DNA of 64,000 nt, taken from positions 62,001-126,000 of the forward strand of contig NC_019902.2 in NCBI RefSeq assembly GCF_000321415.2. Reading direction: 5' to 3'. The notes beneath the pieces are model-generated. The model worked only from the letters and a program-made list of their open reading frames with translations, was not told where the DNA came from and made no database searches. Origin of the DNA: Thioalkalivibrio nitratireducens DSM 14787 (GTDB taxonomy: Bacteria; Pseudomonadota; Gammaproteobacteria; Ectothiorhodospirales; Ectothiorhodospiraceae). This document shows, piece by piece, positions 1 through 64,000 of the stretch (positions are counted from its first letter, which is position 1; every line of letters starts with the position of its first letter). Both the position numbers and the translations under genes were made by a program.

Positions 1-359
1 ATCTCGAGGCACAGCCCCGGTCGGGCCAGCACCGAAACCCAGAGCGTGTTGATCCGCAGGTTCAGTTCCACAAAGGCGATCACCTCGCCGTAGCCTTCCA
101 GCACGCACTGGATTGCTGCGAGGCGCGCGCGGATCTCGTGGTCGTTCCGGCGTTTCAGGCCGGGAATCAGCATCATGAAGTCTGCCAGACGCCGGCCGTC
201 CGCGTCGCGTCGGGGGAGGCGCTGCCACAGGGGCTCGACCGGCTGGAATGCGGAGGCTCGCCGCAGGCCGGGCTCGGCTTGCGGTGCAGCCGGGTCGAGG
301 CGTTCGGCCAGCGGGCAGACCGAGACGAGTCGATCCGGAATCCCGGGCATTCGTGCCAT
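1..359 (-). CDS. Conserved hypothetical protein, 3' part cut by window edge
   Basis: An open frame runs on the minus strand from an ATG at 359 off the left edge. The start is supported by a GGGAGGTGG ribosome-binding site directly upstream. The first part is Pro/Arg-rich and low in complexity. The later part, around residues 60-119, looks like a folded domain and includes the stretch ADFMMLIPGLKRR followed by an IRARLAAIQ helix and a VIAFVELNLRINTLW strand-like segment. I do not recognise the family and assign no function. The gene lies downstream of soxZ in the same direction but beyond a strong terminator, so it is probably transcribed separately. The C-terminus is outside the window. Confidence 0.6.
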   Translation of the reverse strand, partial: MARMPGIPDRLVSVCPLAERLDPAAPQAEPGLRRASAFQPVEPLWQRLPRRDADGRRLADFMMLIPGLKRRNDHEIRARLAAIQCVLEGYGEVIAFVELNLRINTLWVSVLARPGLCLE

Positions 360-445
360 GCCACCTCCCGTCGCGGGCCGGTTGACAGGCGGATCCCGGT
401 GGACCCACCTATTGGCAAGAGGTTACATCGCCCGGGGTGCGGGCA

Positions 446-478
446 CCAAAAAGCCGGGGACATGCCCCGGCTTTTTGG
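446..478 (-). terminator. Rho-independent terminator after soxZ
   Basis: The arms AAAAAGCCGGGG (448-459) and CCCCGGCTTTTT (465-476) form a 12-bp stem with a 5-base loop. There is an A run on one side and a T run on the other, so it can act in both directions. It lies just past the soxZ stop and most simply ends the soxYZ transcript. Confidence 0.85.
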
Positions 479-496
479 CTTGCGCCTGAACCGAAA

Positions 497-802
497 TCAG
501 CCGATTTCGACTTCGGTGCTGTCGCTTTCGCCCTTGTTGTCCTTCCAGGAGAGCTTCAGGGTGTCGCCCTTGCTTCCGGCGAACTGGAACTGGAAGAACG
601 GGTTGCGCGAGATGCCAGCGCCCCACAGGGCGGTCATCACGGTGTTGCCACCCACCTCGGCCTCGACGGTCTCGATGTAGTGGGCGGGAATCAAGTTTCC
701 GGCGCTGTCCTTGCGGGCGCCGGTCTCCATGGGGTGGCTCATCAGGGAGCGAACGGTCACGACGCCGCCGGACTCCTGGGCGCGAACACGAATGGTGGAC
801 AT
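497..802 (-). CDS. soxZ: Thiosulfate-oxidising protein SoxZ
   Basis: SoxZ (101 aa) is the partner of SoxY. The SoxYZ heterodimer is the periplasmic carrier to which sulfur intermediates are covalently bound in the Sox thiosulfate oxidation pathway. The sequence has the family pattern: an early VRAQESGGVV strand, a HPMETGARKD motif, PAHYIETVEAEVGG, and the Ig-like strand pair NPFFQFQFAGSKGDTLKLSW. The length matches the family. There is no signal peptide, as expected, because SoxZ is normally exported as a complex on the Tat signal of SoxY. The ATG at 802 has a GGAGGT site just upstream. It lies 49 bp downstream of soxY in a two-gene operon. No soxA, X, B or CD genes are within the window. Confidence 0.95.
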   Translation of the reverse strand: MSTIRVRAQESGGVVTVRSLMSHPMETGARKDSAGNLIPAHYIETVEAEVGGNTVMTALWGAGISRNPFFQFQFAGSKGDTLKLSWKDNKGESDSTEVEIG

Positions 803-851
803 TTAGCTATACCTCCAGAATTGGGAAAAGTCGGTTCGTCAATGCCGGCCG

Positions 852-1322
852 TTAGCCGCCGCAGCCACCGATGGTGACCTTCACTTCGCGGGCCGCGCTG
901 TACCAGGTGCCGCCCGACTTCACGGCCGCGACCACGTCGGAGGACTGGCCGAGCTTGATTCGGGTGGCCACCATGGGCACGGCGCCGGCACCCAGGAGGT
1001 ACTTGGATGTCAGCGGGGAGCCGTTCTCCACCGCGAACAGGGCCATTTCGGTCACGTCGGACATGCCGGTTTCCATCGTCACCGGGACCACGGCGCCGTT
1101 TTCGGCGATCTCGGGGGCGGTGATTTCGATGTCGCCGGGGGTCAGGTCGGTCGTGCCCAGTGCGGCACTCAGGGCATTGTCCATGCCGCGGGCTTCGAAG
1201 GCATCGGCGGGCCAGGCGGCCAACAGCTGGCTGGGAGCCAGGAGGCCGGCTCCAACGGCGACGCCGACGGTGCCGGCAGCCAGGGTGCCTTTCAGGAAGA
1301 CACGACGCTTGTTACTGGTCAT
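852..1322 (-). CDS. soxY: Sulfur-carrier protein SoxY, Tat-exported
   Basis: SoxY (156 aa) carries the sulfur substrate as a thio-conjugate on a C-terminal cysteine. The N-terminus has a twin-arginine signal (KRRVFLKGTLAAG) followed by a hydrophobic stretch to about residue 35. The C-terminus ends in the diagnostic GGCGG pentapeptide holding the substrate-binding Cys. The Ig-like fold body includes EITAPEIAENGAVVPV and KYLLGAGAVPMVATRIKLGQ. An AGGAGAT site lies upstream of the ATG. It is the first gene of the soxYZ pair and is divergent from lptM-lysA across a 555-bp gap. Finding YZ without the rest of the sox set suggests that other sox genes lie elsewhere, or that the carrier serves a truncated Sox pathway. 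The second option is inference. Confidence 0.96.
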   Translation of the reverse strand: MTSNKRRVFLKGTLAAGTVGVAVGAGLLAPSQLLAAWPADAFEARGMDNALSAALGTTDLTPGDIEITAPEIAENGAVVPVTMETGMSDVTEMALFAVENGSPLTSKYLLGAGAVPMVATRIKLGQSSDVVAAVKSGGTWYSAAREVKVTIGGCGG

Positions 1323-1877
1323 GGAGATCTCCTCTCATCTTTGGGTCGTTCCGGATCGTCCGGGGCGTGGGTTGTTACGCCTGCACTACGGACGGTGGCT
1401 AAGACTAATCTATTCCCACAGGGTTTCACGAATTTTCCACCAATGCCGCTGCCGGCTTCCAGGCGGGCACGCGAGCCCCCTGGGGGAGACGGCCGCGGGC
1501 CCTTCCCGTGCGCCCGTCGGGCGACACCGGATTAACGAGTATAGACCACCCACCTGGCATGCACTCGCGGTGCACTGTCCGCCTCCCCAAGGCTCCCCCG
1601 CAAAGGGTCCCCGCAAAGGGGAAGGGAGGTTCTCGTCGCCAGGGGCGGCGCAGGGCCATGGCCATGGCGGCCGCCGCAGGTTGTGCCACAGGCACAACGT
1701 CGCGGGTGTTGGTGATGGCCTGGGGCCTGAAGTTGGCTGGCGCGTGTGCTTGTGCCTCCGGCGTCGGCGCAAGCCGCGCGGGATCACGCCATGCGACGAT
1801 TCTTCCCGGGTCGGGGGTGGCCGCGTGCGCCATGAGAGTTAGACTGATGCCTTCGGCCCGAACTGTGTCCATATCCA
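1323..1877. other. Intergenic region between divergent soxY and lptM
   Basis: This 555-bp stretch lies between two divergent transcripts and should hold both promoters. An AT-richer patch at about 1395-1440 is the most promoter-like part on the soxY side; read on the minus strand it contains GGAATAGATTAG, which could include a -10 element. A small palindrome, GTTGTGCC-N-GGCACAAC, lies at 1679-1698 and recurs elsewhere in the window. Frames here are open only because of the high GC, and none resembles a known protein. There is no cyaY, which often flanks lptM in relatives. Confidence 0.5.
1679..1698. repeat. GTTGTGCC/GGCACAAC palindromic repeat, copy 1
   Basis: Two 8-base arms (GTTGTGCC and GGCACAAC) are separated by a short loop. 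Other copies lie at 14103-14122, 14166-14187, 22220-22244 and 22300-22319, all between genes. This behaves as a REP-like interspersed element. Confidence 0.6.
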
Positions 1878-2006
1878 ATGCCCTGCAAAGCCCACGTTGC
1901 CCTGATCCTGGTCGTCGTCCTCCTGGGAACCCTGCAGATATTGGCCAGCTGCGGGCAGAAGGGGGACCTCTACTTCCCCGACGATGCTTCCGAGGAGCGG
2001 CGCTGA
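1878..2006 (+). CDS. lptM: LPS translocon maturation chaperone LptM (YifL-type lipoprotein)
   Basis: A 42-residue lipoprotein. The hydrophobic signal VALILVVVLLGTLQI is followed by a lipobox LASC with the lipidated Cys at residue 24. The mature part CGQKGDLYFPDD carries the CGQKG-LY-P signature that defines LptM/YifL. The family acts at the outer membrane, where it assists oxidative maturation of the LptD/E translocon. The gene sits immediately upstream of lysA, with its TGA sharing one base with the lysA ATG (TGATG). The lptM-lysA-dapF neighbourhood is typical of gammaproteobacteria. Confidence 0.9.
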   Translation: MPCKAHVALILVVVLLGTLQILASCGQKGDLYFPDDASEERR

Positions 2007-3259
2007 TGGATCACTTTGATCTGCGTGACGGCGTGCTGCACTGCGAGTTGGTGCCGCTGACCGAAGTTGCCGAGGCGGTCGGCACCCCGGCCTATGTGTA
2101 TTCGCGTGCGACTCTGACCCGCCACTACCATGCGTTCGCCAACGCGCTCGAGGGCATCCCGCACCAGGTCTGCTTCGCGGTCAAGGCGAATTCCAGCCTG
2201 GCCGTGCTGAACGTGCTCGCGCGCCTCGGGGCCGGTTTCGACATCGTTTCGGGCGGCGAGCTGGAGCGGGTGCTGCGCGCCGGCGGGGAACCCGGCAAGG
2301 TGGTCTTTTCCGGGGTCGGCAAGACGGCGGGCGAGATGCGCCGGGCCCTGCAGGTGGGTATCCATTGCTTCAACGTCGAATCCGGGCCGGAACTCGAACT
2401 GCTGAATGCGGTGGCCGGGGACATGGGCCTGCGCGCGCCGATCGCGATTCGGGTGAACCCGGACGTGGATGCGGAGACACACCCCTACATCGCGACCGGG
2501 CTGCGCGAGAACAAGTTCGGGGTCGACATCGCAGCCGCGCACGCACTGTACCTGGAGGCCACGCGCCTCGGGCACCTGGAGATCCGAGGCGTCGGGTTCC
2601 ACATCGGCTCGCAGTTGACCCGGCTGACTCCGTTCACCGACGCCCTGCGGCGCGTGCTGGCGCTCGCCGACGACCTGGAGCGCGACGGGATCGGGCTCGC
2701 GCACATCGACGTCGGCGGAGGCCTGGGCGTGCGCTACCGCGACGAGACTCCGCCCGAGCCGGCCGACTATGCCGCGGCGCTGCGCGAATTGCTCGCCGAC
2801 CGGAACTGGCCGGTATTGCTCGAGCCGGGGCGGGCGATCGCCGCGAACGCGGGGGTGTTCCTGACCCGGGTCGAGTTGCTGAAACACACGGCGCACAAGG
2901 ACTTCGCGGTCGTCGACGGGGCGATGAATGACCTGATCCGCCCCGCGCTGTACGGAGCCTGGCAGGAGATCGTTCCGGTCTCGCCCCGGAACGGGGAATC
3001 GCGGCGCTACGATGTGGTCGGGCCGGTCTGCGAGACCGGCGACTTCCTCGGCCGCGAGCGCGAGCTGGTGCTCGCACCGGGCGATTTGATGGCGGTGCGC
3101 TCTGCCGGTGCCTATGGATACGTGATGGCAAGCAACTACAACAGCCGGCCGCGTCCGCCCGAGGTGATGGTCGACGGCGACCGTTACTACATCGTGAACC
3201 GGCGCGAACAGGTGGACCACCTGATGATGCGCGAGAGCATGCTGCCGGTGGCGGACTGA
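2006..3259 (+). CDS. lysA: Diaminopimelate decarboxylase
   Basis: LysA (417 aa) is a PLP enzyme that converts meso-diaminopimelate to lysine, the last step of the DAP pathway. The fold type III alanine-racemase-like barrel is clear: the PLP-binding lysine is K60 in FAVKANSS, the phosphate-binding glycines are in DVGGGLGVRY, and the second active-site contribution is CETGDFLG. The start at 2006 is fixed by the overlap with the lptM stop and gives the usual family length. The gene overlaps the following methyltransferase (ATGA), so translation is probably coupled. Its position next to dapF places two consecutive enzymes of lysine biosynthesis in one operon. Confidence 0.96.
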   Translation: MDHFDLRDGVLHCELVPLTEVAEAVGTPAYVYSRATLTRHYHAFANALEGIPHQVCFAVKANSSLAVLNVLARLGAGFDIVSGGELERVLRAGGEPGKVVFSGVGKTAGEMRRALQVGIHCFNVESGPELELLNAVAGDMGLRAPIAIRVNPDVDAETHPYIATGLRENKFGVDIAAAHALYLEATRLGHLEIRGVGFHIGSQLTRLTPFTDALRRVLALADDLERDGIGLAHIDVGGGLGVRYRDETPPEPADYAAALRELLADRNWPVLLEPGRAIAANAGVFLTRVELLKHTAHKDFAVVDGAMNDLIRPALYGAWQEIVPVSPRNGESRRYDVVGPVCETGDFLGRERELVLAPGDLMAVRSAGAYGYVMASNYNSRPRPPEVMVDGDRYYIVNRREQVDHLMMRESMLPVAD

Positions 3260-3918
3260 TGGAGCGCCGTCTGGAACCGGAACTGATGCTCGACCCGGAG
3301 CAGGCGCGGGCGTATGCCGAGGCCGATTTCGCCGAGCCGCACGAACGGTTTGTCGACCTGTTCGCGGAACGCTTTCCGGACATGGTCGGCGGAGCCGTGC
3401 TGGATCTGGGCTGCGGCCCGGGTGATGTGAGCCTGAGGCTGGCCGCGCGGTATCCGGCCTGTGTGGTCCACGGGATCGACGGCGCGCCGGCGATGCTGGC
3501 CGCCGGCGAGACGCTGTGCAGGGCGCATCCGGCCGGTCCCCGCGTGCAGCTGCGCCTGGGGCAGTTGCCCGAGGTGCGAGCCCCGGGTGCACCTTACGAG
3601 ACGATCGTATCCAACAGCCTGCTGCACCACCTGCACGACCCGCGGGTGCTCTGGGGCGTGATCCTGCGCGATGGCGCGCCCGGGGCACGGGTGTTCGTGA
3701 TGGATCTCTGCAGGCCCGAAACCGCGGAGCGGGTCTCTGCACTGGTGGCGCGCCACGCTGCGAACGAGCCGGAAGTGCTGCGGCGCGACTTCGAGGATTC
3801 GCTGTACGCGGCGTTCACGCCCGAGGAAGTGCGGTCGCAGCTCGACGAGGCCGGCCTCGAGGCATTTCAAGTCGAGCAGGTCAGCGATCGCCACCTCGTG
3901 GCCTGGGGCCGCCTGTGA
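3259..3918 (+). CDS. Class I SAM-dependent methyltransferase
   Basis: A 219-residue Rossmann-type methyltransferase. Motif I is VLDLGCGPGDVSLRLA at about residues 46-61, followed by the acidic end of beta-2 in VHGIDGAPAML. Motif IV is represented by ETIVSNSLLHHLHDP. The family methylates small molecules or macromolecules with S-adenosylmethionine; the substrate cannot be read from the sequence. The TGA of lysA overlaps the ATG here, so it belongs to the lysA-dapF operon. It is an extra gene within an otherwise conserved gammaproteobacterial neighbourhood. No membrane segment is evident. Confidence 0.8.
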   Translation: MERRLEPELMLDPEQARAYAEADFAEPHERFVDLFAERFPDMVGGAVLDLGCGPGDVSLRLAARYPACVVHGIDGAPAMLAAGETLCRAHPAGPRVQLRLGQLPEVRAPGAPYETIVSNSLLHHLHDPRVLWGVILRDGAPGARVFVMDLCRPETAERVSALVARHAANEPEVLRRDFEDSLYAAFTPEEVRSQLDEAGLEAFQVEQVSDRHLVAWGRL

Positions 3919-3963
3919 TTCGGCGAAGCTGCGAGGCACGGGACTGACACGGACAAGGCGACG

Positions 3964-4800
3964 ATGAAACTCGCGTTCACCAAGATGCACGGCCTGGGCA
4001 ACGATTTTGTGGTAATCGACGGGGTACGCCAGCGGGTAAACCTGGACCCGGAAGCGATCCGTTTCCTCGCCGACCGCCACTTCGGGATCGGTTGCGACCA
4101 GGTGTTGCTGGTCGAGCGCCCGGTGGATCCGTCGCGGGCGCTGTTTCGCTACCGGATCTTCAATGCGGACGGCGGCGAGGTCGAGCAGTGCGGGAACGGC
4201 GCCCGGTGCTTCGCGGTGTTCGTACGCGAGCAGGGGCTGACGCAGGCCGATACGATCCCGGTTGAGACGCTGTCGGGGCCGATCGAGCTCCGGGTCGAGG
4301 CCGATGGCCAGGTGACGGTGAACATGGGACGCCCTCGTTTCCATCCCGACCAGCTTCCGTTCCTCGCGCCGACCGAGGTCGACGAGTATCCGCTCGAAGT
4401 CGACGGCGAACCGCTGCGGATCGGTGCGGTGTCGATGGGTAACCCCCACGCGGTGTTGCTGGTCGACGCGGTGGCGACCGCGCCGGTCGAGCGGCTCGGC
4501 CCGGCGATTGAGCACCATCCGCGCTTTCCGGACCGGGTCAACGTCGGGTTCGCGGCCGTCCGGGCCCGCGACCGGATCGACCTGCGTGTCTGGGAACGCG
4601 GTGCGGGCGAGACGCTGGCCTGCGGTACCGGTGCCTGTGCCGCAATGGCCGTGGCGCGGCGGCGCGGCCTGGTCGATACCCGGGTTCGGGTCGACCTGCC
4701 GGGGGGAAGCCTTGTGCTAAGCTGGAGCGGCGAATCGGATCAACCGGTGTGGATGACCGGGCCCGCCACCACAGTTTTCCACGGTCGAATCGAGCGATGA
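3964..4800 (+). CDS. dapF: Diaminopimelate epimerase
   Basis: DapF (278 aa) interconverts LL- and meso-diaminopimelate using two cysteines as acid and base, without a cofactor. Both are present: C76 in [10 protein letters not shown] and C220 in ACGTGACA. The N-terminal [13 protein letters not shown] signature and the internal pseudo-repeat of two similar halves fit the family, and the length is normal. It precedes DUF484 with an ATGA overlap. Together with lysA it supplies lysine, and it also provides meso-DAP for peptidoglycan. Confidence 0.97.
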
Positions 4801-5498
4801 CAGCCAGTTCCCCGAAAGCCGAACCCGAATTCCCCAGCGAACAGGCGGTGGAGGCGTATCTCCGCGCGCACCCCGACTTCTTCGAGCGCCACCTGCCGTT
4901 GCTGACCCTGCTGCGTTTGCCGCATCCCGTCAGCGGATCGGTCTCGCTGATCGAACGACAGGTGGCCCTGCTGCGCGACCGGCACCGCCAGCTGGAGCAG
5001 CACATGGGCGACCTGGTCGAGCGTGCGCGCGACAATGAGCGCGTCGGCGAGCATCTGCACCGGCTGGCCTGCACGCTGATGCACGCCGAGGACCCGGACG
5101 CGGTGCTGGCACTGACCCAGGACGCGCTGCGCGACGAGATGAAGGCGGAACTCGTCAGCATCCGGCTGATCGGCACCGAACATGACGACCTGCACCGCCT
5201 GCGCGAAGCGGATCTGGTGCATTTCGAGGATCTGTTCGCGCGCGGACGGGCCCAGTGCGGGCGGTTGCCCCGAGCGGCGCTCGAGTTCATGTTCGGCGAC
5301 GATGCGAGCGCGGTCGGATCGGCGATCCTGATGCCGCTGGTGGCCGAAGGCGGCGGACGCACGGGCGTTCTGGCGCTGGGCAGCCGGTCGGCCGAGCGTT
5401 TCCAGCCGGACATGGGTACCTACTTCGTGACCCACCTCGGCGAACTGCTGGCCGAGGCGATCCGCTGTCATTCCGACCGTGGATGCGCGGGGAAGTAG
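4797..5498 (+). CDS. DUF484 family protein (GAF-like fold)
   Basis: A 233-residue DUF484 protein. The N-terminus has the typical [19 protein letters not shown] motif. A helical linker with coiled-coil character (residues about 50-90) leads into a GAF-like domain containing [18 protein letters not shown] and VGSAILMPL. Members are nearly always encoded between dapF and xerC in gammaproteobacteria, but their function is not established. The start at 4797 overlaps the dapF stop by the ATGA arrangement, giving the expected length and N-terminus. An upstream in-frame ATG would extend the protein by 16 unlikely residues. Confidence 0.92.
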
Positions 5499-5586
5499 CC
5501 GATGCCTTCCGAGGGGCGCCCACGCCTGCTGCTGCGCCGCGCAGCCATGGTTCCTGCACGGCCTGCGTGCCCGATCCCGAAGCCCC

Positions 5587-6540
5587 ATGCGTGCCGAGGC
5601 TGAGCCGGGCCACGCGGTGGCGGATCCGGCGGTCGCCGCGTTTCTCGAACATCTGCGGGGCGAACGCGGGCTCTCGGCGCATACCGTCTCGGCCTACGCA
5701 CGCGATCTCGAGCGCCTTCGGGGGCTCGTGGCCGACACCTGGAACGAACTGCAGCCGGCGGATCTGCGCCGGGCTGCGGCCGCGCTGGCCCGGGACGGGC
5801 AGAAGCCACGGAGTGTCCAGCGGTTCCTGTCGGCCGCGCGGAGCTTCGGGCGCTGGGCGGTGCGCGAGGGGTGGATGGAACACAACCCGGCGGCGGCGGT
5901 GCGTGGCCCCCGGCTGGGCCGGCCCCTGCCGAGGACGCTGGACGTCGACCAGGCCGAGCGGGCGATGTGCCCGCAGGGCGACGATGGGCTGGATCTGCGT
6001 GACCGGGCGCTGCTGGAGCTCTTCTACTCCTCCGGTCTGCGCCTGTCGGAACTGACCGGGCTGGATCTCGGCGGACTCGACCTCGACGCAGGGCTCGTTC
6101 GCGTGCTGGGCAAGGGCCGGCGCGAGCGCACGGTGCCGGTGGGGCGTCCGGCCCGCGCGGTGCTACGCGAGTGGCTGGCAGTGCGCGCGGACTGGGCGGG
6201 GCCGGATCAGCCGGCGCTGTTCGTATCGCAGCGCGGCCGGCGGCTGGGCAATCGCGCGGTGCAGTACCGGCTGGCGCAGGCCGGGCTGCGGGCGGGTCTG
6301 CCCGAGCGGCTGCACCCGCACCGGCTGCGCCATGCCTTCGCGAGCCACCTGCTCGAGTCTTCCGGGGATCTGCGCGCGGTGCAGGAACTGCTGGGGCATG
6401 CCGATCTCGCAACCACGCAAATCTACACCCATCTGGATTTTCAGCACCTGGCGCAGGTATACGACAGCGCACACCCGCGGGCGCGGCGGCGATCGCGCTT
6501 GCCGGCGGGCGGCAAGGGCACGACTTCGGCAGGCTCCTAG
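5587..6540 (+). CDS. xerC: Tyrosine recombinase XerC
   Basis: XerC (317 aa) works with XerD at dif to resolve chromosome dimers. The N-terminal SAM-like core-binding domain covers about residues 10-95 (FLEHLRGERGLSAHTVSAYARDLERL). The catalytic domain has Arg I in SSGLRLSEL, the HRLRH box, a HADLATTQIYTH segment with the second His and the nucleophilic Tyr. The ATG at 5587 is chosen because the residues before it look non-coding and this N-terminus matches the family. The dapF-DUF484-xerC order is the standard gammaproteobacterial arrangement, which favours XerC over XerD. Confidence 0.94.
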   Translation: MRAEAEPGHAVADPAVAAFLEHLRGERGLSAHTVSAYARDLERLRGLVADTWNELQPADLRRAAAALARDGQKPRSVQRFLSAARSFGRWAVREGWMEHNPAAAVRGPRLGRPLPRTLDVDQAERAMCPQGDDGLDLRDRALLELFYSSGLRLSELTGLDLGGLDLDAGLVRVLGKGRRERTVPVGRPARAVLREWLAVRADWAGPDQPALFVSQRGRRLGNRAVQYRLAQAGLRAGLPERLHPHRLRHAFASHLLESSGDLRAVQELLGHADLATTQIYTHLDFQHLAQVYDSAHPRARRRSRLPAGGKGTTSAGS

Positions 6541-6636
6541 GAGCACGCCGGGCGTGCGCAGAGTATCCTGCGGCGCGTCTCGACGGGATCCCGAACCATG
6601 CAGCCGCGCGCCGGGCGCGCGAACAGGAGGTCATCC

Positions 6637-7191
6637 TTGGAGCAATTTCGCGGCACCACCATCGTCAGCGTCCGGCGCAACGGCGAGGTGACCCTCGGCG
6701 GCGACGGGCAGGTTTCGCTGGGCAATACGGTGATGAAAGGCAACGCGCGCAAGGTCCGGCGTGTCTATCATGACCGCATCCTCGCCGGGTTTGCCGGCGG
6801 CACCGCCGATGCCTTCACGCTGTTCGAACGCTTCGAGGGCATGCTCGAGAAGCACTCGGGCAACATGACCCGGGCTGCGGTCGAACTGGCGAAGGACTGG
6901 CGGACCGACCGCGCGCTGCGCCGGCTGGAGGCGTTGCTGGCGGTGGCCGACAACGAGCATTCGTTCGTGATCTCGGGCAACGGCGACGTGATCGAGCCCG
7001 AGCACAGCCTGATCGCGATCGGCTCCGGCGGGCCGTATGCACAGGCGGCGGCGCGGGCATTGCTCGAGAATACCGAACTGCCGGCGCGAGAGATCGTCGA
7101 ACGGAGTCTCGGCATTGCCGCCGACATCTGCATCTACACCAACCACCAGATCACGCTCGAACACCTCGGGCCGGAAACGCGCCGCGCCTGA
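6637..7191 (+). CDS. hslV: ATP-dependent protease subunit HslV
   Basis: HslV (184 aa) is the proteolytic core of the HslUV (ClpQY) protease. It is an N-terminal-nucleophile threonine peptidase that forms two stacked hexamers. The start is taken as TTG at 6637, because a perfect AGGAGG ends 6 bases upstream and translation then begins [14 protein letters not shown], matching relatives in which a short propeptide is removed to expose the catalytic Thr (T7 here). An in-frame ATG at 6598 would add 13 residues with no ribosome-binding site. The conserved [26 protein letters not shown] and DICIYTN segments are all present. hslU follows after 15 bp. Confidence 0.95.
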
Positions 7192-7206
7192 CGCAAGGAT
7201 TCCCCG

Positions 7207-8535
7207 ATGACCGACATGACCCCGCGCGAGATCGTCCAGGAACTGGACCGTTACATCATTGGCCAGAGCGAGGCCAAGCGTTCCGTGGCCGTAGCACTGC
7301 GCAACCGCTGGCGCCGGCAGCAGCTGCCGGAGGCGCTGCGCCAGGAAGTCACGCCCAAGAACATCCTGATGATCGGCCCGACCGGTGTCGGCAAGACCGA
7401 GATCGCGCGCCGGCTGGCGCGGCTGGCCAAGGCGCCGTTCCTGAAAGTCGAGGCGACCAAGTTCACCGAGGTTGGCTATGTCGGCCGCGATGTCGAGTCG
7501 ATCATCCGCGACCTGGCCGATGCCTCGGTGAAGCAGCTGCGCGAGGAGGAGATGGTCCAGCACCGTGGCAAGGCCGAGGACGCAGCCGAAGAACGCATCC
7601 TCGACGCGTTGCTGCCGCGCCCGCGGGCGACCGGCTACACCGCCGAGCCCGAACCCGCCGACAACGACACGCGCCAGAAGCTGCGGAAGCGCCTGCGCGA
7701 GGGCGGCCTGGACGATCGCGAGATCGAAATCGAAGTGCGTGCGGTGCAGCCGGGACTGGAGATCATGACGCCGCCCGGGATGGAGGAAATGGCCAGCCAG
7801 CTGCAGTCGATGTTCCAGAACCTGGGCGGCAACCGCACCCGCAATCGGCGCCTGAAAGTGCGCGACGCAATGCGCCTGCTGACCGACGAGGAGGCGGCGC
7901 GCCTGGTGAACGAGGACGAACTGAAACTGAAGGCAGTGGAACGGGTCGAGCAGAGCGGTATCGTGTTCCTCGACGAGATCGACAAGGTCGCGAAACGTGG
8001 CGAGCACGGCGGTACCGACGTCTCGCGCGAGGGAGTGCAGCGTGACCTGCTGCCGCTGGTCGAAGGCACCACGGTGAACACCAAGCTCGGCATGGTGCGT
8101 ACCGACCACATCCTGTTCATCGCCTCGGGCGCGTTTCACCTGTCCAAGCCGTCGGACCTGATCCCCGAGTTGCAGGGCCGCCTGCCGATCCGGGTGGAGC
8201 TGGACGCCCTTTCGGTGGAGGATTTCGTCCGCATCCTGACCGAGCCGACTGCTTCGCTGACCGAGCAGTACACGGCCCTGCTCGCTACCGAGGGGGTCAC
8301 TCTGGAGTTCCGCCCGGATGGCGTGCGCCGGATCGCCGAGATCGCGCACGACGTGAACGCGAGCACCGAAAACATCGGCGCACGGCGGCTGCACACGGTG
8401 CTGGAGCGCCTGCTGCAGCAGGTCGCGTTCGAGGCTCCGGACGTAGCCGGGCCGGTGATCGTCGATGCGGCGATGGTCGAGCAGAGCTTGGGCGAACTGA
8501 TCCAGGATGAGGATCTTTCCCGCTATATCCTCTGA
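7207..8535 (+). CDS. hslU: HslUV ATPase subunit HslU
   Basis: HslU (442 aa) is the AAA+ unfoldase that feeds substrates into HslV. Walker A is GPTGVGKTE (residues about 57-65), and Walker B with the DEID sequence is in [10 protein letters not shown] (about 250-259). The intermediate I-domain lies between them at about 110-235. The C-terminus ends LSRYIL, the tail that inserts into HslV pockets to activate it. The gene is complete and of normal length, and forms a two-gene operon with hslV. No heat-shock promoter could be confirmed by eye. Confidence 0.97.
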
Positions 8536-8808
8536 CCCGGCCATCTCTATCTGTCGTTCGGAAACGCCGGTGCAGCAACAGGGTGGGCTCGAGGACACGC
8601 GCCCACCCCACAGGTGCGCGGGGTCGGCAGGGCGCACGCTGCGCCTGGCCCGGCCTGCGCCCCGAGCGGCCCTGCACGACCGCGGAGTGGCTTGGGCGAA
8701 ACGTGCCCACCACGATGCCCGGGGCGGTGGGTATGCCGGGTCTGGCCCGCGCTGGGTGTATGAGAACGTTTACTCTGAGCCGGAATTGGCAATGCTGAGG
8801 AGCACAAT

Positions 8809-9174
8809 ATGAGCAGCAAACATCGCCCCACGGATATTCAGTTGCACCAGAAGTCACGCATCCTTGAACTCGGCTACGCGGATGGCACCACCTTCCGCCT
8901 GCCCTGCGAATTCCTGCGCGTCTACTCGCCTTCCGCCGAGGTGCGCGGCCATGGCCCGGGGCAGGAAACGCTGCAGCTTGGCAAGGAGGACGTGAGCATC
9001 ACCGAGGTGGAGCCGGTCGGCCACTACGCGGTGAAGCTGGTCTTCTCCGATGGCCACGACACGGGTATCTTCGACTGGGACTACCTGTACAACCTCGGCC
9101 TGGAGCAGGAACAGCTATGGCAAGAGTACCTGGACAAGCTCGCCGCCGCCGGCCACCAGCGCAAGACGCATTGA
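8809..9174 (+). CDS. DUF971 domain protein (GBBH-like N-terminal domain)
   Basis: A 121-residue single-domain protein of the DUF971 / gamma-butyrobetaine-hydroxylase-like N-terminal family. The family features are [20 protein letters not shown], the [21 protein letters not shown] segment and the C-terminal [18 protein letters not shown]. Related domains bind zinc in the eukaryotic dioxygenases, but the role of stand-alone bacterial members is not settled. It lies 10 bp upstream of ubiE, and this pairing of DUF971 with the ubiE-ubiJ-ubiB genes recurs in gammaproteobacteria. The 273-bp gap before it holds no recognisable gene. Confidence 0.9.
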
Positions 9175-9184
9175 TATACCCACG

Positions 9185-9937
9185 ATGACCGACGAACAGC
9201 GCCGCAAGACCCACTTCGGTTTCCAGACCGTTGTGGAAGAGGAGAAGGCCGCCCGGGTCGGCGCGGTTTTCCATTCGGTCGCGACCCGGTACGACCTGAT
9301 GAACGATGTGATGTCGATGGGCATCCATCGCCTCTGGAAGCGTCACACGGTGCAGCGGGCCGCGGTGCGCCCGGGCATGCGCGTGCTCGACCTCGCCGGG
9401 GGCACGGGCGACCTCGCGGAGGCATTTGCGCCCCGCGTCGGTGGGCGCGGCCGTGTGGTGGTCTGCGACATCAATGCGTCGATGCTCCGGGTCGGACGCG
9501 ACCGGCTGATCGACGAGGGCCGGGTCGGAAACGTCGATTTCGTTCAGGCGGACGCCGAGCGCCTGCCGTATGCCGACGAGTCCTTCGATCGGATCACCAT
9601 CGCCTTCGGCCTGCGCAACGTGACCCGGAAAGAACTGGCGCTGGCCGAGATGCGCCGGGTGCTGAAGGCCGGCGGGCGCTTGCTGGTGCTCGAGTTTTCG
9701 CAGCCGGCCGCCCCGCTGCGGCCGTTCTACGACGCCTATTCGTTCAAGGTGTTGCCGCTGATGGGCCGGCTGATCGCCGGCGACTCCGACAGCTACCGCT
9801 ACCTGGCCGAGAGCATCCGGATGCATCCCGACCAGGAGACCCTGGCCGGGATGATGCGCGAGGCGGGGCTGGAACGCGTCGAATACGACAACCTGACGGG
9901 CGGCGTGGTCGCGTTGCACCGGGGTACGCGGCTCTGA
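9185..9937 (+). CDS. ubiE: Ubiquinone/menaquinone C-methyltransferase UbiE
   Basis: UbiE (250 aa) carries out the SAM-dependent C-methylation of the benzoquinol ring in ubiquinone biosynthesis (and of demethylmenaquinol where present). It has the characteristic [26 protein letters not shown] motif, SAM motif [13 protein letters not shown], the [11 protein letters not shown] segment and the late [18 protein letters not shown] signature. The ATG at 9185 matches the family start. It is followed after 5 bp by ubiJ and then ubiB, the standard gammaproteobacterial ubi operon. Confidence 0.97.
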
Positions 9938-9942
9938 TCGCG

Positions 9943-10587
9943 ATGGCCGGTTCGACCCCCCTGCCCATGCCCACCGCGCTGACGGCGCTGCTGGAAGCGG
10001 CGCTGGATCGCTGGCTCGCAGCCGGGCCGCCATCGGCCCGGCTGCGGCTGGCCGGGCGCAGCATCGCGGTGACGATCGAGCCGCCCGGGCTCGGCTTGGT
10101 CTTTCTGGGCGCTGCGGACCGGATCCAGGTTCTCGGTGAACTGGAAGGCGAGGAGCCCGACTGCTCCGTGTCGGGTTCGCCGCTGGCGCTGGCGGCGGCG
10201 CTGTCGCGGGGGGACCGCTCGGGGATCGTGATCCGCGGAGATGCGACCGTTCTCGGGGATCTGCAGCGTGCCCTTGCAGGCGTGTCGTTCGACTGGGCGG
10301 GTTGGTTCGAATCGCTGGCGGGTGCGGGCAGCGCCGGGCCGCTGCTCAGGGCCGGCGAGACGGCGCGGGCGCGGGTCGAACGCTTTTTCCGACGTGGGGA
10401 AGCGGATCTGTCCGGGTATCTGCAGGAAGAGATCCGCTGGCTGCCGGCGTCCGGCGAATTCGACGCCTTCAGCATCGATCTGGCCGACCTGCGCGACGAT
10501 GTCGCCCGGCTCGAGGCACGCCTCGAGCGATTGGAGGATCCGCGGGTTGCGCGGGACGGCGGCACCGGTTCGTCCGGCCCGGGATGA
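9943..10587 (+). CDS. ubiJ: Ubiquinone biosynthesis accessory factor UbiJ
   Basis: A 214-residue UbiJ. The N-terminal SCP2 sterol-carrier-like domain (residues about 10-115) binds lipid and is thought to hold quinone intermediates in the cytosolic Ubi complex. The C-terminal part, AFSIDLADLRDDVARLEARLERLE, is a predicted coiled coil typical of UbiJ. The EEIRWLPASGEFDAF segment is also well conserved in the family. It sits between ubiE and ubiB and overlaps the ubiB start by ATGA. Confidence 0.9.
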   Translation: MAGSTPLPMPTALTALLEAALDRWLAAGPPSARLRLAGRSIAVTIEPPGLGLVFLGAADRIQVLGELEGEEPDCSVSGSPLALAAALSRGDRSGIVIRGDATVLGDLQRALAGVSFDWAGWFESLAGAGSAGPLLRAGETARARVERFFRRGEADLSGYLQEEIRWLPASGEFDAFSIDLADLRDDVARLEARLERLEDPRVARDGGTGSSGPG

Positions 10588-12293
10588 TCCGCACCTTCCA
10601 CCAGGGCCTGCGCCTGTGGGCGATCGGTCGCGTGCTGGTGCGCTACCGGCTCGACGCGATCCTGTTCACGCTGAAGCCGCTGCGCCCGCTGAGCTTCCTG
10701 CTGCACCTGCTGCCCTGGAACTGGTTCCGGCAGGCCGAGGGTACCCGCGGCGAGCGGATCCGCTGCGCATTGGAGGATCTCGGCCCGATCTTCGTGAAGT
10801 TCGGGCAGATGCTCTCGACCCGGCGGGACCTGCTGCCGGACGACCTGGCGCTGGAACTCGCGCGGCTGCAGGATCGGGTCCCGGCGTTTCCGAGCGATCA
10901 GGCACGCGTCGAGATCGAGAAGGCGCTGGAACAGCCGATCGCTACGGTCTTCGCCGAGTTCACCGACGCGCCGCTTGCATCGGCGTCGATCGCACAGGTG
11001 CACGCGGCGCGGCTGCGCGACGGGCGCTCGGTGGTGGTGAAGGTGGTGCGCCCGGGGATCGACCGGACCATCCGCGCGGACCTGGAGATTCTGCACCTGA
11101 TCGCTTTCCTGGCCGACCGCTACTGGGCCGATGGCCGGCGTCTGCGTCCGCGCGAGGTCGTCGCCGAGTACGAGAAAACCGTGCTCGACGAGCTGGACCT
11201 GATCCGCGAGGGCGCGAACGCGGTCACGATCCGCCGCCACTTCGAGGGCAGCGGGCTGGTGTACATCCCGGAGGTGATCTGGGACTACACCCGGCGCAAC
11301 GTGATGGTGATGGAGCGCATCAGCGGCATCCCGGTGGCGGAGGTCGACGCGCTGCGCGCGCTGGGCGTGAACCTGCGCCTGCTCGCCGAACGCGGTGTCG
11401 AGCTCTTCTTCACCCAGGTCTTTCGGCACAATTTCTTCCACGCCGATATGCACCCGGGGAACATCTTCGTGGATGCGAGCGATCCGGAAGACCCGAGCTA
11501 CCTCGCGGTCGATTTCGGCATCGTCGGGAGCCTGCTGGACTCGGATCAGCACTATCTCGCCGAGAACTTCTATGCGTTTTTCAACCGGGATTACCGGCGC
11601 GTGGCCGAACTCTACGTGCAGTCCGGCTGGGTGCCGCGGCATACCCGCGTAGATGAATTCGAGGGCGCGATCCGCTCGGTCTGCGAGCCGATCTTCCAGA
11701 AGCCGCTGGACCAGATCTCGTTCGGTACGCTGCTGCTGCGGCTGTTCCAGACTGCGCGGCGTTTCGATATGGAAGTGCAGCCACAGCTGGTGCTGCTGCA
11801 GAAGACGCTGCTGAATATCGAGGGGCTGGGTCGGCAGCTGTATCCGCAACTCGACCTCTGGACGACCGCCAAGCCGTTCATCGAGCGCTGGATGTCCGAA
11901 CAGGTCGGCGTGCGCGCTTTCCTGCGCAGTGCCGAGCGCAACCTGCCCAAGGTGCTGGTGCAGCTGCCGGAACTGCCGATGCGGCTGCAGGAGGTGCTGG
12001 ATTCCGAGCGCGACCGCGCCGAGCGCGATGCCGCGCTGCGCGCCGAGTTGCGCGCGCTGAAAGCGATGCTGCAGCGCGATGCCCGGCGCCGGGCAGAGGC
12101 GTTCACCGGCATCGGCTTGCTGATCGGCGCCGGGGTGGCGACGCGGATGGACGCGTTCACCCACTGGCATGGCGTGCCGTGGCCATCCTGGGCACTCGGC
12201 CTTTTCGGGCTCGCGCTGCTGTTTTTCAGCCTCCGCCGGGGCGACGGACTGATCCGCCGCATGCGCGGCATGGGCCAGGACCGCCCCGACTGA
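10584..12293 (+). CDS. ubiB: Ubiquinone biosynthesis regulatory kinase-like protein UbiB
   Basis: UbiB (569 aa) is an atypical ABC1/ADCK ATPase needed for ubiquinone biosynthesis. It has the KxGQ motif (KFGQMLSTRRDLLPDD, near residue 71), the Ala-containing loop SIAQVHAA, the catalytic-loop-like ADMHPGN (near 288) and the DFG (near 310). Two hydrophobic C-terminal segments (about 509-530 and 536-552) anchor it to the inner membrane. The start at 10584 overlaps the ubiJ stop. Length and motifs are normal for gammaproteobacteria. Confidence 0.96.
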   Translation: MIRTFHQGLRLWAIGRVLVRYRLDAILFTLKPLRPLSFLLHLLPWNWFRQAEGTRGERIRCALEDLGPIFVKFGQMLSTRRDLLPDDLALELARLQDRVPAFPSDQARVEIEKALEQPIATVFAEFTDAPLASASIAQVHAARLRDGRSVVVKVVRPGIDRTIRADLEILHLIAFLADRYWADGRRLRPREVVAEYEKTVLDELDLIREGANAVTIRRHFEGSGLVYIPEVIWDYTRRNVMVMERISGIPVAEVDALRALGVNLRLLAERGVELFFTQVFRHNFFHADMHPGNIFVDASDPEDPSYLAVDFGIVGSLLDSDQHYLAENFYAFFNRDYRRVAELYVQSGWVPRHTRVDEFEGAIRSVCEPIFQKPLDQISFGTLLLRLFQTARRFDMEVQPQLVLLQKTLLNIEGLGRQLYPQLDLWTTAKPFIERWMSEQVGVRAFLRSAERNLPKVLVQLPELPMRLQEVLDSERDRAERDAALRAELRALKAMLQRDARRRAEAFTGIGLLIGAGVATRMDAFTHWHGVPWPSWALGLFGLALLFFSLRRGDGLIRRMRGMGQDRPD

Positions 12294-12525
12294 GCGCGGC
12301 GCTGTCCCCGCCGCTCGCCTCTTGGCAACCCGTAGGGCAAAAGAGCGCAGCGGCATCCGTGGCTCGGCATTCGTGCCGTGCCGGTGCTTACGGCAACCCC
12401 GGCGCCGGACCTCACCGCAGGGCGGGATCTTTCCGACGCCCGATGCCGTCACCGGGCCGCCAAGGGTGTAGGCTGACGGGGATCGGCAGCCGTCAGGCAG
12501 TCATCCGGAACCAGGGGGAACCATC

Positions 12526-14001
12526 GTGTTCGAAGCCGCGGAACTCGGGCGTACGCTCGACAAGGACACCTACAAAGAGATGGTCCCCGCGCTGCGGACC
12601 GGGCTCCTGAACCTCCAGCAGGGTCTGCGCGAGTGCGATTTCCCGGTGATCCTGCTGATCTCGGGTGCCGATGGCGCCGGCAAGAGCGAGACGGTCAATC
12701 TGCTGCACCAGTGGATGGACCCGCGCTGGATCGAGACCACCGCCTTCGACGAACCCTCCGACGAGGAGCGCGAGCGCCCGGCGTTCTGGCGTTTCTGGCG
12801 GGCGCTGCCGCCGAAGGGCCGGATCGGCGTGCTGTTCGGTTCCTGGTACAGCCATCCGATCGCCGAGCGGGTCGCAGACCGCGTGGACGACGACGGCCTT
12901 GACGTGATGCTCAAGCGCATCAACACGTTCGAGAAGATGCTGGTGGACGGCGGCGCGCTGCTGATCAAGCTCTGGTTCCACCTGGGCAAGGAGATGCAGG
13001 TCGAACGCATCCGCAAGTTGCGCAAGAACCCGAAAACCCGGTGGCGTGTCGGCGAGCGGGATCTGGCCGCGCTGAAGTCCTACGACCGTTTCCGGGCGGT
13101 GGCCGAGCAGACGCTGCGGCTGACCAGTACCGGCGAGGCCCCGTGGATGATCATCGAAGGCTTCGACGAGCGCCACCGCAACGTGACCACCGCCAGTCAC
13201 ATTCTGGAGGTGGTGCGCAGGCGAATGGAACTCGACCCGAAGACCCTGCGCGGCACGACCACGGCCTGGAAGACCCCGCGCGAGGACGAGAAGACGATCC
13301 TGGATTTTCTCGACCTGGATCTGAGCCTGGACAAGAAGTCCTACCGCAAGCAGCTCGCCGACTACCAGGGGCGCCTCAACGTGCTGGCCCGCAAGGCCCG
13401 GGAGCGCAAGGTCAGCACCATCGTGGTGCTCGAGGGCTGGGATGCGGCGGGCAAGGGCGGCATCATCCGGCGAATCACGCGGGCCATCGACGCCCGAAGC
13501 TATCGCGTGATCCCGGTGGCCGCGCCGACCGACGAAGAACGCGCGCACCACTACCTCTGGCGCTTTTGGCGCCATATCCCGCGGGCCGGTCGCTTCACGA
13601 TCTATGACCGGTCCTGGTACGGGCGCGTGCTGGTCGAGCGGGTGGAGGGCTACGCGGCCGACGACGAATGGATCCGCGCCTACCGCGAGATCAACGAGTT
13701 CGAAGAGGAGCTGACCGACCACGGGATCGTGCTGTTGAAGTTCTGGGTGCACATCGACAAGGACGAGCAACTGCTGCGCTTCAGAGCCCGCGAGGAGACC
13801 AGTTTCAAGCAGCACAAGATCACCGAGGAAGATTACCGCAACCGCGAGAAATGGGATGACTACGCCCACGCAGTAAACGACATGGTCGAGCGCACCAGCA
13901 CCGAATTCGCGCCCTGGAACCTGATCGAGGGCAACGACAAGCGCTGGGCCCGCGTCTGCGCACTGCAGGTCCTCTGCGAACGCCTCGAACAGGCGTTGTA
14001 G
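12526..14001 (+). CDS. pap: Polyphosphate:AMP phosphotransferase (two-domain PPK2)
   Basis: A 491-residue class II PPK2 made of two tandem PPK2 domains. It phosphorylates AMP to ADP with polyphosphate as donor. Domain 1 has a Walker-like GADGAGKSE (about 46-54) and a partly degenerate second half. Domain 2 has EGWDAAGKGG (about 302-311), FTIYDRSWYGRVLVERVEG and the lid-region RFRAREET. The tandem architecture distinguishes it from single-domain PPK2 enzymes. The GTG at 12526 follows an AGGGGGAA site. It stands alone, 232 bp after ubiB, with no ppk or ppx gene in view. Confidence 0.9.
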   Translation: MFEAAELGRTLDKDTYKEMVPALRTGLLNLQQGLRECDFPVILLISGADGAGKSETVNLLHQWMDPRWIETTAFDEPSDEERERPAFWRFWRALPPKGRIGVLFGSWYSHPIAERVADRVDDDGLDVMLKRINTFEKMLVDGGALLIKLWFHLGKEMQVERIRKLRKNPKTRWRVGERDLAALKSYDRFRAVAEQTLRLTSTGEAPWMIIEGFDERHRNVTTASHILEVVRRRMELDPKTLRGTTTAWKTPREDEKTILDFLDLDLSLDKKSYRKQLADYQGRLNVLARKARERKVSTIVVLEGWDAAGKGGIIRRITRAIDARSYRVIPVAAPTDEERAHHYLWRFWRHIPRAGRFTIYDRSWYGRVLVERVEGYAADDEWIRAYREINEFEEELTDHGIVLLKFWVHIDKDEQLLRFRAREETSFKQHKITEEDYRNREKWDDYAHAVNDMVERTSTEFAPWNLIEGNDKRWARVCALQVLCERLEQAL

Positions 14002-14053
14002 GCCGGAAGGACGCAGGGGCGAAGGCGAGCGCTTGGGCGTCGCCTTCGCCGAC

Positions 14054-14187
14054 ATGGCGGATGACGGCCTTCGGCCTTTTCCGCCCTACGCGAGTTCGGC
14101 AGGTTGTGCCGGCAGGCACAACACGCTCGATCGCGGGTGCCGAGGGTGAGTCGGCGCCGGGGAATGGTTGTGCCTCGCGGCACAACC
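14054..14187. repeat. REP-like cluster after the PPK2 gene
   Basis: Three repeat units lie in the 201-bp gap between convergent genes. The unit at 14054-14090 (ATGGCGGATGACGGCC ... CCGCCCTACG) is one arm of the REP family that forms twin elements near 16.1 and 26.0 kb. Palindromes with GTTGTGCC/GGCACAAC arms lie at 14103-14122 and 14166-14187. Their hairpins may also act as terminators here, but that is inference. Confidence 0.7.
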
Positions 14188-14202
14188 TGCGGGCCTTTGA
14201 CG

Positions 14203-15942
14203 CTATGAGAGGTGAAGCGCAGCGAGGGCGAGGACGGCGAGCAGCAGCGCGAACAGCAGCGACGCGTCGCGGCGCCAGAGGTGCTCGGTGAACCGGCCGA
14301 GGCGGTGGTCGGCGCGCTGGTAGCCGGCGAGTACCATGGCCTGCAGGTGGCGCAACAGCTGCCGGATCGCCGGCCCGGTCACGCCGACCGCGCGCCCAGC
14401 GCGCACGGCCAGACACGGCAGCGGGGTCAGCAGCTCCAGCACGTCGGCCGGCGGAACCGGCCAGGGACGGAGCAGGCGCCACGCGATGACCGCGAGCAGT
14501 CCGCCCATCGCGACCGGCCAGACGGTGGCGACGAGATCCTTGGCCGCGAACGGCCAGTGGCCGTGCATACCCCACAAGGGCAGCAGCAGGATGCCGAACA
14601 GGCTCGCGGCGGTAACGAGTGCCCAGCCATACCAGGCCCCTGAAGGCGCATCGTCCTGTGCGGCCTCGAGCCGCAATAGCCACAGGTGGCGCGCCATCAG
14701 CGCGGTGGTGCCGACCGCGGCCAATGCCAGCAGCAGCGGCAGCTGCTGCCAGGCCTCCGGCGCCGCTTCGGCTGCCGCGAGCGCGTCCTTCAGGCTGCCC
14801 TTCGCGATCAGGCCACTCGGCATCAGGCCGGCGAGCGCCAGCGCCGGGATGCTCAGCCCGATCCACAGCCAGGTCGCGAACCCCCGGGTACGGTGGCGCA
14901 CCACGTCTGTGCCCAGGAACAGGGCGGCCTTGGCCAGCGCGTGGTGAAACGCGTAGATCGTGATCGCGGTCGCCAGCAGGGGCCCCAGCGCCGGGAACGT
15001 CATCCAGGCCCCGATCGCGACCGAGATCAGGCCCATCTGGCTGATGCTGGAATAGGCGAGCACGATCCGGGGTTGTTTCTGGTGCACCCCGACCAGTGCG
15101 CCGAAGAACGCGGCGAACAGACCGGTGACGATGATCGCCTCGCCCCAGCCGGGAAACACGTCTGCCCCCAGCGGCAGCGTGACCAGCCAGCCCAGCAACC
15201 CGGCCTTGATCATCGCCCCGGCCAGCGCCGCGGCGACCGAAACCGGCGCGGCGCCGTAGGCCAGCGGTAGGCTGAAGTGCAGCAGTGGCAGCCCGGCCTT
15301 CACGCCGAAACCGAGCCAAAGACAGGCGATGATCACGTTGCGTTCGGGGGCGCCGGCGATCGCCTGGGGCAGTTCGCCCAGCATCGGCAGCAGCGGTGCC
15401 GCAGTCGCGCGGGCGGCCAGGATCAGGCCGGCGAGGATCAGCGCCTCGCCGAGCACGGCCAGCACCAGGTAGACGCGCCCGGCGCGGCGCGCGCGCTCGC
15501 TGCCGTCGTGCACGATCAACCCGTAGGCGGCGAAGGTCATCAGCGCGAAGCCGGTATAGAACAGCGCGACGTCGAGCGCGACGATCAGGGCGATGTTCCC
15601 GGCCAGCGTGAACAGCCAGAACACGCAGAAGCGCTCGCAGTGGCTGCCTTGCTCCAGGTGCCTGCGGCCGTGGATGCCGGCGGCGAACCAGATCAGCGCG
15701 GTGAAGAACAGGAAGACCTGCGAGGTCGGAGTCAGCCCGAGGAAGCCGCCGAACAGCAGCCAGCTCAGTTCCACCGCCTCGCCCGGGCGCCCGACCAGCG
15801 CGAGCAGCAATGCGGGCAGTGCCGCCCAGGGCGTGAGCCGGCCGACCTGCCGGCGCAGGCGCGGGATGCTCCATAGCACCCCCAGCAGCAGCGGCACCCC
15901 AGGGGCCAGGACCAGCAACGCTGTGTTGAGTGACGCGCTCAC
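14203..15942 (-). CDS. MrpD/NuoL-type proton-conducting membrane subunit (third copy)
   Basis: A 579-residue polytopic protein of the proton-conducting membrane transporter family (PF00361; NuoL/M/N, MrpA/D, MbhH). The core has conserved lysines in FGVKAGLPLLHFSLPLAYGAAPVSVAAALAGAMIKAG and VHQKQPRIVLAYSSISQMG, and the helix YAFHHALAKAALFLGTD. The C-terminal 130 residues are longer than in MrpD and may act as a lateral extension. The GTG at 15942 gives a sensible membrane N-terminus. It is the last gene in the antiporter cluster, separated from the next upstream gene by 635 bp of repeats. It is probably part of the same complex, but could work separately, for instance as a DabB-like partner; no DabA-type gene is present. 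Confidence 0.85.
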   Translation of the reverse strand: MSASLNTALLVLAPGVPLLLGVLWSIPRLRRQVGRLTPWAALPALLLALVGRPGEAVELSWLLFGGFLGLTPTSQVFLFFTALIWFAAGIHGRRHLEQGSHCERFCVFWLFTLAGNIALIVALDVALFYTGFALMTFAAYGLIVHDGSERARRAGRVYLVLAVLGEALILAGLILAARATAAPLLPMLGELPQAIAGAPERNVIIACLWLGFGVKAGLPLLHFSLPLAYGAAPVSVAAALAGAMIKAGLLGWLVTLPLGADVFPGWGEAIIVTGLFAAFFGALVGVHQKQPRIVLAYSSISQMGLISVAIGAWMTFPALGPLLATAITIYAFHHALAKAALFLGTDVVRHRTRGFATWLWIGLSIPALALAGLMPSGLIAKGSLKDALAAAEAAPEAWQQLPLLLALAAVGTTALMARHLWLLRLEAAQDDAPSGAWYGWALVTAASLFGILLLPLWGMHGHWPFAAKDLVATVWPVAMGGLLAVIAWRLLRPWPVPPADVLELLTPLPCLAVRAGRAVGVTGPAIRQLLRHLQAMVLAGYQRADHRLGRFTEHLWRRDASLLFALLLAVLALAALHLS

Positions 15943-16092
15943 AGCGGGGGTTTCCGGTGTGCGGTGGATTTCGCCCGTTTAGCCGGGACGCACGGTGGCA
16001 TCAACGTGGCGATCATTCCCAGCCCTCGGGTCGGCCGGGCCCGGGCCGAATCGTCACGGCGCGGGCGCGGCCAACCCCGACCATGAAACATG

Positions 16093-16209
16093 CGTAGGGC
16101 GGAAGAGGCCGAAGGCCGTCATCCGCCATCCGGCGCCGGGGTCGCCGTACACTCCTGGGTATTGCACACACCGGATGGCGGATGACGCTTGCGCTCGTCC
16201 GCCCTACAC
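16093..16209. repeat. Twin REP element (REPIN), family A
   Basis: Two inverted copies of the same REP unit: CGTAGGGCGGAAGAGGCC ... GTCATCCGCCAT at 16093-16129, and ATGGCGGATGACG ... CGTCCGCCCTAC at 16175-16208. The spacer is about 45 bp. The same twin arrangement occurs at 25959-26071, and a single unit lies at 14054-14090. Twin REPs of this kind are mobilised in trans by RAYT transposases in other gammaproteobacteria; no RAYT gene is in the window. Confidence 0.8.
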
Positions 16210-16234
16210 GTCGCACCGGACGCAAGCCGTGTCG

Positions 16235-16252
16235 TTTCACGCTAACTGTCAT
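16235..16252 (+). repeat. TTTCACGCTAACTGTCAT motif, copy 1
   Basis: This exact 18-base motif recurs at 26102-26119 and 27701-27718, with a degenerate copy at 16469-16486. In two cases it directly follows a twin REP element, so it may be part of a larger composite repeat. Confidence 0.6.
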
Positions 16253-16358
16253 CGCTTCAGGCCGCCCCCGACCATGACAGGCGATCGGCCAGCGGGCTGG
16301 CCTCCGGGGGGGGGGCGCAGTACTGTTCAGGGTGGCCCGCGACGTTGGTATCCACCGT

Positions 16359-16450
16359 GTAGGAGCGAGCCTCGCTCGCGAAACCGTTTTGGATGGGCCG
16401 CCAGCGCCGGGCGCGCCTGCGGCGCGTTCGCGTGCAAGGCACGCTCCTAC
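16359..16450. repeat. Twin REP element, family B (GTAGGAGCGAGC type)
   Basis: The left unit GTAGGAGCGAGCCTCGCTCG (16359-16378) and the right unit TTCGCGTGCAAGGCACGCTCCTAC form an imperfect inverted pair around a GC-rich centre. This matches the widespread GTAGGAGC REP class of pseudomonads and relatives. It is unrelated in sequence to the family A elements. Confidence 0.7.
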
Positions 16451-16577
16451 GGGGGCCATGACCGTGACTTTCACGCACACTCTCATGGCGATGCTCCGGC
16501 GCAGCCAGCGGCATCGTGCCGGCCTCGCGGCGAAGGCGCCGGCGCGAGCTTCGGGAACAGGCCGGCCCGGGGAGCGT

Positions 16578-18074
16578 TCATTGCAGGTACTCGCGGCTGA
16601 CGATCAGGTCGGCCCAGTACAGCGGACTGAACGGCATCCCCGCCAGCAGGCCCGCAATCAGCGCAAAGCCTGCGGTGGCCAGCGTCGGAACCAGCAGCCA
16701 GAGCGTCGTCTCGTGGCGGCCGAGCGCCTTCTCCTCGCACCAGGGCTTGTTACGCGTGCGGAACCAGATGCGGTACAGGATCGGCAGGAAATAGGCCGCA
16801 TTCAGCAGGCTGCTCAGGATCAGCACCGCGAGCACCCAATTCATGTTCGCGTGCAGCGCACCCATGCCCAGATACCACTTGCTGATGAAGCCGGCCATGG
16901 GCGGAATGCCAATCATCCCGAAAGCGCCGAGTGTGAACGCGACGCTGGTCGCCGGCATCCGCTGTCCGGTACCGTCGAGTTCGCTGATCTTGTGCACGCC
17001 CAGCGTCTCGGCGTAATTCCCGGCGCAGAAGAACAGCGTGATCTTCATCAGGCCCTGGTGCAGCAGGTGCACCAGTCCGCCGAGCGTGCCGACCGGTCCG
17101 AACAGCGTGATGCCGAGCACGATGTACGACACCTGGCTGACCGTCGAAAACGCCAGCCGCTTCTTCAGGTCGTCCTGCGCCAGCGCCCGGAACGAGCCGT
17201 ACAGGATCGTGATCGCTGCGGCCACCGCGAGTGGCCCCAGCAGCCCGAGCGAGAACGTAAACTCGATCCCGTAGACGTCGTAGACCACCCGGGCGATGCC
17301 GAATGCGCCCGCCTTGACCACCGCGACCGCGTGCAGCAGCGCGCTGACCGGGGCCGGCGCGACCATCGCCATCGGCAGCCAGGCGTGCAGCGGGAACAGC
17401 GCCGCTTTCACGCCCAGCCCGACCACCATCATCACGAAGATCACGACCAGCATCGGGTGCAGCGACGCGTCCAGCCCGGACAGCACGCCGCCCGGCACGA
17501 ACTCGGTGTCGCCGACCAGCACATGCAGCGCAACCACCCCGAATAGCAGCAGTGCGCCGCCGCCGAGCGTGTAGTAGAGATAGACCTGTCCGGCACGCAG
17601 CGATTCTCGCGTACCCCGGTGCACCACCAGCGGGTAGGTCGACAGCGTCAGCAATTCGTAGAACAGCAGGAAGGTGAACAGGTTGCCGGCCAGCGCGATG
17701 CCGACGGTGCTGGCGACGCAGAGGCTGAAAAAGCCGAAGAAGCGGCTGCGGTTCGGCGCGTCCTCGAGGTAGCCGATCGCGTAGATGGTGGTGAACAGCC
17801 ATAGCAGCGACGACAGGCCGACGAACATCATCCCGAGCGCGTCGGCACGCAGGATGAAGTCCACGCCGTCGATGATCGTGAACCGAAGCTCGTAGTCGAC
17901 GTTCTGGTAGACGCCCCAGATGATCCAGACGACCAGCAGCAGTTTCAGCACCGCGGCCACGAGGTTGAACACGCTGCGCAGCGTGTGCCGCGACTCGGCG
18001 AGCAGAAAGATCACCGCCGACGCGATCAGCGACGTCGCGGGCACCCCGAACAGGATCAGCGCGTTCCAGTCCAT
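16578..18074 (-). CDS. mrpD: MrpD/NuoN-type proton-conducting membrane subunit (second copy)
   Basis: A 498-residue polytopic protein of the NuoL/M/N-MrpD family. Signature residues are seen in LLFYELLTLSTYPLVVH (helix 5 Glu), VGLGVKAALFPLHAWLPMAMVAPAPVSALLHAVAVVKAG (helix 7-8 lysines) and DDLKKRLAFSTVSQVSYIVLG. These residues form the proton half-channel in complex I homologues. The ATG at 18074 is unambiguous. It lies 205 bp downstream of the first MrpD-like gene, so it may need its own ribosome loading, unlike the tightly overlapped genes upstream. Role in cation/proton antiport is inferred from the cluster. Confidence 0.9.
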   Translation of the reverse strand: MDWNALILFGVPATSLIASAVIFLLAESRHTLRSVFNLVAAVLKLLLVVWIIWGVYQNVDYELRFTIIDGVDFILRADALGMMFVGLSSLLWLFTTIYAIGYLEDAPNRSRFFGFFSLCVASTVGIALAGNLFTFLLFYELLTLSTYPLVVHRGTRESLRAGQVYLYYTLGGGALLLFGVVALHVLVGDTEFVPGGVLSGLDASLHPMLVVIFVMMVVGLGVKAALFPLHAWLPMAMVAPAPVSALLHAVAVVKAGAFGIARVVYDVYGIEFTFSLGLLGPLAVAAAITILYGSFRALAQDDLKKRLAFSTVSQVSYIVLGITLFGPVGTLGGLVHLLHQGLMKITLFFCAGNYAETLGVHKISELDGTGQRMPATSVAFTLGAFGMIGIPPMAGFISKWYLGMGALHANMNWVLAVLILSSLLNAAYFLPILYRIWFRTRNKPWCEEKALGRHETTLWLLVPTLATAGFALIAGLLAGMPFSPLYWADLIVSREYLQ

Positions 18075-18279
18075 CAGCGCAAGACTCGCATGCAGCGCGC
18101 AGAAGACCCCTGTCTGCCGCTTGCGGGACCAATCCGCCGGGAGCGGATTTCGAACAGCCGCAGGCTGGCCCGAAGGCCGGGGGGCAGGATGACCGGAGTA
18201 CAGGGATGGGGTGAGGGAACGATCACGAACATCCGCGACCGACGGTCGCTTCTCGAGGTGACGCGTATCGCCATGATCG

Positions 18280-19740
18280 TCAACCGCCTCCGAGCAGTGC
18301 GCCGGCCCGCAGCCAGTGCAGCGGGAGGTGTGCGGTCAGGCCGATCACGATCGCGCTGGCCGCCAGGATCATCGCGGCGACGTCCATCGTCAGCGGCGGC
18401 GGGACCGAGCGGTCGATCTGCGGGCCCTCACGGAACGACATGCGGAACACCTTGAAGATGTAGGCCGCGCTCAGCAGCCCCCCGAGGAACAGCACGATCA
18501 GCCACCACCACTGGCCGCTGAGGATCGCGCTGTGCAGCAGCAGCCACTTGCCGGTGAAGCCGCCGCTGGGTGGCAGGCCCATCAGGCTGACGCCGGCCAG
18601 CCCGAAACTGAACAGCGACAGCGGGCGGAAGCGGCTGATCCCGACCAGGTGACCGATCTGCGAACTACCCACCGCGAGAATCAGGTTGCCGGCGCTGAGG
18701 AACAGCGCGGCCTTGGCTAGCGCGTGTGCGACCAGCATCATCATCGTGCCGTCCCAGGCCAGCCGGGCCGCCTCGGCGCCGGTGCCGGTGACCAGCGGGA
18801 AGAACAGGAACAGATAGCCGATCTGGGCCACGGTGGAGTAGGCGACGAGTTGCTTGAGCAGGTGCTGGCGCCAGGCCATCCAGCCGCCGTAGAACACTGC
18901 GCCGGCGCCAAGCACCCCGAGGAGCTGGGCGGTGAACGCCGGCGTGACCTCCGGGCCGAGCACCAGCCACAGGCGCAGCAGGATGTAGAACGAGCCCTTG
19001 ACCACCAGCGCCGAGAGCAGCGCGCTGACCGGCGTGAGTGCGCCCCCGTGCGCGGGCGGCAGCCAGGCATGCAGCGGGAACAATGCGGTCTTCAGCAGCA
19101 GGCCGAGGATGATCAGCGCCAGCGCGACCTGGGTGGTGGGATTGTCGGCGGCCACGTGCTGCAACCCGGCCATCGACAGCGTGCCGTAGGCGCCGTAGAG
19201 CAGTGCGACGCCAAGCAGGTAGGCAAGCGAACCGAGCAGCGCGGCGAGCAGGTAGCGCATCGCGGCCGCCAGCGCCTGCGGGGTTGCGCGTAGCGCGACC
19301 ATCCCGACCGCGGCGAGCCCCATGACTTCCAGCCCGACGTAGAGGTTGAAGATGTCCTCGGCCAGCCAGATGCCGTTCATCCCGGCCCAGAGGAACCAGA
19401 ACAGCGGCCAGAAGAAGCTTGCGGAGGCCGGATAGTCGCGCAGGTAGGATCGTGCATAAGCCGCGCAGAGGGCGGCGACCACCGCGGTCATCACGACCAT
19501 GCCGGCGGACAGGCCGTCGACGTTCAGGTTGATCCCGAGTGGCGCCGGCCAGTCGCCGAGCCGGTAGATTCCCGGGCCCGACAGCGCCAGATCCAGGAAC
19601 GCCGCGGCGCTCGCGGCCAGCAGCAGCGGCAGTCCGGCCAGCGATAGCCGCGGGCGCCATGCCGGTGTCGCCAGCAAAGTCAGTATGCCGAGCGCCAGCG
19701 GCAACGCGAACAGCAGCGGCACCGACCACAGGCCGATCAC
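18280..19740 (-). CDS. mrpD: MrpD-type antiporter subunit (first copy)
   Basis: A 486-residue MrpD homologue. Conserved features include NLYVGLEVMGLAAVGMVALR, the LLLKTALFPLHAWLPPAHGGALTPVSALLSALVVKGSFYILLRL segment and LLKQLVAYSTVAQIGYLFL, all characteristic of the proton-conducting antiporter core. The GTG at 19740 overlaps the mrpC stop (GTGA), which strongly supports that start and operon membership. It follows E-F-G-DUF4040-B-C exactly as MrpD/MbhH would, so this copy is the most likely orthologue among the three. Confidence 0.92.
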   Translation of the reverse strand: MIGLWSVPLLFALPLALGILTLLATPAWRPRLSLAGLPLLLAASAAAFLDLALSGPGIYRLGDWPAPLGINLNVDGLSAGMVVMTAVVAALCAAYARSYLRDYPASASFFWPLFWFLWAGMNGIWLAEDIFNLYVGLEVMGLAAVGMVALRATPQALAAAMRYLLAALLGSLAYLLGVALLYGAYGTLSMAGLQHVAADNPTTQVALALIILGLLLKTALFPLHAWLPPAHGGALTPVSALLSALVVKGSFYILLRLWLVLGPEVTPAFTAQLLGVLGAGAVFYGGWMAWRQHLLKQLVAYSTVAQIGYLFLFFPLVTGTGAEAARLAWDGTMMMLVAHALAKAALFLSAGNLILAVGSSQIGHLVGISRFRPLSLFSFGLAGVSLMGLPPSGGFTGKWLLLHSAILSGQWWWLIVLFLGGLLSAAYIFKVFRMSFREGPQIDRSVPPPLTMDVAAMILAASAIVIGLTAHLPLHWLRAGALLGGG

Positions 19741-20033
19741 GTGTCCTCCGGCAGGTCGGTGCGCCCGCTGGCCCGGTACCAGCGCCGGAACACGACCAGC
19801 GCCAGCGCGGTCGACGCGACCGCAACCACGATGCCGGTGATCACCATCGCGTGCGGTACCGGGTCGACGCCACGACCGTCCTGGGCCAGGCCCACCAGCA
19901 CCAGGAAGCTGCCGCTGCCCATGATGTTGAACGCCAGCAGCCGCCGCAGCAGATGCCGGTGCATGATGAAGCCGAACAGCCCGAGACCGAACAGCAACAC
20001 GCCGGACCAGGCAAAGGCCAGTGCGCCGCTCAC
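19737..20033 (-). CDS. mrpC: Antiporter subunit MrpC (NuoK-like)
   Basis: A 98-residue, three-helix NuoK/MrpC homologue. It has the family sequence GLGLFGFIMHRHLLRRLLAFNIMGSGSFLVLVGL followed by a DPVPHAMVITGIVVAVASTALALVVFRR helix containing the PHAMVITGIVV signature. The start is GTG at 20033, overlapping the stop of the upstream gene by GTGA. MrpC/NuoK packs against MrpA/D-type subunits in the antiporter membrane arm. Confidence 0.92.
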   Translation of the reverse strand: MSGALAFAWSGVLLFGLGLFGFIMHRHLLRRLLAFNIMGSGSFLVLVGLAQDGRGVDPVPHAMVITGIVVAVASTALALVVFRRWYRASGRTDLPEDT

Positions 20034-20731
20034 GGTCGCGCCTCGCGGTCGCTGCGCGCGTCGTCGGGATCGTCGGCGTACGGTGGGGTCAGCCGGAACA
20101 GGCTGATCAGGGTCAGGCCGATCGAGAGCGTCAGCGTGAGTTCGATCACCAGGATCAGCGTGCCCGCATATTCGGGCGGGTACGCAAGGAACGGCACGCC
20201 CGGGGCCATCACCACCACGCCGATGCCCAGGAAAGTGAGCAGGCCCAACGCCAGCCCGGTGCGCATCAGCGCGGCGTTGTCTAGCCAGGCGGTGGTCACG
20301 CCCGCAAGACGCAGCAGCACTCCGGCCGCGGCGAGCACCGAGCCGGCCTGGAACGCACCTCCCGGCTGGTAGGATCCGGCCCAGAGCAGGAAGCCGGCGA
20401 CGACAAGGATCAGCGGCAGCAGCCAGGCCATCACCGCGCGCAGCAGCGGGTTCTCCAGCCCCATCGGCTCCGGCCGGTCCGGCTGCGCTTCGCGCAGCGC
20501 CAGGGCGACGACCACCGCCAGCAGCAGCACCGCGATCTCGAGCAGCGTGTCGTAGCTGCGGAAGTTCAGCAGCACCGCAGTGACGGCATGTTCGACCCCG
20601 CTGTCGGGCATGGCCCCGGCGACGCGTTCGGGGAGATTCTCGGCCGGCTGCGGGCGCTCGAGCACTGCCCAGCCCAGGGCCAGCGTGACCCCGAGGCACA
20701 GCAGCCCCGCCAGCCCCGCGCGCAGGCTCAC
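20030..20731 (-). CDS. mrpB: MbhE-MrpB fusion antiporter subunit
   Basis: A 233-residue membrane protein in two parts. Residues about 1-85 resemble MbhE, the C-terminal MrpA segment, including VTAVLLNFRSYDTLLEIAVLLLAVVVALAL. The remainder is a MnhB/MrpB domain with WLLPLILVVAGFLLWAGSYQPGGAFQAGSVLAAA and the GVPFLAYPPEY segment. In archaeal Mbh these are two proteins (MbhE and MbhF), and in group 1 Mrp the first part is the end of MrpA. The GTG at 20731 overlaps the preceding stop. Assignment of the N-terminal part comes from motif similarity and gene order. Confidence 0.85.
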   Translation of the reverse strand: MSLRAGLAGLLCLGVTLALGWAVLERPQPAENLPERVAGAMPDSGVEHAVTAVLLNFRSYDTLLEIAVLLLAVVVALALREAQPDRPEPMGLENPLLRAVMAWLLPLILVVAGFLLWAGSYQPGGAFQAGSVLAAAGVLLRLAGVTTAWLDNAALMRTGLALGLLTFLGIGVVVMAPGVPFLAYPPEYAGTLILVIELTLTLSIGLTLISLFRLTPPYADDPDDARSDREARP

Positions 20732-20997
20732 GACCGTTCGTCCGTCGGGTCGGCGCGGCTGCCGAACGGTCGGCGCAGATAGCCCAGCGTATCGAGCAGC
20801 AGCACTCCGGTCAGGCCGGCGCCGATCGCGGCCTCGGCCAGCGCGATGTCGGGCGCCTGCAGGCGCACCCAGGCCAGTGCCATCAGCAGCCCGAACACGA
20901 TGAACATGATCACGCCGCGGAACAGGTCGCGCGCGGTCAGCGATAGTGCGGCGGTGGCGACCAGCGTGATTCCGAGCAACAGATCAAGCCAGGGCAT
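20728..20997 (-). CDS. DUF4040 antiporter subunit (MbhD-like, MrpA segment)
   Basis: An 89-residue membrane protein of the DUF4040/MbhD type, homologous to part of the C-terminal region of MrpA. The recognisable segment is DLFRGVIMFIVFGLLMALAWVRLQAPDIALAEAAIGAGLTG, with the APDIALAEAAIGAG signature. The ATG at 20997 overlaps the mrpG stop; an upstream in-frame start would add ten residues without support. It is a stand-alone gene here, whereas in group 1 Mrp it is fused within MrpA. Confidence 0.9.
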   Translation of the reverse strand: MPWLDLLLGITLVATAALSLTARDLFRGVIMFIVFGLLMALAWVRLQAPDIALAEAAIGAGLTGVLLLDTLGYLRRPFGSRADPTDERS

Positions 20998-21314
20998 CAG
21001 GCGTCCTCCCGGTGTTGTGCCTTCCACGGCCGAACGCCGCGCCGGCGTGCCGCGCGCGCCACGAGGTAGCCGGCGGTGGCGCTGGCGACCAGCGCCAGGC
21101 CCCAGATCAGCAGCAGCTTGAGTGCCACCGGGAGCGAGTCCGCGCCCAGCAGCAGCCCGAACACGATCAGGCCGAGGCCGAGGTTGTCGGCCTTCGTGAG
21201 CGCGTGCACACGCGTGTACACGTCGGGAAAGCGCAGGATGCCCACGGTGCCGACCAGGAAGAAACCCACGCCCGCGATCAGCAGGATCGCCTGCAGCAGT
21301 TCGACCAGGATCAT
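20997..21314 (-). CDS. mrpG: Antiporter subunit MrpG
   Basis: A 105-residue MnhG/MrpG protein with three predicted helices. The family signature GTVGILRFPDVYTRVHALTKADNLGLGLIVFG is fully present. The ATG at 21314 overlaps the mrpF stop (ATGA). The C-terminal tail is basic (ARAARRRGVRPWKAQHRE) and presumably cytoplasmic. MrpG is required for assembly and activity of Mrp antiporters. Confidence 0.94.
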   Translation of the reverse strand: MILVELLQAILLIAGVGFFLVGTVGILRFPDVYTRVHALTKADNLGLGLIVFGLLLGADSLPVALKLLLIWGLALVASATAGYLVARAARRRGVRPWKAQHREDA

Positions 21315-21601
21315 CGCGGGTCCTCCGGATCCTGGTCGTGTTCCGAGTCTCTGCGCCAGACGCGGGCCACGAAGGCCAGCACGGCCATCACGGCCAGCAG
21401 CGCGAGGACCAGCGCGACGTCGCGCAGAGCCGGATCGTCCTGCAGTTCGGCGAGCACCAGCAACAGCCCGACGCCGGTGGTGCCGAACAGCTGGGCGGCG
21501 AGCATGCGGTCGGCAATCGTCGGGCCGCGCCAGATGCGCACCAGTCCCAGCACCAGCGTCAGCAGCAGCAGGATCGCGACCGTTTCCAGCATCCAGGTCA
21601 T
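21311..21601 (-). CDS. mrpF: Antiporter subunit MrpF
   Basis: A 96-residue three-helix MrpF/MnhF protein. The motif GLVRIWRGPTIADRMLAAQLFGTTGVGLLLVLA is characteristic, with the conserved GPT-DR-A pattern. The ATG at 21601 overlaps the mrpE stop. The tail is charged (RRDSEHDQDPEDPR) and probably cytoplasmic. Confidence 0.93.
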   Translation of the reverse strand: MTWMLETVAILLLLTLVLGLVRIWRGPTIADRMLAAQLFGTTGVGLLLVLAELQDDPALRDVALVLALLAVMAVLAFVARVWRRDSEHDQDPEDPR

Positions 21602-22131
21602 CGCGGATCCAGGCGTTCCAGTGTGTCCGGGCCGAGACCGTACAGGCGCGCGATCTGGCATTCCGTGTCGCGCACGCTGCCCGCCACATCGAGACGTGCA
21701 TCGAGACAGTGGACCTCCAGCACGCGCTGCTGGTGCAGGCGCACGCTGAGCGTCCCGGGCAGCAGGCTGATCGTGAGCATCAGCCACCACGTCGGTGCGC
21801 CTGCGGGAAGCCCCAGCGGAAGCTGGAGAACGTCAGGCTGCAGCGGAAGCTTCGGGTCCAGCGTCCGGCGGGCGACATCCCAGCCGGCGAGCAGCGACTG
21901 CCACAGGAAGAATACCGCGAAACCCGGGAAGCGCAGGGGCCGCAGGCGGTACGTGGCCGGCGGCGTGAGCCAGAGACTCAGTGCGGCGGCGGCGAGCGCC
22001 AGCGGGAAGCCGAACCACCAGTCGCTGCCGCTGCCCGTCAGGATCCACCAGATCACCAGCAGGAAGCCAACGCGCAACAGGAAGGCGCTGACCCGCCTGA
22101 TACGGCCCACCCGTTGGCTGTGCTCGGCCAT
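21598..22131 (-). CDS. mrpE: Antiporter subunit MrpE
   Basis: A 177-residue MrpE/MnhE protein and the first gene of the antiporter cluster. Two or three N-terminal helices are followed by a soluble domain with LPLGLPAGAPTWWLMLTISLLPGTLSVRLHQQRVLEVHCLD, which carries the TLSV-LHxL-HxLD family signature. The ATG at 22131 (MAEHSQ) is preferred over one 14 codons upstream because of a GATGGAG site and a better N-terminus. The order E-F-G-DUF4040-B-C-D matches the Mrp module of archaeal Mbh/Mbx rather than the A-to-G order of Bacillus Mrp. Confidence 0.9.
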   Translation of the reverse strand: MAEHSQRVGRIRRVSAFLLRVGFLLVIWWILTGSGSDWWFGFPLALAAAALSLWLTPPATYRLRPLRFPGFAVFFLWQSLLAGWDVARRTLDPKLPLQPDVLQLPLGLPAGAPTWWLMLTISLLPGTLSVRLHQQRVLEVHCLDARLDVAGSVRDTECQIARLYGLGPDTLERLDPR

Positions 22132-22159
22132 TGCGCTCCATCGTCCCTTGGGTACGCGC

Positions 22160-22395
22160 GCATTATCCACCAACAGCGAACCCTGCGCAGCCCGGCCCGG
22201 GGACTCCCGAATGCCGGGTGTTGTGCCTCCTGTGTCGGCACAACCTACGGGCTTGGTCGTGAGGTGCGTGATCCGCCAGGCTAGTGGCCTGCCCGGTAGG
22301 TTGTGCCGTCAGGCACAACAGGCGATGCCCGGTGGGGGTCCCGAACGGCGGGTGCTGTGCCTCCTGCGCGAGGTGGTGCCGCTGGTGGATAATGC
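22160..22395. repeat. Inverted-repeat-bounded repeat block upstream of hemY
   Basis: The block is bounded by GCATTATCCACC near 22160 and its reverse complement GGTGGATAATGC near 22382-22393. Inside are two GTTGTGCC/GGCACAAC palindromes (22220-22244 and 22300-22319). There are also two similar segments that each run from TCCCGAA to TGCCTCCTG. It fills the gap between divergent mrpE and hemY and must overlap their promoter region. Confidence 0.6.
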
Positions 22396-22454
22396 ATCCG
22401 GGCACCGATCCTATCGGTCGCCTGTCGTGTTCCCCATCCCTCCAGGAGTGCATC

Positions 22455-23789
22455 ATGCGTACTGCCATCATCGGCGCCGGCATCAGCGGCTTGACCACGG
22501 CCTTCTACCTCCTCCGTGAACGGCCGGACCGGGAGGTCCACGTCTTCGATGCGGCCGCGATCCCGGGCGGGACGATGCGCACGGTCACGCAGGACGGATT
22601 TCACTTCGAGGCCGGGGGCAACGGCTTTCTGACCAACAAGCCCGACAGCATGCAACTGGCCAAGGATGCCGGGGCGCAGGATCTGCTGATGCCGAGTTCC
22701 GACCAGGCCCGCAAGCGCTACATTTTCACCGACCGGCTGCACCGGCTGCCGGAATCCCCGGGGCTGTTCCTGCGCTCGAAACTGATCGGGTTCGGCGACA
22801 AGCTGCGCGTGGCCGGCGAGGTTTTCGTGTCGCCCCGGCGCCGCGGCGGCGGCGAGGAGACTCTGCAGGAGTTTGGCTATCGGCGCGTGGGCAAGGGCTT
22901 CACCGACGTGTTCCTGGACGCGATGACCGCCGGCATCTATGCGACCACCCCGGATCGCGTCTCGGTGAACGCGGCTTTTCCGCTAGTCGTGCGCCTCGAG
23001 CAGGAACACGGCGGACTGTTCCGCGGCATGCTGGCACGGCGCAAGAAGCAGGCCGGCCCCGGGGGGATCCTGATGAGCTTCAAGAGCGGGGTGGGCACGT
23101 TCATCGGGCATCTGCGCGCGCAGACCCCGGCGCAGTGGCACCTGGGCGAGCCGGTGACCGAGGTCGTGCGCGCCACTTCCGGCTACCGGGTGCGTGCCGG
23201 TGATTTCGAAGAAGGCTTCGACCAGGTCGTGGTGAGCACCCCGTCGCACGCGGCTTCCGCGATGCTGCGGCGGCTGGATCCCGATCTCTCCGCCGGACTC
23301 GCCGCGATCGAGTACTCGCCGGTGGCGGTGGTCGGGCTCGGCTGGAAGGAACTCGACCACCCGCTGGACGGGTTTGGTCTGCTGACCACCACCAGCGCGG
23401 GATTGCCGGTGCTTGGAGTGCTCTGGGACAGCAGCATCTTCCCGGACCGTGCCCCTGACGGGGCCAAGAGCGTGCGCGTGATGATCGGCGGCCAGCGCAA
23501 CCCCGAACTGGTCGACCAGGACGAGGCAGGGCTGATCGCGACCGCGCGCGAGGGGCTGCGCCTGACGATGGGCGTCGAGCGCGAGCCGGACGTGAGCTTC
23601 GTGCAGCGCTGGGACCGCGGCATCCCGTCCTATCGGGTCGGCCACATTGCGGCGGTGGATGCGCTGTTCAAGCAACTCGACCGCTACCCCGGGCTGTATC
23701 TGGGCGGCAACGCCTATCGCGGGATCGCGATGAACGACTGCGTACGCAACGGCCGCGAACTCGCCGAGCGTCTCGCTGCCGCCGAATAG
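22455..23789 (+). CDS. hemY: Protoporphyrinogen oxidase, HemY type
   Basis: A 444-residue FAD protein related to oxygen-dependent protoporphyrinogen/coproporphyrinogen oxidases. The N-terminal dinucleotide-binding motif is AIIGAGISGLTTAFYL, then the FDAAAIPGGTMRT box and FEAGGNGFLTNKP. The C-terminal FAD-contact motif is LYLGGNAYRGIAMNDCVRNG. The AGGAG 5-9 bases before the ATG at 22455 supports the start. It would oxidise protoporphyrinogen IX in haem biosynthesis, in keeping with the cytochromes later in the window. Other amine-oxidase-like FAD enzymes share the fold, but the GGNAYRGIAMNDCV ending is typical of HemY. Confidence 0.9.
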   Translation: MRTAIIGAGISGLTTAFYLLRERPDREVHVFDAAAIPGGTMRTVTQDGFHFEAGGNGFLTNKPDSMQLAKDAGAQDLLMPSSDQARKRYIFTDRLHRLPESPGLFLRSKLIGFGDKLRVAGEVFVSPRRRGGGEETLQEFGYRRVGKGFTDVFLDAMTAGIYATTPDRVSVNAAFPLVVRLEQEHGGLFRGMLARRKKQAGPGGILMSFKSGVGTFIGHLRAQTPAQWHLGEPVTEVVRATSGYRVRAGDFEEGFDQVVVSTPSHAASAMLRRLDPDLSAGLAAIEYSPVAVVGLGWKELDHPLDGFGLLTTTSAGLPVLGVLWDSSIFPDRAPDGAKSVRVMIGGQRNPELVDQDEAGLIATAREGLRLTMGVEREPDVSFVQRWDRGIPSYRVGHIAAVDALFKQLDRYPGLYLGGNAYRGIAMNDCVRNGRELAERLAAAE

Positions 23790-23810
23790 GCGGCCAACGA
23801 GCGCGCCTTC

Positions 23811-23838
23811 GCCCCTGTCCCGCTTGGGGGACAGGGGC
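23811..23838. terminator. Bidirectional hairpin between hemY and mutM
   Basis: The arms GCCCCTGTCCC and GGGACAGGGGC form an 11-bp GC-rich stem between two convergent genes. No long T run follows, so its action as an intrinsic terminator is likely but not certain. Confidence 0.6.
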
Positions 23839-23864
23839 GTGCGGGTGATGCAGATCGCGCCGAG

Positions 23865-24680
23865 TCAGCGCTGGCAGGCGGGGCAGTAGCTGCTGGCGCG
23901 GTTGCCGATGCGGCGGGTGCGGATCGGGGTCGCGCAGGAAACGCAGGGCTGGCCCTCGCGGCCGTATACGCGCAGGCGCTGGCGGAAATAGCCGTGGGTG
24001 CCGTCCTCGCGTACGAAGTCCCGCAGCGTGGTGCCCCCCTCGGCGATCGCCCGGGCGAGGACGCTGCGAACGCTGGTGGCGAGCGCGCGATATTCGGCTC
24101 GGGATACCCGGCCGGCGGCCCGTCCGGGACGGATGGCGGCGAGAAACAGCGCCTCGCTGGCGTAGATGTTGCCCACGCCGACGACCACCTGCTGGTCCAT
24201 GATGAAGGCTTTCACCGGCGCGCGGCGCCCGCGGCTTAAGTAGTGGAGGTAGTCGCCATCGAACGCATCGCCGAGCGGTTCCGGGCCCAGCGTCGACAGC
24301 AGCGGGTGGAGCCGCGGCGGGTCCGGTAGCGGCAGGCAGCAGCCGAAGCGGCGCGGGTCGTGCAGCCGGATCTCGAAGCCGTCGTCGAGCCGGAAGCTCA
24401 GGTGGTCGTGCGGGCGCAGCGGGGCGTCCGGCAAGCACCGGCGCAGGCTTCCCGACATCCCGAGGTGCAGCAGCACGCCGGGGCCGTCGGTTCCCAGCAG
24501 CAGGTATTTCGCGCGCCGGTCGAGCCTTCGCACCTGCCGCCCCGAGAGCATCGCCGGGAGTTCCGGTGGCACCGGCCAGCGCAGCCGCGGTTCACGCACG
24601 ACCAGTTCCCGGATCCGGCGTCCCTGCAGGTGGGGTTCGAGGCCGCTACGGGTCGTCTCGACCTCAGGGAGTTCGGGCAT
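23865..24680 (-). CDS. mutM: Formamidopyrimidine-DNA glycosylase
   Basis: MutM/Fpg (271 aa) removes 8-oxoguanine and formamidopyrimidines and nicks the DNA by beta,delta-elimination. The N-terminal MPELPEVETTRSGLEPHL carries the catalytic Pro2 and Glu3. Further features are LLLGTDGPGVLLHLGMSGSLR, the helix-two-turn-helix MDQQVVVGVGNIYASEALF, and a C-terminal CxxC...CxxC zinc finger (CVSCATP ... YCPACQR). The ATG at 24680 fixes Pro2, and the start overlaps the end of the upstream chorismatase gene by 17 bp. Confidence 0.97.
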   Translation of the reverse strand: MPELPEVETTRSGLEPHLQGRRIRELVVREPRLRWPVPPELPAMLSGRQVRRLDRRAKYLLLGTDGPGVLLHLGMSGSLRRCLPDAPLRPHDHLSFRLDDGFEIRLHDPRRFGCCLPLPDPPRLHPLLSTLGPEPLGDAFDGDYLHYLSRGRRAPVKAFIMDQQVVVGVGNIYASEALFLAAIRPGRAAGRVSRAEYRALATSVRSVLARAIAEGGTTLRDFVREDGTHGYFRQRLRVYGREGQPCVSCATPIRTRRIGNRASSYCPACQR

Positions 24681-25626
24681 AGACGCCTTCGATCTCGACC
24701 AGCAGCTCGCGGCGGCAAACGTCGCCCTGCACCCACTGCAGCGGCGGGAGCCTTGGGTAGTGTTCGGCCAGCACGCTGGCCACGTCGGGCCGGTCCTCCG
24801 GACGCCGCAGGTAGACGCGCAGCCAGGCCGGGGGCGGGATGTCGGCTCCGGCAGCGGCGTGCAGCGCGTCCAGGTTCGCAAGAATCTCCCGGGCCTGGGC
24901 TGGGCAGTCGCCGGCATGGCGGCTTTCGTGGCCGGTAATGCTCGCGGTGCCGGACAGCAATAGCTGCGGACCGTCGGCAGTTTCGATCCGGGTCGCCCGG
25001 GCAAACGCCGGGCTCTCCGGGCTGTATTGCTCGGGGTAGTGGTAGGCGCTGACCTGGCGAGGGTTCTCGACGGCCGCGCCGGGTTCGCGCGCAGCGATCA
25101 GGTACACGAACAGGCCCGGTGCGCCGGTGCCAATCGCGGTCGCGGCGGGCATGCGATCTTCCGCGACGCCGAGTTCCTCGAGCGCCCGGGCGCGGCCGAT
25201 GCAGAACGACTGGTAGCGTTCCAGTCCGCATTCCTCGGCGTGGATCCGGCTGAAATAGTTCCAGATGCGGATCGGGTAGGTGAAGCCGCGCGCCTGGATG
25301 GCAAGGAAAAGATCCCGGTAGGCGTCGCGGGTGTTGGCCTCGAGCGCGTCGTCGGGTCGGTGCCAGGCGGCGAACAGCGCGTCCTCGTGCTCCAGCAGGT
25401 ACACCGTGCCGGCACGTGCGGCCCGGCCCGTGCCCGGCAGACTCCAGATCTCGATCAGTGGATCCCGGGACAGCGAACGCAGACCGGGCGCGATACTCAG
25501 GCAATTGGGTGCGAGCTGGATACCCGGCGGATGGTCGGCATGGACATGCAGGCAGGCATCCGTCGCCGCCTCGGCGGCAACGGCGACGTCCGTGTCCAGC
25601 AAGCGGCTCCTCAACGGTAGGTTCAT
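24664..25626 (-). CDS. Chorismatase, FkbO/Hyg5/XanB2 family
   Basis: A 320-residue chorismatase-like protein. Features include RDAYRDLFLAIQARGFTYPIRIWNYF, ERYQSFCIGRARAL, a PGLFVYLIAAREPGAAVENPRQVSAYHYPEQYSPESPAFARAT stretch and GTASITGHESRHAGD. In Xanthomonas the homologue XanB2 splits chorismate to 3- and 4-hydroxybenzoate, the latter being the ubiquinone ring precursor. That role fits the ubiE/J/B genes at 9-12 kb. Older annotations call the family pteridine-dependent deoxygenase. The ATG at 25626 is the best start for the family length. Which hydroxybenzoate isomer is made cannot be told by eye. Confidence 0.82.
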   Translation of the reverse strand: MNLPLRSRLLDTDVAVAAEAATDACLHVHADHPPGIQLAPNCLSIAPGLRSLSRDPLIEIWSLPGTGRAARAGTVYLLEHEDALFAAWHRPDDALEANTRDAYRDLFLAIQARGFTYPIRIWNYFSRIHAEECGLERYQSFCIGRARALEELGVAEDRMPAATAIGTGAPGLFVYLIAAREPGAAVENPRQVSAYHYPEQYSPESPAFARATRIETADGPQLLLSGTASITGHESRHAGDCPAQAREILANLDALHAAAGADIPPPAWLRVYLRRPEDRPDVASVLAEHYPRLPPLQWVQGDVCRRELLVEIEGVYARTP

Positions 25627-25958
25627 GGTTGAGTCCCGGAGGTCAGGGCCGGTGCGGGAAAGCCGGGGGGGCGTTTCACCCCTGTCCAGGCAAGCCTGTC
25701 GTTCATGTCGTTGCGCCAGATTGGTTAACGCCGGCCAGCGGGCTTGCGGTGGGGCGAAGCCCCAATGCAGGTTTTCCCGCACGGCCTGGGTGTGTATCCG
25801 GTCAGCCTTGCGGCTGTCGGTAAAGACCGCAATTATCACCCCGATCCATGCTGTAGCCCAGAGTTGCAGCCTACAGCGTCCGCGATGGCGGTAACCCGGT
25901 TCATGCAACGCTGGGGTTGACTGTCAGCGCAGGCGGCCCCCCGCGATGATGAAAGAGG

Positions 25959-26071
25959 CGTAGGGCGGAAACGGCCGAAGGCCGTCATCCGCCATCCGGC
26001 GCCCGGGGTGCCGCGGGCGCCTGGGCACTGCGAACGCGGTGTGGCGGATGACGCTGCTCTCTTCCGCTACG
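25959..26071. repeat. Twin REP element (REPIN), family A, second copy
   Basis: Inverted units CGTAGGGCGGAAACGGCC ... GTCATCCGCCAT (25959-25997) and GTGGCGGATGACG ... CTTCCGCTACG (26041-26071). It is the same architecture as at 16093-16209. Downstream similarity continues through CCGTGACTTTCACGCTAACTGTCAT, so the mobile unit may be larger than the twin REP alone. Confidence 0.8.
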
Positions 26072-26101
26072 TGTCGCCAGGGACACGAGACAGGCCGTGA
26101 C

Positions 26102-26119
26102 TTTCACGCTAACTGTCAT
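26102..26119 (+). repeat. TTTCACGCTAACTGTCAT motif, copy 2
   Basis: Identical to the motifs at 16235 and 27701. This copy lies left of the IS110 transposase and follows a twin REP. Downstream a TGAAAG (in GATGATGAAAG) could pair with CTTTCA, giving a loose hairpin of about 50 bp. Confidence 0.55.
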
Positions 26120-26391
26120 GCCGCCGGGCGCGCGGCACCCCCGATGATGAAAGATAATGGGCGTGCTGTCGCGTCGGGCTGAGGTCGCGATAATTCTTGA
26201 TGGCGCCTGACCGCGCACGCTAACTCGACCCGCTGCCCTTCACTCGTACCCCGGATTGCCTGGCATGGCCTGGAAGGGTCATGGACAGCGCACGCTAAAA
26301 AGAGCCGTCGAGTCCCGACAGGCCGTTGAAGGACGGCGCCCTTGGCGACAGCACATCGTGAAGGATAGTGCGTTTGCCCGAGGAGGTCAGC

Positions 26392-27609
<1,218 letters not shown>

Positions 27610-27700
27610 GCCGCCACACAGGCTCTTCGAGTCCCGCAAGCAGGCATTTGCGCACCGGCATGCGTCACGCCAGAATCTCGCTCGCCCCAACGTCAGGTTC

Positions 27701-27718
27701 TTTCACGCTAACTGTCAT
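27701..27718 (+). repeat. TTTCACGCTAACTGTCAT motif, copy 3
   Basis: Identical to copies 1 and 2. It lies about 90 bp right of the IS110 transposase stop, so copies 2 and 3 bracket the element. Insertion into, or spread together with, this repeat is possible. Confidence 0.55.
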
Positions 27719-27752
27719 GGCTCCGAGCCACCCCGAACGATGAAAAAGGTTA

Positions 27753-27819
27753 GCCACGGATGCACACGGACAGGGTTTCAACCAAAAAATATCCGTGTCC
27801 ATCCGTGTTCATCCGTGGC
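27753..27819. repeat. CATCCGTGG-type inverted repeat
   Basis: GCCACGGATGCACACGGA at the left pairs with TCCGTGTTCATCCGTGGC at the right, and a partial third ATCCGTGTCC lies between. It is AT-richer than its surroundings (a CCAAAAAAT centre). This ATCCGTG family is a common dispersed repeat in unrelated bacteria. Confidence 0.6.
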
Positions 27820-27929
27820 AAAGAACGCCTTTCGGCCCTTGTCCGTGCCTTCCGTGGCTGTATTGTCACGCCAACTGGCTGGGGATGCCGGCAGCGGGGG
27901 TGCGCGTGAGGCGGCGCGGCCTCGGAGAC

Positions 27930-27959
27930 GACAAGGCCCGGACTCAGCCGGGCCTTGTC
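27930..27959 (-). terminator. Terminator after rpmG
   Basis: GACAAGGCCCGG and CCGGGCCTTGTC form a perfect 12-bp stem with a 6-base loop, 22 bp past the rpmG stop on the minus strand. It most likely ends the rpmB-rpmG transcript. Confidence 0.8.
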
Positions 27960-27981
27960 TGCAGGACTTCTGCGAGCCCGG

Positions 27982-28149
27982 TTACTTGATCTTGCCTTCC
28001 TTGTACATCACGTGCTTGCGGACGACGGGATCGAACTTCTTGATCTCCATCTTTTCGGGCATGTTCCGCTTGTTCTTGGTCGTGGTGTAGAAATGTCCGG
28101 TGCCGGCACTGGAGATCAGCCGGATCTTGTCACGTACGCCTTTGGCCAT
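27982..28149 (-). CDS. rpmG: 50S ribosomal protein L33
   Basis: A 55-residue L33. The sequence begins [20 protein letters not shown], contains [25 protein letters not shown] and ends YKEGKIK, matching the proteobacterial form without the zinc-binding cysteines (C- type). A GGAG site precedes the ATG at 28149. It follows rpmB after 13 bp in the usual rpmB-rpmG operon. Confidence 0.97.
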
Positions 28150-28162
28150 GTCGTTGCTCTCC

Positions 28163-28399
28163 TCAGACCTTTTCGCCGCGTGCGCGAAGGTCGGCCAGCA
28201 CGGCGTCGATACCGCGCTTGTCGATCACTCGCATCCCCTTGCTGCTCAGGCGCAGGCGCACGAAGCGGTTCTCGCTATCGACCCAGAAGCGGTGGGTGTG
28301 CAGGTTCGGCAGGAAGCGCCGGCGGGTCTTGTTGTGGGCGTGGGAAACATTGTTCCCCGTGATCGGGCGCTTGCCCGTCACCTGGCAGACTCGGGCCAT
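28163..28399 (-). CDS. rpmB: 50S ribosomal protein L28
   Basis: A 78-residue L28. [29 protein letters not shown] is the family signature, followed by [19 protein letters not shown] and [21 protein letters not shown]. It is the first gene of rpmB-rpmG, with a TTTCCTGGAG stretch upstream of the ATG. Confidence 0.98.
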
Positions 28400-28604
28400 G
28401 ATCGGAAACTCCAGGAAAGGGTTCGGCCTTGACGAAAGGCGGTGAACGTTAGCAGATGCGTGCGTGCCACGCAAGCAATCCGCTCGTCTGGCGGGAGCGG
28501 GGAGGGTGAGTGCGCGGTGTTGGGCCGTGTACTGGCCCCCTCCCCAACCCCTATCTCGTGACCGGGGGAGGGGACGTTTCTCCCCTCTCCCGCTTGCGGA
28601 GCCG

Positions 28605-30446
28605 CTACTGGCGTTCGGGGGCGAGGCCCCAGTACCGGGGCGAGCGCCACAGGCTCGAGAGCAGCAGTTCGCGCATGAAAATGAACTCCTTGGGGAGCTT
28701 GTCGTAGAGCTCCGAGAAGAGTTCGTCCTGCGAGTGCACCTCCCGTTTCCAGTCGTCGCGGTCGATCGACATCAGCGCGTTGAACTGCTCGCGGGTAAAG
28801 CCCTCGAGTCCGCGCCAGTCGAGATCGTCGTAGTGCGGCATTCGGCCGAGCGCGCTCTCCACCGCGGGGCGGTGGCCGTGCACCCGGTCGAGCACCCATT
28901 TCAGCACGCGCATGTTCTCGCCGAAGCCGGGCCACAGGAAGTGCCCCTGCTCGTCGCGGCGGAACCAGTTCACGCCGAAGATCTTCGGTGGATGGGCGAG
29001 TTCGCGGCCGATCTGCAGCCAGTGGTTGAAATAATCGGCCATGTGGTAGCCGCAGAACGGCAGCATCGCGAAGGGGTCGCGGCGAACCTTGCCCTGCTCG
29101 CCGAACGCGGCCGCGGTGGTTTCCGAACCCATCGTCGCGGCCATGTAGACGCCGAAATTCCAGTTGAACGCCTGCAGCACCAGCGGCACCGTGGTGCTGC
29201 GCCGCCCGCCGAAGATGAACGCATGGATCGGAACGCCGGCGGGATCCTCCCAGGCCGGGTCGATCGACGGGCATTGGGCCGCGGGGGCGGTGAACCGGGC
29301 GTTCGGGTGCGCGGCCGGCCGGCCGCTCGCCGGATCCCAGGGTTCGCCGCGCCAGTCGATCAGGCCCGCAGGCGGGGTGTCGCTCAGCCCTTCCCACCAG
29401 ATGTCGCCGTCATCGGTCTGGGCGACGTTGGTGAAGATGGTGTTGCGCCGGATCGTCGCCATCGCGTTCGGGTTCGTGTGCTCGTTGGTGCCGGGCGCGA
29501 CGCCGAAGAAACCGGCTTCCGGGTTGATCGCGCGCAGCCGTCCGTCCGGCCCGGGTTTGATCCAGGCGATATCGTCGCCCACCGTGGTGATCTTCCAGCC
29601 GTCGTCCAGGAAGGGCTTCGGCGGGACCAGCATCGCGAGGTTGGTCTTGCCGCAGGCGCTGGGGAAGGCGGCGGCGATGTAGGTGCGCTGGCCTTCCGGC
29701 GATTCGGCGCCGAGGATCAGCATATGTTCGGCCAGCCAGCCCTCGTTCCGGGCCATGGTCGAGGCGATGCGTAGCGCGAAGCACTTTTTCCCCAGCAATG
29801 CGTTGCCGCCATAGCCACTGCCGTAGGAGACGATGCTGCGCTCCTCGGGGTAATGCACGATGTATTTCGTGTCCGGGTTGCAGGGCCACGGGACGTCGGC
29901 CTGACCGGGTTCCAGCGGCGCGCCGACGCTGTGCAGGCATTTCACGAACGGGCCGTCGCCGAGCACGTCGAGCACCGCGCTGCCCATGCGCGTCATGATG
30001 CGCATGTTCACGACCACGTAGGGCGAGTCGGTCAGCTCGACGCCGATCTGCGCGATCGGCGAGCCGAGCGGACCCATGCTGAACGGGATCACGTACATCG
30101 TGCGCCCGCGCATGCAGCCCTCGAACAGACCCTTGAGCGTCTTTTTCATCTCGCGCGGGTGGACCCAGTTGTTGGTCGGGCCGGCGTCCTTCTTGCTGAT
30201 GCTGCAGACGTAGGTGCGGTCCTCGACCCGCGCAACGTCGCTGGGATCGCTGCGCGCGGCGAAGCAGCCGGGCCATTGTTCCGGATCCAGACGCCGGAAC
30301 GTGCCGGCCTGCACGAGTTCGTTGGTGAGTCTGTCGTACTCCTCATCGGAGCCGTCGCACCAGTGGATCGTGTCGGGCTCGCACAGGGCTGCGATCTCGT
30401 CGATCCAGGCCCGCAGTTCGGGGTTCTTCGTGTGCGCTCGGTTCAT
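28605..30446 (-). CDS. pckG: Phosphoenolpyruvate carboxykinase (GTP)
   Basis: A 613-residue GTP-type PEPCK interconverting oxaloacetate and phosphoenolpyruvate. The kinase P-loop and reactive cysteine are in [15 protein letters not shown] (about 260-275), and the metal/GTP region is in [18 protein letters not shown]. Also present are the substrate-binding [16 protein letters not shown] and the guanine-binding [25 protein letters not shown]. The ATG at 30446 follows a GAGGGAC site and gives the normal length. GTP-type enzymes are less common in gammaproteobacteria than the ATP type (pckA). In a chemolithoautotroph the direction may be anaplerotic or gluconeogenic; this is inference. Confidence 0.97.
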
Positions 30447-30785
30447 GGTGTCCCTCGCTGGGTTGTCCGCAAATGAGTGTCTCGACCGGTAAAACGGGTT
30501 CCGGAGTGCAAGTCCGGGGCAGCGCGATGAGCCAGCGCCGGCAGCCGGCCGGACCTTGTCTGTGCCCGGGCGCTGATTTGTGCACCCGGATGTGGTGGTT
30601 TGCTGATCGGGTGGTCGATCCTTTCTCGTGCAGAGTGCACTGCGAATGTGCGTCGACTCGACCGGGTGGCCGGTTGAACCGGCGGGCAGGGCGCGCGTGG
30701 TGGTTTCCCCGAACGAAGAATGCAAGCAAGGCTAAGGAATGCAAGCGGCAGGCCAGCGGTTTGCAGACGAACCCAAAAGACTAGC
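30447..30785. other. Gene-free gap upstream of pckG
   Basis: These 339 bp separate pckG and the small exporter gene, both on the minus strand. The part next to 30446 should contain the pckG promoter. No repeat or conserved frame was recognised. Confidence 0.4.
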
Positions 30786-31229
30786 TCACCCTTTGTCGAA
30801 CAGCCACCGCAAGCCCTCGAATCCCATTAGCGTTACCACGGTTGTCGCTACCGACCAAAGCGCAAGACTGAGTGTCATCCAGATCGCGGTACGCTGGCGG
30901 TCGGCCTGAAGCGCAAGCGCCATCACCGCCGCCAGGTGGATGCCGGTCACTACCGGGCCGGCCAGCGCGATTCCAGGGAGTCCGTAGCGCTCCCAGATGC
31001 TGCGGGCCCGTGGGCTCCAGTGCCGGCGCAGCGGCCCATGGCGGCGTTCCCAGGCCCGAAACAGCACGATGATCCCGAATACCGGCAGGGCATTGCCGAC
31101 AAAGCTGACGACGGTGACCGGAATCGGTGCCAGCCCGACGCCGATGGCCACCGGGATCACGATCATGATCTCGAGCCACGGGGTCGCCGCGGCCAGAAAC
31201 ACCAGTGCGTAATGCCAGATCAGGTCCAC
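30786..31229 (-). CDS. Small multidrug export family membrane protein
   Basis: A 147-residue integral membrane protein of the Sm_multidrug_ex family (COG2426). Predicted helices include VFLAAATPWLEIMIVIPVAIGVGL, VTVVSFVGNALPVFGIIVLF, LPGIALAGPVVTGIHLAAVMALAL and a C-terminal pair. The conserved P-[WL]-LEI---IP pattern and the GPVVTGI loop are visible. The family name comes from one characterised exporter, and the substrate here is unknown. The start is GTG at 31229 (MDLIWHY). It stands alone. Confidence 0.75.
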   Translation of the reverse strand: MDLIWHYALVFLAAATPWLEIMIVIPVAIGVGLAPIPVTVVSFVGNALPVFGIIVLFRAWERRHGPLRRHWSPRARSIWERYGLPGIALAGPVVTGIHLAAVMALALQADRQRTAIWMTLSLALWSVATTVVTLMGFEGLRWLFDKG

Positions 31230-31624
31230 GGGCGGCGGGATTCCATGGGGGGCGGGCGGGAGTGTCGCCGATCCGATCCTTCGGTGCTAACTCCCATGCC
31301 CTCGGCCACGAGGCACCCCGACGAAGGACGTCGGCCGCGGATTGGAGAGATGCGACGAACGCGCTGCGCCGCCGTGGCGTTGCATTCTACGTGCGGGTTC
31401 GGCGGCACGCATGCGCCGGTGCGGTCCCTGCGACGGGGGTGCCGTGTCCCGGTCACTGCGGATCTGCACTACACTTTGGGCGTTTGGTGCGGGCACCCTG
31501 TTGGTGCCCGGAAGGCCCCCGCCGGTTCCGGGGATCGTGTCGGTCGCCGGCGCTGGCGTGCGAGGCAGGGTGTCCGTACCGGACACTGCAGGGGGTTGGG
31601 CGAGTGATCAGAGGAGAGGGTGAA
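31230..31624. other. Gene-free gap before the Met-rich protein
   Basis: This 395-bp gap separates divergent genes. GGGCACC-N5-GGTGCCC near 31492-31510 is a small hairpin. An AT-richer piece, ACTACACTTTGGGCG near 31467, could contribute to a promoter for the accessory cluster. No gene is supported. Confidence 0.4.
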
Positions 31625-32146
31625 ATGTCGAGCAGCAATGCCGGTGAGGCACAGGAACCTGCGGCCGCCAACGCGGCGGCGCGCAAGGCGGGCGTCGGGG
31701 TGCTCCTGATTGTCGCTGCGCTGGCCTTTACCGGCATGGGCCTGTTCATGTTCAACATGGGCCGCGACATGAGCACGATGACCCGGGCGGTCACGCAGAT
31801 GGGCCTGGACGTCTCGGCGATGGCCGACGACATGACGTTCATGAGCGGGCGCATGGCGGTGATGGCCGACAGCATGGTCGAGGGTCAGGCGGGGATGTCG
31901 CAGGATCTGACCGGGGTGCGGTCCGGTATGGAGCTGATGTCCCGGGACGTGCGCAGCATGGCGGAGAACATGAACGACCTGGCGGTGAACATCCGCGGCA
32001 TGGCCGGCAACATCGGAACGATGAACGCATCCATGTCGCAGATGAACCAGTCGATGGCCCGAATGACCGGTACGATGGGCCGCATGTCCGTGGACATCAA
32101 CAAGTTCACGCGGCCCGAGACGCTGATGCCGTCGCCGTTCCGGTGA
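31625..32146 (+). CDS. Methionine-rich single-pass membrane protein with long helical domain
   Basis: A 173-residue protein I do not recognise. One transmembrane helix (about 22-46, VGVLLIVAALAFTGMGLFMF) follows a short Ala-rich cytoplasmic tail. The rest is a predicted continuous helix with Met at regular 3-4 and 7-residue spacing. I count 27 Met in 173 residues. Such spacing is expected for a Met-lined coiled coil or amphipathic helix, with some resemblance in layout to the helical part of sensory or phage-tail-like proteins. The ATG at 31625 follows a GAGAGGG site. It directly precedes the type I secretion genes on the same strand, suggesting but not proving a link to them. Confidence 0.65.
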   Translation: MSSSNAGEAQEPAAANAAARKAGVGVLLIVAALAFTGMGLFMFNMGRDMSTMTRAVTQMGLDVSAMADDMTFMSGRMAVMADSMVEGQAGMSQDLTGVRSGMELMSRDVRSMAENMNDLAVNIRGMAGNIGTMNASMSQMNQSMARMTGTMGRMSVDINKFTRPETLMPSPFR

Positions 32147-32342
32147 TGGGCGCTGCAGGCAGTCACCCTGCGCCGGTTGGCCGCGATCCCCGTACAGGAA
32201 GAGCCGGTCGTCTTTGCTCCCGGTCGCGAAGCCTTGCGGGGATCTGCTTGACCGGTCTGTTGCGTTGTGATGGGGTGGCGGTCGGTTCTTTGTAACCGAG
32301 CTCTAACAGCTGCGTGGCCACGACGACCAAGGAGACGAATCG

Positions 32343-32438
32343 GTGTTGGTGAGGGAGGCGTCCGGGCAACGGCCTGCCGCCGGAAAGCGCTCTCAGGAAC
32401 CATGCAAGCAACGGGCGCCGAGGCACCAGCCGGCATGA
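32343..32438 (+). CDS. Possible 31-residue leader peptide ahead of the ABC exporter
   Basis: A GTG at 32343 is preceded by an AAGGAG site at good spacing. The frame is short (31 codons, rich in Arg, Gln and Pro) and ends in TGA overlapping an in-frame ATG of the exporter at 32435 (ATGA). The arrangement is that of a translationally coupled leader. It could equally be chance, since the exporter also has its own AGGA-preceded ATG at 32402. Confidence 0.25.
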   Translation: MLVREASGQRPAAGKRSQEPCKQRAPRHQPA

Positions 32439-34591
32439 ACGATGCGATTGCTCGGGGATCAGGCGACAGCCGGGCGCAGGACTCCCTGCTTGGCAGTCTG
32501 GTCCTGATTGCGAAGACACACGGAGTTCAGCTCACGCGCGAAGCCGCGATGGCCGGACTACCCGCCCCCGAGGGCCGGCTGACGCCCTCGCTATTCGAAC
32601 GTGCGGCTCGCAGGGCGGGTCTCAGCAGCCGCATCGTTCAGCGTGATCCCCGGCAGTTGCGGGACGAACTCCTCCCTGCCGTGCTGTTGCTCGAGGGGGA
32701 CGAGGCCTGCGTACTGGTTGCTTGGAACGACGACCGTAGCGTGGCGACCGTCGTTTACCCGGATCTGAGCGATGCCCGGGTAGACTTGCCGTGGTCTCAG
32801 CTCAAGGCGGCGTACACGGGCTGGGCGATCTACGCGCGTCCAACGTTCCGCGTCGATGCGCGCAGCCCCGAGGTTTCGAAGGAGTCTCGGGGGCACTGGT
32901 TCTGGGGTGTGGTACGCGAGAACAAGGGCCTGTACCGGGACGTGCTGGTGGCGGCGTTCATGGTGAACCTGTTCGCGCTGGCGATGCCGCTGTTCGTGCT
33001 GAACGTTTACGATCGCGTGGTTCCGAATCACGCCGTTGAGACGCTGTTCATGTTCGCCGCGGGAGTGGTGATCGTGCTGATCGCGGAGTTGCTGCTGCGC
33101 ACAATGCGCGCCTACTTCGTGGACAAGGCGGCAGCACGTGCCGATGTGAAGCTGTCGGCGATGATCATGGAGCGCGTGCTCGGCATGCGGATGGAGAACT
33201 ACCCCGCCTCCGTGGGGGCGTTCGCCTCTCGCCTGAACAGCTTCGAAGCGGTTCGTAGCTTCATCTCATCGGCGACGGTGCTGGCCTTTGTCGATCTCCC
33301 GTTTGTCTTGCTGTTTATCGCCGTGATCGCGTTGATCGCCTGGCCGTTGGCGGTGCCGGTGGTGATTGGCGCGGTCGTGCTGTTGGTGTGGGTGCTTTTT
33401 GTGCATCGCAAACTGCGCGGGCTTGCGGAGAGCATCTACCGCGCGAGGGCCCAGCGGAACTCTACGCTGGTCGAGAGTCTGAACGCTGCGGAGACGATCA
33501 AAACACTGGGTGCGGAAGGTCGGGTGCAGGCGCTGTGGGAAAAAGCAAGCGCTCATATCGCCGAGCAGAACACGCGTAATCGACTGCTTTCGACCAGCGT
33601 CTCGAACGGTTCCTCGTGGATCCAGCGCTTGGTCGGGGTTACGATCGTCATCGCGGGGGTATTCTTGATCATAAACGGTGCGCTCAGCCTCGGTGGCCTG
33701 ATCGCTTCCTACCTGATCTCGAACCGGGCGATGTCGCCGATCGGTCGGACAGCAGGGTTGATGGTGCACTATCACCAAGCATCGACAGCGTTGCGGTCGC
33801 TGAACCGGATGATGGAGCTGGAAGTCGAACGCCCGCCGGGCTCGTCCTTCCTGAGTCGCCCCCGCATTCAGGGTGATATCGAGTTTCGCGATGTATCCTT
33901 CGTCTATCCCAACCAGACGACTCCGGCGCTGGACGAGGTTTCCTTCCGCATCGCTGCTGGCGAGCGCGTGGCGGTGCTGGGAAGGGTCGGCTCGGGCAAG
34001 ACGACCATCGCCAAGCTGATCCTGGACCTGTATCAGCCTTCCGACGGGGCGATTCTGATCGATGGCGTCGACATCCGGCAGCTCGACCCCGCGGAGCTTC
34101 GACGCGCGATGGGCCATGTCTCCCAGGATGTGACCCTATTCTATGGTTCGCTGCGCGACAACATCGTGCTGGGGAGCCCGCTGGCGGAGGACGACGCGAT
34201 TCTCAAGGCGATTCGGATCAGCGGCATGGAGGATCTGATCAATCGCCATCCCCAGGGGGTCGACATGGAGGTGGGTGAGCGCGGGAGCCGGCTGTCGGGT
34301 GGTCAGAAACAAAGCGTCGGTATTGCCCGGGCGGTGATCCACGAACCGTCGATCCTGCTGCTCGATGAGCCCACGAGTGCCATGGATCATTCCACCGAGC
34401 GTGCGATCAAGGCGCAGCTTCGCGAGTTTCTGAAAGGCCGTACGGCGCTGGTGATCACCCATCGCACGTCACTTCTGGAGCTCGTGGACCGCATCATTGT
34501 AATGGACCATGGTCAAATCGTTGCGGATGGACCCAAGGAGCAGGTGATGGAGGCGCTGCGGCAGGGACGCATCAAGAAAGCCAGGACTTGA
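32402..34591 (+). CDS. Type I secretion ABC exporter, LapB-like
   Basis: A 729-residue ABC transporter with an N-terminal C39-like domain (residues about 20-140) that lacks the catalytic cysteine, as in LapB/HlyB-type exporters. A six-helix ABC membrane domain (about 160-440) and a nucleotide-binding domain follow. The latter has Walker A GRVGSGKTT near 526, signature SGGQK near 631 and Walker B SILLLDEP near 650. It would form the inner-membrane pump of a type I secretion system with the next gene and a TolC-type channel. The likely substrate is the retention-module protein at 36.7 kb. The ATG at 32402 is preferred (AGGA upstream), but 32435 is possible. Confidence 0.92.
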   Translation: MQATGAEAPAGMNDAIARGSGDSRAQDSLLGSLVLIAKTHGVQLTREAAMAGLPAPEGRLTPSLFERAARRAGLSSRIVQRDPRQLRDELLPAVLLLEGDEACVLVAWNDDRSVATVVYPDLSDARVDLPWSQLKAAYTGWAIYARPTFRVDARSPEVSKESRGHWFWGVVRENKGLYRDVLVAAFMVNLFALAMPLFVLNVYDRVVPNHAVETLFMFAAGVVIVLIAELLLRTMRAYFVDKAAARADVKLSAMIMERVLGMRMENYPASVGAFASRLNSFEAVRSFISSATVLAFVDLPFVLLFIAVIALIAWPLAVPVVIGAVVLLVWVLFVHRKLRGLAESIYRARAQRNSTLVESLNAAETIKTLGAEGRVQALWEKASAHIAEQNTRNRLLSTSVSNGSSWIQRLVGVTIVIAGVFLIINGALSLGGLIASYLISNRAMSPIGRTAGLMVHYHQASTALRSLNRMMELEVERPPGSSFLSRPRIQGDIEFRDVSFVYPNQTTPALDEVSFRIAAGERVAVLGRVGSGKTTIAKLILDLYQPSDGAILIDGVDIRQLDPAELRRAMGHVSQDVTLFYGSLRDNIVLGSPLAEDDAILKAIRISGMEDLINRHPQGVDMEVGERGSRLSGGQKQSVGIARAVIHEPSILLLDEPTSAMDHSTERAIKAQLREFLKGRTALVITHRTSLLELVDRIIVMDHGQIVADGPKEQVMEALRQGRIKKART

Positions 34592-34649
34592 GTCCGATGC
34601 GTAAGCAGGATCCGCGTGACGCTGTTCTCCCTGCGGGGGAAGTGTGAAG

Positions 34650-35984
34650 ATGAATCGGTTTGACGGGAAGGCTCGCGGAGCCCGCGATGACCTGGGTGGC
34701 TGGGATTCCGACGCCGAATGGGCGTTGATTCAGCAGCGGCCGGTTCGCGCCCGGGTACTTCTGTACGGCTTTATCGCCACGCTGGTGGTGCTTGTCGGCT
34801 GGGCGTCGGTCGCGGAGATCGACGAGGTGGCCCGGGGCACCGGCCGGGTGATTCCATCGGCACAGCTGCAGGTCATCCAGTCCTTCGACGGCGGTGTGGT
34901 GTCCGAGATCCTGGTACGGGAAGGCGACATCGTCGACGAGGGTGATGTGTTGTTGCGTGTTGATCCGACACGCTTCCTGGCCGATCTGGGTGAGACCCGG
35001 GCGAGTGAGGGTGCGCTCCAGGCGCGTGCTGCACGGCTCGCCGCGCTGGTCGGCGGAACCGAGTTCGTAGTGACTCCGGAGCTCATGGCAGTCCCGGCGG
35101 AAGTGCTCGAACAGGAAATGCGGCTGTTCGCAACCAGCAGGGAGGAGCAGGAGGCACGGATCGCCATTGCCGAGGACCAGCTCCGTCAGCGGCGCGAGGA
35201 ACTGAACGAGGCCCAGGCTCGGCGCACGCAGGCGATCCGTTCGCTGCAACTGTCCTCTCGGGAATTGTCCGTGACCGAGCCGCTCGTGGCCAGCGGCGCC
35301 GTGTCGGAGGTCGAGATCCTGCGCCTGCAGCGGGAGGTGGCGAGGGCGCGTGGTGACCGGGATCAGGCGATCGCCCAGATCAGCCGGCTGCAGGCGGCAA
35401 TCAGCGAGTCCGAAACCCGTATCCGCGAGGTCAAGCTCAGTTTTGAGAACCGGTGGCGCAGCGAGCTTTCGGAAACGCTCGGTCGCTTGTCGGAACTGGC
35501 GGAGGGCACGACAGCCCTGGAGGACCGTGTACGCCTGGCCGAAGTGCGTTCGCCGATGCGGGGAATCGTCCAGCGCCTGTTCATCACGACCCGCGGTGGG
35601 GTGATCTCGCCAGGACGCGAGGTAGCGGAAGTGGTGCCTCTCGACGATCAACTCCTGATCGAGGCAAAGATGTCGCCGCGGGATATCGCGTTCCTGCGTC
35701 CAGGTCTGAATGCACGAGTGCGCTTCACGGCCTACGATTTTGCAATCTACGGGGGATTGTCTGCTACGCTTGAACACATCAGCCCCGACTCGATGATTGA
35801 TGAACAGGGGAATACCTTTTACAAGGTTCGCGTGAGGACGAATGAATACGGGTTCGGCGACGAGCAGCCCATTATGACGGGCATGGTTGCCGAAGTTGAT
35901 ATTCTGACCGGCAAGCGTACGCTGCTGCGGTACTTGCTGAAGCCACTGTTGCGTGCGACAGAAATTGCGTTCACGGAGCGCTAG
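34650..35984 (+). CDS. Type I secretion membrane fusion protein, LapC/HlyD-like
   Basis: A 444-residue HlyD-family adaptor. One transmembrane helix lies at about 30-52 (VLLYGFIATLVVLVGWASVAEID). It is followed by a lipoyl-type strand region QLQVIQSFDGGVVSEILVREGDIV, a long coiled coil (about 110-290) and a C-terminal beta-barrel with VRSPMRGIVQRLFITTRGGVI. It links the ABC pump to the outer-membrane channel. The ATG at 34650 has GGGGGA at suitable spacing; a GTG two codons earlier is too close to it. The gene follows the exporter by 58 bp. Confidence 0.93.
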   Translation: MNRFDGKARGARDDLGGWDSDAEWALIQQRPVRARVLLYGFIATLVVLVGWASVAEIDEVARGTGRVIPSAQLQVIQSFDGGVVSEILVREGDIVDEGDVLLRVDPTRFLADLGETRASEGALQARAARLAALVGGTEFVVTPELMAVPAEVLEQEMRLFATSREEQEARIAIAEDQLRQRREELNEAQARRTQAIRSLQLSSRELSVTEPLVASGAVSEVEILRLQREVARARGDRDQAIAQISRLQAAISESETRIREVKLSFENRWRSELSETLGRLSELAEGTTALEDRVRLAEVRSPMRGIVQRLFITTRGGVISPGREVAEVVPLDDQLLIEAKMSPRDIAFLRPGLNARVRFTAYDFAIYGGLSATLEHISPDSMIDEQGNTFYKVRVRTNEYGFGDEQPIMTGMVAEVDILTGKRTLLRYLLKPLLRATEIAFTER

Positions 35985-35986
35985 CG

Positions 35987-36592
35987 ATGCATCGGTTCAA
36001 AATTGCACCGGAGGAGCGTCCGTCGGAACGGTGGGTCGAGGCGTTTCCGGGGGCCGTGATCGAGCGGCCGCCATTCGCTTCTCAGCGGGCCCGTGGTGTC
36101 GAGATCTGCTGGATCAGCACCGGGCTCGAGCGCTGGCCTGAAGTCGTACGCGAGCAGGTATCAGGCTGCCGGGTGGTCGTGCACTCCCGTCGCCCCAACG
36201 ATGACGAGGCTGTGGCCGCGTTCGAAGCCGGGGCGCATGGGTACTGCCACAGCCTGTCCAACGTCACGATTCTCCAGTCGGTGGCCAGTACGGTCGCGAG
36301 CGGGGGGTTGTGGGTTAACCCCGCTGTGATGGCACGAATGATCCGTGCGGTGCGCGTGGCCCGGCGCGCTGATCCGGGCTACCCTCCGGACGGCTTCGAG
36401 CGACTGACGGCCAGAGAGCGGGAGGTGGCGCTGGCGGTCACGACGGGGGCTTCCAACAAGGACATTGCGGACCAGCTCAGCTTGACCGAGCGTACGGTGA
36501 AGATGCACCTCGGTGCCATCTTTAAGAAGCTGGGCGTCAGGGATCGAGTGCATCTGGTGTTGTACCTCGCCCGCGGAGCGCCTGCTTCCTGA
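35987..36592 (+). CDS. LuxR/NarL-type regulator with degenerate receiver-like domain
   Basis: A 201-residue protein. The C-terminal LuxR helix-turn-helix is intact (about 139-190: LTAREREVALAVTTGASNKDIADQLSLTERTVKMHL). The N-terminal 120 residues resemble a shortened receiver, ending GAHGYCHSLSNVTILQSVASTVASGG as in NarL proteins. The phospho-acceptor Asp strand and the acidic pair near the N-terminus are not recognisable. It may therefore work without phosphorylation. It sits 2 bp after the membrane fusion gene and 144 bp before the adhesin-like gene, a position suited to controlling that gene. Confidence 0.82.
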   Translation: MHRFKIAPEERPSERWVEAFPGAVIERPPFASQRARGVEICWISTGLERWPEVVREQVSGCRVVVHSRRPNDDEAVAAFEAGAHGYCHSLSNVTILQSVASTVASGGLWVNPAVMARMIRAVRVARRADPGYPPDGFERLTAREREVALAVTTGASNKDIADQLSLTERTVKMHLGAIFKKLGVRDRVHLVLYLARGAPAS

Positions 36593-36736
36593 CGTTGCGG
36601 GTTGTCTCGGATATCCGGCCGCCTGCCGCCCACCTGTACCTTGGTCCGTCTGGTGTCCCGTTTGCCGGCTCGCTACCCTTCAAGCTGAAAGGGTATATCC
36701 AGCAATTGGCTCGCCGACTGGGCGGGGGAAAGGCAG

Positions 36737-39700
36737 ATGGCAACCGAACAGGCAATCGCGGTCGCAACCACGGTACAGGGGAACGCAATGGTGCGCGACG
36801 CGGACGGGAACGTTCGCACACTGAACCCCAACGATCCCATTTTCCCAGGCGATGTCGTCATCACCGAATCCGGTGCCGCGGTCGTTCTCGCGTTCGACGA
36901 CGGAACGCCCCTCGTTGTCGGCTCTGACGACGAAGTTTCGATCAGCGAGGATCTTGCGGACTCTACCCCGCCCGACGGCGACGAATCTCAGGTTGATGCG
37001 CCGACGGTCGAAGAGATCATTGCTGCCCTGGAAAGGGGTGAAAGTCTGGATGACCTGCTCGAAGCACCCGCTGCCGGTCCTGGCCCTGGCGGTGACGGCG
37101 ATGAAGGTAGCAGCGCGGTGTGGTTGCCGCGCGTGTCGGAGAACGTTCCTCCGGTGGCCTATCAGTTCGGGGTGTTCGGCGCGCCCACTCCTGAGATCGA
37201 GGTGGGTGACGAACTGATCCTGCTGGACGACACTGATACCGACACGGACACCGACACGGACACCGACACGGACACCGATACCGACACCGACACGGACACC
37301 GACACGGACACCGATACCGACACGGACACCGATACCGACACGGACACCGATACCGATACGGACACCGATACCGATACGGACACCGATACGGACACCGACA
37401 CGGACACGGATACCGACACGGATACCGATACCGATACCGATACCGATACCGATACCGATACCGACACGGACACCGACACGGACACCGACACGGACACCGA
37501 CACGGACACCGACACGGATACCGACACGGATACCGATACCGATACCGGATACCGATACCGATACCGATACCGATACCGATACCGACACGGACACCGACAC
37601 GGACACCGACACGGACACCGACACGGACACCGACACGGACACCGACACGGACACCGACACGGACACCGACACGGATACCGATACCGATACCGATACCGAT
37701 ACCGATACCGATACCGACACGGACACCGATACCGATACCGATACGGACACCGACACGGATACCGATACGGACACCGATACGGACACCGATACGGACACCG
37801 ATACGGACACCGATACGGACACCGATACGGACACCGATACGGACACCGATACGGACACCGACACGGACACCGACACGGACACCGACACGGACACCGACAC
37901 GGACACCGACACGGACACCGATACGGACACCGACACCGATACGGATACCGATACCGACACGGACACCGATACCGACACGGATACCGACACGGATACCGAC
38001 ACGGATACCGACACGGATACCGATACGGATACCGATACGGATACCGATACCGGACACGGACACCGACACGGACACCGATACCGATACCGACACGGACACC
38101 GATACCGACACCGACACGGACACCGACACGGACACCGACACGGACACCGACACGGACACCGACACGGACACCGACACGGATACCGATACGGATACCGATA
38201 CGGACACCGACACGGACACCGGCCCGCCCACCGACACGGATACCGATACCGACACGGACACCGACACGGACACCGATACGGATACCGATACGGATACCGA
38301 TACGGATACCGATACGGACACCGATACGGACACGGATACGGACACCGATACGGACACCGACACGGACACCGATACCGACACGGACACGGACACGGACACC
38401 GACACCGACACCGACACGGACACCGATACCGATACCGATACCGATACCGATACCGATACCGATACCGATACCGATACCGACACGGACACCGATACCGATA
38501 CGGACACCGATACGGACACCGACACGGATACCGATACGGACACCGATACGGACACCGATACGGACACCGATACGGACACCGATACGGACACCGATACGGA
38601 CACCGATACGGACACCGATACGGACACGGATACCGACACGGATACCGACACGGATACCGACACGGATACCGACACGGATACGGATACGGATACGGATACG
38701 GATACCGATACCGATACGGACACCGATACGGACACCGATACGGACACCGATACGGACACCGATACGGACACCGATACGGACACCGATACGGACACCGACA
38801 CGGACACCGACACGGACACCGACACGGACACCGACACGGACACCGATACGGACACCGACACCGATACGGATACCGATACCGACACGGACACCGATACCGA
38901 CACGGATACCGACACGGATACCGACACGGATACCGACACGGATACCGACACGGATACCGATACGGATACCGATACGGATACCGATACGGACACGGACACC
39001 GATACCGATACCGACACGGACACCGATACCGACACCGACACGGACACCGACACGGACACCGACACGGACACCGACACGGACACCGATACGGATACCGATA
39101 CGGATACCGATACGGATACCGATACGGATACCGATACGGACACCGACACGGACACCGACACGGACACCGACACGGACACCGACACGGACACGGATACCGA
39201 TACCGACACGGATACCGATACGGACACCGACACGGACACCGACACGGACACGGATACCGATACCGACACGGATACCGACACGGATACCGACACGGATACC
39301 GATACGGATACCGATACGGATACCGATACGGATACCGATACGGATACCGATACGGACACCGACACGGACACGGATACCGACACGGATACCGACACGGATA
39401 CCGACACGGATACCGACACGGATACCGACACGGATACCGACACGGATACCGACACGGATACCGACACGGACACCGACACGGATACCGACACGGACACCGA
39501 CACGGATACCGACACGGATACCGACACGGACACCGACACGGACACCGACACGGACACCGACACCGACACGGATACCGATACGGATACCGACACCGACACG
39601 GATACCGATACGGATACCGATACGGATACCGATGGTCCGTCACCGGCGTATTCCTATATCGCGGTCAAGCTGGACGACGGGACCGTCATTAAAGTCGAGT

Positions 39701-40503
39701 TTGACGGTGACGAGGACATCAAGATCGAGGACAACCCTGAGCTTGCTATCCAGGTGGCAGATGAGGTGGCCGGCGAAGGTGAATGGACGGATATCATCAT
39801 CCATGGCGGCAATAAGCATTACACCATCGAATATGACGGGGATGGCAATCCGGTCGCCACGGAAACCGAACCAGATTTTGGTGATGAAGGTTGGCCCGAA
39901 GCTGGAAATTCCGGGAAGGTCGGAGGGAAAGATGTTCAAGTAGTGAGCTACGGCAGCCTTGAGTCGTCGGGATCTGAGGACACCGACACCGATACGGACA
40001 CCGATACCGATACGGACACCGATACCGATACGGACACCGATACCGATACCGATACCGATACGGATACGGACGCCGATACGGACACCGATACCGATACCGA
40101 TACCGATACCGATACCGATACCGATACGGAGACACGGACACGGACACGGACACGGACACGGACACGGACACGGACACGGACACGGACACGGACACGGACA
40201 CGGACACGGACACGGACACGGAACACGGACACGGACACGGACACGGACACGGACACGGACACGGATACCGATGCGGACACGGATACCGATGCGGATACCG
40301 AGATCGAGGGTAATTCGCAGCCGCTCCAGGCCGGCTCCCTCAGCAGTCGGGACGTGACGGGCGACGACGATGAGGGGCTATTCCCTGAGGGGGATGACGA
40401 TATCGGCGGTGACGACACTGATCCGGATGCCAATGAAGAACCGTTCTTCGACGACGATCAGCCGGACATCCCGGACACCACGGATGGCGAAGAGCAGCAC
40501 TGA
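36737..40503 (+). CDS. LapA-like retention-module protein with giant poly(Asp-Thr) tract, frame interrupted twice
   Basis: Residues 1-165 match the retention module of LapA-type adhesins. The LapG-type cleavage site PAAG is at residues 111-114, close to the TAAG position in LapA. An (Asp-Thr)n tract begins at 37229. Two single-base insertions (near 37547 and 38052) move the D-T frame twice. Following the repeat through both, the product is about 1254 residues: retention module, 400 D-T-type units, a globular piece of about 115 residues (39634-39978), a second D-T tract and an acidic tail ending DTTDGEEQH. Without frameshifting the frame instead reads Gly-Tyr-Arg and then Thr-Arg/Pro repeats to a stop at 39943. 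No RTX nonapeptides are seen. It is likely exported by the adjacent type I system and held at the surface. Confidence 0.75.
37229..39630 (+). repeat. Hexanucleotide tandem repeat, 400 units of GAYACS
   Basis: The units are GACACC, GACACG, GATACC and GATACG, all encoding Asp-Thr. The tract is 2402 bp: 53 units (37229-37546), one extra base, 84 units (37548-38051), one extra base, and 263 units (38053-39630). That is exactly 400 hexamers plus 2. One pair of units is variant (GGCCCG CCCACC near 38220, Gly-Pro-Pro-Thr). Longer-period repeats of mixed units suggest growth by block duplication. It has few stop codons in any frame on either strand, so spurious long open frames arise on both strands. 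Confidence 0.95.
39979..40299 (+). repeat. Second GAYACS repeat tract with a frameshifted Thr-Arg patch
   Basis: The 321 bp are 53 hexamers plus 3 extra bases. A 2-base insertion (40129-40130) turns Asp-Thr into Thr-Arg coding, and a 1-base insertion near 40222 restores it. The roughly 94 bp between are made only of GACACG units and encode about 15 Thr-Arg pairs. A few GCC/GCG substitutions give Ala (D-A in place of D-T). Confidence 0.9.
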
Positions 40504-40513
40504 CGCGTCGTTG

Positions 40514-40547
40514 GGGGTCACGACCGCTCGTACAGGGTCGTGACCCC
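40514..40547 (+). terminator. Hairpin after the poly(Asp-Thr) gene
   Basis: GGGGTCACGACC and GGTCGTGACCCC make a perfect 12-bp stem with a 10-base loop, 11 bp past the stop at 40503. There is no T run, so it may be a terminator or an mRNA 3'-end stabiliser. Confidence 0.6.
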
Positions 40548-40630
40548 GACCTGGTCCGGGGAAGGGGTGCCGTCCGCCTGCAACAAATCTAATCTGGCGT
40601 GCGGGAGGACGGCCTCTCCACGAAAAGCTC

Positions 40631-40766
40631 TAGGGAAACGCTGATTAAACCGCCATCGCGAGGCGCGACGTGACGTGGCGATCCATAACGCATTGATTCA
40701 GAAGGCGCTGTTTGGATTGCCGCGCTTCGCTCGCAGTGACGGGATGGATTAATCAGCGCTTCCCTA
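40631..40766. repeat. MITE-like element with 18-bp terminal inverted repeats
   Basis: The ends are TAGGGAAACGCTGATTAA and, as its reverse complement with one mismatch, TTAATCAGCGCTTCCCTA. The 136-bp body contains GCGAGGCGCGACGTGACG-like and GGATTGCCGCGCTTCGCTCGC stretches, and no gene. A degenerate relative lies at about 41311-41465. Confidence 0.7.
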
Positions 40767-40964
40767 GTGCTTGGCTGTTTCCTGGGTACAGAAGGTCGTT
40801 GCGTTTAACCGGTAATCACGTCGTCGAACGTATTTGCCGGGGCACGAGGCGTGATCGGGCAATCATGAACTCCCAACCTCAAATCGCCCTTGGCGTTCGC
40901 TTGATTCTCCTGGCCCGTTGGCGCATTGTCGGGTCCACGGAACGTTTGTTCGTGGGCGCTGACG

Positions 40965-41291
40965 ATGTTTATACGACGAAACCAGAAGGGTGAGATAGTC
41001 GCGGTCAGTCGCATCCAGACGCCGGAGATTTCCGAGCCGATACCGGATTCCAGCCCAGAACTTGCTGCGTTCGTTGCCGCTCTGCAGGCCACCGGGGTCT
41101 CGGAGCTCGCGGCGTCCGACCTTGAAACCATTCGAGTCCTTGAGGATCTGATCGAGATCCTGACGCGCCGGGGGCTGATCAGCTTCACCGATTTTCCTGA
41201 AGCCGCCCAGCGCAAGTTGTTGGCACGCAAGTCTCTACGGGAGACGGCACGCGATCTCGACCTTTTCGACGAGCATGACGGGATCATCTGA
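40965..41291 (+). CDS. Conserved hypothetical protein
   Basis: A 108-residue small soluble protein starting MFIRRNQKGEIVAVSR. The middle is acidic and helical (SPELAAFVAALQATGVSELAASDLETIRVLEDLIEILTRRGLISFTDFP) and the end is FDEHDGII. Proteins of this shape are widespread in proteobacteria, where some are named tryptophan synthase subunit beta-like; no function is known to me. The ATG at 40965 is chosen over one 13 codons upstream because MFIRRN matches the usual beginning. Confidence 0.75.
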   Translation: MFIRRNQKGEIVAVSRIQTPEISEPIPDSSPELAAFVAALQATGVSELAASDLETIRVLEDLIEILTRRGLISFTDFPEAAQRKLLARKSLRETARDLDLFDEHDGII

Positions 41292-41790
41292 TAGTATGTT
41301 GCGCACCAAGGCAACGCTGAACAAAGGGCCGCGTCATTGCGAGCAAAGCGCGGCAATCCAGGCGGCACCAACGAATCAGTGCCTTATGGATCGCCTAGTC
41401 CCACCACGCTATGCTTGCGGCTAAAGGATGCGCTCCTCGCGATGAAGAGCTAATCAGTGCGTCCAACAGCTGAAAACGGAGCCTGGTGATGACCCCAGAT
41501 GCGCCGCAGGATCTGCGAGCATGTAGGAGGCGAGCCCTCTCGCCGATCTGGCGCCGGAAAACCCCAACGGCCACTCGCAAGCCTCCGACATCCGCGTGCC
41601 TTAAAGAGGTAAACGGGGCCGGACCACCGGCGAAGCTTGCGTGATAGTCAACCCGTTTCCGCTTGATTCGGCGGAGCCCCTTCACTAGGCTTTGGAATTG
41701 GGATCATACTGCGCGCACTCGTGCATACCTCAAGGTGCTTCAGTTGAGTACTCTGAATCCAGGTAGAGCTTCCAACACCTCTTCCTCTTC
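41292..41790. other. Gene-free stretch with degenerate MITE copy
   Basis: These roughly 500 bp lie upstream of the 1303-residue gene. From 41311 (GGCAACGCTGAACAAAG) through GTCATTGCGAGCAAAGCGCGGCAATCC to about 41465 (CTAATCAGTGCGTCC) the sequence resembles the MITE at 40631-40766 in degenerate form. No credible gene is seen. Base composition from here to about 47.9 kb looks less GC-rich than the flanking chromosome, judged by eye. Confidence 0.5.
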
Positions 41791-44700
41791 ATGTGTCGCG
41801 TATTGCTGGGGCGCGCCACCGTGAGTCTCGCCCAACTTGCGTCTGCGGCAAAGCCCGCATTGTCCCGTTTCCTCGAAGAAACCCAGTATTCCGTTCCCGC
41901 TTGTGGTTGGGTCCTCTTCTTCTCTGCCTGTAACGGACATGAGCGCGCCCACGTCGTCAATGTACGAGGCAACGATTTCGATCAGGCATGGGCGAACGGC
42001 ATGCAGCGGCTCCGCCAGTGGCTCAAGACGCAAAAGCTTCCGCCACGCTGGCTTCGTGTGGACGTGGTTTCCGAAATTCGGGAGCTTTCCTGGCTGGAGC
42101 TGAAAAGCACGTTTGCCAAGACCAAGACCAATTATTTCAAGTGGGGGGTCGGCTGGGACCCGGAGTTGCGAGTCGCGGTCCTCGAGCAGGAGTTGAGTGG
42201 CACGAGTTCTCTCTACACCGGGGATATCATGGCCTGCACCCCGAATCAGTGTAATCTGCAGCGCCTGTTGAGCCGTCGATTCGGCGTCGATCGTGGCTGG
42301 CCCGAGTCAGACAGCGAGCCGATGTGGGTCTTCCGAACGCGTGCCGTGTTCGCTAATGGGCGCGAGACCATCGCTCTCGAGCATGAAGGAAATATGGCGG
42401 GGGTGCGAAGGGTTGGAACACTGGATGTCGAACTGGTACGCGAATTGGTTTGCCGGAGCAGTGATTATCTTTCCCGCCAGGTGAGGCCGGATGGCCGCTG
42501 GGCCTATGGCTGGGCTCCGGCCTTCAATAAGCCACTTCCGTCCTACAATTCGCTGCGCCACGCGAGTTCCGCCTACGCGCTCCTTGAGGGCTGGGAACTG
42601 ACGAAGGACGCAAAACACCTCGCGGCTGCCGAACGCGCACTTGAGTACCTTTGCCGCGAATTGATCCACGATGTGCGGCTTCCAAACGGCAACGAAGTCT
42701 CCTACCTCGTGGATGTTGGCAACGAAATCAAGCTGGGTGGCAACGCGGTCAGCCTGCTCGCACTTGCCAAGCACGCCAAGTTGACCAGCGATACCAGTCG
42801 GTACCCCCTGATGGAAAAGCTCGCCCTAGGTCTGCTCGCCATGCAGGACCCGGAGACCGGCAGCTTCGTTCACGTGCTCGAATACCCCTCGCTTGAGCTC
42901 AAGGAAACGACCAGGACCATCTACTACGATGGCGAAGCCGCTTTCGGGCTATTGCGGCTTTACGACCTGACGGGTGATCCACGGTGGTTGGAGGCCGTAC
43001 ACAAGGCGATGGACCATTTCATAGCGTCAGAGCACTGGAGGGCGCACGATCACTGGCTTGGCTACTGCATCACCGAATTCACGCAGCATGTGCCTGAAGA
43101 AAAATATTTTCTGTTCGGTATTCAGAATGTGCGCGAGCACCTCGACTTCGTTCTGACGCGGCTGACCACCTACCCCACGCTGCTGGAACTGATGATGGCG
43201 GCAGAGAAGATGTTCGCGCGGATGCGGAATGACGACAGTTTGCGTGAGATGCTCAACGCCGAATTGGATCTTGAAAAGTTTGAGCGTGCTCTGAATTATC
43301 GTGCCCGCTACCTGTTGAACGGGTATTTCTATCCCGAGTTGGCGATGTTCTTCAAAGTCCCCACCAAGATTCTGGGGGCGTTTTTCATCCGGCATTATGG
43401 TTTCCGGGTGCGGATAGATGATGTGCAGCACTATCTCTCGGGCTACGTCGCCTATTTGCGTTACCTGAAGAATCCGGGCCCAAAACGCGACGCCGTGGTA
43501 GATGTTGCCTATGGAGAAACGAGGCTCGCTGATCGCCAGTTAGTCATCAGCGCTCGGCCCCTCGCGAGACCGCCGAGTCAGCACCAGTCTGCTACGACGC
43601 AGTCTCAGCATATCACTGATCCGCGTGGGCTCGCAGAGTTTAAGGATACCATTTTCGGCGACATATTCGCTTCACATGTGGTCGCGACGCTGCCTTACCG
43701 GGAGTTTCAAAGGGGTTTCTTGTCATCTGTTTACCGACTCCTTGCGCCTGGGGGCGTCTTGAAGCTGAGTGTGCCCGACCTGTCCGTTCTCGCTCGACTG
43801 TACCTGAACCGCTCTCTGTCTCTGAGAGAACAAACCTCTGTGATGCGCATGATGTTCGGGGCGCAAACCGGAACCGCCGATTTCAATTGCGCAGGTTATG
43901 ACTTTGAGCTCATTAAACTCCATCTCGAGCGCGCCGGTTTTGTGAATGTGTATCAACATGTCGGCTTTCGGCAGTTTTCGGATATCACTAACAAGGTGTT
44001 TCTTGGCCGAAATATCAGCCTTAACGTCAGCGGCCGAAAGCCCCGGATTCCGCTGCTGGGCTCCATGCGGATGGAGGGTGGGGATGTCGGCTCGACTATC
44101 GCGAATCCATCGGTCCTGGGAGTAGGCGGGAGCGATAGAAGAAAGGCGCGCGTGATCTGGGGCGGGGATGTCAATCTCGGGCGGAGGCAACACTACCGCA
44201 CTGCGGAACTGGGTAGCAGAGCGATGTTCGAGCGGATACCGGAACTGGCAAATGCTGAGCTCCGGATCGTCAATTTGGAGTGCGTGGTGGCTTCAATCGG
44301 CGAGCATGGGGTCGAGAAAGGTGAGCGGGGGCCATACTATTATCGAGCACGGCCGGAAATGGTCCAGGTACTGTCTGACGCGGGGATCAATGTCGTTGCC
44401 GTAGCTAACAACCATGCCGGCGATTATGGCAGCAGCGCGTTGATGCAACAGCAGGAAATCCTTGCGCGTGCGGGTATTGGATCGGTTGGGGCCGGGCGCA
44501 ACCGCGAAGAGGCGTTCGCGCCGATTTACAGGGCAGTCGGTGACTGTTCTGTAGCAATCTTTGCAGTCGATGCAACCATGCCGCATTTTGCTGCTGGAGC
44601 GAGCCGTCCCGGGATCGCGTACCTGAGCTTGAAGTCGTCCCGCGCCTGGATAGATGAGATGAAACCCAGGATCGGAAAAGCCAGAGACATCGCTGATGTG

Positions 44701-45702
44701 GTGCTGGTCGCGGTTCACTGGGGAAGGAATGGCGAGCCGCATCCCGGTGACGATGAAGTGCAAGTCGGTCACGCACTTGTGGATGCAGGGGCCGATGCCG
44801 TTCTCGGTGCCTCTGCACATCGTCTTCAGGGCGTCGAAGTGTACAAGCAACGGCCCATTATTCACGATGCGGGGAACCTGTTGTTTGATGCGAAAACGGG
44901 GCAGGTGGACTCGGGGCTCTTTCGTTTGAGCCTGAGCGACCGCGGTGTGGAAATGCTGGAGTTTATGCCCGTGATCTCGGACTTCGGGTTGAGCTTTCCT
45001 GCGCCGGGTACGGAGGCGCGTGAACGCTGCCTCGAGTACGCCCGGATGTCATGGGATCTGGGATCAGAGATGGTGATGGCGACGGCGGATACCGGCATTC
45101 TCTTTCTCGATCCGTTGCCACGAAATGGGAATGGTGAGGTCGCGCGTGATCAGAGTGGGCCGCCTGCTATGAACTACGAGTCTGCCTGGAGCGGTGGAGT
45201 TGAAGAAGCAACGTGCTGCGTGGATGCCGTTCCCCGGAACGTTGCCATCGCGGAAATCCCGATCGGGCCTCTCCGGCTGTTGGGCGTGCGGGTGTTGCCG
45301 CAAAGAATTGTTGGGCGGCAGATGATCTGGGTTGAGAGCTATTGGCAGGCGGATCACGAGTTGTCCGATGACGTCCGGTTGGACATTCAGGTCCGTGGCA
45401 TTCCTGGGTCTGCGTCCGTCTGGGGCCGCGGTATGGATCACGATCCATGCGACTGGATGATGCCTACACGGCACTGGAGGCCGGGCCGTATCTATCGGGA
45501 TTACTTCGGGCTCAGACCGCCTCCGGCAAAGCAGATCGAGAACGGCATTCACCGCGTCGACGTAGGGCTCGTGTCGCGACGGTACCGTGTCTCCGCGACC
45601 ACAGTGCCTGGGCTGGAGGTAGAAGTCATTTTCCCCGGACGGACGGAAAAGCGGGCTGGCCTCGATACGCGGCCTGCAGAGAGCCAAGGCTCCAAATCAT
45701 GA
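41791..45702 (+). CDS. Fusion protein: alpha/alpha-toroid, methyltransferase-like and CapA domains
   Basis: A 1303-residue multidomain protein. Residues 1-205 are unrecognised. Residues about 210-580 look like a helical toroid of the six-hairpin glycosidase type (YLSRQVRPDGRWAYGW, LRHASSAYALLEGWELT, TIYYDGEAAFGLLRLYDLTGD). Residues about 605-770 match a methyltransferase tail (FASHVVATLPYREF, LAPGGVLKLSVPDLSVLARLYL), with no clear SAM-binding glycine loop. Residues about 785-1080 are a CapA/PgsA metallophosphatase-like domain (WGGDVNLGRR, RIVNLECV, VVAVANNHAGDYG, VAVHWGRNGEPHPGDDEVQVGHALVDAGADAVLGASAH). The last 220 residues are beta-rich and unassigned. Its stop overlaps the start of the glycosyltransferase gene (ATGA), so the two are surely co-translated. 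No signal peptide is evident. The start lacks a good ribosome-binding site and is uncertain. Confidence 0.72.
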   Translation: MCRVLLGRATVSLAQLASAAKPALSRFLEETQYSVPACGWVLFFSACNGHERAHVVNVRGNDFDQAWANGMQRLRQWLKTQKLPPRWLRVDVVSEIRELSWLELKSTFAKTKTNYFKWGVGWDPELRVAVLEQELSGTSSLYTGDIMACTPNQCNLQRLLSRRFGVDRGWPESDSEPMWVFRTRAVFANGRETIALEHEGNMAGVRRVGTLDVELVRELVCRSSDYLSRQVRPDGRWAYGWAPAFNKPLPSYNSLRHASSAYALLEGWELTKDAKHLAAAERALEYLCRELIHDVRLPNGNEVSYLVDVGNEIKLGGNAVSLLALAKHAKLTSDTSRYPLMEKLALGLLAMQDPETGSFVHVLEYPSLELKETTRTIYYDGEAAFGLLRLYDLTGDPRWLEAVHKAMDHFIASEHWRAHDHWLGYCITEFTQHVPEEKYFLFGIQNVREHLDFVLTRLTTYPTLLELMMAAEKMFARMRNDDSLREMLNAELDLEKFERALNYRARYLLNGYFYPELAMFFKVPTKILGAFFIRHYGFRVRIDDVQHYLSGYVAYLRYLKNPGPKRDAVVDVAYGETRLADRQLVISARPLARPPSQHQSATTQSQHITDPRGLAEFKDTIFGDIFASHVVATLPYREFQRGFLSSVYRLLAPGGVLKLSVPDLSVLARLYLNRSLSLREQTSVMRMMFGAQTGTADFNCAGYDFELIKLHLERAGFVNVYQHVGFRQFSDITNKVFLGRNISLNVSGRKPRIPLLGSMRMEGGDVGSTIANPSVLGVGGSDRRKARVIWGGDVNLGRRQHYRTAELGSRAMFERIPELANAELRIVNLECVVASIGEHGVEKGERGPYYYRARPEMVQVLSDAGINVVAVANNHAGDYGSSALMQQQEILARAGIGSVGAGRNREEAFAPIYRAVGDCSVAIFAVDATMPHFAAGASRPGIAYLSLKSSRAWIDEMKPRIGKARDIADVVLVAVHWGRNGEPHPGDDEVQVGHALVDAGADAVLGASAHRLQGVEVYKQRPIIHDAGNLLFDAKTGQVDSGLFRLSLSDRGVEMLEFMPVISDFGLSFPAPGTEARERCLEYARMSWDLGSEMVMATADTGILFLDPLPRNGNGEVARDQSGPPAMNYESAWSGGVEEATCCVDAVPRNVAIAEIPIGPLRLLGVRVLPQRIVGRQMIWVESYWQADHELSDDVRLDIQVRGIPGSASVWGRGMDHDPCDWMMPTRHWRPGRIYRDYFGLRPPPAKQIENGIHRVDVGLVSRRYRVSATTVPGLEVEVIFPGRTEKRAGLDTRPAESQGSKS

Positions 45703-47945
45703 ACCATGCACTGAAACGGGTTCTGTTGGAGTTGCGCAGCCGGGTTGAAGATCCTGAACGCAGAGCAGCGAACGGGAGTCGCCAGTCGCCGAATAGCGGC
45801 GAACTTCTTTCGCTCGTCGCTCTGCCACGACAGCATGCGGAAGAATTGCTCGCTACGCTGCAACCGGCATCTGAGCCCGCGATTCAGGTGAGGGTCCTCA
45901 GCGAACTCCTAGGTGAATACGTTCAGGGCTCCCAGTTGTTCACGGAGCTCGGGAGGATGCTTATCCAGCAGGGTCGACCCGTCACGGCGCTCGCGTATCT
46001 GGACGAAGCAGTCAGGCGGCATCGGAACTCGGTTGCTGCGCTCAGGTTGAGAGCGTACGCGCTGATCAAGATCGTCGGCGAAATGCACAAAGCCGTTCTT
46101 GCGCATCAGGAAGCACTTGCAATCAAGCGGGATTCCAAAATCGAACGCCGGATGCTGATGGCGATGCATTACGCAACGGAGTTTTCCCCCGAGGACATTG
46201 CGCAGGAGCACTTCGACTGGGGCGATCGCCATGGCTTCTTGAAGGGTCCGGCAATTGGGACTAGGAAACCCTCGGACGACCCCCGACGTCTCCGGGTCGG
46301 CTATGTTTCCGCCGATTTCCGGAATCATTCCGCCGCTTCGTTCCTTCGGCCGATACTTGAAAACCATGATCGCACCCGGTTCGAGGTCATCGGGTACGCG
46401 GCCAATGCAAAGCAGGATTCGGTGACGGATGAGCTTAAGCGGCTGTGCGACCGTTGGCGCGAAATCCATGGTCTGGCGACGCAGGAGGTGGTGGAGGCGA
46501 TCCGTAAAGATTGCGTAGATATCCTGGTCGATCTGGCCGGCCACACATCAGGCAATCGGCTGGATGTCTTCATCCGTCGTGCTGCGCCTTTACAGGTTAC
46601 CTACCTGGGTTATCCTAATGGCACAGGTATCCGATCCATGGACTGCCGGGTGACCGACGCGGTAACCGATCCACCGGGGGCGTCCGATCGCCTGTACCGG
46701 GAGCGCTTGCTGCGCATCGATCCTGTCTTCCTATGCTACCAGCCGCCGAGGCTGGCAATTCCTGTCGGACCTCCACCCGCCGCCTCGGCCGGTTTCGTCA
46801 CCTTCGGAACTTTTAATAATTACGCGAAAATTTCGCGAGAGGTCATCGCAGTTTGGGCACGCATTCTTGCAGCAGTCCCGGATTCGCGCCTCCTGATCAA
46901 GTCGACAGGGCTCGACTCGTCCGAAACGCGAACACGGCTGATGTCATTGTTCGAGGCCGCCGGTTTGAGCAATCCGGGCGCTCGGATCGACTTGATGAAC
47001 CGCGTGCGTTCCACCGAGGAGCACCTGCGGATCTATGACCGGGTGGACCTCGCGTTGGATACGTTTCCCTACAGTGGGACTACGACCACCTGCCAGGCGT
47101 TGTGGATGGGGGTTCCGGTCCTGACGCTTTATGGCCGCAGTCACGTGGGGCGCGTCAGTGCTAGTGTGTTGAGGCAGATGGCGTTGGACGATCTCGTTGC
47201 GGGTTCAGAGGAGGACTACATCGCGCGCGCCGGGCAGTTGGGGAGAGAACCGGCACGGTTGGCCGCGCTTAGGGGGCAGATGCGCCCCCGGCTGCTGGCA
47301 TCCCCTCTTTGCGATGCGCATGGGTTCGTGCGTAAACTCGAATCGCTTTTTCTCGGGGCGTGGCGACAGGTGACTGAGCCCCACAGCCGAGAGCACGACG
47401 CACAAGGTGAGGCTCCTCCGCGACGCCTGCAAATCGGCGGTACGAGGCCAGCCCCAGGCTGGGAAATATTCAATATCGCGCCTGCTGAGGGTGTTGATCA
47501 TGTCGGGAACGCGAAAGACCTTTCCCGCTTTCCCGACCGAACGTTCACCGAGCTTTACGCGTCTCATGTGCTGGAGCACTTTAGCTACAGCCAGGAGTTG
47601 GAGCAAGTGCTCAACGAGTGGTACCGGGTAATGAAGGAAGGTGGCCGATTGCGGATCAGCGTCCCGGACCTTGAGGTGTTGTCGGCCATGTTTCTGGACC
47701 GGAAACTTTCGTCCAATGAAAGATTTTTCGTGATGCGGATGATCTTCGGGGGCCAGGTGAATCCCTGCGATTTTCACCGTACGGGCTTCAGCCGTGCCTT
47801 CTTGGTTCATTGGCTTCGCAAGGTCGGGTTCTCGGAGATCCGTCAAGTGAAGCGATTCGGTCTCTTTGCGGACAACAGCAACAAGATCCGCAACGGGAAG
47901 CGTATCAGCTTGAATGTGATGGCCGTCAAAAGGGGTGCATCTTGA
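45699..47945 (+). CDS. SPINDLY/OGT-type O-glycosyltransferase fused to a methyltransferase-like domain
   Basis: A 748-residue protein. Residues about 60-165 are TPR-like helices. The GT41 catalytic region follows: LRVGYVSADFRNHSAASFLRPI (near 198), LVDLAGHTSGNRLDVFIRRAAPLQVTYLGYPNGTG, FGTFNNYAKISREVI (near 368, with the Lys of the UDP site) and DLALDTFPYSGTTTTCQALWMGVPVLTLYG (near 448). The C-terminal 160 residues are methyltransferase-like (FPDRTFTELYASHVLEHF, MKEGGRLRISVPDLEVLSAMFLDRKLSSNERFFVMRMIFGGQ). That domain is homologous to the one in the preceding protein. Bacterial GT41 enzymes add GlcNAc-type sugars to Ser/Thr. The neighbouring poly(Asp-Thr) protein is an obvious candidate target. 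The ATG at 45699 overlaps the previous stop. Confidence 0.88.
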   Translation: MNHALKRVLLELRSRVEDPERRAANGSRQSPNSGELLSLVALPRQHAEELLATLQPASEPAIQVRVLSELLGEYVQGSQLFTELGRMLIQQGRPVTALAYLDEAVRRHRNSVAALRLRAYALIKIVGEMHKAVLAHQEALAIKRDSKIERRMLMAMHYATEFSPEDIAQEHFDWGDRHGFLKGPAIGTRKPSDDPRRLRVGYVSADFRNHSAASFLRPILENHDRTRFEVIGYAANAKQDSVTDELKRLCDRWREIHGLATQEVVEAIRKDCVDILVDLAGHTSGNRLDVFIRRAAPLQVTYLGYPNGTGIRSMDCRVTDAVTDPPGASDRLYRERLLRIDPVFLCYQPPRLAIPVGPPPAASAGFVTFGTFNNYAKISREVIAVWARILAAVPDSRLLIKSTGLDSSETRTRLMSLFEAAGLSNPGARIDLMNRVRSTEEHLRIYDRVDLALDTFPYSGTTTTCQALWMGVPVLTLYGRSHVGRVSASVLRQMALDDLVAGSEEDYIARAGQLGREPARLAALRGQMRPRLLASPLCDAHGFVRKLESLFLGAWRQVTEPHSREHDAQGEAPPRRLQIGGTRPAPGWEIFNIAPAEGVDHVGNAKDLSRFPDRTFTELYASHVLEHFSYSQELEQVLNEWYRVMKEGGRLRISVPDLEVLSAMFLDRKLSSNERFFVMRMIFGGQVNPCDFHRTGFSRAFLVHWLRKVGFSEIRQVKRFGLFADNSNKIRNGKRISLNVMAVKRGAS

Positions 47946-48328
47946 GAGGCAGTCTTCCACGCTGTCGTGAAACCGGTGGGTTACCAGAGAGCCAAGGTGC
48001 CTCGGCGCAGGTTCGTTTCTCCGTGAACGCCTGCCGGGGGGGCGGGTAGCTGGGCGACGCGGCCGGAAGTAATCCGCATCCCCCGGATCGTACGGGTTGG
48101 TGTGAATGGCCAAGTAAAGTGCCCCACTACTGGCTAACGCTTTTGACCCACCTCCGAGGTGGTAGGGTTCCCACCATCCAGCTACTGTGCCGGCTCAGCC
48201 ACGAGTCGGAACGGAGACGTGAAGGGCTGGGGGGCATTACGCTTTTGTCCCAGCCGAGTTCGGGCGCTGGACATCTGGGCCGGTGTTGAGTAGGGTGGCG
48301 CTGGAGAGAACCGCCCACGGGAAACGCG
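47946..48328. other. Gap containing the left end of the outer transposon
   Basis: The first 180 bp show nothing recognisable. CTAACGCTTTTGACCCA at 48134-48150 and ATTACGCTTTTGTCCCAG at 48236-48253 are near-repeats of each other. Both match the reverse complement of the sequence just before 53279, marking the left border of the DUF4338-type element. Confidence 0.5.
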
Positions 48329-48877
48329 ATGCCCCACTCCGCACCCCTGCCGCGCTTTTGCGGCCATGTCGTCGAGGAGCCGCAACTGGATCTGATCCGG
48401 GCGCTGGTCGCCCGCTATCCCCAGCTCAGCCGCACGGAACTGGCCGCCACCGCCTGTGAGCTGCTGGGATGGCTGCGCGCCAACGGCAAGCCGAAGACGG
48501 TCGAGTGCAGGGTCTTGCTCGACACCCTGGAGGAACAGCAGCGGATCGTGCTGCCGGCGCGGCGGCAGAAGCGGGCCAAGCGGGTGGCCGTGGCGATCGC
48601 CACCGAGGACCGGCCGGCGCCGGTGCCGATCCAGGGGCCGCTCGCGGCGCTCGGTCCGCTGCAGCTGCACGCGGTCACCAGTGCCGAGCAGCGCCGCCAG
48701 TGGCGCGCTTTGGTCGAGCAGCATCACTATCGGGGGCATCGCATTCCCTTTGGCGCCCATCTGCGCTATCTCGCCGTGTCCGCGCAGGGGGTGGTCGGCT
48801 GCCTGCAATACTCGAGCCCCGCCTGGCGGCTGCAGGGCCGGGATCGCTGGATCGGCTGGAGCGATGCGCAGCGCCAG
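48329..48877 (+). pseudogene. DUF4338 (DruA-like) protein, N-terminal part, split by a transposon
   Basis: The first 183 codons of a DUF4338 protein. Recognisable segments are ELAATACELLGWLRANGKPKTVECRVLL, EQHHYRGHRIPFGAHLRYLAVSAQGVVGCLQYSSPAWRL and DRWIGWSDAQRQ. After the last Gln codon the frame runs into the inserted element and stops about 18 codons later. The remaining 112 codons are at 52335-52670. DUF4338 is the DruA component of Druantia defence systems, but most genomic copies, like this one, are passengers of IS-like elements; no other Druantia gene is here. Confidence 0.82.
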
Positions 48878-49020
48878 GTGAGCACGGTCATGGCTGCTGA
48901 TGGGATTTGCGGCTGGAATGATCAGGCAGCGTGAGGTTTGAGGGGGGATCCCCCTCGGGGAGCTTGAACAAACGCGCCCGTCGGGGGAGTCTCTGGTTAC
49001 CACGCCAAGAGACGCTCACA

Positions 49021-49581
49021 GTGTGCCACGTTCCGTTGTCCGATCCCCAGTTTTTCCGCTTTCTGACCTACATCGATGAGACCGTGGCGGCTGAGGTCCA
49101 GGCGGCGGGGTGTCCGTACTGTGGCGGTGCCTTGCATCAGGCGAACTATCCGCGCAAGCCGCGTGGCTGTCCGGGTGCGTTCCGCGTGGAGTATTCGACC
49201 CGGCTGAGTTTTTGCTGTCATCAGTGTCGGCGCCGGACCACCTCGAGGTCGGTGCGGTTCCTGGGGCGGCGGGTGTGGTTGGGCTGGGTGGTGGTGTTGG
49301 GGTCGACCCGGGTGGGCGAGCGGACCCCGGCGGCATCCGCACTGTGTGAAGCGTTGTCGATTCCCTGGCGGACTCTGGCGCGGTGGCGCCGGTGGTGGCG
49401 CGAAGGCTTTGCGCAGAGTGCGGTGTGGCAGGTGCTGGGTGCGCGGTTCCTGCCGCCGGTGGCGGTGGTACGGTTGCCGGCCGGTCTTCTGGAGCGCATC
49501 CCGGGCCAGGGGCAGGCACCGTTGCTTGCGTTACTGACGTGGCTCTGGCCGCTCACGGTCACGGCTCCCGAGGGGCGCTGA
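49021..49581 (+). CDS. Zinc-ribbon transposon protein (DUF6431-like)
   Basis: A 186-residue protein of the inner transposon. The N-terminal half has a four-cysteine zinc ribbon: CPYCGG followed by CCHQCRRR about 35 residues later, around residues 30-75. The C-terminal half, rich in Trp and Arg (SIPWRTLARWRRWWREGF), looks like a DNA-binding helix-turn-helix. I believe it matches DUF6431 proteins that accompany this integrase/ATPase pair, but this rests on memory. The GTG at 49021 (MCHVPLSDPQFFRF) is preferred; a GTG at 48931 would add 30 residues. Confidence 0.7.
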   Translation: MCHVPLSDPQFFRFLTYIDETVAAEVQAAGCPYCGGALHQANYPRKPRGCPGAFRVEYSTRLSFCCHQCRRRTTSRSVRFLGRRVWLGWVVVLGSTRVGERTPAASALCEALSIPWRTLARWRRWWREGFAQSAVWQVLGARFLPPVAVVRLPAGLLERIPGQGQAPLLALLTWLWPLTVTAPEGR

Positions 49582-49678
49582 GTTTCCGCAGAGGATGTCA
49601 ATAGGCAGAGCCGAGCGTAACAAATAGCCTCCTCAGGAGGGTGGTACCGCCGGTACCGCCGACACTGGGAGAAGGCTT

Positions 49679-51118
49679 TTGACCACAGGCAACGATCCAC
49701 GCCACCGCGATCGCTGGGCGCGGCTGCGCTTCTCGATCATTGGTCCTTTGTTCGCGGCGCCACCCCAGCCGGGTGCGTTGCAAGCGGCGCTGGCAGCACT
49801 GGCCGAACGCGACTGGCGGCATCCGGTCACCGGAGGCCCTGTGCGCTTCGGCGTGTCGACGCTAGAGCGCTGGTACTACGCGGCCCGCGCGGCCACCGAT
49901 CCGGTGGCCGCCTTGCGCAACCGGCGCCGGCCCAAGGGCCACTTCATGGCCCTGACGCCGGTAGTGATCGAGACCCTGGTGCAGCAGTACCGGGAGCATC
50001 CCGGCTGGACCGCGCAGTTGCACTTCGACAACCTGTGTGCGGCCTTCGCCGGCTGCACGGAGGGGATGCCCTCGTACGCCACGGTGCGGCGGTACCTGAA
50101 GGCGCACGGGATGCACCGTCAGGCGCGTCCGCGCCGGGATACTGAAGGGGCCGAGCGGGCCCGTGACCGGTTCGAACGGCTCGAGGTACGCAGCTACGAG
50201 CTGGAGCATGTCGCGGCCCTGTGGCATCTGGACTTCCATCACGGCTCGCGCAAGGTGCTGACCCGGGACGGAACCTGGGCCAAGCCGTATCTGCTCGGCA
50301 TCCTGGACGATCGCTCGCGCCTGATCTGCCATCTCCAGTGGTACCTGGACGAGAGCGCCCAGGGTCTGGTGCACGGCCTGTCGCAGGCGTTCATGAAGCG
50401 CGGCCTGCCGCGGGCCTTGATGACCGACAATGGCGCTGCGATGCTGGCCGAGGAAACCGTCGCCGGACTGCAACGCCTGGGCGTGCTGCACCAGACCACG
50501 CTACCGTATTCTCCGCATCAAAACGGTAAGCAGGAGTCCCTCTGGGGACGTATCGAAGGCCGTCTGCTGCCGATGCTGGAAGGGCACACGCCACTCACCC
50601 TGGAGGTGCTGAACCAGGCCACGCAGGCCTGGGCCGAGCAGGAGTACCACCGCACTCACCACAGTGAACTCGGCACCACCCCGCTGCAACGCTATCTGGC
50701 CGGACCCAACGTACGCCGGGACTGCCCGCCGGTCGCGGCCCTGGCCGACGCCTTCCGCATCGAGGTCACCCGCCGCCAGCGGCGCTCCGACGGCACCGTC
50801 TCGCTGGACGGGCAGCGCTTCGAAATCCCCGCCCGCTACCAGCACCTCGACCGGGTGCACCTGCGTTACGCGCGCTGGGATCGCAGTCGCGTCGATCTGG
50901 TCGATCCGCACACCGGCACCCTCCTGTGCCCGGTGCTGCCGCTCGACAAGTCCGCCCACGCCCACGGCCAACGCCGCACCCGACCCCCTGCCACGCCCCC
51001 GCTGGATCCGCTGCCGCCCTCGGGCATGGCGCCATTGTTACGCCAGCTGCTCGCCGACTACGCCGCCACCGGTCTGCCGCCAGCCTATCTGCCGATCCCC
51101 GAGGAGGACGACGCATGA
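49679..51118 (+). CDS. DDE-type integrase/transposase (rve domain) of the inner transposon
   Basis: A 479-residue transposase with an N-terminal DNA-binding region (LERWYYAARAATDPVAALRNRRR and TVRRYLKAHGMHRQ helix-turn-helix segments). The rve core is at about 165-330, with the catalytic triad Asp in LWHLDFHHG, Asp in ALMTDNGAAM and Glu in QNGKQESLWGRIE. A C-terminal Mu-type beta-barrel follows (DGTVSLDGQRFEIPARYQHL). The TTG at 49679 follows a GGGAGAAGG site. It overlaps the ATPase start by ATGA, so the two are coupled, as for TniA-TniB and IstA-IstB. Confidence 0.9.
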   Translation: MTTGNDPRHRDRWARLRFSIIGPLFAAPPQPGALQAALAALAERDWRHPVTGGPVRFGVSTLERWYYAARAATDPVAALRNRRRPKGHFMALTPVVIETLVQQYREHPGWTAQLHFDNLCAAFAGCTEGMPSYATVRRYLKAHGMHRQARPRRDTEGAERARDRFERLEVRSYELEHVAALWHLDFHHGSRKVLTRDGTWAKPYLLGILDDRSRLICHLQWYLDESAQGLVHGLSQAFMKRGLPRALMTDNGAAMLAEETVAGLQRLGVLHQTTLPYSPHQNGKQESLWGRIEGRLLPMLEGHTPLTLEVLNQATQAWAEQEYHRTHHSELGTTPLQRYLAGPNVRRDCPPVAALADAFRIEVTRRQRRSDGTVSLDGQRFEIPARYQHLDRVHLRYARWDRSRVDLVDPHTGTLLCPVLPLDKSAHAHGQRRTRPPATPPLDPLPPSGMAPLLRQLLADYAATGLPPAYLPIPEEDDA

Positions 51119-51960
51119 ACCCGAAATTACTCGCCCTCTACGGGCTGAAGTGGAACCCGTTCGCCACCGAAATCCCGATCGAGGCACTCTATGTGCCAGC
51201 ACGGGTCGAGGACTTCTACTGGCGCATCGAGCAGGGACTGATCCGGGAAGGTGGCTTCGCCATGGTCCACGGCGACCCCGGCACCGGCAAAAGCGCCGTC
51301 CTGCGCCTGATCGCGGAACGCCTGGCACGGCTGCCCGACCTCACCGTCGCCGCGATCCATCACCCGCAGAGCCATCTCGCCGACTTCTACCGCGAGATGG
51401 GTGATCTCTTCGGCGTGCCCCTGCGCCCGCACAACCGCTGGGGTGGCTTCAAGGCTCTGCGCGAGAACTGGTTCGCCCACCTGGACACCACGCGCCGGCG
51501 CGCCGTGCTCCTGATCGACGAAGCCCAGGAAATGAGCCCCGCGGTCCTGTCCGAACTGCGCCTGATGGCCAGCGCCCGGTTCGACTCCCAGACCCTCCTG
51601 TGCGTGGTCCTCGCCGGCGACGCCCGCCTGCCCGAAAAGCTGCGCCGCGAGGAACTCATCCCGCTCGGCTCGCGCATCCGCACCCGCCTGGTCACCGAAG
51701 CCGCCAGCCGCGACGAACTCCAAGCCTGCCTGCAACACCTGCTCGACACCGCCGGCAACGCCAGCCTCATGACCCCCGCGCTCCAGCACACCCTCTGTGA
51801 CCACGCCGTCGGCAACTACCGGATGCTCACCACCCTGGCCGCCGAACTGCTCGCCGTCGCCGCCCAACGCGACCTGCCGCAGCTCGACGAAAAACTCTAC
51901 CTCGACGTCTTCGCCCCCAACGAAAAACCCATCCCGCGCCGCGCCGCCGCACGCCGCTGA
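51115..51960 (+). CDS. AAA ATPase of the inner transposon (TniB/TnsC-like)
   Basis: A 281-residue ATPase of the ExeA/TniB class. Walker A is MVHGDPGTGKSAVLR (about 48-60), Walker B is RAVLLIDEAQEMS (about 130-142), and a sensor-like VVLAGDARLPEKLRR follows. It begins MNPKLLALYGLKWNPFATEIP, the ExeA-type N-terminus. Such ATPases choose or present target DNA to a DDE transposase. The ATG at 51115 overlaps the integrase stop. Confidence 0.9.
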   Translation: MNPKLLALYGLKWNPFATEIPIEALYVPARVEDFYWRIEQGLIREGGFAMVHGDPGTGKSAVLRLIAERLARLPDLTVAAIHHPQSHLADFYREMGDLFGVPLRPHNRWGGFKALRENWFAHLDTTRRRAVLLIDEAQEMSPAVLSELRLMASARFDSQTLLCVVLAGDARLPEKLRREELIPLGSRIRTRLVTEAASRDELQACLQHLLDTAGNASLMTPALQHTLCDHAVGNYRMLTTLAAELLAVAAQRDLPQLDEKLYLDVFAPNEKPIPRRAAARR

Positions 51961-51978
51961 AACCCTCTGGAGACCCTC

Positions 51979-52206
51979 ATGCGCTCATCCTCCTCTCCCC
52001 AATCGCTGCCCTGGCCCGAACTCAGCGACGCCTCCGTCGTCGCGTTGCAGGCCCTGTTCAGCGACTTCCTGGTCTTGTTCGAATCCCACTACCTCGGGCA
52101 GATCCATCGCTACCACGACGAACGCTCGCAGGAAAACCTGACCCAACTGAGTTTCCTGTCCGACGATCCCATCCCACACGAAGACCCGGACAGCCCGCCG
52201 TTCTGA
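51979..52206 (+). CDS. Small acidic protein of the inner transposon
   Basis: A 75-residue protein preceded by a TGGAGA site and 18 bp after the ATPase. It has a hydrophobic helix (SVVALQALFSDFLVLFESHYLGQIHRYHDERSQ) and an acidic Pro-rich tail ending HEDPDSPPF. It has no family I recognise. Its conserved placement at the end of the operon makes it a candidate accessory transposition factor; this is inference. Confidence 0.65.
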   Translation: MRSSSSPQSLPWPELSDASVVALQALFSDFLVLFESHYLGQIHRYHDERSQENLTQLSFLSDDPIPHEDPDSPPF

Positions 52207-52334
52207 AGCTCTCCCAAGCCCTGCGCTCGAGACGCCGCCGAACCCCCTCCCGGGGTTCGGCGGCTTAGTGCTGAGCAGACCCCTCAACGAACGTGATCAG
52301 CGCAACATCAAATCAGGTGATCACACTCAGCCAG

Positions 52335-52670
52335 GGACGCTTGCAGCATGTGCTGTGCAACAGCCGGTTTCTGATCCTGCCCTGGGTGCAGGTCCCGAAC
52401 CTGGCGAGCCACCTCCTGGCCCGGGGTGCCCGGCAGGTGGTGGCGGACTGGCCAGCGCAGTATGGTGTCACCCCCTGGCTGCTCGAAACGCTGGTGGACT
52501 CCCGCTTTCGCGGCGCCTGCTATCGGGCCGCCAACTGGAGGGCGGTGGGTGAGACCACCGGCCGCGGCCGCGACGACCGCCACCACCGCCGTCATGGCGC
52601 CGCGCCCAAGCGCGTGTGGCTCTATCCCTTGCACCGGCACAGCCGGCGCTGGCTGCGCGGGGAGGGCTAA
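52335..52670 (+). pseudogene. DUF4338 (DruA-like) protein, C-terminal part
   Basis: Continues the protein interrupted at 48877: GRLQHVLCNSRFLILPWVQVPNLASHLLARGARQVVADW, then ETLVDSRFRGACYRAANWRAVGETTGRGR and KRVWLYPLHRHSRRWLRG. The Asn-Ser-Arg-Phe-Leu-Ile-Leu-Pro and RGACYRAANW motifs are highly typical of DUF4338. Joined with the N-terminal part it gives about 294 residues. The sequence just before 52330 is transposon end, so the ATG at 52293 is not native. Confidence 0.82.
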
Positions 52671-52673
52671 GCG

Positions 52674-53278
52674 ATGGGCTACGCCGCTCGGGTGCTGGAG
52701 TTCGACCCGCTGGAGGAGGTCCGCCGCATGGCGCATGAACAACTCGATCAATGGCTGGAGCAGATGCGGCCCCTGTTCGAACAGGAAAAGCCGCCCACGC
52801 TGCTGGAGCTGAGCCAGCATTTCACCCGCACCCGCCAGCAGCTGCTCGGTGGCGTGCTGCAATCGCTGGCCGATGCCCACTACGGTCACTGCGCCCGGGC
52901 CATCGATGGGTGGAAGCCACGCTGGCGCGGCTGGCCGCGAATCAGGTCGACGCGGTGATCTGGGGCCTGCACCGGCTCCAGGCCGATGCGTTCGCCAGAG
53001 CCGAGATCGACAAGCTCATCACCTACCTGCAGAACCACCGCCAGCGGATCGACGACGACGCCTGCAAGGCCGAAGGCCTGCCGATCGGCAGCGGCGCGAT
53101 CGAATCGGCCAACAAGTTCATCAGCCACGCCCGGCTGAAACGCTCCGGTGCCTGGTGGGTGGTGACAAACGGCAACGGCATGCTGCGCCTGCGCTGCGCG
53201 CTGTACAACGGCACCTTCGATCGGGTGTTCCAGAAATATCGGTCGCAGAAGATCAAAACGTTCTGGACAAAAGGTTAA
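52674..53278 (+). pseudogene. ISKra4-type transposase with central deletion
   Basis: The N-terminal 75 residues (VLEFDPLEEVRRMAHEQLDQWLEQMRPLFEQEKPPTLLELSQHF ... LGGVLQSLADAHYG) and the C-terminal about 115 residues (VDAVIWGLHRLQADAFARAEIDKLITYL, EGLPIGSGAIESANKFISHARLKRSG) are clear. The zinc-ribbon and most of the DDE core, which should lie between, are absent. The two parts meet in different frames near 52890-52915. The C-terminal Gly-Ser-Gly-x-Ile-Glu-Ser motif with the last catalytic Glu remains. The gene is inactive. Confidence 0.8.
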
Positions 53279-53279
53279 T

Positions 53280-54049
53280 CCTCCCGTTGCGTATTCCGGA
53301 CCAACGTGATCCCGCAAGTAAAAGACCCGCTCCAGCGGGTTACCGATGGGCACGCCGGTCAATATCACCGGAATCGGCGGTCACCTTCGCCGGAATGCGC
53401 GCCACGGGAGCCAGACAAGGTGATGGCACGGTCCGCAGCCTATAACCGAAGGGCTCGATCGTCGTCATAACGAGTCTCCTTTTCGGTGCCCTTCTCGGTC
53501 GGGAAGGATTCGAGCAAACGCGAGGACCCAGGAGGTCGATGCGGGGCGCAGTCGTGAAAATGGACCGCTACGCATATTCGTGGTCCATCTGCGGGCGTCA
53601 GTAACGATCGAATGTGTGTCAAAATGCCTACAGAACCGGTCGGATTTGTCGCAAGAATGTCGCGCTGTGCATTGACGGTAGCCATAGCCAGCATCTAGAT
53701 TAGGTATTCAAGGATCGCGTGTGTCGCTTCCGTCACGCTTTCGGCTTGGATAGTGGGTGTGTCCGGCATGGAGGGAGAACCGGTGGTCTCGGGAAGGTGA
53801 CGAATTTTGTCACTCGGGTGATGCGATCCGACAGGCTTCGGGCGTCGAAGAACATGAAGACGGTCCACGCCGCCCTGGTGCGTGACATGCTTGCCACGGA
53901 TAAGGTGCGGGTTGTTAGGAGGTCGAACCGGGGCCGTGCGTTTGGTGGTTGCCGGCCCGCGTGTGCGGCACTGTGGACGTAAGCCGCCGGCGCAGCTGGT
54001 GGAGGTCGGTCTGCGGTCAATGCGAATGATCAAAAGGTGGGTTGACGAC
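53280..54049. other. Gene-free stretch before the TolC-type gene
   Basis: This 770-bp region follows the transposon. Open frames on both strands are short and have no recognisable motifs. A relatively AT-rich part at 53560-53700 could hold a promoter for the channel gene. The region was probably once continuous with the end of the glycosyltransferase gene before the transposons arrived; this is inference. Confidence 0.4.
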
Positions 54050-55477
54050 ATGAAGAGTCTAAAGCGCTTTGCATTATCCGTGGCTGTGGCGGCCATGCTG
54101 GCGGTAATGGGCACAGTGGCGCAGGCATCGATCCCAGAACCCCTGCGGGAGGCGATCATCGAGGCGATCAACACGAACCCGGAGGTGCAGGAACGGTGGC
54201 ACGCGTTCCTGGCGGCCGAAGAGGGGCGCAAGGTCGCCCGCGGGCGGTATTTTCCCGAGGTGGACCTGACGCTATCAGCCGCTCGACAGTACCAGGAAAG
54301 CAGCGATTTCGGGCGTCTCACGCGGGATCCGCTCAGCGCCAGCCTGACGCTGAATCAAATGATCTATGACGGCTTCTTCACCCAGGCGGACGTGGCGCGC
54401 TTGGGGCACGCGAAGATGGTGCGTTATTACGAGCTGCTGGAGGCGGCGGAGCAAGCGGCGCTGGAGGCGATTCGTGCCTATGCGGACGTGGAACGCTACC
54501 GCGAGCTGGTCTTCCTGGCTGAGCAGAACTACCAGGCGCATCGGGATCTCTACGATCAGGTCGAGGAACTGGCCCGCACGGGCGTGGGGCGCCGCGTGGA
54601 TCTGGAACAGGCGACCGGGCGTCTGGCTCTGGCGGAGTCGAATCTGCTCACCGAGATCGCGAATCTGCACGACGTCACCGCGCGCTTTCTGCGCATCGTG
54701 GGGCGCACCCCGCCTGACGACTACATCGAGATGATCGGTGTGCTGCCGGTGGAACGCATCCCGGAAACGGTGGACCAGGCGCTGGTCGATGCGCTTGCGT
54801 CCAATCCTGCGCTGTTCGCGTCGGTCGAGAATATCCTGTCGGCGCAGGAGCAGGTCCGAGTGGGCCGATCCTACTACCATCCGCGGCTGGATTTTCGAGT
54901 TCAGGCGAGCCGCGACAATGCCCTGAACAACTTTTTTACGGATAGCGGCGAGGAGTGGGTGACCGATACGGTGATCGGTCTGGTTCTGACCTTCAATCTG
55001 TTCAGAGGCTTGGCCGATCAGGCGCGAATCGGCCAATTTGTCGAAGAGGCCAACGTCGCGAAGGACAAGCGGGAAACCGTGTGCCGCAACATCCGTCAGA
55101 CGGTGGCGATCGCTTTCAACGACATCGACGTGCTGGACGAGCGTCTCGTGTATCTGGATCAGCACCAGCTGTCCAGCGACCGCGTGCGGACGGCCTATAT
55201 GCAGCAGTTCACGATTGGCCAGCGGACGCTGCTGGATTTGCTGGACATGGAGAACGAGTTCTTCGAGGCGCGCCGGGCGTTTGTCGATGGCCAGTTCGAC
55301 CGCGAGATTGCGGTGGCGGAAGCCCTTACCGGTCTGGGGCGCCTGCTGCCAGCACTCGAGCTTGTGCGGGACGAGATGCCGGACGTGGGCGATCCGCCGG
55401 TGATCGATCCTGAAGAAATCTGTCCGCCAGTGGCCCCGCCCGCTGTCGAGGTGCCCCGGAACAGCCTGTTCCGTTGA
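54050..55477 (+). CDS. TolC-family outer-membrane channel (LapE-like)
   Basis: A 475-residue outer-membrane factor. A signal peptide (about 1-26, ending GTVAQA) is followed by two TolC-type repeats, with LREAIIEAINTNPEVQERWHAFLAAEEGRKVARGRYFPEVDLTLSA at the start and ASNPALFASVENILSAQEQVRVGRSYYHPRLDFRVQ in the second half. It ends with a Pro-rich tail. With the ABC exporter and membrane fusion protein at 32-36 kb it would complete a type I secretion system. It is the only such channel gene in the window, now 18 kb from its partners because of glycosylation-like genes and transposons. An AGGTGG precedes the ATG at 54050. Confidence 0.92.
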   Translation: MKSLKRFALSVAVAAMLAVMGTVAQASIPEPLREAIIEAINTNPEVQERWHAFLAAEEGRKVARGRYFPEVDLTLSAARQYQESSDFGRLTRDPLSASLTLNQMIYDGFFTQADVARLGHAKMVRYYELLEAAEQAALEAIRAYADVERYRELVFLAEQNYQAHRDLYDQVEELARTGVGRRVDLEQATGRLALAESNLLTEIANLHDVTARFLRIVGRTPPDDYIEMIGVLPVERIPETVDQALVDALASNPALFASVENILSAQEQVRVGRSYYHPRLDFRVQASRDNALNNFFTDSGEEWVTDTVIGLVLTFNLFRGLADQARIGQFVEEANVAKDKRETVCRNIRQTVAIAFNDIDVLDERLVYLDQHQLSSDRVRTAYMQQFTIGQRTLLDLLDMENEFFEARRAFVDGQFDREIAVAEALTGLGRLLPALELVRDEMPDVGDPPVIDPEEICPPVAPPAVEVPRNSLFR

Positions 55478-55490
55478 GGTAAGCATTCCG

Positions 55491-55516
55491 GTCGCCTCCT
55501 GCGGCCAGGAGGCGAC
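55491..55516 (+). terminator. Hairpin after the TolC-type gene
   Basis: GTCGCCTCCTG and CAGGAGGCGAC pair perfectly over 11 bp with a 4-base loop, 13 bp after the stop. It has no T run. It lies between convergent genes. Confidence 0.6.
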
Positions 55517-55578
55517 GGGCTGAGGGCGGCTAGTGTTTTCGGCCCTCGGGTGGTGGGTTGGGCAGTCCGGTACGGCTG

Positions 55579-56697
55579 CTACCCGAGCCCCTGCTCCACC
55601 CCGTTGCCATAGGCCGTCACGCGGTTGCGCCCTGCCTTTTTGCTCATGTACATCGCCTGGTCGGCGCGGGAAATCAGTTCCTGGATGTCTCCGGCGGTTT
55701 CCGGGTAGCTGGCGAAGCCGATGCTGATCGTGGTGTTCACCCGCTTGCCGTCGGCATCGAAGGTCATGTGCTCGATCGCCTTGCGAATCCGTTCGGCGAC
55801 CTCGTGGGCGGGGGCTTTGCCGGTGTTGGGGAGTAGCACGATAAATTCATCGCCCCCGTAGTGCGCGATCAGGTCGGAGCCACGCAGCGTGTGCTTCAGG
55901 GTCTCCACCATGCGGATGATGAGCAGGTTCCCGACCTCGTGCCCCAGTTCGTCGTTGATGCCCTTGAGGTTGTCGGTGTCGATCATCATCACGGTGAGTT
56001 CGGTATTCTCGCGAGTCGCCCGGATTCTCTCGCGTTCCATCGAGGCATAGAAGGCTCGCATGTTCGGAAGACCGGTCATGTCGTCGGTTTCGGAGAGATG
56101 CTGCAGGAACCTGCGGGCGAAGTTCATGTCTGCCGCGAGCAGGGCCGTGAGGTAGGCCACCAGCACGAACGGCGCGAAGTTGAACATCACGGAACTGAAC
56201 GTCTCGTAGGTATAGAACGCGTCGCCCAGCAATGAGTGCGACGCATGCAGGTACAGCAGCGTGATCAGCACGACGAGGGAGAGCGTCATGTACTTGCCGA
56301 GTGTCAGTGCGGAGAACACGATCGGCAGCAGGTACAGGTTCACCAGCGGGCTGTCCGACTTGCCGGTGTGCCAGATCACGAACGCGGTCAGGGCGATCAT
56401 GCCCAGGGTTTCGACGGTCAGCTTCCAGCGTGCTTCGGTCGTGAACAGGTTGAGGTAGCGGAATCCGATGATCAGCAGCGCAAAGGCGCCACACGCGATT
56501 GAAATCGCCAGCGCGTTGATATCTACCCCGGGGATCACGAGGTAGACCAGGATCAGGATCAGCAGCAACCACTCGATTTCGGCGAGCGTGCGGTTGAACC
56601 CCTTCAGTTCGATCTGTTCGGGTTGAACCGCCGCGGATCCGCCGTGAGCCGCCGCTGTCTGCTTCCTCTTGTTCCATCCCATCTCTGTCGTCGCCAT
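55579..56697 (-). CDS. Membrane-anchored diguanylate cyclase (GGDEF)
   Basis: A 372-residue protein. Residues about 35-190 hold six predicted transmembrane helices, with no named sensor domain recognised. A GGDEF domain follows at about 205-365. The active site is intact (HYGGDEFIVLLPNTG), and the inhibitory I-site RGSD sits exactly five residues before it, so product feedback is expected. It should make cyclic-di-GMP. In LapA-type systems cyclic-di-GMP controls release of the adhesin through LapD and LapG, which makes its place beside the secretion genes notable. The ATG at 55579-56697 (MATTEMGWNKRK) matches a sensible cytoplasmic N-terminus. Confidence 0.93.
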   Translation of the reverse strand: MATTEMGWNKRKQTAAAHGGSAAVQPEQIELKGFNRTLAEIEWLLLILILVYLVIPGVDINALAISIACGAFALLIIGFRYLNLFTTEARWKLTVETLGMIALTAFVIWHTGKSDSPLVNLYLLPIVFSALTLGKYMTLSLVVLITLLYLHASHSLLGDAFYTYETFSSVMFNFAPFVLVAYLTALLAADMNFARRFLQHLSETDDMTGLPNMRAFYASMERERIRATRENTELTVMMIDTDNLKGINDELGHEVGNLLIIRMVETLKHTLRGSDLIAHYGGDEFIVLLPNTGKAPAHEVAERIRKAIEHMTFDADGKRVNTTISIGFASYPETAGDIQELISRADQAMYMSKKAGRNRVTAYGNGVEQGLG

Positions 56698-57309
56698 CGC
56701 GCTGGTTGTCCTTCGGACGCGGTCGGGCCAGCCGACCCCGGATGCGCGGACGCGGACCCTGGCGCAGCAGCCCCTTGCCAGAAATCATCCTTGCTTTCGC
56801 CCTTGTCGTGCCAGTCCGCCGAGTGGCAGCTTCCGGGCGCTTTGCGTCGCGTGAGTTTAGACCAAAAGCGGAGCCGCTCGCACGGATATCCCCCGGTCTA
56901 GACAGGGCGGTATAGGTGCGGCTCGTGGGACATGCGGGAAGTTCGGTGCCTATGGAGCACAGCCGGGCGCGCCGGAGCAAGTGCAGGAATGGCCAACTCA
57001 TTTCAAACTTGCCCAACGCAGCGCCGGCGTGTCTGGCGAAGCGATCTGGTGATGAACTGTCCGCATGGCCCACTCGAGGGTGGGATGTACACGTGTCGCG
57101 GTTGACGCTGGGGGTGACGGCCACTAAGTTGTCGACGGGTGGGCAGGCCACTGTGGCCGTGCGGATTCGGCCCGTACGCAGGTGCCCGCTGCCGCGGCGG
57201 ATGATGATGGGCCATGCTTGACGGGACCGCCACGGTTTGACTTGGTGGCATTCAGCGCATGGGTCTTCCCGGCGCCGCGCCAATGATCGCTTATACCAGG
57301 AGAGAACGG
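56698..57309. other. Gene-free stretch between the GGDEF and cytochrome genes
   Basis: This 612-bp region separates divergent genes and should contain both promoters. Several short frames exist, but none has recognisable motifs or a good ribosome-binding site. No repeats of the families seen elsewhere were found. Confidence 0.4.
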
Positions 57310-57786
57310 ATGATGCAGCGAATGATGCAAATGAGCCGGAATGTCTTCGTCGGAACCGCGGCGGTGCTGGCGCTGGGGCTGCCTGCCACCGGGTCCGCGT
57401 TCGACCTGGGTGCCGAGGCCACCATCGACTACCGGCAGGGCGTAATGCGGGCCATCGGCGGTAACATGGCCTCTACGGCAGCGATCGTCGTGGACGGCGC
57501 GGACTACCGCGACAACCTGGAGATGCACGCCCGTTACCTGGTGGATGCGACCCGGGACATTCCGGCGCTGTTTCCCGAGGACTCCGATTTCGGCGAGACC
57601 GATGCGCTGGCCGCGGTCTGGGAGGAACCGGAAAAGTTCGCCGAGAGGGCGCGCGACACTCATGAAGCGGCTGTCGCGCTGCATGCAGCGGTCGAAGTGG
57701 GCGACGACGCGGAGATGGGTCAGCGCTTCCGGGCACTGGGTCAGTCCTGCCGTTCGTGCCACGATGACTTCCGCCAGAGCGACTGA
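57310..57786 (+). CDS. Cytochrome c' (class II, four-helix)
   Basis: A 158-residue periplasmic cytochrome c'. A signal peptide (about 1-30, ending TGSAFD) is followed by a helical body and a C-terminal haem-binding CRSCH motif near residues 147-151, the class II position. The conserved segment YRQGVMRAIGGNMASTAAIV forms helix A. Cytochromes c' bind NO and CO, and are common in purple and sulfur-oxidising bacteria. AGGAG lies 7 bp before the ATG at 57310. The di-haem cytochrome gene follows after 9 bp. Confidence 0.93.
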   Translation: MMQRMMQMSRNVFVGTAAVLALGLPATGSAFDLGAEATIDYRQGVMRAIGGNMASTAAIVVDGADYRDNLEMHARYLVDATRDIPALFPEDSDFGETDALAAVWEEPEKFAERARDTHEAAVALHAAVEVGDDAEMGQRFRALGQSCRSCHDDFRQSD

Positions 57787-57795
57787 CCGGCGGAC

Positions 57796-58713
57796 GTGAG
57801 GATCCCATTCCCAGGGGGGGCGGCGCACGGTTTGCGGGCCGCGGTGCTGCTCGCCCCGGCCCTGTTCCTTTCGAGCCCCGGTGCGGCTGTGGGCGGGGAG
57901 CGGGACGCGAAAGTCCGGCAGGGCGAGTACCTGCTGCGCGCGGGCGGATGTGTCTCCTGCCACACGGAAAAGCGGGACGACGCCCCGTTCCTCGCGGGCG
58001 GCCGCGCGATCGAGAGTCCGTTCGGAACCTTCTACGGCCCCAACATCACGCCCGACCCCGAGACCGGCATCGGACGCTGGGCCGAGGATGATTTCGTGCG
58101 GGCGCTGCGAAATGGGCGCAATCCATCGGGAAGCCATTATTACCCGGCCTTTCCCTACACATCGTACACGCGGTTGCGGCGGGAGGACATTGGGGCCCTC
58201 TGGGCCTACCTGCAGACCGTCGAGCCGGTGCGCCGAGAGAACCGCCCGCACGATCTCGTCTGGTACGCGCGTTTCCGCCCGTCCCTGGCCGGATGGAAGT
58301 TTCTCCACTTCCGCACCGAAGAGTTCGAGCCGCGGGCCGATGAGACAGACGAATGGAACCGCGGGGCCTACCTTTCCCAGGCGCTCGCCCACTGTGCGGA
58401 GTGCCATACGCCGCGCACTCGAACCGGAGGGCTGGATCCGCGCCGACTGTATGCGGGAGCGCGTCTGGCCGACGGCGACGTCGCGCCGAACATCACTCCG
58501 GATCGGGAGACGGGCATCGGGCGCTGGCGCGCGTCGCACCTGCTGCGTTATCTCGATTTGGGCATGGACCCCGACGGAGATTTCGCCGGCGGTGCAATGG
58601 GGGACGTGATCGGCGAGGGCACCAGCCATTTGACCGATGCCGATCGACGCGCACTGGTCATCTACCTGCAGTCCCTGGAGCCGATCCGCCACCAGGTGCC
58701 GCCGGCCGACTGA
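57796..58713 (+). CDS. Di-haem cytochrome c
   Basis: A 305-residue exported protein with two class I haem sites, GCVSCH (about 51-56) and HCAECH (about 199-204). Each is followed by the same NITPD-ETGIGRW segment, showing an internal duplication. Distal Met ligands cannot be fixed by eye. The N-terminal hydrophobic stretch (LRAAVLLAPALFLSSPGAAVG) is a signal peptide. It resembles the cytochrome subunits of membrane alcohol/gluconate dehydrogenases, but only two haem sites are present and no dehydrogenase is nearby. More likely it is an electron carrier acting with the cytochrome c' gene. The start is GTG at 57796. Confidence 0.88.
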   Translation: MRIPFPGGAAHGLRAAVLLAPALFLSSPGAAVGGERDAKVRQGEYLLRAGGCVSCHTEKRDDAPFLAGGRAIESPFGTFYGPNITPDPETGIGRWAEDDFVRALRNGRNPSGSHYYPAFPYTSYTRLRREDIGALWAYLQTVEPVRRENRPHDLVWYARFRPSLAGWKFLHFRTEEFEPRADETDEWNRGAYLSQALAHCAECHTPRTRTGGLDPRRLYAGARLADGDVAPNITPDRETGIGRWRASHLLRYLDLGMDPDGDFAGGAMGDVIGEGTSHLTDADRRALVIYLQSLEPIRHQVPPAD

Positions 58714-58777
58714 CGCAGGTCCGTAGCCCGCGGAGTGACGGCGGTTCCGGGCTGCGCGGGTCTGTCGGCACGCCTGC

Positions 58778-59524
58778 TCAGTGCCGGGGCGGACCCTCTC
58801 CTCCGGGCCGGCTGACCGGTGCGGCTTCGGGCCGGGTCGGGCTACCTTCCGGCAAAGCGGCTTCCTGCGAGTCCGCGTCCACAGTCTCGTCGTCGTCCGA
58901 GGCTGGGCGGTGGCGCCTGCGCCACGGCGCCGGATCCAAACGGTACATCATCAGTGCGCAGAGGATGCCGGACAGTGCACCGAACAGATGGTATTCGAAG
59001 GAGATGCTGGGCTCCTGGGGAAAGATCCCGGCCGCCATCCCCCCGAACACCAGGAAGACCACCAGCGCCAGCGCAATGGACATCGGGTCGCGGCGCAGGA
59101 AACTGATCACGACGATGAAGAACATCAGCCCATGGGTCAGACCGCTGATGCCGATGTGGAAGCTCTCACGGGCGAACAGCCAGACCCCGATGCCGCTGAG
59201 CAGCCAGATCAGCGGGACTGCGAGCCGGGTCGCCCGCGGAAACCCGAAAAGTGCCAGCGCGCCAAGGCCCAGCAACGCCGGCGTATTCGCCATCAGGTGG
59301 GTCCACGATTCGTGAATGAGAGGGGCGGTCAGGATCCCGGTGAGTGTCCCCGGGTCGCGGGGGAACACCCCGAGTCGCACCCAGTCCGAGTTCACGACCA
59401 TCTGGATGCCGGCGATCGTCCAGAGCACGGCGACCCCAAGTAGCGGCCACATCAGTGCCCGCCAGAAGCGGCCCTTCGGCGGGTCCGGCTCGCGTTCCGG
59501 TGCTGTGGTGGGCCCATCACTCAT
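58778..59524 (-). CDS. Rhomboid-family intramembrane serine protease
   Basis: A 248-residue membrane protein. Six helices are predicted. The catalytic Ser lies in HIGISGLTHGLMFF (GxSG motif) and the catalytic His in FEYHLFGALSGIL, the usual helix 4 and helix 6 pair. An HESWTHLMANTPALLGLG segment carries the conserved HxxxN of helix 2. The C-terminal tail, about 45 residues, is acidic and disordered. Start at 59524 (MSDGPTT) or four codons upstream at 59536; neither has a strong ribosome-binding site. Rhomboids cleave transmembrane segments of partner proteins; the substrate is unknown. Confidence 0.9.
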   Translation of the reverse strand: MSDGPTTAPEREPDPPKGRFWRALMWPLLGVAVLWTIAGIQMVVNSDWVRLGVFPRDPGTLTGILTAPLIHESWTHLMANTPALLGLGALALFGFPRATRLAVPLIWLLSGIGVWLFARESFHIGISGLTHGLMFFIVVISFLRRDPMSIALALVVFLVFGGMAAGIFPQEPSISFEYHLFGALSGILCALMMYRLDPAPWRRRHRPASDDDETVDADSQEAALPEGSPTRPEAAPVSRPGGEGPPRH

Positions 59525-59660
59525 TGCCGGCAACATACGGTGTAGCGCCGGCCGCGGGCAAGAAGGCCTGCGAGTGGCCGTTGCGCATCGGCGGGGTATG
59601 GACCTGGCAGCGAAAGGCGCCTAACGTTGTGCAATCGCGAACGAGACTGGAGACGCCCGG

Positions 59661-62255
59661 ATGAACTGGCCTGTCGTGACCGCGAGCGCGCTGGCGCTGC
59701 TGCTCGTCGCCTGCGGGGGTGGCAACGGCGGCGATGCACCATCCGGCTACACGCTGTCGGGCGTGATCGAGGCGGATGCGCTGAACCGGGTCGACTCCGA
59801 TACCAACGATCCCGAAACGCCGATGGTCCGCAACAACACCCCGAGCGAGGCACAGGAGGTGCTGGCGCCGGCGATTATCGGTGGTTTCGTGTCCGCTCCC
59901 CTCACGGCCAGCCGGTTCGGTCCCGCGGGCGACGAGTGGGATGTCTACCAGGTCGACCTGCGGGCCGGCCAGCCCATCGTGCTGGGGTTTCCCGACGCCT
60001 CGGTCGCCGACCTCGATCTCTACCTCTACGATCGCAGCGGCACGATCATCGATGCCTCGCTCGGAGTCGGCTCCAGAGAGTCGCTGGTGGTCCCCCGGGA
60101 CGACCGCTATTTCGTCGCGGTCCATGCCTATGCTGGGCGTTCCAACTATTCCCTGCGGCTCGATGCCGTGTCGTCACTGTCGCAGGTTTCCGAACACCGG
60201 GGGCCCAGACTGTCCGACCCGTTTGCGCCCGGCGAGATGATCGTGAAAGTCGTTAACACCGCCGGCAACGGCCCCGCGCGGCCCGAGATCGACGTGCAGT
60301 CCCTCGGTCTGAAAGCGGAGGCCGGCGCTCCCGACCGCGAACAGCTGTGGCGCATCCCTGCCGGGCGGGCGGAACAGGTGCTGGACATCCTCGGCGAGCG
60401 CAGGCCCGCGGTGGACGCGCTGCGCTTTGCCGACAGTGACGATCTCGAGCGCTACCGGACGCTGAAGGCGCTCAAGGCGCTGGAACGACGTCCGGGAATC
60501 GTTTCGGTTTCACCCAACTACCGGCTGCAAACCCAGCGTTTGCCAAACGATCCGCTGCAGGGGCTGCAGTGGCACCATCGGAACACGGATCTCCCGGCGG
60601 CCTGGGATCTCTCCACCGGGCAGGCGCCCGATGCGGAGATGATCATCGCGGTGATCGACACCGGCGTCTTTCTCGATCACGAGGACTTGCGCGACCGGCT
60701 GGTTCCCGGCTTCGATTTCATTTCGAACCCGGATGTCGCCCGGGACGGTGACGGGATCGATCCCAACCCCGACGATCCCGGCGATTCGTCGCAACCGGGT
60801 CAGAGTTCCTGGCACGGAACCCACGTAGCCGGCACTGCCGCGGCCGCCACCGACAACGCGATCGGAATCGCCGGTGTGTCCTGGGGCGCGCGTATCATGC
60901 CGGTACGCACGGTGGGCAAGGGCGGCGGCCTGCTGTACGACACGCTGCAGGGGATTCGCTTTGCGGCCGGACTGCCGAACGACTCAGGCACCGTGCCTCC
61001 GCGCCGGGCCGACGTGATCAACATCAGCCTGGGGGGAGGGGCGTTTGCCCAGGCGCAGGCCGATCTCTACCAACAGATTCGCGATCTCGGGATTTTCGTC
61101 GTCGCGGCCTCCGGGAACAGTGCCGGGCCGGTGGGCTTCCCCGCTGCGTACGACGCGGTGTTCGCGGTAGGAGCCACCGACGCGGCGAACCAGCGCGCGC
61201 CGTACAGCAGTTTCGGCGAACGGCTGGACCTGGTGGCACCCGGGGGCGACATGCGTGTGGACCGAACCGGCGACGGATACGGCGATGGAGTTCTGAGCAC
61301 GGTCGCCGATGACACCACCGGATCCCGACGCAGCGCCTATGCATTCTACCAGGGTACGTCGATGGCGACCGCGGTGGCCTCCGGTGTGGTGTCGCTCGCG
61401 CGCTCGACCGAACCCGGCCTCACGCCCGATGTATTCGACTTCCTGCTGCGTTCCGGGGCGCTCACTGACGACCTCGGCGGCGCGGGCTGGGATCCGGAGA
61501 CGGGCTGGGGACTGATCAATGCACGCCGCACCCTGGGCGCGGTGCGCGAGTGGGCCGGGGGTGCGCCATTGCCGCCGTTGTTGTCGGTCACGCCCGAGCG
61601 GCTGGAGTTCGGCTTTACCGAGTCCACGCTGGCCTTCTCGCTGCGCAACTCCGGAGGGGGCAGCCTGCGGATTGGCCAGGTGATCGCCGATGCTCCATGG
61701 CTCTCCGTGACCGCAGGGGCGACTGGTGCCGATGGACTGGGCGGGTACCGGGCCCAGGTTGCACGCGAGGGGCTGCAACCGGGCGAATACCGAACCTCGA
61801 TCCGCGTGACGATCGAGGGTGGGGACGAGCGCCTGATCCCGGTGAGCCTGCGGGTTGCAGCCCCGGAACTGGCAGCGGACAGCGTGGGCAGGATTTACGT
61901 GCTGCTGGTCGATGCGTCCGGGGAGGCCGTAGCCGAGACCGGGGTGAATCCGGACGGAGGTCGGTACCGCTACCGGTTCGAGGATGTGTCGCAGGGCGAT
62001 TACCGAATCGTTGCGGGTACCGATATGGACGACGACCGGCAGATCTGCGACCCGGGTGAGGCTTGCGGGGCTTATCCTACGCTGGCCCTGTTCGAACTGC
62101 TGCGCGTCGATCGCGATCTCGACGGGATCGACTTCTCCGTCGGCTTCCGCGCCGGGCGGCCGGGTCTCAGCGGCCTGTCGAGCGGTGGCGCGGATGCGCC
62201 GGGTGGCGTCGACCGGGTGACCGATCCGCCGGCACCGGGCGTCGCGCGGCCCTGA
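59661..62255 (+). CDS. Subtilisin-like (S8) serine protease lipoprotein
   Basis: An 864-residue protease. The N-terminus has a lipobox LLVAC with Cys18, so it is a lipoprotein facing the periplasm or outside. A pre-peptidase-type beta domain (about 60-175, AGDEWDVYQVDLRAGQPIVLGF ... YFVAVHAYAG) and an inhibitor-like propeptide (about 190-290) precede the S8 domain. The triad is Asp in IIAVIDTGVF (near 332), His in SWHGTHVAGT (near 386) and Ser in YQGTSMATAV (near 567), with the oxyanion Asn in VVAASGNSAG. Beta-sandwich repeats follow. The gene is complete and stands alone. It is divergent from the rhomboid gene. Confidence 0.94.
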   Translation: MNWPVVTASALALLLVACGGGNGGDAPSGYTLSGVIEADALNRVDSDTNDPETPMVRNNTPSEAQEVLAPAIIGGFVSAPLTASRFGPAGDEWDVYQVDLRAGQPIVLGFPDASVADLDLYLYDRSGTIIDASLGVGSRESLVVPRDDRYFVAVHAYAGRSNYSLRLDAVSSLSQVSEHRGPRLSDPFAPGEMIVKVVNTAGNGPARPEIDVQSLGLKAEAGAPDREQLWRIPAGRAEQVLDILGERRPAVDALRFADSDDLERYRTLKALKALERRPGIVSVSPNYRLQTQRLPNDPLQGLQWHHRNTDLPAAWDLSTGQAPDAEMIIAVIDTGVFLDHEDLRDRLVPGFDFISNPDVARDGDGIDPNPDDPGDSSQPGQSSWHGTHVAGTAAAATDNAIGIAGVSWGARIMPVRTVGKGGGLLYDTLQGIRFAAGLPNDSGTVPPRRADVINISLGGGAFAQAQADLYQQIRDLGIFVVAASGNSAGPVGFPAAYDAVFAVGATDAANQRAPYSSFGERLDLVAPGGDMRVDRTGDGYGDGVLSTVADDTTGSRRSAYAFYQGTSMATAVASGVVSLARSTEPGLTPDVFDFLLRSGALTDDLGGAGWDPETGWGLINARRTLGAVREWAGGAPLPPLLSVTPERLEFGFTESTLAFSLRNSGGGSLRIGQVIADAPWLSVTAGATGADGLGGYRAQVAREGLQPGEYRTSIRVTIEGGDERLIPVSLRVAAPELAADSVGRIYVLLVDASGEAVAETGVNPDGGRYRYRFEDVSQGDYRIVAGTDMDDDRQICDPGEACGAYPTLALFELLRVDRDLDGIDFSVGFRAGRPGLSGLSSGGADAPGGVDRVTDPPAPGVARP

Positions 62256-62584
62256 CGCAGTCGGCAGGTGGCTCGGTAGCGGGGGGTTCCGCCCCGGGAA
62301 GAGTCCGCCCGGTCCATAGCCGGGACGCCCGGGTTTCCGAATCGCCCGTTACCGCCCATAATCGCAGGGTAATGGGCGAGCTGCGTCCATTGCGGCTAGA
62401 CTGTTGGCAGGAGCGATGTGCGGCCTTCAGTGCGGCTCGCAATCCGAAGGCTCGAATAGCCTTCCGGTCCCTGTAACCGAGCTCCGCCCCCCAGCCAAGC
62501 GCCGACCGCGAAATCGTGTGGAATCCGCCTGCTCGTGGATTCCCCTGTCGCGCTTATGATGAAACCCAAGGAGACAACACCGTA
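62256..62584. other. Gap after the subtilisin-like gene
   Basis: In this 329-bp stretch I see no gene or known repeat. The AAGGAG at about 62569 is the ribosome-binding site of the next small gene. An AT-richer segment around 62510-62570 may hold its promoter. Confidence 0.35.
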
Positions 62585-62854
62585 ATGAATGAACCTCAAG
62601 CCGTCTCGCCGCGCCGCCGCCTGCAGGAGCTGCTGGCGATACCGGACAGCAAGCGGACCGAGGCCGAATGGGATGAACTGAACGAACTCGAGATCTCGCT
62701 CGCGGCCGTGAACCAGATCTCCGCTGGTGGCGATCGGCATCCCCGGACGAACGGCGGTTCCTCGGGCGGGGAGGGCCGATCCGGAAGGGGCTCCAAGGGC
62801 CGTAAACCGCAGATGCGTTCCCAGAAGCGGCCACCTCGCGCTGCGGAGTCCTGA
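62585..62854 (+). CDS. Small basic hypothetical protein
   Basis: An 89-residue protein. The first 45 residues form an acidic helical region (RRRLQELLAIPDSKRTEAEWDELNELEISLAAVNQ). The rest is a Gly/Ser/Arg/Lys-rich disordered tail (SSGGEGRSGRGSKGRKPQ). The helical part resembles small conserved proteins of unknown function in Chromatiales. AAGGAG lies upstream of the ATG at 62585 at a rather long spacing of about 11 bases. It lies before recC, with no functional inference possible. Confidence 0.7.
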   Translation: MNEPQAVSPRRRLQELLAIPDSKRTEAEWDELNELEISLAAVNQISAGGDRHPRTNGGSSGGEGRSGRGSKGRKPQMRSQKRPPRAAES

Positions 62855-63089
62855 ACCCTGCCCCCTGGCGGGGCATGCGGCAAATTTCGTACCCAATCGC
62901 TGACCGAACCATCCGCCTCCGCTGGCCGTGAACCGCACGGCCGGCTTGTAGCCACGGCTTTCGCTGGCGCCGGGCTCCTGTCGCCGCGGGCACGACCTGT
63001 GCGTGCTGCGGATGCCTCGGTGCGCCTCACTACCCCGGCCACCGCCCCGGTCTGCTATCGTCCTCCGTGTTTTCCAATGGAGACTGCAA

Positions 63090-64000
63090 ATGGCGGATGC
63101 GGAGTCTCTGGTGCCCGGCTTCATGGTGGTGCACGGCAACCGCATGCACGATCTGCGCGCGCTGGCCGTGGAATGGCTGCGCCGCTACCCGCTGGCGCCG
63201 TTGGAGAACGAGGTCATCCTGGTCCAGAGCAGCGGCATCGCGCAGTGGCTGAAGCTGGCGCTGGCCCGCGATCCAGGGGGGGATGAAGGGGGCTGCGGCA
63301 TCGCCGCCGCGCTGGACGTGCAGCTGCCGGCGCGTTTCCTGTGGTCTGCCTACCGGGCGGTGCTTGGCCCCGACGCACTGCCCGACGAATCGCCGCTCGC
63401 GAAGGCCCCGCTGGTCTGGCGCCTGATGCGCCTGCTGCCCGAATGCCTCGAAGCGCCGGAGTTCGCTGCGCTCGCGCGCTTCCTCGGCGACGATCCCGAC
63501 CTGCGCAAGCGCTGGCAGCTCGCGGGACGCCTCGCGGATCTGTTCGACCAGTACCAGGTCTACCGAGCCGACTGGTTGGAGGACTGGGCCAGTCGGCGGG
63601 ACGTGCTGCGCGACGCGCAGGGGGGCGCCGCGCCCGCTGCCGGAGGGGCAGTGCTGGCAGGCCGCGCTGTGGCGAGCGGTGCTCGACGACCTCGCGCCCG
63701 GGCAGCGGGAGCAGAGCCGCGCTGCGGTGCACCGGCGCTTCATCCCACGGATCCGCGATCTCGACCAACGGCCGCCCGGGTTGCCACGGCGGGTCGTCGT
63801 GTTCGGCATCTCGTCGCTGCCCTCCCAGGCGCTCGAGGCGCTCGAGGCGCTCGGGCGTCTGAGCCAGGTGCTGCTCTGCGTCCACAATCCCTGCGAGCAC
63901 TACTGGGCGGACATCGTGGCCGATCGGGACTTGCTGCGGGCGCAGCGACGGCGCCAGGCCCGCAAGCCGGGCATGCCCGAAGATCTCGGCGAAGCCGACC
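63090..64000 (+). CDS. recC: Exonuclease V subunit RecC, 5' part, with apparent frameshift
   Basis: The N-terminal 180 residues match RecC: FMVVHGNRMHDLRALAVEWL, PLENEVILVQSSGIAQWLKLALA, GIAAALDVQLPARFLW and LAGRLADLFDQYQVYRADWLEDW. After RRDVLRDAQGG the RecC sequence continues only in the +1 frame (PLPEGQCWQAALWRAVLDDL, then FGISSLPSQALEALEALG and VLLCVHNPCEHYWADI). The change falls at a run of six G (63620-63625); with five G the frame is restored. RecC is the subunit of RecBCD that recognises Chi. Either a real inactivating mutation or a homopolymer sequencing error is possible. The gene leaves the window at the right edge. Confidence 0.88.
   Translation, partial: MADAESLVPGFMVVHGNRMHDLRALAVEWLRRYPLAPLENEVILVQSSGIAQWLKLALARDPGGDEGGCGIAAALDVQLPARFLWSAYRAVLGPDALPDESPLAKAPLVWRLMRLLPECLEAPEFAALARFLGDDPDLRKRWQLAGRLADLFDQYQVYRADWLEDWASRRDVLRDAQGGAAPAAGGAVLAGRAVASGARRPRARAAGAEPRCGAPALHPTDPRSRPTAARVATAGRRVRHLVAALPGARGARGARASEPGAALRPQSLRALLGGHRGRSGLAAGAATAPGPQAGHARRSRRSR

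Follow-up and report, generated by a model that had tools for sequence, protein, structure and literature searches.

A LapA-type surface protein with Asp-Thr tracts in Thioalkalivibrio nitratireducens, and a neighbouring GtfC-family gene that may mark a wider system of X-Asp stalk modification

The window analysed here, meaning the whole 64,000-nucleotide stretch of DNA from Thioalkalivibrio nitratireducens DSM 14787, carries genes for type I secretion and surface retention, and all genes and domains given below with window coordinates lie on its + strand. The first encodes a LapB/LssB-type type I secretion permease/ATPase (32267..34591; TIGR03375, 932 bits) that is 91% identical in the sister genome G011; its true start is probably inside the listed open reading frame (ORF), with homology to G011 running from residue 48. 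This is followed by a LapC/HlyD-type adaptor (34644..35984; TIGR01843, 378 bits; 88% identity in G011) and a LuxR-type regulator (LuxR/GerE; 35987..36592; PF00196; 80% identity in G011), while a TolC-type outer-membrane channel (53882..55477; TIGR01844, 237 bits) lies further downstream and is 96% identical to that of G011 over residues 51-531. The LapB, LapC and TolC profiles were all above cut-off, and profile searches confirmed the four gene types named in a preliminary description of this DNA, which had also correctly placed its named genes on one strand. A small protein without assigned function is encoded at 40926..41291; of 16 related retention-module loci, 11 also have it, with 80% identity in G011 and 33-50% elsewhere. 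The window genome furthermore encodes LapG (PF06035, 57 bits) and a full-length LapD-like protein (model positions 1-639 of 647, 428 bits, E 3.3e-128, the curated cut-off of 1020 not being reached), and these two genes are adjacent (C1:545286-547742).

Between the regulator and the small protein lies the gene for the Asp-Thr protein, which opens with a LapA-type retention module (36737..37228; NF033682, 118.5 bits with the cut-off at 50, residues 7-144). The translated module includes an APAAG stretch, and as a di-alanine motif is presumably the LapG cleavage site in retention modules, this stretch would be the candidate here. The module is followed by an Asp-Thr tract of 398 units with a single short interruption (tract 1; 37229..39630), a non-repetitive inter-tract domain whose open frame is that of the tract following it (39631..39978), a second tract of 49 units (tract 2; 39979..40299) and an acidic C-terminal tail (40300..40503), similar to that in G011 and without a recognised T1SS_VCA0849 signal; the profile for this signal (TIGR03661) had no match across the whole genome. 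Units were counted frame by frame (53+84+28+233 in tract 1), and Tandem Repeats Finder reported a 12-mer repeated 203 times over 37228-39632 (score 2745) and a second array at 39978-40283. The Asp-Thr tract is genuine and far above chance expectation. Of the retention-module protein with hundreds of Asp-Thr units described earlier, the module and tract are upheld, but the tract is not encoded in a single frame: the assembly has four frame changes in this gene, two in tract 1 (following 37546 and 38051) and a further two in tract 2. The listed ORF (36737-39943) consequently departs from the Asp-Thr frame after 53 units, and the C-terminal part does not share the frame of the retention module. 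In G011 the protein is a single intact 771-aa ORF with 125 + 74 Asp-Thr units, and a differing domain occupies the inter-tract position.

Further downstream is a fusion ORF (41791-45702), and we use the name Tor for its toroid part. The Tor (GtfC-family) domain (41791..43470), supported by an alignment of Tor proteins, is a standalone 554-aa ORF in G011 with 89% identity. It is followed by a degenerate methyltransferase-like segment (43603..44034; Pfam E 0.081) with 37% identity to the GT41-linked methyltransferase, a PGA_cap (CapA) domain (44152..44889; PF09587, 194.7 bits, residues 788-1033) and a C-terminal region of approximate boundary (44971..45702) that is common to Tor-CapA-Mur ligase proteins, with 37-50% identity in L112, L114 and L119. 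PGA_cap occurs together with a Mur ligase in Tor fusions; the window locus has PGA_cap but no detected Mur ligase. The next gene encodes a SPINDLY-like TPR-GT41 glycosyltransferase that also carries a methyltransferase as a fusion partner (45699..47945; ORF listed from 45447), with PF13844 matching in two stretches (165.8 bits), PF08241 (Methyltransf_11) at 32.7 bits and TPR_14 under its cut-off; its closest solved relative is SPINDLY, aligned over residues 62-541. The GT41 (SPINDLY/OGT) enzyme claimed earlier is borne out, while the claimed CapA/toroid/methyltransferase fusion needs revision in that its PGA_cap domain holds but its methyltransferase is degenerate, the better one being fused to GT41. 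The GT41 gene has an in-frame ATG at 45699 that shares bases with the stop codon of the fusion gene (TGA, 45700-45702), an arrangement that suggests coupled translation. The transposons previously noted before TolC include a DruA-type gene whose two pieces flank an rve + AAA pair, situated between GT41 and TolC. No GT41 relatives were found in phage records and no Tor homologues in a viral scan.

A frame-shifted Asp-Thr gene and a stretch before TolC broken by an inserted element could mean that the system is decaying in the window strain. We consider this rather unlikely, as all four frame changes fall within long repeats, a setting prone to assembly error. Outside the tracts the Asp-Thr protein is encoded in open frames, as are Tor, GT41, LapB, LapC and TolC, and the G011 gene is intact.

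Comparison with relatives separated the two candidate partners of the stalk. In G011 the Asp-Thr protein and Tor are both at the locus and GT41 is absent, its slot being occupied by an ORF with a weak GT8 match together with methyltransferase and epimerase/reductase genes, and the Tor-TolC interval differs between the two genomes. Assignment of this ORF to GT8 was rejected, having a Pfam E of 0.062 only and nothing relevant from a PDB search, and because of this weak match G011 was scored as having no transferase. Likewise, 15 other relatives have both a retention-module match (above cut-off in five) and a GT41 relative, and none has the two in proximity: three carry both on one contig, >500 kb apart, and 12 carry them on different draft-genome contigs. 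The expectation that GT41 would sit next to retention-module genes in relatives therefore fails, albeit weakly, and GT41 was rejected as the conserved partner. For CapA one neighbouring case was found, L158, where Tor with adjacent CapA and Mur ligase genes neighbours a (DA)n retention-module protein (NF033682, 119 bits).

For relatives of GtfC, searches against Pfam and NCBIfam gave nothing above cut-off. Tor gave weak matches only, to several families (GH88, GH127, C5-epimerase, LanM, cellobiose 2-epimerase, YteR and GH76), whose common fold we take to be the (alpha/alpha)6 toroid, and a single-sequence AlphaFold2 model was unusable (pLDDT 38). Tor is best described as a GtfC-family protein with a putative (alpha/alpha)6-toroid-like fold, with the staphylococcal Tor identified as GtfC by position, length and orientation and not by GtfC sequence. 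Among 17 aligned Tor proteins there are 59 invariant columns, 17 of which are His, Arg, Glu or Asp. A role as a simple basic polyanion binder had no support, the median pI being 6.69 and 17 of 47 proteins net positive. Tor is sporadic in distribution: alignment A1 with strict limits, own and centre genomes counted, detected it in three genomes among 369 of the class, in two among 260 and four among 257 for two orders, and in one among 240 for another class.

We assembled 47 Tor genes: those of the window and of G011, 15 occurrences from 13 genomes, those of four further genomes and those of 26 plasmid records chosen for variety out of 54; this set is non-random and includes near-copies (Staphylococcus, Agrobacterium), and weak matches in G130 and G177 and L156, a second copy of L143, were left out. 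An X-Asp tract was present ≤11 kb from Tor in 33 of the 47, the same 33 being found at a minimum of 8, 10 or 12 units, and on the same strand as Tor in 31 (with a script that favours same-strand tracts). Tract types were DT, SD, DA and GD, carried by type I-secreted, LPXTG or autotransporter proteins. Using the same thresholds there was no X-Asp tract at 17 GT41 loci or at 16 Tor-less retention-module loci (0 of 33 in total), these controls being non-random (10 of the 16 from the window's genus, 12 with a LapB match); one of the 16 has EP tracts. The remaining 14 Tor genes had no tract in the fetched DNA: five start ≤2.1 kb from its end (L119, L122, L124, L125 and L161), one is on a 7.9-kb contig (L121), and eight have flanking DNA on both sides (L112, L114, L117, L118, L120, L134, L143 and L160), although L160 has a very long branch on the Tor tree and may not be a true Tor. 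As judged from these neighbourhoods, the conserved genetic partner of X-Asp stalks is Tor, not GT41. The core of the earlier proposal, a long acidic stalk, type I-secreted and retained, with dedicated modifying enzymes, is supported by the comparison, with Tor taking the place of GT41 as the dedicated partner.

The enzyme accompanying Tor and the tract follows residue X. A glycosyltransferase was found beside 6 of 8 Ser/Thr tracts and 0 of 25 Ala/Gly/mixed tracts (p=2.5e-5), or 4 of 5 and 0 of 12, respectively, when collapsed by lineage in a grouping made by the author (p=0.0021), while 17 of the 25 Ala/Gly/mixed tracts adjoin Mur or ATP-grasp ligases. The Ser/Thr cut of 0.9 was set after the table was seen; the Ser/Thr fraction is 0.92-1.0 at glycosyltransferase loci and 0-0.69 at ligase loci, plus one at 0.97. 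L113 has an SD tract, yet its partner is a Mur ligase. Scoring the G011 ORF as a glycosyltransferase gave p=1.9e-6, and the final count excludes it. The search for glycosyltransferases used tblastn and five queries, of which three were GT4 sequences from the loci themselves, which makes the absence of such enzymes elsewhere soft; those of L115, L130 and L157 were confirmed by Pfam, and L146 has one named in its record. On the Tor tree each label requires at least four changes, and the labels also show some clustering by descent, with 20-25 of 500 shuffles giving equally low counts. In Staphylococcus, Tor proteins sharing 69% identity are partnered with SD tracts and GT4 or with DA/DS tracts and a Mur ligase. 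With the queries used, neither glycosyltransferase nor ligase was found ≤5 kb from nine of the Tor genes that have a tract, namely that of G011 and eight whose tracts are Ala/Gly/mixed, and two of these, L166 and L169, have a short ORF or insertion element where their kin have a Mur ligase.

From sequence comparison we judge it somewhat probable that the Asp-Thr stalk of a retained LapA-type protein is covalently decorated, with GT41 glycosylating its threonines with Tor, and then exported. The window stalk would be one example of the X-Asp dipeptide tracts, a widespread class in which Tor recurs as the genetic partner, and a second enzyme, varying by locus, would perform the transfer, usually a glycosyltransferase where X is Ser or Thr. 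As GT41 in the glycosyltransferase slot fits this rule, Thr glycosylation remains the best reading. The SPINDLY-like GT41 would attach sugars to the stalk threonines in the cytoplasm and would depend on Tor for this. LapB-LapC-TolC would then export the modified chain, and the retention module would keep it at the surface until LapG, under LapD and c-di-GMP control, cuts it. Against this reading stand the locus of G011, which has no GT41, the Mur ligase beside the SD tract of L113, the Tor genes with no tract, the clustering of labels by descent, the frame changes and the failure to find a standard type I secretion signal. The genes, the recurrent Tor-tract neighbourhood, the correlation between X and partner enzyme and the LapG-LapD pair were observed, while the modification of the tract, its target atom, the sugar and the exact role of Tor are inferred.

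Alternatively, the tract could be an unmodified, highly acidic spacer, whose polyanionic character might serve calcium binding or life in a salty, alkaline habitat, with GT41, CapA and the methyltransferase as cargo of a variable Tor-TolC island. The equivalent stalk in G038 is (EP)n, which offers nothing to O-glycosylate and has neither Tor nor GT41 nearby, so a bare acidic stalk can suffice, and the Tor-TolC stretch both varies between the window genome and G011 and contains an inserted element. We nevertheless regard this as unlikely, given that Tor is 89% identical between the two species and accompanied by X-Asp tracts in most of the Tor genes examined, that the partner enzyme changes with tract type, and that GtfC/GtfD modify such a tract in staphylococci (PMC5230774). 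Slightly less probable still is that Tor alone makes a common modification on aspartate or the backbone, with GT41 or a ligase adding to it or acting elsewhere, as might be suggested by the nine genes without a nearby partner (including those with (DA)n in Listeria and Enterococcus and an autotransporter with (GD)n), by Asp being the sole residue common to all tracts and by the enzyme-like invariant columns of Tor, but the partner genes could be elsewhere in these genomes, L166 and L169 carry a short ORF or insertion element at the Mur ligase position, and no Pls glycosylation was seen with GtfC present and GtfD absent (PMC5230774).

More tentatively, at somewhat short of an even chance, glycosylation of the window stalk may be one case of a widespread and so far unrecognised system of X-Asp stalk modification that is marked by Tor, spans Gram-positive and Gram-negative bacteria and three surface routes, and follows a two-branch code. 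With Ser or Thr as X, it is X that a glycosyltransferase would decorate. With Ala or Gly in this position, an amide ligase of the Mur or ATP-grasp type, ATP-dependent and in some cases accompanied by PGA_cap, would amidate the Asp carboxylate, yielding a genetically encoded, surface-displayed brush resembling cyanophycin or poly-glutamate. The window would represent the Thr branch, with a GT41 enzyme. If so, the staphylococcal Ser-Asp stalks, known as glycosylated, would join a larger class including type I-secreted adhesins and an autotransporter, Tor would be a single marker gene for this class, and the repeat sequence would predict the chemistry. Asp side-chain amidation is likewise predicted in (Asp-Ala)n adhesins, for example on Agrobacterium plasmids. 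In the open PMC papers searched, we found no description of such amidation, no Mur ligase tied to X-Asp adhesins and no description of Tor outside the staphylococcal gtf genes.

Among known systems, cyanophycin synthetase (CphA) and the poly-gamma-glutamate enzymes CapA/CapB make amide bonds on Asp or Glu carboxylates with Mur-ligase/ATP-grasp domains, and amidoligases were reportedly surveyed by the Aravind group in 2009. The Tor-linked ligases have domains like those of CphA/CapB, whereas their action on a protein tract is putative. With the LapA/LapBCE-LapD/LapG systems the window genome has in common the retention module, LapB, LapC, TolC, LapG and a LapD-like protein, and it differs in the simple dipeptide stalk, in a C-terminus where no standard type I secretion signal was found, and in the adjoining Tor and GT41. 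The Paracoccus denitrificans biofilm adhesin BapA, with 891 Asp-Ala repeats and anomalous gel migration, is likewise type I-secreted and mostly an X-Asp dipeptide tract, with Ala instead of Thr, and its authors could not exclude a modification (PMC5588039); no Paracoccus record was among the plasmid records matching Tor.

The staphylococcal glycosyltransferases SdgA/SdgB O-glycosylate the hydroxyl residue of an X-Asp tract, as proposed for the window, with SdgB acting on Asp-Ser-Asp in ClfA/Sdr repeats, but are a GT4-type pair, and no Tor-like protein is named in the portions of these papers drawn on here (PMC8561734; PMC3794999). No GT4-type (SdgB/GtfD) glycosyltransferase lies beside the window tract, which has GT41 instead. 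The earlier statement that no system of such composition had been described is half right, as Pls with GtfC/GtfD on SCCmec type I is of the same kind (PMC5230774), and SesJ with gtfA/gtfB resembles it (PMC7029136). Full glycosylation of the Pls SD repeats requires both GtfC and GtfD, and GtfC (538 aa, directly downstream of pls) is not CAZy-predicted as a glycosyltransferase (PMC5230774); membership of the Tor family would offer a reason for the requirement for GtfC. Like the window, the Pls system combines a long X-Asp (Ser-Asp) surface tract, a Tor-length gene immediately downstream and an adjoining glycosyltransferase (PMC5230774), but Pls is Gram-positive, sortase-anchored and GT4-type, while the window protein has Thr in its tract, is predicted to be type I-secreted and retained by a LapA-type module, and has a GT41-methyltransferase beside it.

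Profile searches of the window matched each of the export and regulatory components named in the preliminary description: a LapB-type exporter, a LapC/HlyD-type adaptor and a LuxR-type regulator (within 32267-36592), the LapA retention module of the Asp-Thr protein (NF033682, 118.5 bits; protein start 36737), and a TolC gene following a stretch of transposon-like genes. By profile match, a gene for a GGDEF protein adjoins TolC on the opposite strand (55579-56697); since an ORF at the same place in the sister genome G011 appeared similar when read by eye, regulation by c-di-GMP may be encoded within the locus. Elsewhere in the genome, the genes for LapG and a LapD-like protein are adjacent. Upstream of LapB, 31205-32146 encodes a methionine-rich, coiled-looking protein (78% identity in G011), with all profile matches sub-threshold (DUF1664, IcmG/DotF).

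The Asp-Thr protein is formed of the retention module, tract 1 (398 units), a non-repetitive domain and tract 2 (49 units), with an acidic tail that extends to 40503. The hundreds of Asp-Thr units reported earlier are therefore present, but not in a single frame, as the assembly has two frame changes in each tract. However, the G011 counterpart is a single intact 771-aa ORF (125 and 74 units), which indicates that these changes are either assembly errors in the repeats or recent. In tract 1, 397 of 398 units take one of the four forms GA(C/T) AC(C/G), the remaining unit being GACACT. With the frame changes and a single short interruption set aside, variation is confined to third codon positions, as expected of a tract whose amino-acid sequence is maintained.

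In the 1303-aa fusion protein (41791-45702), a toroid-like domain (Tor) is followed by a methyltransferase-like segment, which is degenerate, by a PGA_cap domain and by a C-terminal region; of its first description, the CapA part holds. Directly after it lies a TPR-GT41-methyltransferase fusion, whose in-frame ATG at 45699 overlaps the preceding stop; this is the GT41 enzyme originally noted, with SPINDLY enzymes as its closest solved relatives (E 3.5e-101). Before TolC, a DruA-type gene is split in two (48329-48931 and 52293-52667; profile positions 40-125 and 125-224), with genes for an rve integrase and an AAA ATPase between the pieces (49679-51957), as if interrupted by an inserted element.

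The check proposed in the preliminary description, whether GT41 genes neighbour retention-module genes in relatives, did not show GT41 to be a recurring partner. Among 144 relatives (own genome counted), a retention-module match occurred in 48 (19 above cut-off) and a GT41 relative in 31. Besides T. nitratireducens, 15 relatives carried both genes (retention match above cut-off in five), and these lay on the same contig but >500 kb apart in three and on different contigs in twelve, which in draft genomes is weak evidence against linkage. G011 DNA follows the window as far as 43449 and again from 53386; between these points it carries a weak epimerase-match ORF (E 0.019), an epimerase-aldo/keto reductase fusion, a weak GT8-match ORF (E 0.062) and a methyltransferase. 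With other genes in G011, and the two genes close together in 0/15 relatives, GT41 is not the conserved part of the locus. The conserved part is Tor, which in G011 is a separate 554-aa gene with 89% identity to the window's toroid domain.

Of 398 genomes from the phylum, 15 had a Tor homologue, a count that includes the own genome and a single weak case; so did 54 of 72,556 plasmid records. An X-Asp tract, a dipeptide repeat with Asp at every second residue, lay within 11 kb of 33/47 Tor genes, and requiring at least 8, 10 or 12 units gave the same set of 33; at these thresholds none was found in control loci containing GT41 (0/17) or a retention module without Tor (0/16). One of the latter, the equivalent locus in G038, instead encodes two proteins with retention modules, whose (Glu-Pro)n tracts run to 85 and 60 units (L078 7596-8105 and 9761-10120); their C-termini are unlike that of the Asp-Thr protein, and Tor was not found in this genome. 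For 14/47 Tor genes the fetched DNA held no tract, eight of these having DNA on both sides. Tract proteins near Tor include an (SD)149 protein beside LapB- and HlyD-like genes (L115), (DA)n retention-module proteins (L123, L158 and L159; NF033682, 96, 119 and 117 bits, respectively), a (DA)n RTX protein (L116; PF00353), Agrobacterium BapA-like adhesins with 235 and 322 DA units (L133, L137), S. epidermidis SdrF (L130), a Listeria LPXTG protein with (DA)134 (L131) and staphylococcal Pls/SdrD-like proteins (L140, L142, L146). An autotransporter with (GD)88 directly precedes Tor in L126 (5787-8957; PF03797, 158 bits), and the tract-Tor link is thus not tied to type I secretion. Secreted-looking proteins near Tor in L116 (6991-7977) and L118 (8308-9255) carry, by eye, a metalloprotease-like motif, HELFHL(Y/F)QYGY.

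Fused C-terminally to Tor, or in adjoining genes, are Mur ligases, ATP-grasp ligases (with PGA_cap in some) or GT4-type glycosyltransferases. Among the 33 tract-bearing Tor genes, tracts with ≥90% Ser/Thr at X (n=8) were accompanied by a glycosyltransferase in six, a Mur ligase in one (L113) and no recognised partner in one (G011), whereas Ala, Gly or mixed tracts (n=25) had a ligase in 17, neither in eight and a glycosyltransferase in none (6/8 vs 0/25, p=2.5e-5; collapsed to lineages, 4/5 vs 0/12, p=0.0021). The Tor tree needs at least four changes for each label (tract, partner), although the labels show some clustering (20 and 25 of 500 shuffles gave values as low), and Staphylococcus Tor proteins 69% identical to each other occur with SD and GT4 (L130, L146) or with DA/DS and a Mur ligase (L140, L142); changes of tract and of partner thus tend to coincide. 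In staphylococcal plasmids L164 and L165, the only Mur ligase annotated downstream of Tor is a short ORF, preceded by a second short ORF, and the partner may be non-functional there. In Sulfitobacter plasmids L139 and L162, Tor-Mur ligase genes are flanked by condensation-domain proteins on one side and a type I polyketide synthase on the other, and a (DA)n BapA-like protein is encoded on the opposite strand. Near Tor in Nitratireductor plasmid L135 are a separate MurF-like ligase, and an N-formylglutamate amidohydrolase and a glutamine synthetase-family gene (13269-14048, 18273-19589), a possible hint at glutamate chemistry.

Most likely, the GT41 enzyme, helped by Tor, would modify threonines of the Asp-Thr chain in the cytoplasm, after which the unfolded chain would be exported and kept at the surface through its retention module. 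Tor may act by holding and feeding the tract, or by performing a chemistry shared by all branches; some loci have Tor without a recognised partner. Weak profile matches point toward an (alpha/alpha)6 toroid, and Tor is not notably basic. In an alignment of 17 Tor proteins (mean column identity 50%), 59 columns are invariant, and 17 of these are His, Arg, Glu or Asp, a pattern suggestive of catalysis. In (DA)n and (GD)n tracts the sole side-chain functional group is the Asp carboxylate, which with Mur/ATP-grasp partners suggests amide formation on Asp, presumably comparable to cyanophycin or poly-gamma-glutamate synthesis.

In S. aureus COL (PMC5230774), the gene for GtfC (538 aa), not predicted by CAZy to be a glycosyltransferase, lies immediately downstream of pls, with that for GtfD (503 aa) convergent. 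There, COL GtfD on its own glycosylated the Pls Ser-Asp repeats weakly, and fully together with GtfC; both strain 1061 genes were required for any glycosylation, and GtfC without GtfD gave none. Likewise, L142 has a 538-aa Tor gene directly after pls, and L130 and L146 have convergent glycosyltransferases after Tor; Tor is thus taken to be the GtfC family by gene place and length, not by GtfC sequence. Paracoccus BapA (PMC5588039) is a biofilm adhesin with 891 Asp-Ala repeats, adjoining type I secretion genes and with anomalous gel mobility. In the open literature searched, we found no description of a GtfC-type system in Gram-negative type I-secreted or autotransported proteins, of a Thr branch with GT41, or of the tract-partner rule. 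Ser-Asp glycosylation with GtfC is already known, with its Ser-Asp tract protein, Tor-length gene directly downstream and convergent GtfD; the amide branch, should it prove real, would represent a new kind of system.
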